Made by a program: the position numbers and the translations under genes
Source: Urechis unicinctus
Taxonomy: Eukaryota; Annelida; Polychaeta; Xenopneusta; Urechidae
DNA: 64,000 nt
Assembly: GCA_034190875.2 (NCBI GenBank)
Contig: CM067353.1
Coordinates: 33,103,675-33,167,674 of the forward strand
Reading direction: 5' to 3'
Shown here: in pieces, positions 1 to 64,000 of the stretch
Layout: each line of letters starts with the position of its first letter
Position numbering within the stretch: position 1 is the first letter of the stretch
The notes under the pieces: model-generated
Told to the model about the DNA's origin: nothing
The model's input: the letters and a program-made list of their open reading frames with translations, nothing else
The model's database searches: none

Positions 1-3000
1 CCGAAGCGATATTGTCACAGCGTCTTGTCGTAGCGTCTCTTAAAACCACGTGGAATTCTCTGTTTAATTTGGAGTTGTAGTCGCCTCGACCGATCAGATG
101 ACTCTATATCTTTAACACAGTAACAGACTCCGAGCCCCGAGCCGTTTGATCACCAGTCCTTCACATCCCCCTGACATGCCTAAGACCCCAAACTAGTTCC
201 CTCGCTTCAGATAGATATCAAATATCTAAAACAACCATCCCCTGTTTAAATGTTAATGATATTCAATAGTCGCGCCAAGAGTCTAGGCTAAGAAGACCTC
301 TTGAAGCCGTGTCTCTCGGGTACATTTGAGTTATTGTCTCTGATTGGTCAGTGTCACATTTTCCGAAGATTCGGCGCCATATTTGTTTTTGTACGCTCCG
401 TTTAAGACCGCTTTTCACGTGAACTGAAGTATTTGCTGTTGCATAACCACGGAAATGACTCCATCAGAAGCCCTCGATAACGCGCAACAGGCGTGGTATT
501 GAAAGACTTGTGCGCTCGGCTGCTTGATGGGTTGTGACTGTTTTGTGAAAGTGCCTGCGGGGGCGGGGAAACATTTTGCTATACGTTGTTAGCTACTGCT
601 CTCGATGCAATGCTTGGAATGGGTCTGGGTTCGACATCAAGTGATTTGTCATGACGGACAAGTGACGCGCGCAACTCCGGGTCATAACCTTTGCGTTGAT
701 TGGTCAAGCAGGGGCTGTCTCGAAGATAAAAGAACGTGTCTTATGAATATTCGGAAGCGCCTTGTCTTGTCGTAGACTCTAGAGCGAGAAGCGTAGCGGA
801 ATCCCTGGAGTCTGGGACGCAGACTAACGCGGACATGGAAGATCGAAGATCGTAAACTGCGCGACTTGTTTTGGTAGCGACAGGGCTCTGCAAAACGACA
901 TTTTTCCCGCTCTCATCAATCGCAGTGACGTCGGCCTAGTATTACCATGTGCTTTTGTTTGTGTCACGGTAGCGCCACCTTACGACTGCAATGTATCATA
1001 ATTAGGGAAGCAGAGCCGTAGCTGTAAACTCTTTGATAGACATGCGTGTATCTTACTGCTGTGCGTACATAACAGCAACAACACACTCAGTCGCATTTCA
1101 GGTTGATAGTGGTCAATTCAGGACGCGGACTTATGTGTTTAATTATACTGTACTGTGTGTTTTGTGCGACAAATTGTGCGCTCACAGAATTATGATTACC
1201 AATAATTACGTATATAACAGCTCGGCGCATGAGCAGTTCTCTTATGTAACCACATGAGTGAAAACCTTACGACGTGAATAATTCAAAGCTTCTGATTTAA
1301 TCCTGCCAGTTCATCTCAGTTCGTCTTCATTGTATCTTAGCCTATTTGACATTCACCACTCAGGAATTAGTTTATGGCTCTACTTTACAAACAGCGTGTA
1401 TTACACTGCTATTATGTTTTCCTAAAGCGCTTACATGCTCTGGCGATTAGTCGGGCTCATGTCCGCCTGGCGAGTAGAGCGGGTAGTTTTCATAACCCCT
1501 AGCGAGAGGATAGTTACAGCAGGGCCCTGATGTAGGTAACTTTCATATGGATTTGATATCGAATATAGGGCAGATAAGGAAATCAGTGGGAAGCTTAAGT
1601 TAGTTCCTGCGATGTGTAAGCGATACTTGCCTTGGTATGCCTTTTGGATGCTTCAATCGACCGTCGGTATTTCTGAGCTAGCTACCGCCTTCATTCATGG
1701 GCACTCGAGTCCCTCACCGGTTATACATGAAATTTCATTCACATCAGCGGCCAGGGAGGGCGTGCGATTTAAGGTTCGAATGCCTATTACCAAAAGGGAG
1801 AATCCGATGTGTTATCGGCGGTCCGTTTGAGGCAATCAACTTCATCCCTGGACCTCTCCCTCTTTGGTTGATTGTTCTTAATATGATCCGACTATTAAGA
1901 GTCAACTTGATCCACCTGTGGAACTAGGCTTTGAGGGCAGCATTAAATAATCTAATTACTTAAGTGATGTTTAACTAATCTGATATTAAGAGTCGAGTAC
2001 TCCTGATGTAAAACGAGTATTCTAGCTCTGATAACCTTTAATTAATATCCGGTATCTGGACCTATTTCCGGTTTCGTTAAGGCACAGTATTACCTTAATT
2101 GGTTCCCTCAGCTAAAAATAGAGGATGCATCAGGTTAAGTGTGATCATTACCAGCAAATAAATTCTTCATAAGAGCGGAGCAAAATACTCTACATATTTT
2201 ATGAAACTGTGTGAGGGGTGGCTGGCTGTTTTATTTGGATTCGTGGAATGTGGGGAGAGGGTGCCAATTTCAGGAAGTTTTTGTGGATTGCCTGCATATT
2301 TTCCCTCGACAATAACATTTATTTTGTCTATCCTGTTACATCAATGCCCCTACGCCAATGCCAGAATGTCGGTATTGAACAGCCAGGCGGACAGCCAGGC
2401 GGACAGCCGGGCGGATAAAATAGTAATGAATTTATACGACAATTATGATCAATTTACGCAACATCCGCCATCAAATCAACACAATGACAGTCTCTTTTGT
2501 TGAGTCATGTTACTATGGGTACCTGACGATTCATCGTCACTGTGGTTGCGCGCCGTTGACCAATCACAATGCAAAATAGATTGCACTAATCGGTATACTA
2601 TGGAAAACCAGCGTTCCATCGGCTATGCTCAAGCGGCCTTGATCGCGGGGATCATTTGATAATCACCTCGGGAAAATAAGTTGTTGGTGAGGTTACTCGT
2701 CAATTGATCAATTTCCGTTACAGAATAGAACTGGCTGCTTTAACGTAACGGTTGATTTATTTCTTGTAAATATGCTTGTACATTCTGAGAAGCAATGCTA
2801 CCAGAGAGTGGAGAGCTATTTTGTGTGTGAAATCACACTGTATAATACATATATCATATTTTTTTTTCCTCTTCTTTCCCTATCATTTTATCATCATTTC
2901 CTTACTTCCGCCCGATAACGGTAACGCTAGACATTTTTTGCACCATAATAAGAAAAAAATATTCAGCTTGGAAAATTGCCCCCACCCCGCTCCACTATAG

Positions 3001-5794
3001 TTCCCTAACACCCAATACGCCCCTCGCGCTAATCCAAGACCAGCTGTGATTCGCGATTTTGTGGACGTCAGTATTGCCAATATGGAATAGCTTTCAGTTC
3101 ATGGAAACCAAAGGATACGCTCGGGGAATATCCACAAACAATCAGGAAATGCTATCTCAATTCGAGTTTTTCTGGATTTTGAAACTCGAATTTTTGACCC
3201 AGAGAATTGTAGCAAGGTATCGTTCTCTGGGCATCTATCGCTCTGGCCGTTACAACAGCCTGCGGCTTGGATTTGCGGGTTTTAGACGTCCACCAAAGGA
3301 CTTAAGATTACATGAAAGATCGCTCGTGTAAGGAACCCTCTCTGGGTGGATGGTCCACATCGAATATACCGACCATAATGGATTTTATGAACTCAGAGAA
3401 ACCGCACTAGAACGTACTTAAACACAAGGATAAAGATTGAACAAGAAGATGGCATGTAAATGCAAACATCGGTTAACTTTAATAATTTGATAGCTGATTC
3501 CGCGGCCGATTGCATTTGAAAGTTCCTGTGTATAAGTGGAAGTTATTGAAATATGTCTGGTAACGTCAATCTATCGGTCAAGAAGATAATAAATTATCTG
3601 AAAGATGGAAAGTCAAGACGCAAGGAAAGGTAATAGAGACTTTTTAACAAATGTATCCTTTGCAATCACTCTTGCTTTGCACCAGGTTCCCAACCTGCGC
3701 CACACCCCCACCCAAACCCACCTACAGCTGAACCACACCCCCTCTCTTCTACTTCGCCCCATTCCCACAATCATCCATATATTCATATATGGATTAAACG
3801 GAACGTTATGAAATACCTGTATATTTGTAGTAATTTTATATCGTTTGTGTACCATCCACCAAAACCAAAAATACATGCCCATTTCGTTAACAAATTCGGA
3901 TTCTAACCAATTAGAAAACTGATTATTGATATAAAATACGAGTAGATATGAATGCGCTTGCGCTGTGGACAGGTCACAGCGCCGACCCAGTCAGGTACAG
4001 CCTTATGAGATGCTATTTTTCACCTCCAAGTGGCGGAACGCGATGCAGAATGGCCACGGTCATCCCAACGGAGGTTCTTCCACTTTCTCTACCTCCAGAT
4101 CAGCTCGTGAAGAGTTCATCACAGTAAGGCATATCTTCCCCATGCTTTTTGTTATAGCACTCTCCTGGCGATTTTGATCAATGGCGAGCCATGAAGCCAT
4201 GACATTATATGCGAACTCGACAACTATACAATGTTAAGAGAAGAAACAGTTTGGATGTGTCAATATTCCTATTGCATTTGGTGATTGAAGTCATAACCCT
4301 CATGCACTTTTAAATGTACCGAATGTTATTTTTAACCACCTTAACAGTTTTGAATTTCATGAATCCGAGTAACCGGAGTCATATATATAAATGCCAGTTA
4401 TTCTGCAGACTGTATTGAAGCATTTTAATGACCGAGTTTCTACCGACATATGAAAACCCAGCTCAATATTTACTGACAAGTTTATTATTTAGTTATTTAT
4501 TCCGGGATGTCGAGCGATAATCAGATTATCGTTTAGGAAGTGTGATTTAGTATATCATTTGGATGCAGTGGACCGGTAAATCAGATTAAGGTTTATCCAC
4601 AAACTTCATTAACTCTCCACTTGGTGTAATATATTGATATACATCGGGCTCGCAGAAAGACGCCATTGAATTACCAGACCGATGCGTCATTTGGGGCGTT
4701 TTATGAAGTCATAGTGTATCGGTTGGAAATGATGGCGTTCATTCACTCGCTTGGTGGCGAGCGTTATTTCGCCGGGTAATATAAGTAAATACCTTCAATC
4801 TCAAACTTACAATAAACCCAATGAAGGTGGGGCACCGCTGGTAATGTTAGGAAGCAAGCAGCTATGAAATGGAATTTTTACCACTGGAAATAAATGAGAA
4901 CCATTTGTCACGAACTTTTCAATTATCCCGGCTTTGATCTTTATCTTTTAGTTGATAGCCGGTGATTATAATTGCAGGTTATTAAATTCAGTCTTTACAA
5001 CAGAAACCATAGGCGTAATGCAGTTGTTAGAGGAAGTAGGCTTGACCATCTTTCATTGACGATCAGTTCGGTTTTATCATCTGCGTGCGCTCTCTACGGT
5101 GCCAGAGTGTGTAAACCTGCTAGTATTGCATCCTTGCGCCTAGACTACGGCTTCCGTGTGTTGAAATTTTATTTTTAAAACCAGAAACTTCCTAACAATG
5201 ACAGGTTGATTCCTTTCTTTTTTCTATTGATTCTATTCCACGGAGAAGGCTGTCTGCATTGAAGTTGTCCTTGCAAACGTATTCGCCTTCGGGGATCAGA
5301 ACTCTTTCAGTACCGAATAAGCGCAGACACAGTGGCGCCGTCTGGCGACCAAAACTTAATCTCACTCCTTGACCAAAATAGTCAGACATAACACAACATA
5401 TATGAGACTTCCTTTAAACATTGCTACCTAAATCGCCTGTAAGTTGACGAGAATTTCACTTCAGGATGTTGATTAACACACGACCCGATAGGCCTCAGTT
5501 TGGCACCAAACGCGACTTTATGACCCACGGTTTGTATACGTCAGTGTTTGTCTCACTGCGCTGGTATCGCTTGGGGCGGGAAAACAAGGCAAGTAGCAAG
5601 AGGCTCATGGAGTAAAAAGGGGCAGCATGCTGACTTTGTCACTGAGTGCAAGACTACGACGGATTCCCTGGTTAATCATTCCGTAATGAAGTTGATTAGT
5701 GGATCGGTTTTGACTTTTGATGATATACGTTTATCCATAATCATATGGTGTTATATTTAATAACGTAACCATAGCAACGGATGATTGGTTTCAG
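1..5794. other. Upstream region without recognised gene
   Basis: I see no exon here that I can tie to a protein family. Open frames are short (under about 100 codons) and lack family resemblance. The missing N-terminal exon or exons and promoter of the CNBD2-like gene that starts at 5,795 probably lie here, but I could not identify them. The stretch 242-826 is a dispersed repeat, listed separately. Confidence 0.5.
242..826 (+). repeat. Dispersed repeat, copy 1 (mate at 58,633-59,247)
   Basis: Several blocks occur in the same order here and near 58.6-59.25 kb: GATATTCAATAGT, GCCGTGTCTCTCGG, CCTTTGCGTTGATTGGTCA and a shared end reading CTGGAGTCTGGGACGCAGAC. The mates are diverged and differ by indels, so this looks like an old non-autonomous transposon or other interspersed repeat. 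The right end carries a short palindrome (GTCTG...CAGAC). No coding potential is visible. The family is not recognised, and the left boundary is only where similarity starts. Confidence 0.7.
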
Positions 5795-11989
<6,195 letters not shown>

Positions 11990-12456
11990 TTCGTTTAATG
12001 ATAGGAAATAACATATTGTCATATTGTGAGAGAACGATCTTGCCATAGCGGGTTCGTGTGCCGATGGAACCAGAGGCTTCAGGTTGCCAACTATCTCGAT
12101 TGGTTTTATTTGGTTAAAATCTATCAAGAATTCAATCGAGTTCGTTCTTTAATAAGCGGGAACCAGCATGATGGTGTCCGTCCGTGGATTTTAAAGGCAT
12201 GGAAAGGCGCATATTTCGTGCTGCAGCGGGTAACCTAGATCGAATGATTGTTGTCTTGAGACAAGAGAAACTTTCTTTGCCAACCATATCGATTCGCTCT
12301 TACATACGAGTTTACAGGCTTAAATGGTGCTGTGGTCTAGGACTGGCCCGTCTAGGTTCGTGCTGTGAAGGTCACAAACTTATAATTCAATGGCTCTTGT
12401 TAGACCCACGAAAGAACTGAAACAATCTAGGTGGTGCAAAGAATAAGGGCAAACTG

Positions 12457-12580
<124 letters not shown>

Positions 12581-12632
12581 AAGAAATGAAGATTAAACTG
12601 TAATTATGTACATGTGCTGATTGTTGCTTGAT

Positions 12633-12638
12633 AATAAA
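12633..12638 (+). promoter_or_regulatory. Possible polyadenylation signal of the CNBD2-like gene
   Basis: An AATAAA hexamer lies about 640 bp downstream of the stop codon and just past the TA tract. Position and motif only; AATAAA is common by chance in AT-rich DNA. Confidence 0.3.
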
Positions 12639-14352
12639 TGGATGATGTTATGACTTCTCTTGCGCTATCTCTGCCCTGATGTATGTTCATACGTTATTGT
12701 GTTGCCATACAATGTCAGCTGTAAACGTTGAATGTTACTTATCGCATGGTCACGTGGTTGACATGGGGGGAAAACACAAGGACGGGGACAGTCCCCGTAT
12801 TATATGATATAGCATATCCTTATCGCGATGGCACCCACACGCGATAACCAAGTGCGTGTTTGCGCCATACTGATCGAGATTTATAAGCCACCGTGAGGAA
12901 AATTACGCAATGGTTGTGTCTGGGTCATTAGGGATGTTGATGCTGGCCGCGTGTCACAAGAGATCGGCTTCGATTGAGTTTTCCCAATCAATTATAAAAT
13001 CACATCAAATGCAATCAGTATTAAGGATCTGTGTCGGTTTAAAGTTTGATTTCAACGTCACTGCCCGGACCAAAACACTTCATGTTGGTTGCTTAATCAA
13101 CTGCAATATTCTTAGACTTACTGACGCTGTTCATCGCAAATAGCTCTGAACTTTACAAGAACTTACCAGTAAACAAGCGCGTTGGTTTAGGGGAAAGGTC
13201 CGAAATGATGTACTGTTAAATATTTGTTGTAATTTTTGTTTTGCGATATTTTGCCAATTGTTGTTACCATTTGATACTTATCTTGCTAGATAACACCCAG
13301 TTACCAAGTAACACTTCAGTATTCGTAGGACAAATAAGCGATGCAGCTCACACATCCAGATATGTGAGAATAAGAACTCTCGATTTCACATTTCGTGCTC
13401 TCGTCTGGTAAGTACATCCCCTTCAGTTATTAAAATAGCTAAAAGATCGACTTGTCGTTAATGGTGCCGTCAATGATGGCCTCATGTCTTTTCAATGCAT
13501 TAATGTATATATCAACATTTAATAACCGTAAAAAACATCCACAATTGAGTCACGCGAGACAGTTGTTAATATCTAGCGGGTATATTCAAGAAAAAAAATT
13601 ATATTTTCATTGTGACGTAGCTTTTATATTGGGGCAGCAAATTAAGACATGTTTACAAATACGATTTCTAATCTCTTTTATTCACAGAAATGTATCTGAT
13701 CCTAATAAAAAAATCTGGTCCCTTGTCGATTAAATTAACTTTCTGGTCTGTTTGTTGAAATGGCTGGTGAAAAGATAATGACAATGTGTTCAAATCAAAT
13801 GACGAAAACACCTGTCAAACAACAAAGAATATATTCAAGCATAGTCAATTTAACATACATATATTATACATGACCAACACATAATCAGCCAATCATAGAA
13901 CAGAAGACAAAGAGCCCTTACAATCGGAGTCTGGCATTGGGTTAATCATACAATACCCCATTGCACTTAACACACAGCCCCTACTGTAGACATTAAGGAG
14001 TTATATAGAAGTAAAATCGAGAACTTGTCCTGGGTGTATACCAATGAATGTCACCTGATTAATGCCTCAGCATATTCATACAGAGAATAAACATCTACAA
14101 AATGACCTTATTCGAGATATTCCTTTCTTACATCACTCCACTTTGCAAGGTTATTGCGAATTCACCATGGCTAGTGTATACATTAGAAGTCTGTGACCGT
14201 TAAACAAACAGTGGCTGGGTTTTTCCAGTAATACATCTTGATGGCTCCACCCCTTGTGTCTGTGTTTGTTATATCCTACGCCATTGGGCTGATCACAGGT
14301 GAGTCATGGAGTGAGGCTGATATAGCAGGATGATTGGTGAGTAAGAGTGGGT

Positions 14353-17300
14353 CTACTGAGAGAAGAGTGAGAGTTGAATCAGAGGGATAACATTCAGTGT
14401 AGTGATGTCTGAGAGCACCGCCTGAAGACAGATGTCACAATGACAGGATAAAAGAAATGTTACAATAATGGCATCACCAAGTAAATATCAAAATGATGAC
14501 CTCACATAACCAATATCAAAATGATAACATCACATAACAAATGTCACAATGATGACATCACATAACCAATGTCACAACAATGACATTACATAGCCAATGG
14601 CACAATGATGACATCACATAACCAATATCACAATGATAACATCACATAGCCAATGTCACAATGATGACACTACATAGCCAATGTCACAATGATGACATCA
14701 CATAACCAATGTCACAATGATGACATTACATTGGTTATGTCACAATGTTGATGTCACATAGCGAATGCCATAATGATGACATCACAAAACCAATGTCACA
14801 ACGATGACATAACATAGCCAATGTCACAATGATGACATCACATAACCAATATCACAATGATAACATCACATAGCCAATGTCACAATGATGACATTACATT
14901 AGTTATGTCACAATGTTGATGTCACATAGCGAATGCCATAATGATGACATCACAAAACCAATGTCACAATGATGACATCACATAATCAATGTCACAATGA
15001 TGACACTACATAGCCAATGTCACAATGATGACATCACAAAACCAATGTCACAATGATGACATTACATTGGTTATGTCACAATGTTGATGTCACATAGCGA
15101 ATGCCATAATGATGACATCACAAAACCAATGTCACAATGATGACATCACATAATCAATGTCACAATGATGACACTACATAGCCAATGTCACAATGACATC
15201 ACATAACCAATGTCACAACATTACATTGGTTATGTCACAATGTTGATGTCACATAGCAAATGTCATAATGATGACATCACAAAAATAATGTCAAAATGAT
15301 GACATTACAAAGCCAATGTCACAATGTTGATATCAAATAGCCAATGTCATAATGTTGACATCACAAAACCAATGTCAAAATGATGATATTACAACATCTC
15401 CCCACACAAAACCCAGGTAAATACAGAAACTTCAAACATCAACCAGGAAGAAGACTTTACCTCTGCAGCATTAAATGTCTGAACCTGCATCAGATTTGTC
15501 TTCCTGAATTCAAAGATTGCCAAAGCCAGAACTGAAACATTCAAAAACGTTGGATTAAACACCTAACAGGCACAGAAATTGAAAAATATTGGTTGGTCTT
15601 CCATTCAAGTGGAAAAACGGCAGGTAAGATTGATTGAATTGTCCAAGTTATACCAGGTAATATTTCAAGGGAATTGTACGCCAGGATGCGGTCCCACAGA
15701 TGTAACACTTGTTCACTGGACAGGTAACCTGAGAATGCTCTGATCAGCCACTTAAATGCAATCCTTAGACTGAAAACAGAGCACACAGGTGAGATGTGGT
15801 CACGAATGACCATAGTATAACCATGGTGTATAACCACACAGGTTAGATAAGATCATGACATAACCATAGTACAAGCATATAGTATAATCATACATTGAAG
15901 ATCACGATATTACCACAGTATTTCATCGCACAGGTGAGATAACACCACATTGTAAGTGCTGCACAGTTTAACCATCAGATAAATGCAGCAAGCTATGGTG
16001 AAGCATGCTTCTAATATGATTGTACTGCAGTTAGAATATAGTAACCAGTTTAACCACATAATAACACTACATAGATTAGCATCAGTCTATAATTCATTAA
16101 CCATGTAATATGAAATGCCACAGCATAACACAGACATTGTGAAGGAATTTCAAACTTTACAGGACCGCGGTCCAGTAAAGTTTGAAAAACTTACTGGACT
16201 GAGATTTTTTTTTACTGGACCGAAGTTTTGACAAACATATGTAGCCACGCTGTGCTTTTACAAATCCGCGTGAAATCTACTCGGGAGTTTCCGGCAACCA
16301 CGGAATCACCGGAAGTCATATCGCCTGGCGAATGGCTAACGAACCAGCGAAAGTTATAAATATAGGGAGAAATACGAAAAAGATAAGAAACAGCAAATTC
16401 TTGGGTTTATTTTCATTTTTGATGGGGTACTGGCATGAATATTATGTTTGAATTTATTACTGGACCAAGGACCGGCGGACAATCACATTTTTTATCGGAC
16501 CAGAGAACAGTTTACAGGATGTCCAACGGGTCCGGTAAAGCTTCACAATGTCTGATAACACATGCCTGTTTAGCCATGTCTTGGTTAATCAAGAGGGCAG
16601 CTTTTATAACCATAATAATCATTACAGCCAATTGAGGATGAACATGTGACAAGTTTACTACTTCATAGGGAAGATATAATAGCATCTTACGGCTGTACAC
16701 CAATAGACTTAAGATGGAAGAAGAGCTGGGGTTCCTGGCTCTGGAGAAGTGTTTCAAACTGAAGGCACAATGCCACAATGCCCTGAAACAAAGTCCATAA
16801 CTTACGGAGATGACCAGATTGGGGAGGCAGGAACTCAAAAGGGAGAATCATAGCATGGTGTGTTTGTTTTGTAAGTAGGTTGAGTGAATTATTAAAGTTG
16901 GGGGTGTTTAGCGGGGTGGATGTCCAGGAGATTATTGCTGCTACTGGGATGGATGAAGAGAAGGTTGCAATGGCAATGAGAGGACAGTATACTAGTATGG
17001 AAATGAGAGAAGGGTTTGTTGCTATCGAGAAGAGAGTAGAGTGTACTGCTGTGGAGATGAGGGAAGAGTATGTTTCTATGGAAACAGGAGAGGAATGATG
17101 TAATCACTATGGACGTGATAGGAAGTTATCAAGGAATGAAAGATAAGTGTGTGATTATCATAAATTGGATAGTGTTGCTATGGAGATGTCATCACCTGAG
17201 GATGGGAGGAGAGGGTATGGAGCCGGAAGAAATATCTGGTGTACATCTCACGGAAGACAAAATACAGGGTGATACAGTCATTGTAGATGTAACACAGCGG

Positions 17301-20300
17301 ACACACTGCAACAGACATGTCATTGTTAATACAAGAGGCCAATGGGCCTTGAAGCTCTGCTGATTTTGACAAGATTTTCAATTAGATGTTATGACAAGAG
17401 ATCATAATGTTTGTAGATTTACATAGTATTAAATAGAACATTTTAAAGCGTCACAGAGCTCTCAAATTATGTCATATTTAAGTTAAGTTATGTAGCGCTG
17501 ATTTATTTACTTTAAACGGTACATCAATATAAGAGGGTCCATGTGTACTTTTGAGCTGCTATATATGACAACGTGCCATGACAACTTATTGCCCATTGGG
17601 TTAATGCGGTACAGGATGCAACTCAGGGGTCAAAGGTCATGCCATAAAAAATGTATCAGCTTCACACACTCCACCCTATCTGTGGCTGTGACCTTTTGCT
17701 TGCATGATACAATGAGCATACTGGCACAGACAAGCCATTGTTTACACAACATAGTGGAACAGACATTCACAAGACATATTGTTCATAGAACATGGCAGGC
17801 ACAGTGGAGGAGACAAGTCATTGTTTATTTTACACAAAGGCACGTTGAGAATAGACAAGTTATTGTTTATATGATACAGGGAGCAGACTACAGTGCTGAA
17901 ACGGGATGGTATCTTACATACTGAAGTGGTACCCCAGACACCAAGAACATACTCAATTTCTTAGCAAGATCTGCACTTACTGTACATCGCAAAGCCATGG
18001 AAGGGTATAACACCATTGGGAGGATATGTAACTGAATATTCTTCCACACCCAGTTTGCCTCGAATGTACGATTTGGCTGGAGTGGCACTGCTCTGGGAGA
18101 AATGCTTGAGGACAGTAGTGTCTCGAGCAAATGGCAACAGGACCTGAAGGGGGAGCCAGTTTGGTGTGTAACATAGCAATAGACGACTTATATTTATAAG
18201 TGGTGACACATTGTCTAAGGTATTCCAAAATAGTGCTATGTGTAATCAAGTAAGCTAAGGAAAGCAATTTAAACCTCTATTTCAAAGATTTCCCTCAAAA
18301 ATCACCCTAATCATAATGTGCCATATTATCCAACAAATCAATGATACATTTTTGTGAAATGGATTATACGGAATAAACACATCGTACCTGATATAAATAA
18401 TCTTCAAAAACAAAGTACTGGTCGTCATTTGCTGCTGTCAGTTTCACATCCTGTTCAGAAATGGACATATCATCAAATCTGTGATCTTGGCAGTCATTGT
18501 ATGGGCATGAGTGATGATTTGTCAGAAAGCAAATATCTGCTTATATCTTAGTCCCATTGAAATATAAGCCACCTTGTAGATTAAGCTGTCCACAAGTAAA
18601 TCATGTTGGAGGACGCATGACTTGAGCTGCTCAAAGTAAAGGATGTCCTGAAAAGCAGAACAGAAGAAAAAACAAACGCTATTGATCAAATAACTTTGAC
18701 ATCCATCAACACAAGTCATAATATATCAGATATTTGATATTTAATCATTGAAATATGAATTTACAATTTTATCAGAAAATTGCTATTGCTTCATATTATC
18801 ATATTGTACTTGACATGAGATGAAAGTATCAAGGGAAACATTCCTTTACATATAAACATCACAATACATTCCACACATCACCCTGGATAAACTATGTAGC
18901 TAAATAATGACTCAATGAAAATCACCTTGCAAAAATGCACACAATATCCAATATCTGAAAACCATGAGGTGTTTATAACTAGAGTGAATGATAAGAGATG
19001 CTGATGCAAGTTGTCATCTCAAACGTGAGTACTCACAACTTCATCCACGTCAACAGAGAGTATCTGTCCCCAGATCTGTGAGCGGAATGAGAGAGGGCAG
19101 CCTTTCTTACAGAACTCCTGGGCAAGAGGACTCGATCCTGCTGCTAACACTGGTGACACATAGCACATAGGTGGGGAAATACAGGTGGTGGGATACAGAT
19201 TGTGAAATACAGGGTGGGATACAGATTGTGAAATACAGATGGTGGGATACAGATTGTGAAATACAGGTGGGGGATACAGATTGTGAAATACAGGTGGTGG
19301 GATACAGATTGTGTGGGAACAGATTGTGAAATACAGGTGGTGGGATACAGATTGTGAAATACAGGTGGTGGGATACAGATTGTGAAATACAGGTGGTGGG
19401 ATACAGATTGTGAAATACAGGTGGGGGATACAGATTGTGAAATACAGGTGGTGGGATACAGATTGTGAAATACAGGTGGTGGGATACAGATTGTGAAATA
19501 CAGGTGGTGGGATACAGATTGTGAAATACAGGTGGTGGGATACAGATTGTGAAATACAGGTGGTGGGATACAGATTGTGAAATACAGGTGGTGGGATACA
19601 GATTGTGAAATACAGGTGGGGGATACAGATTGTGAAATACAGGTGGGGGATACAGATTGTGAAATACAGGTGGTGGGATACAGATTGTGAAGTACAGGTG
19701 GTGGGATACAGATTGTGAAATACAGGTGGTGGGATACAGATTGTGAAATACAGGTGGTGGTTCTGATTTTGAAATACAGGTGGTGATATACAAGTGGTCA
19801 CATATAACAAGCCACATACAGGTGTATGCAGGTGTTGATAAAAGGACTGTGATGTACAGAGGGTGATATACAGATGATGATAGTCAAATACAGGAGGTGA
19901 TTAACAGATTGTGAAATATAGGTGGGATAAACAGGTATGCACATACAGTTGGTAACACACAGGTGGGTAAACACAGGTGATAATTTGTAGGAAATGATGT
20001 ACAGATGGAGAAATACAGAAGGTGAAATACAGGTGATGAAATACAGGTGTCAAAACACTGGCATTATGCACCAATTGGGATAAAGAGATGTCAGATAACT
20101 CACCTCTGGGCAGATATTACAATATGCATTAATGGAATATGTGAGGAAACTGGAGCTTATCCCCTATTGTCATATAATAAGCAAAAATAACCTATTAAAA
20201 TCTGTGTGTAATGCAGCTCATGTCCTGAATGAGTAATAAGTTCATTTCAAAATAGTACATGTTAAGATTAGAGTAATCATAGAGTACCTTTCCTTGCCAT

Positions 20301-21755
20301 CTTGGAGCGTTCTTGTTCGAAGAGTTCGAGTGGTATATCGGGGCTGTCATCAACACCGCTCTGACACTGGTTGATGGACATTTCACTGTATTGCAGCCTC
20401 TGTAAGTAACAGAATGTTATTATGCGTACAGGTATATCACGATATGATAACGAAACGCTATGATGATTTTAAAATGAAATCGTAGAGCAAATGATATATT
20501 TTGATGGCCCTCTCTCATTGCACGGCATCTTCTGCTAATATCAAAACATTATGACGAAACGTTATGCCCAATTGTAGTTATAGCAAAATTATAGAGCCAC
20601 TGAAATAATGCAGGAATAGTCAAATAGTGGCGGATTACTTGTCATGGCATAACTGAATTATTTGTAATTAAAAATAATTTTATTTACCAATGCGTGAAGA
20701 TTCTTGACATGTAATGGCGCTTGAATTATTCCCCACATGTTTGAGAAACTGCAAACATGTTTCTATTTCATCATTATAAAACAAATCAACAAATTAAGCT
20801 TCCCCCCCCCATATAAATATGCAATACTAAATTGATATTTATCATATTGAGGCAATATAATGAATCTATGACCTCTGTGATTAGAGAGAGTGACCTCTCC
20901 ATTTCTTTATGACAAACTACCCAGCTATAACACTACTCACACAGAGGTATCACCACAATCAACAATATTGGGATTCTTCAGACTGGCGATGACCTCCAGG
21001 AAATCTTTAGGAGCATAGACAGGGCGGAATTGACTCAAATCTGGCAACACACAACAAGGAAGTCATAACTTACCATTTGACCAAAAATGCTGGAATAAAT
21101 CTGTTACAGAAACTTTTACAAATTCATCACATAGTGAACATTTAGCTGGATGTGATATCCAAGCTAGAAAAGTTGACCTCCAACAATTTGAGATTTAATT
21201 GGAAAAAAAAACCATTAAGATTTTATCAAAAGTATGAACTTTACAACATACAATGTATAACAATAATGTTTTCACCAGTTTGAGTCAGCTGTAATAGTTG
21301 ACTGCTATTTTAGTAACAAACATTCATGGCATAACTGCTGATTGTGATGCTCATGTTCATCCATTGTATTATTATTAATTAGATAAAAACTGTTAAATCA
21401 TTTATTCAGATAAAGCAAAATGATGAAAGCAAACGCCTCATTTGTTCTCCATGACAATCATAGTGTAACAGTAACTGAATATACACATGAGATAGAGTGG
21501 TACATTATGATACGACAATAATGGTCAGATATTCCAATATTCTATAAATGTCTACATTTATATAAATGAGATCATAATGGTTTGATAATCATGCTCGACC
21601 TTAGGAACTATGGTTCTCTAAAATTATAATCCTTAAACCAACCAGCATAATTTTCATTTAAGCGTAATTAATTGGATTAAAGCAATAATTAATTAATCCA
21701 TGGCCTACACATATGACTGAATTTGATTTAATAACATATAAACATATATATATAT

Positions 21756-21839
<84 letters not shown>

Positions 21840-24658
21840 TCCAAGATGTACATGGTTCCTTCACAATTATGAACATACCAACACCACATATGGAGCAATC
21901 AATTAATTATTCACTGGATTACAATCAAATGTACCAGGGTACTCATTTATGCAATTAGCTGTGAAACAACTACCGTTAAGCTTCGTTTTTCTTGTAAGTA
22001 CAGTTTCTCACAACATTGAAGGAAAATATAATCAAGTTTGAGATCAATTAGCATAACTAATCTCAACCATATCATCATTTCAGAAATATACATGATATTG
22101 GAATATACCAAAATGAAAAATCACTTTTTCATTTTGAGAGGCTATATCATTGTCAAAAGATGTTCAGATAAATTATTCCTTACTATTAATCAGACACTCG
22201 AGGGGTGAAAAACACAACATTCCCATTTTCACAGAGAATCTCTCTTGTAATGATAACAAATCTTATCTTTGGAGGTATAAATCCACCATGAATTCAAAAA
22301 AGAACCATCAAGTTTGGCCAATGAATCTGAAATGTTAGCTTCCATTGACATGCATCAAGCATAATGATATAGTGGTCATTGGAAAATCTGAATATTGGAA
22401 ACTAACACTCTCTGATGTACTAAACCATAGATTTTCTGTCTTAATGGTTAATTATCTAATCAAAAGTTACTATTTTGAACAGTCCACCAAGCATTCCCAA
22501 GTGGGGGAGCAAGAATAATCGGTGACTGGAAATGTAAGTTTCCACCCCTGAAGGTAGCCTTAATGAGCACCAATTTAATTAGTGGTGTGGTTAAAAGTAT
22601 ATGAATGTGAGAGCATCATACTCACTCATGTAGTTATGATGACCTGTCAGTAAAACATGCAAGGTGAACACACAGACTCAAACACATAAAGATCATGCAA
22701 ACCCAAGTCAAATGTATACAGACTCATGGGAGTAACATTCAAATAGAAATAAATGTTGTTAAACACAGGAATAAAATCAAATTATGAGGTGAAGACCAAT
22801 TACTGTATTCCAGGAAGGAATAATTTATCTGGTGATAAAATGGTGATGAAAGTGGCAAATGAAAATCCAATAATACAGTTAATGCTAACAGTGGCCCCAA
22901 GAATTTGTAGCCATTGTGGTTTATAATTCGTTAGGCACTCAAGAATATTGTGAGCCACAATATTTTCAGTGAAAAAAGAGAAGAACACATCATTTTAGAA
23001 ATACAAGATAAAGTGCCACGCTTTCAATGTAGTAGTTTAGTCTGATGGAGGGAGGGAGGTAGAAAGGAAGGTTGGAAAGAAAGGAGAGAGGGAGGGAGGG
23101 AGGATTTGGAACTAAGTGGCTATTAAGGTGATTTGGTGACTGGGAAGGGCAAGCGTGAAACAATATGAAGAAAAAGAAAACTGATGTTTCATGGAATTAA
23201 TGCACTTCATCAAAATTAGACTTGTTTGTTGATACTACTCATCAGACAATAGAACGAGAATAGAACAGTATAGAAAAACAAATGGTCTAACTTCGATGAA
23301 GTCTATTATGCACCAGTACAGTTGCATTGGAATGAAAGTGGAATGACATTGAAGGTGAAATTTGCAATAACTATGATACTTTGACATCAGCATCACAAAT
23401 GCTATTACCCTCTTCCCCACAAACACACTGCCCCCAGTAAAGTTGCAAAGCCTGCCACTTCTAGCGTAGTAAATTTTTAAAAACTGTTCTGTCATGACTC
23501 CTTGTATTGTTGTGTTTACACAGTACCTACCAGGTTCGTCCGTGCCTAACTCGGTCCAGCGGCTCAACATGTCTTTCTGTTCTTTCTCAGGTCTCTGTTC
23601 AAACAAAGGGTTACTTAGTATGACTGATGATCTCACTTCATTGAAGCGTATCCATTAAAAGCTTCCAATATGTTTCAAATAAAAAAAAATCAGATATAAA
23701 TAAATTTAGTTGAGTACCATTGATGAACAGCACTATAAATGGTCCAACAGAATGAAATAGTGGCTTGCTATAAGATCAATTTAAGAAATTCAGTTATTTT
23801 GGGGAAAATATAATAAAGTTCATTTGTTTTGAGGAAATGTTTCACTTTGGAACCCCACCTTCCTGGCCAAGGGAACACTCAGCTCGGTACACATGCTGTT
23901 GAGGCTTTTCAGAATTCGCTTCTCCCAATTGCCCTAAATACACAAGATATCACAATTATAGTATACTTACACACGGACTGCATTCATTGAGCTTTTCATT
24001 TTCAATTAAAAAATCTTTTATCTATCATTAGCAAATGTGAGAATTCCTCTCATTCATCTTTATCAACTAAAAGACACACTCAAAATTACACATCATATAT
24101 ATAATAAACACTCTGAAAATATCCCTAATGCTTCAGAGTATAAACACACTCAAATATAGCCTAAACACTACTGTGCAACACAAATACCCATCAGGTCACT
24201 GACCTGAGCTCTGCGTATGTATGTACTAGATTCCTTCTGATGGTCGTGTTGTGCTGCAGGGTGGGGCACAGGTGCATAAGTCAGCATGCATTTGAACACT
24301 GCATTGCGTAGTTTCTTCTCCCATCCTGAGCGAGAGAGGCTCTGCACGACGCCCCTTTGTACATTTCCTATCATGGCCCCTCCTGCTTTGGATAACTCTG
24401 TCTGAGAAAAAAAAATATTTAAAATCCCTTTCTGCAATTGTAGGTGGGAATTAAGGTGACATCGTCAAACAGCACCACAAGAGGTGTTTCATATAATACA
24501 TATAACAACAATATTTGATATGCAAACTGATCATCACTCACTTGTGCAGCTTTCTGTAGCTGGACATTCAGCATGGACGATTGTATTTCTTCAGCAATAC
24601 GTGATACAAGCGATGACACATTCTCATCGCTGGCAGCTGTACCAATGATTGCAGACAT
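14353..24658 (-). CDS. TBC1D19: TBC1 domain family member 19, complete, 16 exons
   Basis: Exons in transcript order, complement: 24542-24658 (ATG at 24658), 24204-24401, 23859-23933, 23531-23594, 20941-21040, 20688-20748, 20288-20399, 19037-19149, 18573-18647, 18388-18450, 17981-18143, 17196-17305, 16691-16782, 15654-15769, 15461-15531, 14353-14421 (TAG). The sum is 1,599 bp, 532 aa, close to the vertebrate protein (about 526 aa), and every junction is phase-consistent. Diagnostic segments include [117 protein letters not shown] and [15 protein letters not shown]. The C-terminal half is a Rab-GAP (TBC) fold. The usual IxxDxxR and YxQ catalytic fingers are not visible (LQHDLLV, PFHGF), so classical GAP activity is doubtful. 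Most donors match GTRAGT; exon 9 uses a weaker GTGGCT. Confidence 0.97.
14440..15400. repeat. Degenerate minisatellite with higher-order structure, last intron of TBC1D19
   Basis: Roughly 28-bp units built on CCAATGTCACAATGATGACA and TCACATAA repeat about 30 times. A variant block (TTGGTTATGTCACAATGTTG then ATGTCACATAGCGAATGCC) recurs near 14,730, 14,897, 15,068 and 15,228, giving a superimposed period of about 160-175 bp. Units contain both ACCAATGT and its near complement ACATTGGT, so local inverted pairs occur. It lies between exons 15 and 16. Confidence 0.9.
16131..16554. mobile_element. Non-autonomous DNA transposon (MITE-like) in intron 13 of TBC1D19
   Basis: The 424-bp segment begins CAGACATTGTGAAG and ends CTTCACAATGTCTG, a perfect 14-bp terminal inverted repeat. 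It is flanked by direct ATAACA copies at 16,125-16,130 and 16,555-16,560, as expected for a target-site duplication. Inside, ACTGGACC/GGTCCAGT motifs recur near both ends as sub-terminal inverted repeats. No transposase frame is visible. The 6-bp duplication (7 bp if the following C is counted) does not by itself name the superfamily. Confidence 0.8.
19171..19760. repeat. 25-bp minisatellite in intron 7 of TBC1D19
   Basis: About 23 tandem copies of a 25-bp unit containing GGTGGGATACAGATTGTGAA, with a few units shortened in the GGTGG part and one block with an altered unit near 19,310. Diverged units trail to about 20,050. It abuts exon 8 (19,037-19,149) on the acceptor side. The unit contains no stop in any frame on the transcribed (minus) strand. 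Confidence 0.97.
21747..21840. repeat. (TA)n/(CA)n microsatellite in intron 4 of TBC1D19
   Basis: TA repeat with a short ACACAC interruption near its left end, between exons 4 and 5. Confidence 0.95.
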
Positions 24659-26227
24659 TCTCACAGATCAAAACTGAAAGCAAAATTTTCCATCATATCC
24701 ATAATTGTGGAACTGGACAGAACTGACCTGAAGGACTCTGGTCTGTATATATGGCTGACATACAGACCGAGTCCAACTCTATATCCTGCGATAGACAAAA
24801 TAAATAAAATTTTGACTCACACATAATTTCTTAATTTTGATCGTTTCATTACGTTTCCCTGACCAAAATTAGGTTTAATCTTGTTGGCGACTGTTAGCAC
24901 GCCTTTTTAAAATTTTATTTCCTTCACCTAGTTTGTGGTAACCATGGCAGAAGTGGACAGCCAGCATGTGCTTTGAGAAGCGTTCTTTTATCGCCAACGA
25001 TTGTAAGTCGTTATGATTCATGGATGGTTTGTACATTAGGACAGTGAACCAAAAAAAAACAAAACATTTTTTCTGAATAAACGAGCGCAGGTCAAAGGTT
25101 GGTCACAAAACGAATTATGTCCCATGATGTTGAGGCCGTGGCACATTTTAAATAATCATATATATCTGTTCCTGTTAAATTAGTCCGATAATTTTTGTTC
25201 TCATGTGCCAACACCATTGAAGTTCATTTTACAAGATGCAGTTAAACAACATTGCCCAGCCCTCCACGAAATTTAGATACTCTGCAATTAAAACTCGGTA
25301 TCCAGTTTGGCCATTGTGGCTTATGGACTGGAGTGAGACTAACGAAGGAAACAGTCAAACCTGGTGGGACTAGACAAAACCACCATTTGATGATAGTTAA
25401 AACCTTTTCAGGAGACAAGATTTCTGTGATAGCAAGAATTGAAGTGAACTGCAATGCTGACCACCATATCCTATCCCATAACTTCAGGAACCTAAGCTTT
25501 TAGGATAAGTTTATCTTAACCCAACAGATCAACAGTCGGAATGATTACCTTGTTGGTAGCACTAACTCCCAAACTTAGCTCAAAAGTGCTAATTTATCTA
25601 CCTATGTAGAACACATATATAAGCACTAGAGAGAGATAAAAAAATCAATCAAAGCTTGCCAAAGGATATTTATCAGTAAATCCTATATATCTGCATATAA
25701 TCGCCACGTAACTGTCAATAAAAACAAACCGTTATGGGTATTTTCATAGGATTACATTGATAAAACCTGAGACATTTGAAGTGAACTGCAATGCATTGAC
25801 AGCCCATCCCAATTCTTCGGGAACCCTTGCAATAAGCCTTAGTTTATCTACCTATAACTAGTATAAGAGATAACTCTTTAAACCAAGTGGAGCTTGCACT
25901 CCCTCTTGGTTCTCGAGGATGGCCTAGCCAATATAGAAAATATGATGATAAGACCTTACCTTCACGATGTCCACTTGATGTAACAGGTCCAATTTAATAA
26001 GTAATCGTTATTATGTATGGTGAATGAGTCTCAGCAACCGCAATCACTTGTTATGTATGGTGGGAGGCGATTAACTTTTCCAACTAATTTCCAATTTGGC
26101 CGCAGATTTGCGCAACGCAAGTCCGTTGGAAACGGACTTGTTATGATGCTGAATAAAGGAGAGGAAAAGGCAACTAGGTCGGAAAGTTAAAAGGTATAAA
26201 TGTGGTATAAATTGACTCAAAAGTAAA

Positions 26228-26623
26228 ATGTATCATCTGGCAGATTATGACAATAGCGGTAATGATAAAATATTTCGCGCGGTTGTTAACGACGTCATGC
26301 AAGAGACCGGTTGTAAGCAACTACCAGAATTCGGATTTGAATTGCGCCGAAAAGTTAGAAATCAATCGAATATCAAGTATTCGCCCGGATATTGGTTAAA
26401 AAAAACATATCAATTAAAATTCAGTCAATACTCTAGACCTACAGTAGGCCTCTATGTCTGCAGTAGAGGCCTACCTCATGCCAAGCCAAATGTGGTGGAC
26501 TGGTCAATCATGAAAATATTTCTTCGACCTACTTTTTATCTATTTGAAATAGCCGTACGGATGTCATTGTGTTCGATTCAATTGTTGATTACCTTGTTCG
26601 CTGAAGTTGTAGGAAAGCTGTAA
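26228..26623 (+). CDS. Unrecognised open reading frame, 131 codons
   Basis: An ATG-initiated frame begins MYHLADYDNSGNDKIF and continues RAVVNDVMQETGCKQL and PEFGFELRRKVRNQS. The first 45 or so residues look protein-like, with balanced charge and no low complexity; the remainder looks random. GTATAAAT-like motifs lie 20-40 bp upstream. It could be the first exon of an unknown gene or a chance frame. No family is recognised. Confidence 0.2.
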   Translation: MYHLADYDNSGNDKIFRAVVNDVMQETGCKQLPEFGFELRRKVRNQSNIKYSPGYWLKKTYQLKFSQYSRPTVGLYVCSRGLPHAKPNVVDWSIMKIFLRPTFYLFEIAVRMSLCSIQLLITLFAEVVGKL

Positions 26624-28346
26624 TACATAGCACTTGTAAATATCAGTGGAAAACAAATTCGAAGCGGAATATCGTTCACAAATGCGTCCGCCGCTCAAGT
26701 CTATGTGAAAACGAAGCAATTTCGTCATAACGTACTTTGTTATCCGAGACAAAAATGGCGATAAAAGGAGCAGAAGCTTTAATGTTTACGATATGTTTTT
26801 GATTAATTCGTGCATAAAATGTAGATTGATGACGATCTGGATTTTTCAGTGAGCACCGTAAGATGTTTAAGAATAACCAGATATGGTTCATCTTTGTATT
26901 TGTTTAACTATGAAAGTCGGTGAGATCAATCTTTGGTTGTCAACCACATTTTGAATAGGCCAAACGCCAGACCTAACAGGTAGTAGTTAGGTCTGTTAAC
27001 CGGGCTATCAATACTCCCACTGTTGGTGGCTTTAAGTTCTTCTCAGTACGTAGTTTTTATGTGATAAGTGATGATAAGTTTAGCATGTTTGTCAATCTAC
27101 CGATAAAAGTGGGTTTTCCTGTTACACCAACGAGCAAGTACCCGATCGACTGTTGGTCTGCTGGGCTAATATGAGAACACATCAATGAGAAATTGATTAA
27201 AACCACCTATTATCGCCACATGACTGCCTATAAAAACCAACCGTTAAGGGTACATTATTAGGTTCTTCACGGCATCGACTATTTACCTTAATTATTCATC
27301 GAATAGTCATTGAACCCTAAGAAGTTCACACTGAACAAAATAGCGAAGAATAAAACGACTGGCACTGGGAACGTAGCGAGTATCCATGTAAACAATTACA
27401 ATACTGGTCCTTTGCTGTCGGCAGACTGTCAATTTTGATTTGCATAATCATAAGGTAGGCGCGGGTTAATGCTGCATTTGTGTTTCGCGACTGAGAGGAA
27501 TTCAGTTCATGCATACAGATATCATAACGCGTTCTGATGTATGGTGTGTGTGAACGATAGCCATTTACACGTGACAGAAAGGTATTATCTATGTAGTTCT
27601 CGACTTCATATCATATGGTTGTTGATGGAGTGTTAATTGAATGCAACAACACATGAAACCTAAAGACCGATGGAAGGATGAATTTTTCACATAGTATCAA
27701 ACATATCATCCTACCGACCACTCATTTTACGAACCCAGCAACCAAGTGAAGCGAGATTCATCTGTTCATAGAGACCATGCACGTCGTAAACACTTATTTG
27801 AAGAGCAATTCAATGTTGCCAAATAACCAGTATAATACTTGATAGCTCTGTGTCGTGTTATCAAAACACTACATCACAATTTTTAGCCCTAGCTTATTCA
27901 CCATGCGCTGTATACGTCGCCGTGAAAACTAGCAATCAAACGTTACTGAGGTTGTGTATGACCAGCAGCAAATAGAGTTTTGATATGTTGCACTAATATC
28001 TGATTTAACTAATATATGATGTCCTGGGCAATGTTCTATTCACGATTGTCATATCCGACATATGAGCATTGCAAGGTGAGACTATTTGCCCAGTAATCTA
28101 GATATATTCACTGAAGATGCTATTTCACAGGGTAGAAACATGAGGAATATTAAAAACATTCAGGATGATGACCCGATCAAACTAGGTGAGTGGGCGGAGA
28201 GGTGACATTTTAAATTGCATCGTAAACCAGTCACTCATATATATGTACAACGGGTAAGTTAAAATATGTAATGATATATATGGGCTGTAGTTAAATTTGA
28301 ACATGAAATTGCCAAGACGGATGACCAAAAAGGGAGATTAATGTGG

Positions 28347-28812
<466 letters not shown>

Positions 28813-30068
28813 GAGAGGTGGGGATTGAGAGGATATCTTAAATACCAACTTTATTTTCGTGCTGTAAAACAGAGAAAGCTTGCTGATAGACGGTCATTTC
28901 TATCATTATGCTTACGGCTTCCTCTCGATAGCGTGGATGATATACATACCTGGTTTAAATAGGGAGGTACAGCTTTTCAATATGGAGACAAGACTGCACA
29001 AACTTACCACTGAATCGAAGAGTGACAGAAAAGTCACCAACTTACAGAATTGCACTTCAGCTCGGTTCATTAACTATTGTTCTGATCATCTATCCATAAA
29101 TGTCATTCTCATTATCTTATCTTCATAATTTATTCCAACCCCCATATAATTATACTTAACAAGAATACATCTAAATGATTAACGGGGAACAGAATGTCTG
29201 GAACACATCTCTTCATTGTAGAAGGAAGTGAATACGCTAAACTGACGATTATTATAGCAAAACTAAGTCTGATGGTTGCCCACTTAATGAATTTGCTGAT
29301 AACGAATGTTAACTTGACGGCGCTCTGTGTCGGAGTCAAGCACTAGGTGGCATGATTTCATCCATGATAACCAGAAAGCATAACAACGATCATAGGTCAA
29401 GATGTAAACTATGACTGACTACAAGAAACATGCGTGGGTTCATGAAATATTGCTGTTCAGATAACTGACAAATATACAATCTAACAGGAATGCTTCCACT
29501 CGATATCAGTGGAATAAAATAAGGATATACCTTTCAGCAAATAGTTACCTCTTAGCAAATCATAATTCTGTCAGCGCAGTGGTTTTTAAGGAAGGAAATC
29601 CATGGGAATTAATGTTCCTGATAATGCATGAGCCACCAAATAAAAAAAGGGTTTCTTTTAGAAAAAAATGCACACAACATCCTTCTATGAAAAAAACCAA
29701 TGTTGCTCCTTGTCCCTTAATGCCATAACATCGACCTTAACTACAGCGTCTAATATTTGCTGTTCCCATCCAAACATTATCTGATAACACGATTAATCAT
29801 GGTAGCCATAGAACAAAGGTTAAGTAGGTCACTATGAAAAATGACCGGCATACCATATGAACTTAGCTCATACGAGGTGTGAAGAAATTACGTTGTGAGG
29901 TCGTTGTCATTCGTCATAATCCAAGAGCGCATGTCATTATTTAAACACTGTGTGACAGGGAGATTTTCCAGTCCGAAGTTAACAAATCAAACACGAGAGT
30001 TGTAGCTTCTCTTGGTATTTTATAGTCAGCGAAAATACAGACCCTGTGTCTTTGAAAACCCATCCAAG

Positions 30069-33000
30069 ATGGCGGATCTTTCGTGTGGCTCATCGTGTTT
30101 GAAATATATCATGTTTGCCGTCAATTTTATCTTCTGGGTAAGTGATTACTAAGCGTTTTGATGTAATTTAACTTGAATCAAGTGTGATGGTTTCATTGAT
30201 CTGGTGAAAACGATAACCATTATAAAATATTCTAGATAAGCCATGCTGAACGTTTCGAATTAACGACACACAAATTGGTTTAAACTCATCCTAAAGAAAA
30301 CATTGCAAGTTTTCATTTTCTACCAAATGGAAAATGTTTGCCTCGTAAATAAAATTAAAACAAATGAACCAGTCGCACAAGGTTGAGTTTATAGATCAAT
30401 CTTATGGAAATGAAACTTCGAGTGGTCTGAATTCCAGCAGGCGCCCAACTGCAACTGTTTAAACATTTAAATAACAAAATCTGCTAGTCAAAGTGGCTCG
30501 AGGAAACGCTGATGGTCATACAACCAAAAGCAACTATCTAAACTGACCGCTGGAAATTACTGATGCAGACGTGATTGCAATGGAAACTGCGGCGGACAAT
30601 GTTAGTATTGAATAAAGGTGATTTAACCTTTCGGGGGTTACAAACCAGCTGCCCTTTATCAGTGTCCTTAGATAAGCAGAATTACCCGTATAAGAAGGAA
30701 TGTGTTTGTTTTGTTGTCAACCTGGTGGCACAGCTGCCATTTACGAATAGCCGTTTTCATTAACATTGGCGACCTTGTGGACTAGCGGCTTAACCTTGTG
30801 GAGGAAGTTAAATTTATTTGTTGTGCTGTTACCTTTCACGGCAAGCTTAACACAAATATGCAGAATTTACAGAAAGCGCGTCTCCTCGACTTAATATGTC
30901 TCTCTAACGAGGGAATTCGAACTTCACATGCTGGAATGCAGTTTAATTGAAGAACAGACACTTGCAATGCAAGGCAAAGATGGTGAATGTATCACCTGTA
31001 ACAGTTTGTGTTCAATTTGACGGATGATTTAGCCAGTTAGATTCATAAACACTCGCCGAGATGATGAATAATTACTAGAAAGTTTTTTTTAAAACATTGA
31101 CTCATCTAGGCTACATCATAGTTGTTACGCGATGGTGGCACGCAACCTTGCCTAATATACATAGATGTAAATGCACTTGATAAATGTAAGTTAGAGTTTC
31201 AGTGTCCGGAGTGTGTGTGTATTGGCGGATGTAAAAGGGGGTTGGGGGTGGTCGGGGTTAATTAATTAATTCAGAGATAGAATATGGGGTGGTGTAGGAA
31301 ATTAACTCAGAGATAAAGTGTGTGGGGGCATTAACCGAACGCCATCCTCCATATTCATGTCTTCCAGATATTAACTAACAACTCAATCAAAGGTCGTAGA
31401 TATCTATTTTGCCTTCAGATCACAGGCGGGGTCATCCTCGGGGTAGGAATATGGCTTGCTGTTGATGATACAGCCCTTGACTTTTTGGACGGAGTCGCTG
31501 ACAATCCAATGGACGACCCGATGTTTGCTGCAGCATTATATACCCTGATAGCCGTGGGAGCGTTCATCTTCTTGCTCGGCTTCCTCGGCTGCTGTGGCGC
31601 TTGTACTCACAACTCCTGTATGATGTGTTTGGTGAGTCGCTGTAGTCTTTGCTGATGTTTCCCCTACATCATCATCATCAACAACTACTACTACTTCTTC
31701 TGCTACTGCTACTATTACTATAATTCAACTGCTACTTCTACTAATTCTTCTAATACCACTTCTTCCCCTGCATACAACAACAACAAAAACAACCACTACT
31801 ATTTCAACTACCACTTCTGCAACTACTACTACTACTACTACTGCTACTACTTTTGCTACTAGCACGTCTACTCGTGGTTCTACTGCAACTACTAGTGCTA
31901 CGGCTAATTCTTCTTCTGTACGAGAACTACTACTACTTATACTGCTATTACCACTACTACTACATCCACTACTTCTACTGTTACTACAACAACTACTGTT
32001 ACTACTAATATTACTACAACTACTGCTACAACCATTGCTACTTCTTTATACTAGAACTAAACTATTCTATTGCTAACCATCGAGGTTATATCAATCCCAC
32101 AATTTTAATCACGATTCTCGTCATTTTCACCTCCCTCACTCGTTATCATCATAGTTGTCATCATCATTATCATCACCAGCATCATTACACTATCCCCACC
32201 ACCACCACTATCACCCCAAACATCATCAGTGTTATCATCACCATCACCACCACCACCACATCCACAACCACCACCACCACCACCACCACCAACAACCACC
32301 ACCACCACCAACACCACCACACCACCACCACCACCACCACCACCACACACCACCACCACCACCACCACCACCACCACCACCACCAACCAACCACACACCA
32401 CCACCACACCACCACCACACCACCACCACCACCACAACCACCACAAACCAACCACCACCACTCACACCACCACACCACCACCAACAACCCCACAACCACC
32501 ACCACCACCACCACCACCACAACCACCACCACCACAACCACCACCACAACCACCACCACCACCACCACCACCACACACCACCACCACACCACCACCAAAC
32601 CACCACCACCACCACCACAACACACCACCACCACCACCACCACAACCACACCACCACCACCACCACCACCACCACCACCACCACCACCACACACCACCAC
32701 CACCACCACACCACCACCACCACCACCACCACCACCACAACCACCACCACCACCACCACACCACCCCACACCACCACCACCACCCACCACCACCACCACC
32801 ACCACCACAACCACCACCACCAACCACCACACCACCACCACAACCACAACCAAAACCACACCACCACCACAACCACCACCACAACCACCACCACCACAAC
32901 CACAACCACCACCACCACCACCACAACCACCACAACCACAACCACCACCACCACCACAACAACCACCACAACCACCACCACCACCACATCATTATTATCA

Positions 33001-34303
33001 TCATTACTATCATCATCATTATCATTATCATCTGACAACCGTTGTCCATTTATCTCTATTACATCGTACTTAACCTCACTTCATTGTCTTGTTTCAGTAC
33101 ACCATCCTCGTCAGCATTGTCCTGGTTGGTGAACTCGTCGGCGGTATTCTTCTGATCGTTTTCTGGGGAGATGTGAGCACTCACCTTCTTGCTTCATTGT
33201 ATACCTGTATTATATTATGTTTTCTAAATACCACGTGACACCATAGTTTATAACAGGGGGACCTAAATGTTACCGATGTAATAAGTAACACCTGGCTATA
33301 ACATACACGACACAGTGTTTTGAGTATCCGTTAGAGACAGGTTTGATTGTACATAATAAATGTATGCGAGAGATCTAACTCTAGGTGGACCTTCTGCTGC
33401 AGATCGACGAACAAATTAGCGAACAAATGCGAGTGTCGCTTACAAACGATTACGGAAGAAATGACAATGAAGGGGGCTACTTAGCAACGACTCTTTCGTG
33501 GGACTCCATGCAACAGGATGTGAGCATTTTTATAACAACATAAAAAAAACCAATTTCATTGACCTAGCGTTGGTCGCTTCATGATGGGAAACAAAAGTGA
33601 GTTAACGCGTATGCATTTCGACTGATTTTATATTTACCCTAATGGTGCATTGAAACTTCTAAGCTTTGAAGCAACGTTTATTATTTATTTTCATATAAGT
33701 AATATCTTGTTCGATAGTTCGACTGTTGCGGGGTTGACAACCATACGAACTACAATAATAGTTTCTGGTGGAACAACATTAAAAAGGAGGACGACTTTGT
33801 GAGTAATAAAGTCACTTATGTCGCCTTAGTTGTGGATATTGGAAAGGCAAAGGTAACAAAGATTGTCGTCTTTGTTGACCTCAAATGTAATTAAGACACA
33901 TTAGACACAGCAAACCATCTGGTAATTGCAAATGATTAGTCACTTTCTACAAGAGCAATTGCTAATCCAAAGGTAACAAAGTAACCTCTCACAACATCAT
34001 CAATAAGTCGAAAGACATTAACATGGCTGCCTATGGAGACATGAGGTAATGAAATCGTTACATGGTCACAATTCGCGCATGCATTTTCAAATATGATTGT
34101 GTTAAATTTATTTGAATATCATTCAGGTGCCGCTATCATGCTGCCAATCATATGATAAAGATAAAGCTAATCAAACATTACCAGAATGCCAAGACGAAGC
34201 AAGGGATGATGAAGAGGATACTAATGAGTTACATACCAAGGTGAGTAAGGCTGAAGGTACTAAAACCCCCAATCACCCATTTATCACACACGCACACACG
34301 CAC

Positions 34304-34402
<99 letters not shown>

Positions 34403-35029
34403 AACATACAGCGCTAAAAACCTTTTAAATCGCACGAAAATACACATACCCGCACGGAGAAACGAGAATACTCATACAAACACTTTTTATCATAACAAGA
34501 ATCGTAAACAATTAATCTGAGCTATCATTATCGTCTGTGGTTTTTGTTAGAAAAGTCCCGAATTACAATTGCCTTCCAGATGTTTCCAAATGAGGCTTGA
34601 AAATACAGAAACGAAACATTGAGTTGTTAGATAATAGTATTTTGTTATTTTCGCCGATTTTTGTAGGGATGCCGCGATGGATTGAATGATTGGTTTGATG
34701 ACAACGCCGTCATCTTTATCGCTGTCATCTTCACATTTATAGGTCTTCAGGTATGTTATTTCTAGAGTATGGTTCACCTCGTGCTATCAGCGTGACGTCG
34801 CTAAAACTTGCTTTTTGTGCGCTGAAGTTATAATTCGTTCCTTTCCCAGGTATTGTGTGTTATCTTGCCACCCCATGCGATAATTTTTTTCATGTCTTTG
34901 TGTGTGCAGATATTTGGCCTGATATTCGCCTGTATTCTACGAAGTTCATTCAACAAAATTGACTCTGACAAAGTGGTTTCCCATTATAGACATTTTCTTA
35001 TCCGAACTAAGTACAGAATTATGCCTTAG
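30069..35029 (+). CDS. Tetraspanin, copy A, complete, 8 exons
   Basis: Exons: 30069-30137, 31419-31631, 33098-33172, 33403-33519, 33718-33798, 34127-34240, 34667-34750, 34910-35029; all phase 0, 290 aa. The start MADLSCGSSCLKYIMF is followed by membrane segments near residues 12-33, 57-80, 95-117 and 234-262. Exon 2 has the GCCG motif after the second segment. The large loop (about 118-233) has CCG at 161-163, PLSCC at 187-191, PEC at 204-206 and GC at 224-225, six cysteines in the canonical tetraspanin pattern, plus NHT, NNS and NQT glycosylation sequons. Tetraspanins organise membrane microdomains with partner receptors (family knowledge). The exact subtype is not assignable by eye. Introns 2 and 6 carry large simple repeats. 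Three related copies lie on the opposite strand downstream. Confidence 0.96.
31660..33033. repeat. Trinucleotide repeat tract (ATC/CTA then CCA) in intron 2 of tetraspanin A
   Basis: ATC and CTA/CTT-type trinucleotides run from 31,660 to about 32,035, followed after a short spacer by ATC and then CCA/CCACAA repeats to about 32,988, ending in ATC/ATT. From 32,232 to 33,033 the plus strand has no G. Poly-His/Pro/Thr frames on plus and poly-Gly/Val/Trp frames on minus are translation of the repeat. Confidence 0.95.
34281..34400. repeat. (CA)n microsatellite in intron 6 of tetraspanin A
   Basis: About 120 bp of CA with a few CG interruptions at the left end. Copies B and C carry related GT/G-rich tracts at the equivalent position. 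Confidence 0.95.
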
Positions 35030-35704
35030 TTAGATATTTTACCACAAATTTATGAGGGTTATATAGAAATGGTACGTTTCTGTTACAAAAGTAACATATA
35101 ACTACCGCAAACTGCTGCTGTGATAACCTGTATATGCCTATGTCTATGTCTGTTGGCGCCTCAAAATTACCGTTATGATATTATCATATGTACAGTTGAG
35201 CGTATTCTTATTTTAACTTACGGATTTGTCATGAATTACAAGCATGACGCCTTTCCTGAATGATCTAACATGAGAGTGAGCCATGTAGATAATATTAAGG
35301 TGATTATTTAGCATCAAACGATTCTGTTACTACAGAAGAAACAGGAAATTTTGGAAACTTGTAAATTTCTAAATGTGTACTATTTTTCTTCAACTACTGA
35401 GTTCAACGTTCAATATCTTACGTGTTTATTGCATGATTGACTGCTTGTTTTAATTTATGAACGACGATACAGTTGTGAATTTACCGTTTAAAAATCTTAT
35501 TTTATACAGAACTGCTTTACGATCCACAACATATTCGAATACCCACATGTAAACAGAATGCTTGTGATTTCCCCTGATTTTTGAACGACATTCACTTTTT
35601 GTTAATACGTATAAAGTGCAGCTCTATACAAATGCACCAATAGCCTGTCTTGTTCATACTGTTGCACCCCACGTCCACAACCGAAGAAATTGCAAAACAT
35701 GGAC

Positions 35705-36296
35705 TTAAATCTCTGGAGACTATATATATATATATATAGAGATAGATAGAGATAGAGAGAGATATAGAGATAGAGATAGAGATAGATATATATAGAGAGA
35801 GAGATCTAGATATATAGAGAGATCTATAGAGAGAGAGATAGATAGAGAGAGAGATAGAGATAGATCTCATATAGAGAGAGAAAGAGAGAGAGAGAGATCT
35901 CTCTCTAGAATATCTAGATCTCTAGAGAGAGACTCTCTAGAGAGATAGATCTAGACCCCTATATAGATCTACAGATAGATAGATCCTATAGATGTCTATA
36001 TATATATATATCACATATATAGATCTGTCTAGAGATACACACCTATCTATAAATTCTCTAGATAGAGAGTATAGAGAGAGAAATATATCTATAGAGAAAA
36101 TATAGAGATAGATACACATATATATAGACAGACTAGATAATCCAGATCTCTAGATATAGAGTCTCTCTCTATCTCTCTCTCTCTCTATATATATATCTAT
36201 CTCTATCTCTCTATCTCTCTATCTCTCTCTCTCTATCTCTATATATCTCTCTCTCTATCTATATCTATCTATATATATATCTATCTATATATAGTG
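35705..36296. repeat. GATA/GAGA then TCTC/TCTA low-complexity tract
   Basis: The left half is mostly AGATAGAGAG-type purine repeat and the right half (from about 36,150) mostly TCTCTCTCTAT-type repeat, with mixed AGATCTAGA palindromes between. The halves are broadly complementary. It ends abruptly at a LINE fragment. Confidence 0.9.
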
Positions 36297-36760
36297 TCCA
36301 GTGAGTAAGATACCATGATCAAGCATAATAAGCACCGCAGTCAAATCCTCATCCAAGGTCATCAGCACGCCATTATGCACTTTTAGCAACGCGGTCTCTG
36401 TAGAGTGAAAGACACGGTATGCAGACTGCACTGTGTCATACATGTTGTTTTCATTTAGGTGATTCTTAAGCTGCTGAGACACTGCCTTTTCAACCACTTT
36501 AGATAGAAAGGAAAGATTTGATACTGGGCGATAGTTTAAAAGCTGCTGGTCCAGATTTGGCTTCTTCAAGAGTGGCAGTTTTGAACTTTCCAGGCACAGT
36601 GAAACTCCCTCAGCTAGTGTTGACAACTGACGTGACAATGGGAAGGAGTTCACAGAGACATTGCTTGACTAACCAGGTAGGCGGAGGATCCAGCTCACAT
36701 CTCTTGCTTTTAGATGACAAGACGAGTTTTTTCACATCATCGTGACTTAGAGGCTAGAAT
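36297..36760 (-). mobile_element. LINE reverse transcriptase fragment (CR1/jockey-like), degenerate
   Basis: On the minus strand, segments typical of the start of a non-LTR reverse transcriptase appear in order but in two frames: LVLSSKSKRCELDPPPTWLV and IVTSVVNTS in one, then LLNYRPVSNLSFLSKVVEKA, NNMYDTVQSAYRVFHSTETA and LLKVHNGVLMTLDEDLTAVL in another. A stop and frame change separate them. Similarity stops at VLIMLD, before the catalytic aspartates, where the low-complexity tract begins. It is a dead, 3'-truncated fragment. Confidence 0.85.
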
Positions 36761-36777
36761 ACATACATACATACATA

Positions 36778-36920
<143 letters not shown>

Positions 36921-37478
36921 CATTAGTAAAGAACATGTAAAGTATCACTTCCAAAATGCAATCATGTTTCTACTGGGCCAGACCAATCCCAGATCATTGC
37001 TGTTGCAAACCGTGAATAAAGGACTGGAGACTATTACAGATGGATTGTTTACTTTACGTCTGGCCCACACACTCGATAACACATCATATCACTCGGTAAC
37101 CCTGAAATGCCATTTTTCGAACGCGTCATGAAGCGCAAACTCGGGTAGCTTTTGTATTTGATCTGACCCAGCATCTCAACACGTATGAAGTCTCATGTTA
37201 ATTCAAGATATTTTTATGCAAGCATCCGATTGTAAACATATGAATGCACCTAGAAATAACAACGACGCAAAATTTTGCTGTTAATTACAGACTGTGGTGT
37301 TTTTATACAAATACTATATGTTACCGTTTCAAGCTGTTCGGGGCAGGGTTTTGCTAAGAGAAACAGCCAGTGTTTGCCCCTTTGTTGGATCTGGTGCCTT
37401 CTGCATCTGTACTCTTTGAGTTACGTCTCCCAACACTTTTACGCTGGCCCTTTCCCTTACCTCAAGGTCATTTTATAA

Positions 37479-37786
37479 AGGAGCAGCCTTCAAGTACGCT
37501 CAATTCTGTGTCCAATATTACAATTCTGCTGACATTTTCAGACCAGAATTTCCCTGCGGACATCATTCAAACATATGTAACAGCCATCGGTTTCTTCAAT
37601 AAGCGAGCTGGTTTCCATCCTCTCCCCTCCCCCGACCTGAATGATACTGTAGAATTGAGTATATTTCATCATATGAAATGATACATTAGCTTTCTCATAT
37701 GATTTAGAATCTTTAAATTAGAAAAGTGAACTTATCAATCAGGTTTTGTACAAATGATATTTGAAGCTTTACATGCTACTTTTTCT
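37479..37786 (+). repeat. Direct repeat, copy 1 (about 308 bp)
   Basis: Begins AGGAGCAGCCTTCAAGTACG and ends ATGCTACTTTTTCT. It appears identical to 37,808-38,115 at an offset of 329 bp, so the duplication is recent or homogenised. Confidence 0.95.
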
Positions 37787-37808
37787 ACATCCTGCATTCG
37801 CGAACACA
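37787..37808 (+). repeat. Left arm of a 22-bp perfect inverted repeat
   Basis: Contains CATCCTGCATTCGCGAACAC; its exact reverse complement lies at 38,663-38,684. The arm sits exactly between the two 308-bp direct repeats. Confidence 0.85.
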
Positions 37809-38115
37809 GGAGCAGCCTTCAAGTACGCTCAATTCTGTGTCCAATATTACAATTCTGCTGACATTTTCAGACCAGAATTTCCCTGCGGACATCATTCAAA
37901 CATATGTAACAGCCATCGGTTTCTTCAATAAGCGAGCTGGTTTCCATCCTCTCCCCTCCCCCGACCTGAATGATACTGTAGAATTGAGTATATTTCATCA
38001 TATGAAATGATACATTAGCTTTCTCATATGATTTAGAATCTTTAAATTAGAAAAGTGAACTTATCAATCAGGTTTTGTACAAATGATATTTGAAGCTTTA
38101 CATGCTACTTTTTCT
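37808..38115 (+). repeat. Direct repeat, copy 2 (about 308 bp)
   Basis: Mate of 37,479-37,786. It is followed by single-copy DNA (TAACCGCGTAACACTGACG) instead of another inverted-repeat arm. Confidence 0.95.
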
Positions 38116-38662
38116 TAACCGCGTAACACTGACGATGCTTAAACAATCTGAGAATGTCTTTTCTGTTCTTCGGTCGGTCGGGGATTTTAATTTGGGGTTT
38201 CGGAAATTTTTTAATTGGGGTTGGGGAGGCGTCAAAACTCGTTATGATCGGCCGTTTTCTCCAGCGCTGTGGTCCAAACTAGAATCATCCCATTGGGGGA
38301 GAGACTCTCATGTTTTCGACACCAACAACCGAGTATATATAAGTAGTAGCGTAGTGCGACTTGGCTTTGCTCAGCCCACCACCACAATGGCTATTCAAGC
38401 AGTACTGTATCAGCTGTTTTGGGGGTCACTGTGTTTCCCGATCTATTGTCACCATTGGAAGCTTTTGAGGAACCCTCTAGTTATGAAAGGGGATCTTTGT
38501 GAGTGTGTTTCTTTGTCTGCTCATGTATTAGGAAACAGTCCGCGTCCATTGGTTTTGTGGCTGTTGTTGGATATAGCTGATTATATAAGCTGGTGTAAGG
38601 TGCCTAATTTGTTCACCCGCGAATCCGACTTTCATCATTTATGCCGTGTTTGCCAGATGTGA
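38090..38662 (+). CDS. Unrecognised open reading frame, 190 codons
   Basis: The frame starts in the duplicated segment and ends next to the right 22-bp inverted arm. A TATATAAG box lies at about 38,335, some 50 bp before an internal ATG (MAIQAVLYQLFWGSLCFPIY), so a shorter product of about 92 residues beginning near 38,387 is possible. The sequence is rich in aromatic and hydrophobic residues. No family is recognised. The distal part (from about 38,573) lies in the B/C duplicated block and is not open to the same extent in the C block. Probably not a gene. Confidence 0.2.
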   Translation: MKLYMLLFLNRVTLTMLKQSENVFSVLRSVGDFNLGFRKFFNWGWGGVKTRYDRPFSPALWSKLESSHWGRDSHVFDTNNRVYISSSVVRLGFAQPTTTMAIQAVLYQLFWGSLCFPIYCHHWKLLRNPLVMKGDLCECVSLSAHVLGNSPRPLVLWLLLDIADYISWCKVPNLFTRESDFHHLCRVCQM

Positions 38663-38684
38663 TGTGTTCGCGAATGCAGGATGT
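38663..38684 (+). repeat. Right arm of a 22-bp perfect inverted repeat
   Basis: Exact reverse complement of 37,787-37,808. A near-identical sequence with one substitution (GGGATG for AGGATG) occurs at about 46,341 in block C, so this arm belongs to the older duplicated DNA. Confidence 0.85.
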
Positions 38685-39699
38685 AAATTCATTTTCAACA
38701 TTTATTCCCAATCGATACGCATAAATAGTGGATCATTATTTAAAATCAGGCATTATTTAAAATCATTGATTATGAATCGGAACTCTCGATTGCAATAACT
38801 TCTCAGAACACATTTTTATGATCTGTTAAATATATATTAGTTGATCATAATTTATCAGTTGAAACAAGTAATTACAAACCATACTTCGAGCACAATGATT
38901 CGGCTCATTGAGATAATACCTGGTTAATGATTAATACAGGAATACCATTTCTCTATGTGTTGGTAGTTATATAAAATCCATCACTTCAGTATGACCCGCA
39001 CTCGATAACGATTGCTGGGAAATACATCATGCTTGTCATTCATCAAATAAACAATAATCCTACATTAAGACAAAGCTCAATTCTAAATCATACAATATCA
39101 TAACGGTAATTCTTGAGGAACCGACTGATTATTGTAACGGCTGTACAAAAATCAATGCGTCGTCTTATCAGCAAATCGCTTGTTACTAACACAGCGTCAT
39201 AAACGGTCCGTTTGAGACATTAATAGAATATTTAGATGCAAGCTTATATATCTTATAACATGTTGGCAAAGTCTCAAATAATAATACAAAAATAATTCTA
39301 AGTATTCTGCACAAAGTGGGCTTAAGGAATATCGTTGCAACATTTCACGAAGTCCAAGGATATGTTGCAGCGCGTATTACACCACCTCACCGTCTTTACC
39401 GAATGAACTTCGCAGTACACAAGCGAATATCAAACCGAATAGCTGCACACATAGACATTCAAAGGCTTATTGTCATGATGTGATAATCGTCTTTCAGCGT
39501 AACAATATTTTCCGATAACAATATTTTCATTGAACCAGACTTTGTATTTTAGGATCGGAAAATGACAGCAATACAATGTTGTCAAGTCAATTGAAATAAT
39601 ATATTAACGACCATACGAAATACATTGCCAGCTTAGATCAGTGCATTAAGGTCTGGATCTCATTACTGCAAGGAAAACATTACTTCACGTCCATCCACT

Positions 39700-40200
39700 G
39701 ATAATGCCGGCATTAATAGCCTGCTATTGACGACCAGAAAAAACAATACTTTTCATGGCCGCATGCTTGAAATGCCAGCGTCAAATAATGCATAAATGAC
39801 CACATTCAGTTAACGCAAGATTCAAACTATGCATCGATGACCAAAACCAGGAAAGGCCCGCTTAGCACAAAACAACACTGATCTAATTCAGAGAACGCAA
39901 GCTTAAGACGATGCATTTATGACCGCAGACAGGAAAGGCCAGCATAAAACAATGCATTTATGAAGGCAGTCGGAGAGGCAATACGTGTATGACCACAATC
40001 AGGAAGGGTCAGCTAAAACAATTCCTTTATGACCACAGTCATGAAAGGTCAATTAAATTAATGCATGTATGGTCACAGTCAGCAAAGACCAGCTTAATAC
40101 TATGCATGTATAAACACAGTCAGAGAAAGCGAGTTTAAAACGATGCATTTATGACCACAGTCATGAAAGGCCATCTTAAACCATGCATTTGCAAACTAGT
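39700..40200. repeat. Degenerate ~40-bp minisatellite, block B
   Basis: Units contain CAATGCATTTATGACCACAG and CAGGAAAGGCCAGCTTAAA. About ten diverged units. The same array is at about 47,180-47,760 in block C. Confidence 0.8.
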
Positions 40201-40429
40201 AAAATAATGTAACAACGACCGACAACGATGACTAAATGTAAACCATTCATTAACGACCACATACAAACGACCAGACACGACAAGTCAAATATGATTAATA
40301 ATAATATATTGATAACAAATTATATAAAAAGCATTGAAGCAATGGATTGAAACCACACGTAAATGAAATGATATATATCAACGCATGGATAATGAACTCA
40401 AAAGAATGGGGAAAAAACACATACTGAGA

Positions 40430-40790
40430 GACAGGTAAAACAATGGATTAACAGCCATATACAGAAAACCAGCTTAAACAATTGATTCACAACCATACAA
40501 TGAAAGCCAGCTTAAACAATTGATTCACAACCATACAATGAAAGCCAGCTTAAACAATTGATTCACAACCATACAATGAAAGCCAGCTTAAACAATGGAT
40601 AAACTTCCATACATGGAAAGCCAGCTTAAACAATGGATCAATTACCACACACGGAAAAACAGATTAAGCAATCGATAAACTTCCTTACATGGAAACCCTG
40701 CTTAAAAAATGGGAAACCAACCATCCACAACCATGCATGGAAAGCCAACTCAACACCATGGAATAACAACTATGCATACCAAGTCAGCTT
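40430..40790. repeat. ~38-bp minisatellite downstream of tetraspanin B exon 7
   Basis: Units contain AACAATTGATTCACAACCAT then ACAATGAAAGCCAGCTTA. The first three or four are nearly identical and the rest diverge. The array continues the intron after exon 7, where copy A has exon 8 within about 160 bp. The mate is at about 48,500-48,790 in block C. Confidence 0.85.
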
Positions 40791-40864
40791 AAAATAATAT
40801 ATCTATGGCAACATACTATAATCGCACCCTACACAAGGTAAACCATGGTCCAGAGATTACATAC

Positions 40865-43800
40865 CTCAAGTCCAAGAAAAGACGATTTGAAAGCGGTAAA
40901 GATGACGGCTTTATCATCAAACCAATCATTCAATCCATCGCGGCATCCCTACAAAAATTGGCGAAAATAACAAAATATTATAATCTAACAACACAGTGTT
41001 TCGTTTTTGTATTTTCCAGTCTCATTTGGAAACATCTGGAAGGGAATTGTAATTCGGGACTTTTCTAACTTTTTACATATGTCAAGACAAAAAAACCACA
41101 GAAGATAATGAAAGCTCAGATGATTTATTTACGATTCTTGTTATGACAAAAGTGTTTGTGTGCGTATTCTTTTTCGTCCGTGCGGGTATGTGCATTTTTG
41201 TGCGATTGAAAAGGTTTTTGGCTATGTGTCAGCGTGTGTGTGTGTGTGTGCGGGGTGGGGAGGGGGGGGGGGGCGGTGGTCGGGGGGGGGGGGGTGGTGA
41301 ATGTGTGCGCAGTTGTGAGCGCGCGTGTATGTGCGTGTTAAATTGGTGATTTGGTGTATTAGTGCCTTTCAGCTTTACTCACCTTGGTATGTAACTCGAC
41401 TGTATCCTTTTCATTAACCCTAGTTTCCGCTTGGCATTCTGGTAATGTTTGATTAGCTTCATCTTTGTCATACGATTTGCAACACGATAGCGGCACCTGA
41501 ATGAAATTCAAAGCCAATTTAACACAATCATATTTGAATATACATACGAGAATTGTGACCATGTAACGATTTCATTACCTCATGTCTCCATAGGCAGCCA
41601 TGTTAATGTCTTTCGACTTATTGACGATGTTGCGAGAGGTTATTTTGTTTCCTTTGGATAAGCAATAGCTCTTGTAGAAAGTGACTAATTATTTGCAATT
41701 ACCAGATGGTTTGCTGTGTCTAATGTATCTTAAATACATTTGAATCGCTTGAGGTCAACAAAGACGACAATCTTCGTTACCTATGTCTTTCCAATATCCA
41801 CAACCAAGGCGACATAAGTGACTTTATTACTCACATAGTCGTTCTCTTTTTTCGTGCTGTTCCACCAGAAACTATTCTCGTAGCTCGTATGGTTGTCAAC
41901 CCCGCAACAGTCGAACTATCGAACAAGATATTACTTATATGAAAAAAGATAATGAACGTTGCTTCAAAGCCTACGAGTTTCAGTGCAACATTATGGTAAA
42001 TATGAAATTAGTCGAAATGTATACGCCATTAATTCACTTTTGTTTCCCATTATGAAACGACCAACGCTAGGTCAATGAAATTTGTTGTTTTATGTTGATA
42101 TGAAAATGCTCACATCCTGTTGAATGGAGTCCCACGAAAGAGTCGTTGCGTTCTTGTTTCCGTAATCGTTTGTAAGCGACGTTCGCATTTGCTGATTCAT
42201 TTGTTTGTTGATCTGCAGCAGAAGGACCACCTCTTGCATAAATTTGTTATGTGCAAACAAACCTGTCTCTAACGGATACTCAAAACACTGTGTCGTGTAT
42301 GTTATAGCCAGGTATTTACTTATTACTTCGGTAACATTAACGTCCCTCTGATATAAACTAAAAAGTTGAAAAGGTCAGCTATTCTGTATAAATGTTGCTG
42401 CACAAGTCTATGGTGTCACATGGTATTTAGAAAACATTATACAGGTATACAATGAAGCAAGTAGGTGAGTACTCACATCCCTCCAGGTAACGATGAGAAG
42501 GATAAATGGGACGAGTTCAGCGATTATGACAATGCCGAGGCTGACGAGGATGTACTGTTGCAAGACAATGGAGTGAGGTTAACACTTTCTGATAATGATG
42601 ATGATGATGATGATGATGATGATTATGATACTCGTGCAGCTGTTGATGATAACGACGTTGACGATGATTATGATGATGATGATGATGATGATGAGTTGTA
42701 GAAATTATGGTAGTAGCAATTGGTGCAGTAATAGTAGTAGGAGTAGTAGTAGTGGTAGTAGTATAAGTAGTAATAATAGAAGCAGCAATTGTTCTAGTAC
42801 TTGTCATTGTAGTAGAAGCATAGCAGTAAAAGTAGTTATAGAAGAAGCAGTTATAGTAGTAGTAGTTTAAGTTAGAGTAATAGTAGTACTAGTAGTGGTG
42901 GAAGAAGTAGCTGTAGTAGATGTAGGAGTAGCATCAGCAAAGACTTTAGCGACTCACGGCAGTCAAAATACGGGAGCTTCGAGTGGTAATTCCCCAGATG
43001 CCTAGTAAGCCGAGCAAAAATATAACCGACCCCACGGCTATCAGGGTATATATTACTGCAGCAAACATCTGGTTGTCCATTAGACTGTCAGCGATTCCGT
43101 CCAAAAAGTCCAAGTCTTTATCATCAACAGCAAGCCATATTCCTATCCCGAGAATGACCCCTCCAGTTATCTGAAAGCAAAATGAATATTAACCGACTCA
43201 AAATCAATTAATACTCTTTGGATTGAGTAGTCAATTATGATTTGGGTGACTTGAATATGTGTGTTCGTTTTGTAGGGTGAGGGGTGGTGGTGTGTCAGCA
43301 TTGAAGTAAACACAACATTTGTGTTGGGATGGGTGCGGTGGGGTATTGTTTGGTTCTGGCGGCGGTGATACAAGCAGGCCCAGACTACAACCTCTTCACG
43401 CACCCACATGTGCCATTCATCTTATTAGCACGAACTAATGGCACTTACGTAAAAGGAAGGACATTGGGGGCATAGGGGGTAGCTTGCCAGGAGAGACGAA
43501 GACTGTACGAGAGGCAATAAACTAAAATTATCGAGATTATACAAGTCTTCGAGTTTTGCACAACGAACAACTTATAAGAAACTACAAAATCACTCCTATA
43601 ACAACTGGTGGAGAATCCGGGTATTTGTAGTAAACTGCTACAGGTACGGGTAACGACTTCGGTACTAACGCTTGGAAGATGCTAATTACCCCACTTAGCA
43701 TTAACGTCAAATGAGAACCTGGTCGGGTCGAGAATTCAACCCAAGGCACGACACGCCTTCTAACTGGCAGAAAATATCGCTGAGTGGCGTTGATGACATA

Positions 43801-44713
43801 CATCCCAGTGACACGCAACGACGCCGAGATATCCTGTGACGCGGAGCTTACTGGCGAGATAGCTGTCACACGAGAGGACGTGGCTATCAATAGACGTAAC
43901 GTAAATACTTAAACAATTACTGACAATATCAAGATGGCGGACGTGCGACCCTCAACCTCTGCGGATATTAAATTTGAGGGTAATATGCGGGAGTCAGTTA
44001 CCAAATTCCTCAAACAACTTGAAGTCCAGCAAGCCACAAGACCACTCTCTGATAGCATGTTAGTGGGTATCGCACCCAATGTCCTTCTGGGAAATGACCT
44101 AGAATGGTATCTGGACCAGGAGGCAGGAATTATACAAGACTGGAATAGGTTGAAGACAGCGTTGTTATAATGTTATATGGTCGACTCCCCCGGTCTACCC
44201 TATCTCAACCCCGACCACCTCCCTCAACCACCTCGTCTAAGAGTTGCATGTCATACAAATATTGACCATACTCTTTTCTTGGTAATAAATCCTGTTTTGA
44301 AGTTATTCGGAATTCATCAGATGTTTGCTGAGATATTTGCAAAAGCAGCAACTTTAGTCTTATGTGTGGCTCCTTTAAGAAAGGGCATGCATTGCTGCAT
44401 TTCCACAAAACTGGAATGATTTATAACCAACCTTATCTTTTGAAAAGCAAACTACTAATTCCGATCGAGATTTGGTGAAGAAGATCCACAATGGCAAGTA
44501 AAATTGACTCATTCATATGGTATAATAAACAAATCTACTGCTACTTCAATAAACGCTTACATCTTTCCTTATTCCAATTACTTCATTCGTTATAATCGGT
44601 TACCTGGCGAACATTCCGAAAATGAGTACAAACATACCACTTACCGAGAAGATGAAATTGACCAGAAACATTGTATATTTCATGCAAGTAACGCCCCAAG
44701 AAAGATCCGCCAT
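40865..44713 (-). CDS. Tetraspanin, copy B, exons 1-7, diverged, exon 8 not found
   Basis: Exons, complement, in transcript order: 44645-44713 (ATG at 44713), 42958-43170, 42477-42554, 42114-42212, 41835-41915, 41383-41496, 40865-40948; 246 codons, all phase 0 with GT/AG ends. It begins MADLSWGVTCMKYTMF. Loop motifs CCG, PLSCC, PEC and GC are kept. Odd points: the GCCG motif after the second membrane segment is GIWG and the following cysteines are lost (ITTRSSRILTA), exon 3 has one extra codon, exon 4 lacks six codons, and the fourth membrane segment reads IFTAFKSSFLGLE with a charged residue. No exon matching copy A's last exon was found downstream. All seven exons remain open, so it may be a fast-evolving gene or an early pseudogene. 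Confidence 0.8.
41236..41300. repeat. G-rich tract in intron 6 of tetraspanin B
   Basis: Runs of up to about twelve G, with GT repeats on both sides, on the strand opposite to the gene. It occupies the position of the CA tract in copy A. Confidence 0.85.
42590..42940. repeat. GAT and GTA trinucleotide tracts in intron 2 of tetraspanin B
   Basis: GAT units at 42,595-42,692 with interruptions, then AGT/GTA-type repeats to about 42,940. Read on the gene strand these are CTA then ATC repeats, the same order as in copies A and C. Confidence 0.9.
43500..44170 (+). mobile_element. Retrotransposon remnant with gag-like N-terminus in intron 1 of tetraspanin B
   Basis: A frame at 43,934-44,170 begins MADVRPSTSADIKFEGNMRE and continues VTKFLKQLEVQQATRPLSDS, NDLEWYLDQE and QDWNRLKTALL before a stop. 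The spacing FxG...FLxxLE...LxxW...WxxLKxxL resembles the N-terminal part of Ty3/Gypsy-type gag. Upstream text (ATAACAACTGGTGGAGAATC) looks like an element leader. Blocks C and D lack this stretch, so it is probably a later insertion. LTRs were not identified. Confidence 0.45.
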
Positions 44714-44798
44714 CTTGATTGAATTAGTAAAGACACTGTTCTACCCTACAAACTCGCGTCTTTGACTGTTCACTTCCGACAGTTAACGTATACCAGAG

Positions 44799-45062
44799 CC
44801 CCGGGGAGGGCACTTAAGTGTATAGAGGTAGTATATAAGTGCTGAGCGACGGGGTATGTTTTTTGGGCCTCTCGACTTGTACGACGGGTTTTTGGGCCTC
44901 ATACTTGTACGACGGGGTATGTTTTTCAGGTTGTATGTATACGACGGGTTATACATTCGCATAATACCTTGTACGACGGGGTATGCTTTTTGGCCATTTT
45001 GACCTTGTACGACCCCGATCCAGAATAAGGTCAAGTGCCCCCCCCCCCCCCCCCCCGGGATC
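44799..45062. mobile_element. Poly-C/G-ended non-autonomous element with internal tandem units, copy 1
   Basis: Left end CCCCGGGGAGGGCACTTAAG; right end CAAGTGCCCC, a long C run and GGGATC, i.e. inverted termini of the form CCCGGG(G)nGGCACTT. The interior has several units with TTGTACGACGGGGTATG and TTTTTGGGCCTC. Blocks C and D show the uninterrupted site (ACCAGAGCTGCCTTATGAGG or close to it near 54,400 and 61,920). A second copy in opposite orientation is at 58,028-58,245. Confidence 0.8.
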
Positions 45063-45349
45063 ATAACTCCTATGATGAGTATAATAACGCCATGACAACG
45101 TTATTTCTACACGCCTGGTGTGGACGTCTGGTGTGCCGGTTTCACGCCCTTTGACACTTATCGATCTGTTCGTGCCTGCCATTAATTATAGCCCGGCATC
45201 ACAGGCACCCAAGTCAGTGTTCATGCTCATTGCTCATGAGTTTATATGAAATAGAGGATCATCCTGATATGTGATTCGAAGCAGAGCTGATAGCCATTGT
45301 CTTTTTAAAATAACAGCCATCAACACTACCTCTCTCTCACTTACTCAAC

Positions 45350-45790
45350 TCATAGCAGTTCGTTCAACACGACCCCCCCCCCCCCCCATCCCTCCCTCCC
45401 TCCCTCATTCCTTCCCACTGATTGACTGACTGACTCACTTACTAACTCACCAACTTATAGCAGCTCAACCAACAATCCCTACTCTCTCTATCACTGTTTC
45501 TCTCCCCTTCCCATTCGTAGACAGTTCATTCAACACGACCCCCCCCCCCCCCCTCCCTCCCTCTCACTCATAGCAGCTCAACCAACATTCCCTACTCTCT
45601 CTATCACTGTTTCTCCCCCCTTCCCATTCGTAGACAGTTCATTCAACACGACCCCCTCCCTCCCTCCCACTCACTCATAGCAGCTCAACCAACAATCCCT
45701 ACTCTCTCTATCACTGTTTCTCTCCCCTTCCCATTCGTAGACAGTTCATTCAACACGACCCCCTCCCTCCCTCCCACTTACTCATAGCAG
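45350..45790. repeat. ~120-bp tandem repeat with variable poly-C
   Basis: About four units, each with ACTCATAGCAGCTCAACCAA, CCCTACTCTCTCTATCACTG, CATTCGTAGACAGTTCATTC and AACACGACC followed by C runs of very different length (5 to about 15) and CTCC repeats. A decayed related start is at about 45,350. Confidence 0.9.
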
Positions 45791-46068
45791 CTTAAATGAG
45801 TAGGCAGGTGGTTGGGGGAGTGAGTGGGTTTAATGCCATAGCTAGTAAAAATTGATCCTGAGTTAGTAGAAAAACTGGCCCTGGACGAGTGAGATGAAAA
45901 GGTAGGGACAGACCCGACTCAAAGGTCTGGTTCTCTGCACTTACTGAAGTAAAGCGCAGGTACTAATCTATTTATAGGCGGATATGATCTCAAAAATGCA
46001 AGGATTTGACCCCGGTCTGTGTAGGTGGAGAGCAATTTTAGGAAGATAACGTTGATTGTCGTGTTTCC

Positions 46069-46251
<183 letters not shown>

Positions 46252-47179
46252 GCTGATTATATAAGTTGGTGTAAGGTGCCTAATTCGTTCACCCGCGAAT
46301 CCGGCTTTTATCATTAATGCCGTATTTGCCAGATGTGATGTGTTCGCGAATGCGGGATGTAAATTCATTTTCAACTTTATTCACAATCGATACGCATAAA
46401 AGTGGATCATTATTTAAGATCAGGCACTGTTACTCGGTGATTATAAATCTGAACTCTCGATTGCAATAAATTCTCAGAACACATTTTTATGATCTGTGTC
46501 ATATATATTAGTTCATCATAATTTATCAGTTGAAACAAATAATTACAGATCAAATTATATCAGAGCACAATGATTCGGCTGATTGAGATAATACCTGGTT
46601 ACTGATTAATAGAGGAATACCATATATAAAATCCATCACTTCAGTATGACCCGCACTCGAGTTCGATTGCTGGGAAATACATCATACATGTCATTCATCA
46701 AATAAACAATACTCTTACATTGGACATAGCTCAATTCTAAATCATACAATATCATAACGGTAATTCTTGAGGAACCGACTGATTATTGTAACGGCTGTAC
46801 AAAAAGCAATACGTCGCTATATCAGCAAATCGCTCGCTACTTACATAGCGTCATAAACGGTAAGTATGAGACATTAATAGAATATTTAGATGCAAGCTTA
46901 TATATCTTAAAACACGTTAGCAAAGTTTCAAACAGTAATACAAAAATAATTCTACATATTCTGCACAAAGTGGGCTTAAGGAATATAGTTGCAACATTTC
47001 ACGAAGTCCAAGGATATGTTGCAGCGCGTATTACACCACCTCACCGTCTTTACCGAATGAACTTCGCAGTACACAAGCGAATATCAAACCAAATAGCTGC
47101 ACACATAGACATTCAAAGGCTTATTGTCATGATGTGATAATCGTCTTTCAGCGTAACAATATTTTCCGATAACAATATC

Positions 47180-47760
47180 CACTGATAATGCCGGCATTAA
47201 TAGCCTGTTATTGACGACCAGACAAAACAATACATTTTATGACCGCATGCTTGAAATGCCAGCATAAATGACCACATTCAGGTAACGCAAGATTCAAACT
47301 ATGCATCGATGACCAAAACCAGGAAAGGCCCGCTTAGCACAAAACAACACTGATCTAATTCAGAGAACGCAAGCTTAAAACAATGCATTTATGACCGCAG
47401 TCGGAGAGGCAATACGTGTATGACCACAGTCAGGAAAGGGCAGCTAAAACAATTCCTTTATGACAAGAATCATGAAAGGTCAATTAAACAAATGCATGTA
47501 TGACCACAGTCAGCAAAGACCAGCTTAAAACTATGCATGTATAAACATAGTCAGAGAAAGTGAGTTTAAAACAATGCATTCATGAACAACGGTCAGGAAA
47601 GGCCAGCTTCAAACAATGCCCTTATGACCACAGTCAGGAAAGGCCAATTGAAACGATGCAATCATGACCATAGTCAAGAAAGGCCATCTTAGAACATTGC
47701 ATGTATGACCACAGTCATGAAAGGCCAGATTAAAACAATGCATTTACAAACTAGTAAAAC
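47180..47760. repeat. Degenerate ~40-bp minisatellite, block C
   Basis: Mate of 39,700-40,200, with CAGTCAGGAAAGGCCA-type units. It has several more units than block B (about 47,580-47,720). Confidence 0.8.
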
Positions 47761-48499
47761 AATGTAACAACGACCAGACAACAATGACCAAATGTACTAT
47801 ATGCAAACGTCCAGACACAAAAAAACAAATATGATTAATAATAATATATTGATAACAAATTACATAAAAGCATTAAAGCAATGGATTGAAACCACACGTT
47901 GAAAGCCGAATTAAGTCAATGGATCAACAACCATTCATGCAAAGCTAGCTTTCATGTGCATTTCATATAAAAAAAATCATGAATATTCCGTTATGAAAAA
48001 CGTATCCATGGACCGATTCCCTGTTACTTTTTCATATCCGTAAATTCGAGCCCGACCTGTGACCCTTGCTGCATCTGGAACTTTATTAAGTCCGATTGCT
48101 TATTTTTGATGGGACGTTATCTATAAACCAAATAAGCCATGTGGTATTCGCTACTAGCCATCCGAAGCTGCAAACGTGCTATGTTTAGACGTAAGATTTA
48201 AAAAAATGATGGAATTACGCATGCGTCGTTACTTGGCTTAGTCGTTACTCATTTGTATATTGTATGAATGTTTGGAGGTTGTTATCGAGGTGCTCATGAC
48301 GATACATTATCGATGATTTGATGTTTCCCATGCCAAGAAAAGATTAAGATTGAATCAATTTCGCAACGATACAACAACAGAAACGAAATGAAAAATTGAA
48401 CCTGGCATTGACGAAATGCATCTCTAAATGAAATGATGTATATCCACGCATGGATAGTCAGCTCAAAAGAATGGAAAAACCACCACACACTGAGAGACA

Positions 48500-48790
48500 G
48501 GTAAAACAATGGATTAACAACCATATACAGAAAGTCAGCTTAAACAATTGATTCACAACCATACAATGAAAGCCAGCTTAAACAATGGATAAACTACCAT
48601 ACATGGAAAGCCAGCTTAAACAATGGATCAATTACCACACACGGAAATCCATATTAAACAATCGATAAACTTCCTTACATGGAAACCCTGCTTAAAAATG
48701 GGTTACCAACCATCCACTGAAAGGCGCCTTAAAACATTGGATTCACAACCATGCATGGACAGCCAACTCAACACCATGGAATAACAACTA
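48500..48790. repeat. ~38-bp minisatellite downstream of tetraspanin C exon 7
   Basis: Same unit as 40,430-40,790 but with fewer of the identical units, so copy number changed after the block duplication. Confidence 0.85.
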
Positions 48791-48882
48791 TGCATACCAA
48801 GTCGGCTTAAAATAATATATCTATGGCAACATATTATAATCGCACCCTACACAAGGTAAACCATGGTCCAGAGATTACATAC

Positions 48883-50563
48883 CTGAAGTCCAAGAAATGA
48901 GAACATGACAGCGATAATGATGACGGCGTTGTCATCAAACCAATCATTCAATCCCTCGCGGCATCCCTACAAAAATCGGCGAAAATAACAAAATATTATA
49001 ATCTAACAACTCATTGTGTTTCGTCTCTGTATTTTCCAGTCTCATTTGGAAACATCTGGAGGGGAATTGTTATTCGGGACTTTTCTAACTTTTTACATAT
49101 GTCAAGACAAAAACCACAGAAGATAATGAAAGCTCAGATGATATATTTACGATTCTTGTTATGACAAAAAGTATTCTCTATTGTCTGTGCGGAGATGCCT
49201 ATTTTTGCGTGATTCAAAAGGTTTTTGGCGATGTGTCAGCGTGTGTGTGGGGGGTGTGAATGTGTGCGCGTGTGTGTGCGTGTTTGCGTGATAAATTAGT
49301 GATTGGGTGTCTTAGTGCCTTTTAGTATTACTCACCTTAGTATGTAACTCTTCTGCATCATTTATATCACCCGCAGCTTCCTCTTGGCATACTGGTAATG
49401 TTTGATTTTTCTCTTTGTCATATGATTTGCAGCACGATAACGGCACCTTAATGAAATTCAAAGCCAATTTAACATAATCATATTTGAATATACATGCGCA
49501 AATTGTTACCATGTTACGTTTTCATTACCTCATGTCTCCATAGGCAGTCATGTTAATGTCTTTCGACTTATTAAAGCTTTTGCGAGAGGTTACTTTGTTA
49601 CTTTTGGATAAGCTATTGCCCTTGTAGAAAGTGGCTAATCATTCGCAATTACCAGATGGTTTGCTGTATCTAATGTGCATTAATTACATTTGAATTGCTT
49701 GAGGTCAACAAAGTTGACAATCTTTGTTACCTTTGCCATTCCAATATGCAAAACCATAAGTGACTTTATTACTCACAAAGTCGTCCCCTCTTTCCGCGCT
49801 GTTCCACCAGAAACTATTCTCGTAGTTCGTATGATTGTCAACCCCACAACAGTCGAACTATCGAACAAGATATTACTTATATCACAATAAATAATGAACG
49901 TTGCTTCAAAGCTTGGGAGTTGCAACGCAACATAAGGGTAAATATCAAATCAGTTCAAATGCATCCGCCATTAACTCACTTTTGTTTCCCTTCATGAAGC
50001 GACCAACGCTAGGTCAATGAAATTTGATGCTTTATGTTGATATAAAAATGCTCACATCCTGTTGCATGGAGTCCCACGAAAGAGTCGTTGCTAAGTAGTT
50101 CCCTTCATTGTCCTTTTTTCCGTAATCTTTTGTAAGCGACGCTCGCATTTCCTTACTAATTTGTTCGTCGATCTGCATCACAAATACCACCTCGTGTTAG
50201 ATCTCTCGCTTAATTTTTTATGTTCAATCAAACCTGTCTCTAACGGATACTTAAAACACTGTGTCGTGTGTTTTCGTGTGTTTTCTAATGACATCGACAA
50301 TTCTGTTACAAACTAAAAAAGGATATTCTTTGTAAATGTTGTTGCATAAATCTATGGTGTCAAGCTGAATTACAAAACATTGTATTATACAGGTATACAA
50401 TGAAGCAAGTAGGTGAGTACTTACATCCCCCCAGAAAACGATCAGAAGGATACCGGCGACGAGTTCACCAACCAGGACAATGCTGACGAGGATGATGTAC
50501 TGAAGCAAGACAATGGAGTGAGGTTATGTACGAGGTCTATGAAGGAAAAAAGACATTCTGATA

Positions 50564-50602
<39 letters not shown>

Positions 50603-50660
50603 TGATAACAGTGATGATGATACTCGTGCAACTGTTGATGATAACGACGGCGACGACGAC

Positions 50661-50734
<74 letters not shown>

Positions 50735-53700
50735 GTAGAAGTTGTGGTAGTTGCAAATGGTGCAGTTATATTTGTAGAAGTAGTAGTAGTGGTGGTGGTA
50801 GTGGGAGAAGTAGTAGTAGTGGTATTAGTAGTAGTATAAGTAGTAAAAATAGAAGCAGTAGTGGTTGTAGAAGTAGTAGTAGTAGTCATTGTAGTAGAAG
50901 CATAGCAGTAAAAGAAGTTACAGAGGAAGTAGTTATAGAAGTAGTAGTTAAAGTAAGAGTAGTAATGATAGTAGTGATAGTAGTGATGGAAGTATTAATT
51001 GTTGTAGATGTAGGGGAAACATCAGCTAAGATTAGAGCGACTCACCAAACACATCATACAGGAGTTGTGAGTACAGGCGCCACAGCAGCCGAGGAAGCCG
51101 AGCAAGAAGATGAACGCTCCCACGGCTATCAGGGTATATATTGCTGCAGCAAACATTGGGTCTTCCATTGGACTGTCAGCGATTCCGTCCAAAAAGTCCA
51201 AGGCTGTATCATCAACAGCAAGCCATATTCCTATCCCGAGAATGACCCCTCCCGTTATCTGAAAGCAAAATGAATATTAACCGACTCAAAATCAATTAGT
51301 ACTCCATGGATTAAGTAGTCAATTATGATTTGGGTGACATGAATATGTGTGTTCTTTTTGGGGAGAGGGGTGGGTGTGTCAGCAAACAGAACATTTGAAT
51401 TGAGATGGGTGCGGTGGGGGTATCGGTTGGTCCTGGCGGCGGGTGGTGGGGGGCATATATACTGAATGCAAAATAAACATTCGTCAAGATAAATTTGAAT
51501 TGAATTGTTGGATCGATTTTTATGTGGCAGACAAAAAATAATCTTCCGCGATATGAATTTGTGCGTTTCTATGCATCAGAAAAAGGGAATAGTTTATAAC
51601 AAGTAACAAGTTTACAGTTAGTATATTGATGCGATTATTGGTAGCAATGAATATCATGTTCAACGTCACCTCTAGCTGCCATAACAATCACCATCACCCA
51701 AACAATGTCCAAGGCTATAGCCACCATTCACTGACACTATACATCGAATCTTGACACACTGATAACTGAATGTTTCTGAGCTACATTTGAACTGAAGCGC
51801 GCCCGTCGTTCGGGCGGTAACTTAGGTAGACAGATTGAGGGTGCAGCTGTAAGATAATCGGGTTTGATTGGGCAGAGGGGGCGTGGGGGAGGGGGTTGTG
51901 AAAATAATAGGTGGACGAATTGTTGATATAGGGATGGGAAGGGCATGCATCATTAAGTATTGGCATATGTGGTTATATAGTTGGAAATAACTGTGATACA
52001 ATCAGGCCCAGACCACAACCTCTTCACGCGCCCACATGTGTGTAATTTATCTTATGAAAACAGTATCCTTGACTAGAGATCGTGTCGCCTGGTACTGTCT
52101 GCATTACTGTGTAATCAGTATCTGTCCATTCATCTTATTAGCACGAACTAATGGCACTTATCTCACCCATTGGAGGTAACTGTGTTGGTCGCGTTTTTTT
52201 TTAACAAATGCATGTTAACACATGCACACAATGACACACGTGTGTGTGTAAGTATGTGTGTGTGCGTGTGCTAAATTGGTTAGTTTGTTTATCATATATA
52301 TATATACATATAGTTGTGTAAATACTTGTATTTAATGCCACAAAACGATGTCATTTACAAACTCTGATAACCGAGTAACTCCCTCGGGGCCACACCACCC
52401 CATCCCCCACACCCCAACCCGATAGACATACTTCCCAGGTTGTAACTTGCTGTAAGTGACAAACGAATTTACAACCAAGGAAATGTTGATGTTCAAACTC
52501 GACATTGCCTCTCTACTAAGGTCGCACAGAATATCAAGGCCAATGTACTTTCATTATTGACCTCGATTATACCTGCGAGGAGATATTTAGATTGTTGCCT
52601 CCAATATCTCACCTGAATGCTGATGATTAGCAATGAAACGGTATATTCACCTTATATATGTGCCAGTGTAAATATAGCTACAAGAACGTCATTGTTTCAT
52701 GTTTTGACGTATGCTGTCCGAAAAAATCAGTTTTTGATGGTGATTAGATCTTTTGAGTAGTGTTTGAAGAGTTACGGAGTAGCGGGTGGGTAAGTGTGAC
52801 AGATTACGTCATCAACAACTTGAGGTCCGTTCAAGTGCGGATGGTTAGAATTCGCGGTTCACTTTGCCACTACCAGAGTGGCTAGAAGGGTTCTTGTGCA
52901 CTTCATTCCTTCTCGGAGTTGAGAGCAGACATTGGTTTATTGGGTAGCATCCTGGATATCGATTATAACATAAGCTGATATAAAATTACCCTTAAGAGTA
53001 TTCAGGATGCCATCATTTTCATCAGAAAATGTAACACGGATATCCCGTATATAAACATAGTTTACCAGAAACCTTCATGAGTATTATTAACTTGTTTCGC
53101 TTTTATGATGCTCATGCTCAGGCCAAATAAACACGTTCGGTTCTCGTCAGGGAATTGATGAAAAATTTGAGCAAGATGTTATTTGTTGTTTTAACAAATT
53201 AACTATATATCCCTGCTTTTATAACTACAAATTATTATCGTATGTGTACCACATGAACTCTCATGTTATTCACACAGTTTCTGGGATATTGTTGCTTAAG
53301 AACCTCATTACACACATTACTCGAATACCGAATGTATCTAAAATGTGCCATATCACATGTAACAAATACACTTCGGCATATGTAAAAACAAAACAAATAT
53401 AAACGACATGACTTTGCTTATGAATTCAAATATTGCCTAAATGCCTCGCTACACTTGTCAACTAATTTTTCTGAAACATACTCATCAAATAATGAATACA
53501 TAGTCTCATTTACACTGCACAAACATAATCAGGATCTCATTTTCCTGTTTTCAAAAATGAAATTTGTGGTGGCGCGGAAGAAAAAAAGTGGTGTGCGTGC
53601 AGACGAAAACCGACATTGTTGATTTATTTGGCCTTATGGTTTTCTACAGTCACATAACTTTGTAAGACGTAGGCGAGGTTGATGGTGGTAGTGTATAGAT

Positions 53701-54265
53701 ATGACAGAAATTTATCTTTTCTGTTTTCTGATCCATGGGGATATGATAATGGAGATAACTTTTAAAACAGCAGTTAATGGTTGAAATGCTTCCTCATAGG
53801 ATAAAGCCATTTCCTCCTGGACGTCTTTTCTTGGTAATAAATCCTGCTTTGAATATATTCGGAATTCATCAGATGTTTGCTAAGATATTTGCAAAAGCAG
53901 CAACTTTAGTCTAATGCGTGGCTCCTTTAAGAAAGGGCATGCATTGCTGCATTTCCACAAAACTGGAATGATTTCTTACCAACATTATCTTTTGAAAAGC
54001 AAACTACTAATTCCGATCGAGATTTGGGGAAGAAGATCCACAATGACAAAATACATTGACTCATTCATCTTGCATAATAAACAAATTTACTGCTACCATT
54101 ATAAACGCTTACATCATTCCTAATTCCAATTCCTTCATTCGTTGTAATCGGTTACCTGGCGAACATTCCGAAAATGAGTACATAAATACCACTTACCCAG
54201 AAGATGAAATTGACGAGAAACATTATATATTTCAAGCAAGAAGCGCCACACGAAAGATCCGCCAT
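48883..54265 (-). CDS. Tetraspanin, copy C, exons 1-7, exon 8 not found
   Basis: Exons, complement, in transcript order: 54197-54265 (ATG at 54265), 51046-51258, 50425-50499, 50056-50172, 49777-49857, 49336-49446, 48883-48966; 250 codons, all phase 0, each with a good donor and acceptor. It begins MADLSCGASCLKYIMF, keeps LGFLGCCGACTHNSC, FDCCGVDNHTNY, VPLSCC, NQTLPVC and GCREGLNDWFDDNAVI, and is close to copy A throughout; exon 6 is one codon shorter. Exon 7 ends in a good GTATGT donor, yet no counterpart of copy A's last exon is visible down to 46,251; the intron there has become minisatellite DNA. Probably functional if a distant last exon exists or if a readthrough end is used. Confidence 0.88.
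50560..51020. repeat. GAT and GTA trinucleotide tracts in intron 2 of tetraspanin C
   Basis: GAT at 50,563-50,602 and 50,660-50,733 with other short runs, then AGT/GTA-type repeats to about 51,010. Same order and place as in copies A and B. Confidence 0.92.
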
Positions 54266-56687
54266 CTTGAATGAATTTGTAGAGACACTCGGTCTGTTCT
54301 ATCCCTGAATTTAGTATCTACAAACTCGCGTCTTTGACTGTTAATTTCCGACTGGATACTCTTGCTTCCGGATGGTGCTTATGTAAACGTATACCAGAGC
54401 TGCCTTATGAGGATTAATAACGTCACGATAACGTAATTGTCTTCACACCTGGTGCTGATATGTGTCACATGGTATGGTGTGTACCTTCTGATTCACTTTT
54501 TACCTCGTGATAATGATAAATACCGCACTCAACCTTTGTTCCCCCACTGCAATAATTCACCTTGTTATCAATGTGGGCGTTTGCAAACGTCAATGGTGAT
54601 AATATGGTGCACGACGACCAAGGGCATTATTCGGTTTTGTTTTGTTTTTAGATTGAGGAATAGTGCAGGAGATACGGAGCGTTCTACAAGGACGCAGCTA
54701 TCATAACGCGATAGTTGGTTGGCTTAGGTAGCAAATAAATATTACTCTCTATGCAACATATATGTGACGATAACAAAAGAAACTTCACCAATATGAGTGA
54801 GGATCAAAGAGGAACTGAAATATTTATGGAAGTTCGGTCAAACTGGTTCCATGTGTTTTCAGGAACGTAATCCTAAAGCAATCTTTTTCTCATCATTTGA
54901 CAAATAGATTTGGCCAAAAAGATGATCATTTGGGAAAATGCAATCCGATTTGTGTTACAAGTATCTAGTGCAAACAACTTGTACGAACTGGAATTGTATT
55001 TTCAAGTACTTTTGTGACGTACATATATACGCTTCTTGTAGCTAGTGAGTCATAGTTTACTTGTTGACCTATGAACGTTGCTTCTTTGATAGATTGGACT
55101 GAGTGCTGAGTTACCCCGACACCTAGTGTCGTGAAGTTGTTATGCCTGATGGGCGAGCTCCCTAAGTGGATAACGAGAACACTTTGTCTGATAATTTGTC
55201 CAATTAACCTGGACATGTTTTTGTTTTTCGTCTTTGTATGAAAATCTATTAACAATATATAATGTGTCAATAACGGTTTGTTTTATTCGAATTATGGACT
55301 ATTTATCTCGACCGTACGCCACATTGCAAGATCAAAGTACAATGATATTCGGTAATTTATTCAACAAACGCTGATGATTGCGATATGGAAGGACGGTGTA
55401 TGTTAAAGATGTAGCTTAATATCAACGTTCGATGTGTTGAAGATAATAATAGAAAGCAGGAAGTTGTTACGTGATTAATGGCAAATTTTATCTCGGCACG
55501 AGCCACTATGTATCATGCTCTTTGTATGAAATATGTCTTATCAAAAATCAGGAAAATTTTGCCGTGAAAAAGCTTCACTGACAGATTCAATACTAGAGTA
55601 ATATTCCAAATGATCCAGATATAGAAGTGATGACATAAATAATTTTTCCATTTCACTGTCCCTACATAGATTAATATGATGTATGTATTGAAATATGTAA
55701 TGGAATAAATATTGATGACAATGTAAATGGTTATTAAAAACATTAGGTACTGATAATCTGAACAACGCATTGAACGGAGCCTATGATGCACTTCTGTAAG
55801 TTGGTGAGTTTGGCAAGTGCTGTCTCTGTATTTCGATCCTGTACCTACCGATTTGCACCATGTGTATTGATTCTCCATGCAGCGAGGGGAATCCCTTAAA
55901 CTCCATGATAGAATTGACTGCCAAAAACGTGTTCCAAACGATAAAACAAATACAGTTCATTGATATATATTATACATCAATGGGAATAATTGACCTTTCA
56001 TGTTTTTTGGGAGTATGCAAGCAAAACAACGTGAATACTTGTCCCACTACACATTACACTATTTTATGAGGGAGTCAAGGAACAAGTCACAGGTGGTTGG
56101 GTATATGAAAATATAATAATAGTTTATAAACATAAAATTGGAGTATGCAAATTTAACAATTGGTGCTGTTGAGATAAACAGCATGAAATGTTATTGATGA
56201 CATAATGTAGGAATTTAACAATGATAGTGTGATAAAGAAGAACAATTTTGACTACTGTGTTATTAAGTATTATCCCATGTACAACATGCAGGAGTATATC
56301 AAGACAGAATAATTAATACAATAAATGGGATATAAGAAATGTTGATAAGGTAGATATAATTGAGATACTTATGAGCTGTGAAACATAAAACAATGTACAA
56401 CATGCAGGAGTAAAATAATGACCTAAATAAATAACCCGCTGTGTTAACAAATATGCTAAGATAAATGGCAATACAACTAGCCCTGGTTGGATGGTGATAT
56501 ACTAATAAACCGTCCTGTGTATTTTCCGCGCGAATGGGTAATGTGTTTTGAAAGAAACGGGGGATTAAGTATCTAGAAAACAACATATATCAAGAGCCTG
56601 TGAAAAGATATGTAGTCTCCGGGTGTTGTCACACAGGAGCTGCATTGCAACGCATATATTTCATTTTCTGGCGTTGAAAGTTACGAT

Positions 56688-57060
56688 TCAAACTAGCTTA
56701 GCCCTGCGTGCTGGCAGAATTATTTTTCTTTCACGGCAGTTAAAGTCAATTTTATCAAGGAAGCTATCAACATCGTCCTGCTTACAGTTAATCCATTGAA
56801 AGAAAAGCGGCGACAAAGCTTTTGAGGTGAATATTTCGATGTATGCGCGCTTTTGATACTGTTGGATCGCCGACATGTTTAATCTTGACTCCATCACGAT
56901 TGTAACAAAGGCAGACGCCGAGTTGAACTGTCATCTGTTTGAAATTGTCAGGACTGCGTCTGCGCAAAGCTACCGCCGCCTCGTTGTAAAGATAAACATG
57001 TCGACATGTGCTCATCGATGATGCCACCACGACTGCAATCGTAATGGTAGTCCATGTCAA
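56688..57060 (-). CDS. Unrecognised overlapping open frames
   Basis: Two minus-strand frames overlap: one reads MTWTTITIAVVVASSMS and CLCYNRDGVK; the other starts at an ATG near 56,894 with MESRLNMSAIQQYQKRAYIE and IFTSKALSPLFFQWINCKQD. The second looks more protein-like. No family is recognised. It could be an exon of an unknown gene or chance. Confidence 0.18.
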
Positions 57061-58027
57061 CTGAATACATTGTGATCATAGGTGCAAATTGTTCATTACC
57101 ATAAAAAACATGCGTTGAAACCAAACCCTCCAGGTTTTATACGTTTGGGGAATCTAATTTGAATTGTGGATTTAAGACTGCTTTGGCTATGAATATAATG
57201 ACGATGTACTAAATGGAACTTGTAACATTGATCTGATAAAACAACAGTGATAAGAAATATAGCAACACCTTCAACGACCGTTTCTATTAAAACACCAAAG
57301 CAATTCCAAGTGAAACCAAGTATTTTACATGCAATATATCAACAGGACTGTTTACCGGGCTAGTAGGCAACGCACGTGGCGCTTCGTCACCAAGGCGTGG
57401 CTGTAAATCGTGATGTCGTGTTTCGATAACACGACATTAAGCCGTCAAGCGTCCTGATTGTACTTGGGAAACATTGTAATACTCTGTAAATATTTTTGCA
57501 TTGTTAGTGATAGTGTAACTAGAATCTGGCTTCAATGGGTCGCTTAGTTCGTAAATTAAGCGGTTGTTCGAATATAACCTGATAACAACACGTAGACAGA
57601 TAGCCGTGCACGACGTCTTATTGACGTCGTGCGATGGTCGAAACCGGACACGCGGTGAACGATATATAAGTCCCGATTTTGCACGATAATTACACAAATG
57701 CTCATATGAAGAATAATTTTTCATATATATGAATGTTTATTAACAAGCTGAGTTAGTCCACGTGTTAGATTTCGTCATAGAAGATTTGATCCGGCCAGAC
57801 AAATTTTGAAAAATTCATGTTTATTTTGAATGACAAGATCGGTTGCTGCGCGCACGCAAAGACAAGGTTCTTCGCAAGCGAACTTTGGCTTTCCAAATTT
57901 TATTATTCAAGTTTATGTGTCATTTTGTCAATGATTATCTTTTGGCAATACCTGCCTTAGATGGTGGATATGTATTCAACGATATCGCATTGACAATTGA
58001 AAAAAGATAACACTTATAGATTACCGC

Positions 58028-58245
58028 AGCCTGGAGGGGGCACTTGGCCTTGTCCTGAGTAGAGGTGTGCCCCGGGATCCCGAAAACCCGTACACGTCGT
58101 ACAAATGGCAAAGCATACCCCGTCCTACAAATACGAGGCCCAACAAAACCCGTCGTACAAATCGAGAGGACGAACAAAACATTCCCCGGCACATGTATAC
58201 TACCTCAATATACATAAGTGCCCCCCCCCCCCACCGGGACCTGCA
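58028..58245. mobile_element. Poly-C/G-ended non-autonomous element, copy 2
   Basis: Left end CTGGAGGGGGCACTTGGCC; right end AAGTGCCCC, a C run and ACCGGGACC. Interior units with ATACCCCGTCCTACAAAT and AAAACCCGTCGTACAAATC are the reverse complement of those in 44,799-45,062, so the two copies lie in opposite orientation. Confidence 0.78.
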
Positions 58246-58632
58246 GCCACATGGTGAGTGAAACTGAAACTGCGTTATGTGACGTCATATATCCAGAACC
58301 GGGGTTGCCGTGAACGAGGTTTTTTTCTAGTGAAAACGTGACGCGCGTTTTAGGAATGACATGAGTCGGGGTGCGTTAAATCATCCCTCGCACACTTTGC
58401 CATGTACCAACGTCCTACTGATACATAATTCTATCTGCAACAACTTATATGTTACCGTGACTCAATGATGATTATATATTTTGCATTCGCATTAACACTG
58501 AACGCAATTCTCTCTGTGTAATTTTTATGAACTGGGAGACTGTCGATAAAATGCCGATAAAATATATCGAACGTCTTTGCCACAAGTCTGGTCAAAGCTA
58601 GTCAAGGTCCCCCAGCCTGATGGCTGCGGGCG

Positions 58633-59247
58633 CTGTTTACATGTTACTGATATTCAATAGTCTCGCCTTCAGGTCTGGGCGAGCTTAATATCTTGAATTG
58701 GACAGGCATCCCAGATTTGGGATGCTCCAATCACAAGCCGTGTCTCTCGGTCACTCTCTGATACTTTTAAGTTGTTGTCTCTCATTGGTCAGTTCTACAA
58801 GTTCCGAAGAACTTGTCCAACCGGTGGAGTGATTTTTATGAGCCGGGCACACATCCTATAACACTCCGATTTGTTGTTTCACGCTGAGTCACACAGTCGG
58901 CGAGAGAAGCAGTAAACATACTATCGTGCAGCTAAGCATTAAAGCATTTGTTGTGGTGCCAATTTGAACTTTTGAGACGCCTCATAATTCCAGAAGACAT
59001 TCAATGTGTTCTCATTGGACGCAGACCACTACAATGTCCATGACGTCACAAAGAACCGAGGGTGCGTATCACAAGCCAGACACGCGCAATTAAGGTCAAT
59101 CCGGGTCACAACCTTTGCGTTGATTGGTCACGAAGATTAACGAACGTGTCTAATGAATATTCGGACGCGCCAATTTAAGACCTTATCTTTTCGTAGACTC
59201 TAGGGCGAGAAGCGTAGCGGAACCCCTGGAGTCTGGGACGCAGACTA
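58633..59247 (+). repeat. Dispersed repeat, copy 2 (mate at 242-826)
   Basis: Same ordered blocks as copy 1 (GATATTCAATAGT, GCCGTGTCTCTCGG, CCTTTGCGTTGATTGGTCA) and the same end (CTGGAGTCTGGGACGCAGAC). It carries an extra internal segment near 59,000. Confidence 0.7.
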
Positions 59248-61719
59248 GGTCAAAGCAATGTTGAGTGTCAAAAGTACATTGTGCCACAACCTTGTCCATT
59301 ATCTTAAAGTTCACCACGTTGTCATGACCTTCGCGTCACCTCTCAGCCCCCACCCCCTCTCCTCATACATGCCCTTTACCTTATAGCCGAGCCCATCTTC
59401 TTATCAGGCCACTGCATGTCCCATGAGAATTGGATGGCCTGCCTGGGTCGTTGAGGGAATCTGTTTGACCTTTAAAAATGAGTTCTATCCTCCGAGCTCA
59501 ACACTTCTCTCTCAATCTTTTGGGCAAAGCTCCTTCTTAAATTCTAAAGTCATAGTAATCGAATAAAGTGTAAGTCTCTTCTAAATCCAACCCCTGAAGT
59601 TCGTGTTCCTTCATCAACAATTTCAAGCGCGTGTCGCGGATCACCACACCACAAATCGCGATACGACAGCAAGGACTTTGCCAAAGTTCACGGTGATTAA
59701 CGATCATCCCCGACTCGGCGTTAGGATCGTTCCGGGGGATAGTTCGGTTCCCGATGTTAGGTTTCCGAGTGACTAGCGACTAGATCTATGTAACATATGC
59801 TATAGCGAAAAATAACTTGCTTGTCAGTGTTCGGAAATTTGTCACCCGGACCTGACATCGGGATCCCACCGCCTTTGTTCATTCATAACGGATCCAAGGA
59901 GTTTGCCGGGCCATACCTTCTCCAGCTGACGGACCGCTATGACTTCTTCCTACTTCTGTTATTGATCATAACGTATAAGACAATCTATCAAACCCCATAC
60001 AGCCACATGGATTTGTATTATAAAGTCGACAAGTGGAAATCGTGAATTCAAACTTAAAGAACGATTTGGCCACCAGCTTCCTATAAATCATCCCTCGTGT
60101 CATTCAAGTTTCGTGCCCATTTTAATAGGTTCTAAACGCGTGTATGAGCGCTCAATATATCCACCACTTGCCTACCTCATGATACGAACCACTGTTGAAC
60201 CAACAATCAGGATCTATGTTACCAATGTAGGTTGTGCGAACCAGTCGGAATTGCATCTAAAATCAGATACAATCAGAGATGGAAAATTCTTTGATACATA
60301 TATTAATATATATATATATAACCCAACCCGATAGACATACTTCCCAGGTTGTAACTTGCTGTAAGTGACAAACGAATTTACAACCAAGGAAACGTTGATG
60401 TTCAAACTCGACATTGCCTCTCTACTAAGTACAGTATATCAAGGCCAATGTACTCTCATTATTGACCTCGATTATACCTGCGAGGAGATTGGATTGTTGC
60501 CTCCAATATCTCACCTGAATGCTGATGATTAGCAATGAAACGGTATATTCACCTTATATATGTGCCAGTGTAAATATAGCTACAATAATAACGTCATTGT
60601 TTCATGTTTTGACGTATGCTGTCCGAACAAATCAGTTTTTGATGGTGATTAGAACTTTTGAGTGGTGTTTGAAGAGATACGGAGTAGCGGGTGGGGAAGT
60701 GTGACAGATTACGTCATCAACAACTTGAGGTTCGTTCAAGTGCGTATGGTTAGAATTCGCGGTTCACTTTGCCCCTACCAGAGTGGCTAGAAGGGTTTTG
60801 GTACACTTCATTCCTTCTCGGAGTTGAGAGCAGACATTGGTTTATTGGGTAGCATCCTGGATATCGATTATAACTTAAGATGATATAAAATTACCCTTAA
60901 GAGTATTCAGGATGCCATCATTTTCATCAGAAAATGTAACACGGATATTCTGTATATAAACATAGTTTACCAGAAACCTTCATGAGTATTATTATCTTGT
61001 TTTACTTTTATGATGCTCATACTAAGGCCAAATAAACACGTTCAGTTCTCGTCAGGGAATTGATGAAAAATTTTAGCATATATCTTAACTATATATCCCT
61101 CCCATTATAAATACAAATGATAACCGGATGTGTACCACATGAACTCTCATGTTATTCACACAGTTTCTGGGCTATTGATGCTTATGAAAGTCAAACTTCA
61201 TTACACACTTTACTCGAATACCACATGTATCTAATATATGTAACAAACAAACTTCAGCATATGTAAAAACAAAACAAACCACCCCATCTCCATACCCACC
61301 ACCTCCCTCAACCACCTCGTGTGAGAGGTGCATGACATACAAATATTGACCATTGCTCTTTTCTTGGTAATAAATCCTGCTATGAATTTATTCGGAATTC
61401 GTCAGATGTTTGTTGAGATATTTGCAAAAACAGTAACTTTAGTCTAATGTGTGGCTCCTGCATACATTGCTGCATTTCCACAAAAATGGAATGATTTCTA
61501 ACCAACCTTATCTTTTGAAAAGCAAACTACTAATTCCGATCGAGATTTGGTGAAGAAGATCCACAAAGACAAAATACATTGACTCATTCATCTTGCACAA
61601 TAAACAAATTTACTGCTACCATTATAAACGCTTACATCATTCCTAATTCCAATTCCTTCATTCGTTGTAATCGGTTACCTGGTGAACATTCCGAAAATGA
61701 GTACATACATACCACTTAC

Positions 61720-61788
61720 CCAGAAGATGAAATTGACGAAAAACATTATATATTTCAAGCAAGAAGCGCCACACGAAAGATCCGCCAT
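61720..61788 (-). CDS. Orphan tetraspanin first exon, copy D
   Basis: An intact exon 1 (ATG at 61788, MADLSCGASCLKYIMF then FVNFIFW) with a good GTAAGTGG donor, nearly identical to exon 1 of copy C. No exon 2-8 lies between here and 54,266. It is either a broken partial copy or a second first exon and promoter that could splice into copy C exon 2 at 51,258. Confidence 0.85.
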
Positions 61789-64000
61789 CTTGAATGAATT
61801 TGTAGAAACACTCGGTCTGTTCTATCCCTGAATTTTGTATCTACAAACTCGCGTCTTTGACTGTTAACTTCCGATTGAATACTGTTGCTTCCGGGCGGTG
61901 CTTATGTTAACCTATATCAGAGCTGCCTAATGAGGATTAATAACGTCACGACAACGTAATTGTCTTCACACCTGGTGTGGACTTGTATCACATGGTACGT
62001 CGTACCTTCTGATTCACTTTTTACCTCGTGATAATGATAAATACGCACTCAACCTTTGTTCCCCCACTCCAATGATTAACCGTGTTATCATTGTGGGCGT
62101 TCGCAAACGTCAATGGTGAAAAATAATGTGCACGACGACCAAGGGCATTATTCGTTTTTATGGTTTTTTAAAATTGATAAATAGTGTTCTAAAAGGACGC
62201 AACTATCATACCACGATGGTTGGTTGGCTTAGTAAGCAAATAAATATTACTCTCTATGCAACATATATGTGACGATAACAAAAGAAACTTCACCAATATG
62301 AGTGAGGGTTAAACAGGAACTGAAATGTTTATGGAAGTTCGGTCAAACTGGTTCCATGTGTTTTCAGGAACGTAATCCTAAATCTCATCCTTTGCCAAAT
62401 AGAGTTTGCCAAAAAGGTGATCATTTGGGGAAATGCAATCCGATTTGTGTTACAAGTATCTAGTAGAAACAACTTGTACTTTTGTGACGTTCATTTATAC
62501 GCGTCTTGTAGCGAGTGAGTCATGGTTTACTTGTTGACCTATGAACGTTGCTTATTTGATAGAGTGTCATGGAAGAAGTGAGTTACCCCGACACCTAGTG
62601 TCGTGAAGTTGTTATGATGGATGGGCGAGCTCCCTAAGTGGATAACGCTTTGTCTGATAATTTGTCCCATTAACCTGGACTTGTTTTTTGTTTTTGCATG
62701 AAAATCTAAAAACAGTACATAATGTGTCAATAACGGTTTGTTTTATTCGAAGAAGCCTTTTAATAATGGAAGTACAACGATATTCGGTAATTTATTCAAC
62801 AAACGCTGATGATTGCGATATGGAACGCCGGTGTGTGTTGAAGATGTAGCTTAATATTAACGTTCGATGTGTTGCAGATAATAATTGACAACAGGAAGAT
62901 GTAACGTGATTAATAGCATTTTTTATCTCGGCACGAGCCACTTTGTATCATGCTCAAAGTACAAGGGTGTATAAAATATGTCTTATCAAAAATCAGGAAC
63001 ATTTTGCCGTGAAAAAACTTCACTACTTGAGTAATATTCGAAATGATGCAGATAAGTGATGACATCAATAATGTTTCCATTTCATATTTCATCACAAACA
63101 GGTTAGTTATTTCAAAACTTAAACGTTTTAATTTTATCAATACCTTCTGTCCCTATACGGATTAATAAGATGTATGTACATAAAGCGAATTGAAATATGC
63201 AATGGAATAAATGTTGATGACAATTTAAATTATTAAGAACATTTAGTACTGATAATCGGAACACCGTATTGAACGGAGCCTATGATGTACTTCTGTAAGT
63301 TGGTGAGTTTGGCAAGTGCTGTCTCTGTGTTTCGATCCTGTACCTACTGATTTGTACCATGTGCATTGATTCTCCATGCAGCCAGGGGAATCCCTTAAGC
63401 TGCATGATAAAACTGGCGACCAAAAACGCGTTCCAACCGATAAAACAAATACAGTTCGTGGATATATATCATACATCAATGGGAATAATTGACCTTTCGT
63501 GTTTTTGGTGAGTATGCAAGCAAAACAATGTGAATACTTGTCCGACGACAGAATTATTTATTTTATGAGGGAGTCAAGGAAAAAGTCACAGGTGGTTTAT
63601 TGACGTGAAATTGGAGTATACAAATTTAACAATTGGTGCTGTTGAGATAAACAGCATGAAATGTTATTGATGACATAATGTAGGAATTTAACAATGATAG
63701 TGTGATAAAGAAGAACAATTTTGATTAGACTTCTGTGTTATTAAGTATTATCCCATGTACAACATGCAGGAGTATATAAAGACAGAATAATTAATACAAC
63801 ACATGGGATATACGAAATGTTGATAAGGTAGATATATTGAGATACTTATGAGCTGTGAAATATAAAACAATGGACAACATGCAGGAGTAAAATAATGACC
63901 TAAATAAATAACCCGCTATGTAAACAATTATACTAAGATAATTGGCAATACAACTAGCCCTGGTTGGATGGTGATATACTAATATACCGTCCTGTGTATT
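61789..64000. other. Upstream flank of orphan exon D
   Basis: Duplicate of 54,266-56,580. A minus frame at 63,243-63,479 (TVFVLSVGTRFWSPVLSCSL then CMENQCTWYKSVG) followed by a GTAGGT donor is open here, but its mate in block C near 55,850-55,960 has an in-frame stop. No gene is recognised. Confidence 0.4.

What the first reader, a model, noticed from the sequence alone, without database searches (positions are those of the whole stretch)
30069..64000. Tetraspanin cluster: one complete gene tail to tail with three tandem relatives at successive stages of decay
Copy A (plus) is complete. B, C and D (minus) sit in collinear blocks. C keeps all motifs but has no visible exon 8, B has lost the GCCG motif and damaged its last membrane segment, and D is exon 1 only. 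Equal intron phases and matching intron repeats prove shared descent. This is a compact natural series of gene birth and erosion.
Basis: partly seen in the sequence, partly recalled or inferred. Interest (0 to 1): 0.75.

Follow-up and report, generated by a model that had tools for sequence, protein, structure and literature searches.

The report
Tetraspanin gene cluster with patchwork copy
Four neighbouring copies of an animal membrane-protein gene arose by local duplication; two look healthy, one is intact but has one strongly rewritten patch, and one was born as a first-exon fragment, so this is not a simple series of decaying genes.

Summary
The cluster is real: A (30069-35029, plus) lies tail to tail with B, C and D (minus), and the B and C blocks are collinear. 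The decay series is not supported. C is complete: exon 8 is at 47031-47096 and its 7 introns are GT-AG, phase 0. B is also complete and open. D never had exons 2-8: it is the exon-1 end of a head-to-tail duplication of 52413-60320 into 60322-69094, broken inside C's intron 1. Branches other than B have omega 0.21; B has 1.16-1.53, not distinguishable from 1. Yet B's exons differ more than its introns (86/732 v 62/1179, p 4e-7). The excess sits in one patch across the exon 2/exon 3 join (44/147 sites), where even silent divergence is far higher (B-branch dS 0.38-0.43 v 0.02-0.05 elsewhere). B keeps 6 of 6 large-loop cysteines and 2 of 8 others. Best reading: duplication plus exchange between copies, with B's membrane patch left out. 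B is more likely a divergent gene than a pseudogene, but only RNA can settle that. Ordinary in kind, moderately interesting in detail.

The parts
30069..35029 (+). Copy A, tetraspanin gene, 8 exons (30069-30137, 31419-31631, 33098-33172, 33403-33519, 33718-33798, 34127-34240, 34667-34750, 34910-35029), 290 aa
   Evidence: Open frame, GT-AG phase-0 introns; PF00335 192.1 bits
39377..44713 (-). Copy B, tetraspanin gene, 8 exons (44645-44713, 42958-43170, 42477-42554, 42114-42212, 41835-41915, 41383-41496, 40865-40948, 39377-39442), 267 aa
   Evidence: Open frame; PF00335 164.3 bits
42477..43029 (-). Divergent patch of B: last 24 codons of exon 2 (42958-43029) and exon 3 (42477-42554), with intron 2 between them
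   Evidence: 44 of 147 sites B-unique; dS 0.38-0.43 on the B branch
47031..54265 (-). Copy C, tetraspanin gene, 8 exons (54197-54265, 51046-51258, 50425-50499, 50056-50172, 49777-49857, 49336-49446, 48883-48966, 47031-47096), 271 aa
   Evidence: Open frame with exon 8 present; PF00335 191 bits
61720..61788 (-). Copy D, exon 1 only, with ATG and GT donor
52413..60320 (.). First unit of the head-to-tail duplication (C exon 1, part of C intron 1, 5' flank)
60322..64000 (.). Second unit (D), cut by the window end; continues to 69094 in window numbering
38571..44780 (.). B block, collinear with C block 46247-54352
46247..54352 (.). C block, collinear with B block

Best explanation
This is a small tetraspanin cluster made by DNA-level duplication, since introns are kept, and reworked by exchange between copies. 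A and C are ordinary complete genes (open frames shown; function inferred). D is the exon-1 end of a tandem duplication of C's 5' region, so it was born incomplete (shown). B is a complete gene whose TM2 end, cytosolic loop and TM3 differ more from A and C than these differ there from a paralogue on contig C17, while its introns, its large-loop exons and its last exon stay close to its neighbours (shown). I infer that exchange homogenised most of B while selection on the protein kept this patch distinct. The result would be a tetraspanin without most of its juxtamembrane cysteines, expected to be little palmitoylated and to join tetraspanin microdomains weakly, while keeping the extracellular fold (inferred).
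For: 21 of 21 introns of A, B, C are GT-AG and phase 0. ML codon model written here: omega of the other branches (A, C, outgroup, internal) 0.21, B 1.16-1.53 over three topologies, difference p 1e-8 to 2e-8. B-unique sites: exons 86/732, adjoining introns 62/1179, p 4e-7. Pairwise: B-C exons 14.3% v introns 9.7%; A-B 17.4 v 13.1; A-C 10.5 v 15.3. Patch 44/147 v immediate flanks 15/123, p 6e-4; v flanks plus first part of exon 2, p 4e-8. Patch B-branch dS 0.38-0.43 v 0.02-0.05 in the rest. Amino-acid changes where the other two copies agree with the outgroup: B 29, A 5, C 2. Cysteines: B keeps 6 of 6 in the large loop and 2 of 8 elsewhere, Fisher p 0.0097. Mosaic: A-B intron 5 differs 6.1% against B-C 10.9%, but B-C intron 7 7.2% where A hardly aligns. 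D is a tandem unit with a junction at 60320/60322. Parallel: conversion in introns but not in Ig-domain exons of CEACAM32 (PMC7042247, passages).
Against: B's omega is not different from 1 (p 0.29-0.61), so purifying selection on B is not shown; in the loop exons 4-6 it is above 1 only under one of three topologies (p 0.039, 0.13, 0.13). C's own replacement-to-silent ratio is not low either (17 to 6 changes, 0.74; A 0.27). Outside the patch B's exons do not significantly exceed introns (42/585 v 62/1179, p 0.11). A's silent sites also exceed introns 3-6 (0.139 v 0.050), so exon/intron contrasts are not unique to B, and with introns 3-6 alone A's exons (43 of 729) are not slower than introns (53 of 1059). 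The topology of the patch is unresolved (lnL -491.2 v -492.3). B has only 67 bp of shared 5' flank with a high-copy repeat beside it. TM4 of B is weaker. Counting only cysteines shared with the outgroup, loss is 4 of 6 v 0 of 6, p 0.06, two of those six not being readable in the outgroup. Intron 2 is largely simple repeat, so the flanks beside the patch are short. Exchange was inferred from mosaic identity, not by a formal test.
Confidence: 0.55

Rival explanations
1. B is a young pseudogene: relaxed since duplication, not yet hit by a stop, and the patch is a chance cluster of multi-base mutations.
For: Omega near 1; GCCG lost and TM4 weakened; only 67 bp of shared 5' flank; exons outside the patch not significantly above introns; in simulations 28% of copies with 33 neutral changes stay free of stops.
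Against: No stop, frameshift or lost splice site; with 86 changes only 4% stay free of stops; exons above introns, p 4e-7; 6 of 6 large-loop cysteines kept.
Confidence: 0.35
2. D is a working alternative first exon and promoter of C, splicing in phase to C exon 2.
For: Same strand upstream of C, ATG and GT donor intact, all introns phase 0.
Against: No sign of selection: 1 of 69 differences is matched by 23% of 2628 windows of 53824-57997. No transcript data.
Confidence: 0.25
3. The D unit, or the B/C pair, is an assembly artefact such as an unpurged haplotype.
For: C and D units are 97-100% alike near their outer ends and abut exactly.
Against: Much of the middle of the C/D unit is near 90% and B-C introns differ 9.7%, more than usual allelic difference (recalled); B and C differ throughout.
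Confidence: 0.06
4. B's patch was imported from another tetraspanin by conversion, possibly from a spliced template.
For: Exon-limited, contiguous in mRNA, raised silent divergence; 11 of 24 replaced codons differ at more than one base against 1 of 28 elsewhere.
Against: No donor found in the same genome (only best candidates are scored and some stretches are masked). Part of the excess is shared by exons 1 and 7 (8/69 and 9/84).
Confidence: 0.15

Closest known systems
Tetraspanin family (Pfam PF00335), six-cysteine large-loop type
   Same: Pfam hit over cut-off for A, B, C; CCG...PxSCC...C...GC pattern as in PMC2965184 Table 1 (passage). Nearest solved chains by sequence, searched with C alone, are TSPAN7, CD81 and CD9
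   Different: B lacks most juxtamembrane cysteines and GCCG after TM2
Tetraspanin clusters of fly and amphioxus (PMC2965184, passages)
   Same: Clustered, species-specific duplicates with rapid divergence; the paper reports positive selection after duplication in vertebrates (abstract)
   Different: Here only four copies, one of them an exon-1 fragment and one a mosaic
CEACAM32 escape from concerted evolution (PMC7042247, passages)
   Same: Introns alike, one exon block strongly different from the paralogues
   Different: Membrane/cytosolic patch rather than an Ig domain; one genome here, so selection is inferred and no conversion test was run

Membership tests
Tetraspanin | Match to PF00335 above the curated cut-off | tested here: met
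   A 192.1, C 191, B 164.3 bits; cut-off 32.1
Tetraspanin | CCG and six-cysteine pattern in the large extracellular loop | tested here: met
   6 of 6 cysteines in A, B, C; pattern from PMC2965184 (passage)
Tetraspanin | Four hydrophobic segments | tested here: met
   Kyte-Doolittle peaks in A, B, C; TM4 of B weaker
Tetraspanin | Juxtamembrane cysteines that carry palmitate (usual, not strictly defining; PMC4165315 passages) | tested here: inconclusive
   A and C carry 8 cysteines outside the large loop, B keeps 2 of 8; palmitoylation itself was not testable
Pseudogene (B) | Stop, frameshift or lost splice site | tested here: not met
   None found in B
Pseudogene (B) | Neutral evolution of exons | tested here: inconclusive
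   Omega near 1, but exon divergence above introns, mostly in one patch
Pseudogene (C) | Missing exon 8 or broken frame | tested here: not met
   Exon 8 at 47031-47096, frame open
Alternative first exon (D) | Transcription and splicing to C exon 2 | not testable with these tools
   Needs RNA

The most novel reading that the evidence does not exclude
B's TM2-loop-TM3 patch was written in from a spliced-RNA-derived template of a diverged tetraspanin (exon-limited, contiguous in mRNA, skipping intron 2), creating in one step a tetraspanin stripped of most juxtamembrane cysteines, which selection then protected from re-homogenisation by its neighbours.
Probability: 0.1. Interest if true: 0.65.

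Novelty: new member of a known kind. Interest (0 to 1): 0.4.

Why it matters
It corrects a decay story: an apparent gene-erosion series is two intact genes, one mosaic intact gene and one partial duplicate. If B is expressed, it is a natural cysteine-poor tetraspanin beside normal paralogues in one cluster. That would allow a direct test of what juxtamembrane cysteines do and of how selection can shield one exon block from exchange between copies.

Tried and rejected
Tested whether D exon 1 is under selection because it differs from C at only 1 of 69 sites: rejected, 23% of 2628 windows of 53824-57997 are as similar.

Tested whether B's exon 2, or its patch, has a better match elsewhere in the genome: apart from B itself the best matches to B exon 2 are C and A, and the joined patch matched only B. 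Only the best candidates are scored and some stretches are masked, so this is not proof of absence.

Looked for more copies in the 60 kb beyond the window: no exon match at E 0.05 or better, 7500 of 60000 bases reading N.

Tried to place the organism: Pfam egg lysin and mollusc haemocyanin gave nothing, but the tool said that nothing rang in its 14 controls either, so this is no evidence of absence; a third query (PF16915) did not complete.

A genome search for other copies of the D unit did not complete; I did not ask again.

Structure prediction was not used: the tool asks for a protein that the DNA gives letter for letter, and these proteins are spliced.

Literature: the listings (9 of 9, 2 of 2 and 10 of 23 papers listed) showed no title or abstract start describing such a cluster. 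The listings (exons and introns under selection; promoter duplication) were not followed up. Seen: PMC4165315 (passages), PMC8830517 (passages), PMC2965184 (abstract, outline, passages), PMC7042247 (passages, one from its abstract).

Full report
What is there. Self-comparison shows A inverted against B and C, a direct pair of blocks (38571-44780 and 46247-54352) and a second direct pair (52413 onward and 60322 onward). A, B and C each have eight exons, with 21 of 21 introns GT-AG and phase 0 (B's exon 3 starts at the CAG acceptor, 42554). They encode 290, 267 and 271 residues and match Pfam Tetraspanin at 192.1, 164.3 and 191 bits, cut-off 32.1. C also has a sub-threshold CD20 hit (18.7 bits, cut-off 27.9).

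C has exon 8, at 47031-47096, and B has the corresponding exon at 39377-39442; the 21 encoded residues are identical. B has no stop and no frameshift. Against A, the length differences in exons 1-7 are +3 in B exon 3, -18 in B exon 4 and -3 in C exon 6. B did lose GCCG after TM2, and its TM4 is less hydrophobic.

D. The unit 52413-60320 is repeated head to tail as 60322-69094; about 5 kb of the second unit lies beyond the window. One breakpoint is inside C's intron 1, so D got exon 1 and the 5' flank and never had exons 2-8. D exon 1 differs from C exon 1 at 1 of 69 sites, but 23% of 2628 overlapping 69-nt windows of 53824-57997 are as similar, so this shows no selection. D could serve C as a second first exon, in phase; untested.

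Selection. Pairwise NG86 omega on exons 1-7 is 0.40 (A-C), 0.46 (A-B) and 0.83 (B-C); YN00 gives 0.57, 0.60 and 1.13. The outgroup is a paralogue on contig C17 with eight matching exons; its exon 5 frame is broken, and 7 codons of it were dropped. A branch codon model written here gives 0.21 for the other branches taken together and 1.16-1.53 for B over three topologies. B differs from the others (p 1e-8 to 2e-8) but not from 1 (p 0.29-0.61). In exons 4-6 alone B's estimate is 3.3-20 (p against 1: 0.039, 0.13, 0.13); in exons 1-3, 7 and 8 it is 1.02-1.25. Counting changes unique to each copy gives A 0.27, B 0.95 and C 0.74, C on only 17 replacement and 6 silent changes. So constraint is clear for A and for the pooled background, weaker for C on its own, and not shown for B.

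Exons against introns. Sites where only B differs are 86 of 732 in exons 1-7 and 62 of 1179 in adjoining introns (p 4e-7). C is 23 and 63 (p 0.02) and A 44 and 166 (p 2e-8), the other way, but A's flanks include stretches that barely align. With introns 3-6 aligned on their own, unique sites are A 53, B 43 and C 79 of 1059; A's exons are then not slower than its introns, and A's silent sites are also raised (0.139 v 0.050). Pairwise over all alignable introns, B-C exons differ at 14.3% and introns at 9.7% (p 3e-4), A-B 17.4% and 13.1% (p 0.006), A-C 10.5% and 15.3% (p 0.003). Neutral decay would make B's exons equal to its introns. The excess is not uniform: 44 of 147 sites in the last 24 codons of exon 2 and in exon 3, against 42 of 585 elsewhere, which is not significantly above introns (p 0.11). 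The patch against its immediate flanks is 44/147 v 15/123, p 6e-4; the flank count was made without gaps and is inflated by one indel.

Nature of the patch. On a slightly wider patch of 52 alignment columns, B's branch has dS 0.38-0.43, against 0.02-0.05 in the rest, and omega 0.84-0.89, against 1.7-5.0 in the rest (neither different from 1). There B matches A at 25 of 51 residues, while A matches the outgroup at 33 of 51 and C at 49 of 51. Among codons where A and C agree in residue, 11 of 24 replaced ones in the patch differ at more than one base, against 1 of 28 elsewhere. Raised silent divergence means that recent selection on the protein is not enough: the patch is older than its surroundings, imported, or hit by clustered mutation. 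The three topologies do not differ usefully on the patch (lnL -491.2, -492.3, -492.3). Of 87 B-only nucleotide differences the outgroup agrees with A and C at 50, with B at 17 and with neither at 20. No donor was found in the genome.

Mosaic history. A and B are closest in introns 3 and 5 (7.5% and 6.1%), yet B and C are closer in intron 6 (8.7% v 16.3%) and in introns 1 and 7 and downstream (7.2-7.6%), where A hardly aligns. I read this as exchange among the copies with B's patch left out; no formal conversion test was run. CEACAM32 in ruminants is described in similar terms (PMC7042247, passages).

Consequence for the protein. B keeps all six large-loop cysteines and two of eight others; all five at the end of TM2 and in the loop are gone, and Cys6 is Trp (p 0.0097, or 0.06 if only outgroup-shared ones outside the loop are counted). 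Which side of the membrane they face is inferred from family topology. Juxtamembrane cysteines of tetraspanins carry palmitate and support tetraspanin-tetraspanin contacts (PMC4165315, passages). That B is poorly palmitoylated is inference.

Is B a gene? In neutral simulations that count stops only, 4% of copies with 86 changes stay free of stops, and 28% with 33 changes, the number that the intron rate predicts. B's shared 5' flank is only 67 bp and a high-copy repeat lies just beyond. I give 0.55 to a divergent working gene of the kind described and 0.35 to relaxed decay.

Wider setting. Exon 2 of A finds 28 matches in the genome at E 1 or less: 16 on contig C17, 3 on C12 (all in this cluster) and 9 on other contigs. 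The nearest outside the cluster is on C17 (69%). The cluster may have come from C17 by DNA duplication; inference.

Noticed in passing
37479-37786 and 37808-38115: Perfect 308-bp direct repeat (period 329) between the A and B genes, 100% identical, so very recent or an assembly effect.
   Followed up: no
36285-36668 (minus): Single ORF with a weak reverse-transcriptase match (RVT_1, E 4.7e-6, below Pfam's cut-off), probably an old retroelement fragment.
   Followed up: no
44800-45060: High-copy repeat (2006 first-look candidates, 40 scored) right beside the 5' end of the B block.
   Followed up: partly
39988-40712 and 47410-48788: Minisatellites with units of about 38-41 bp in intron 7 of both B and C, with different copy numbers.
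   Followed up: no
19019-19900 (minus): Long open frames made of one tandem repeat in three overlapping frames; looks like a minisatellite rather than a gene.
   Followed up: no
L016 and L015 joined (C17:14641000-14660999): The nearest paralogue outside the cluster has eight matching exons but a broken reading frame in exon 5: decay or assembly error.
   Followed up: no
676-826 and 59100-59247: Dispersed repeat, two copies 79% alike, near both ends of the window.
   Followed up: no
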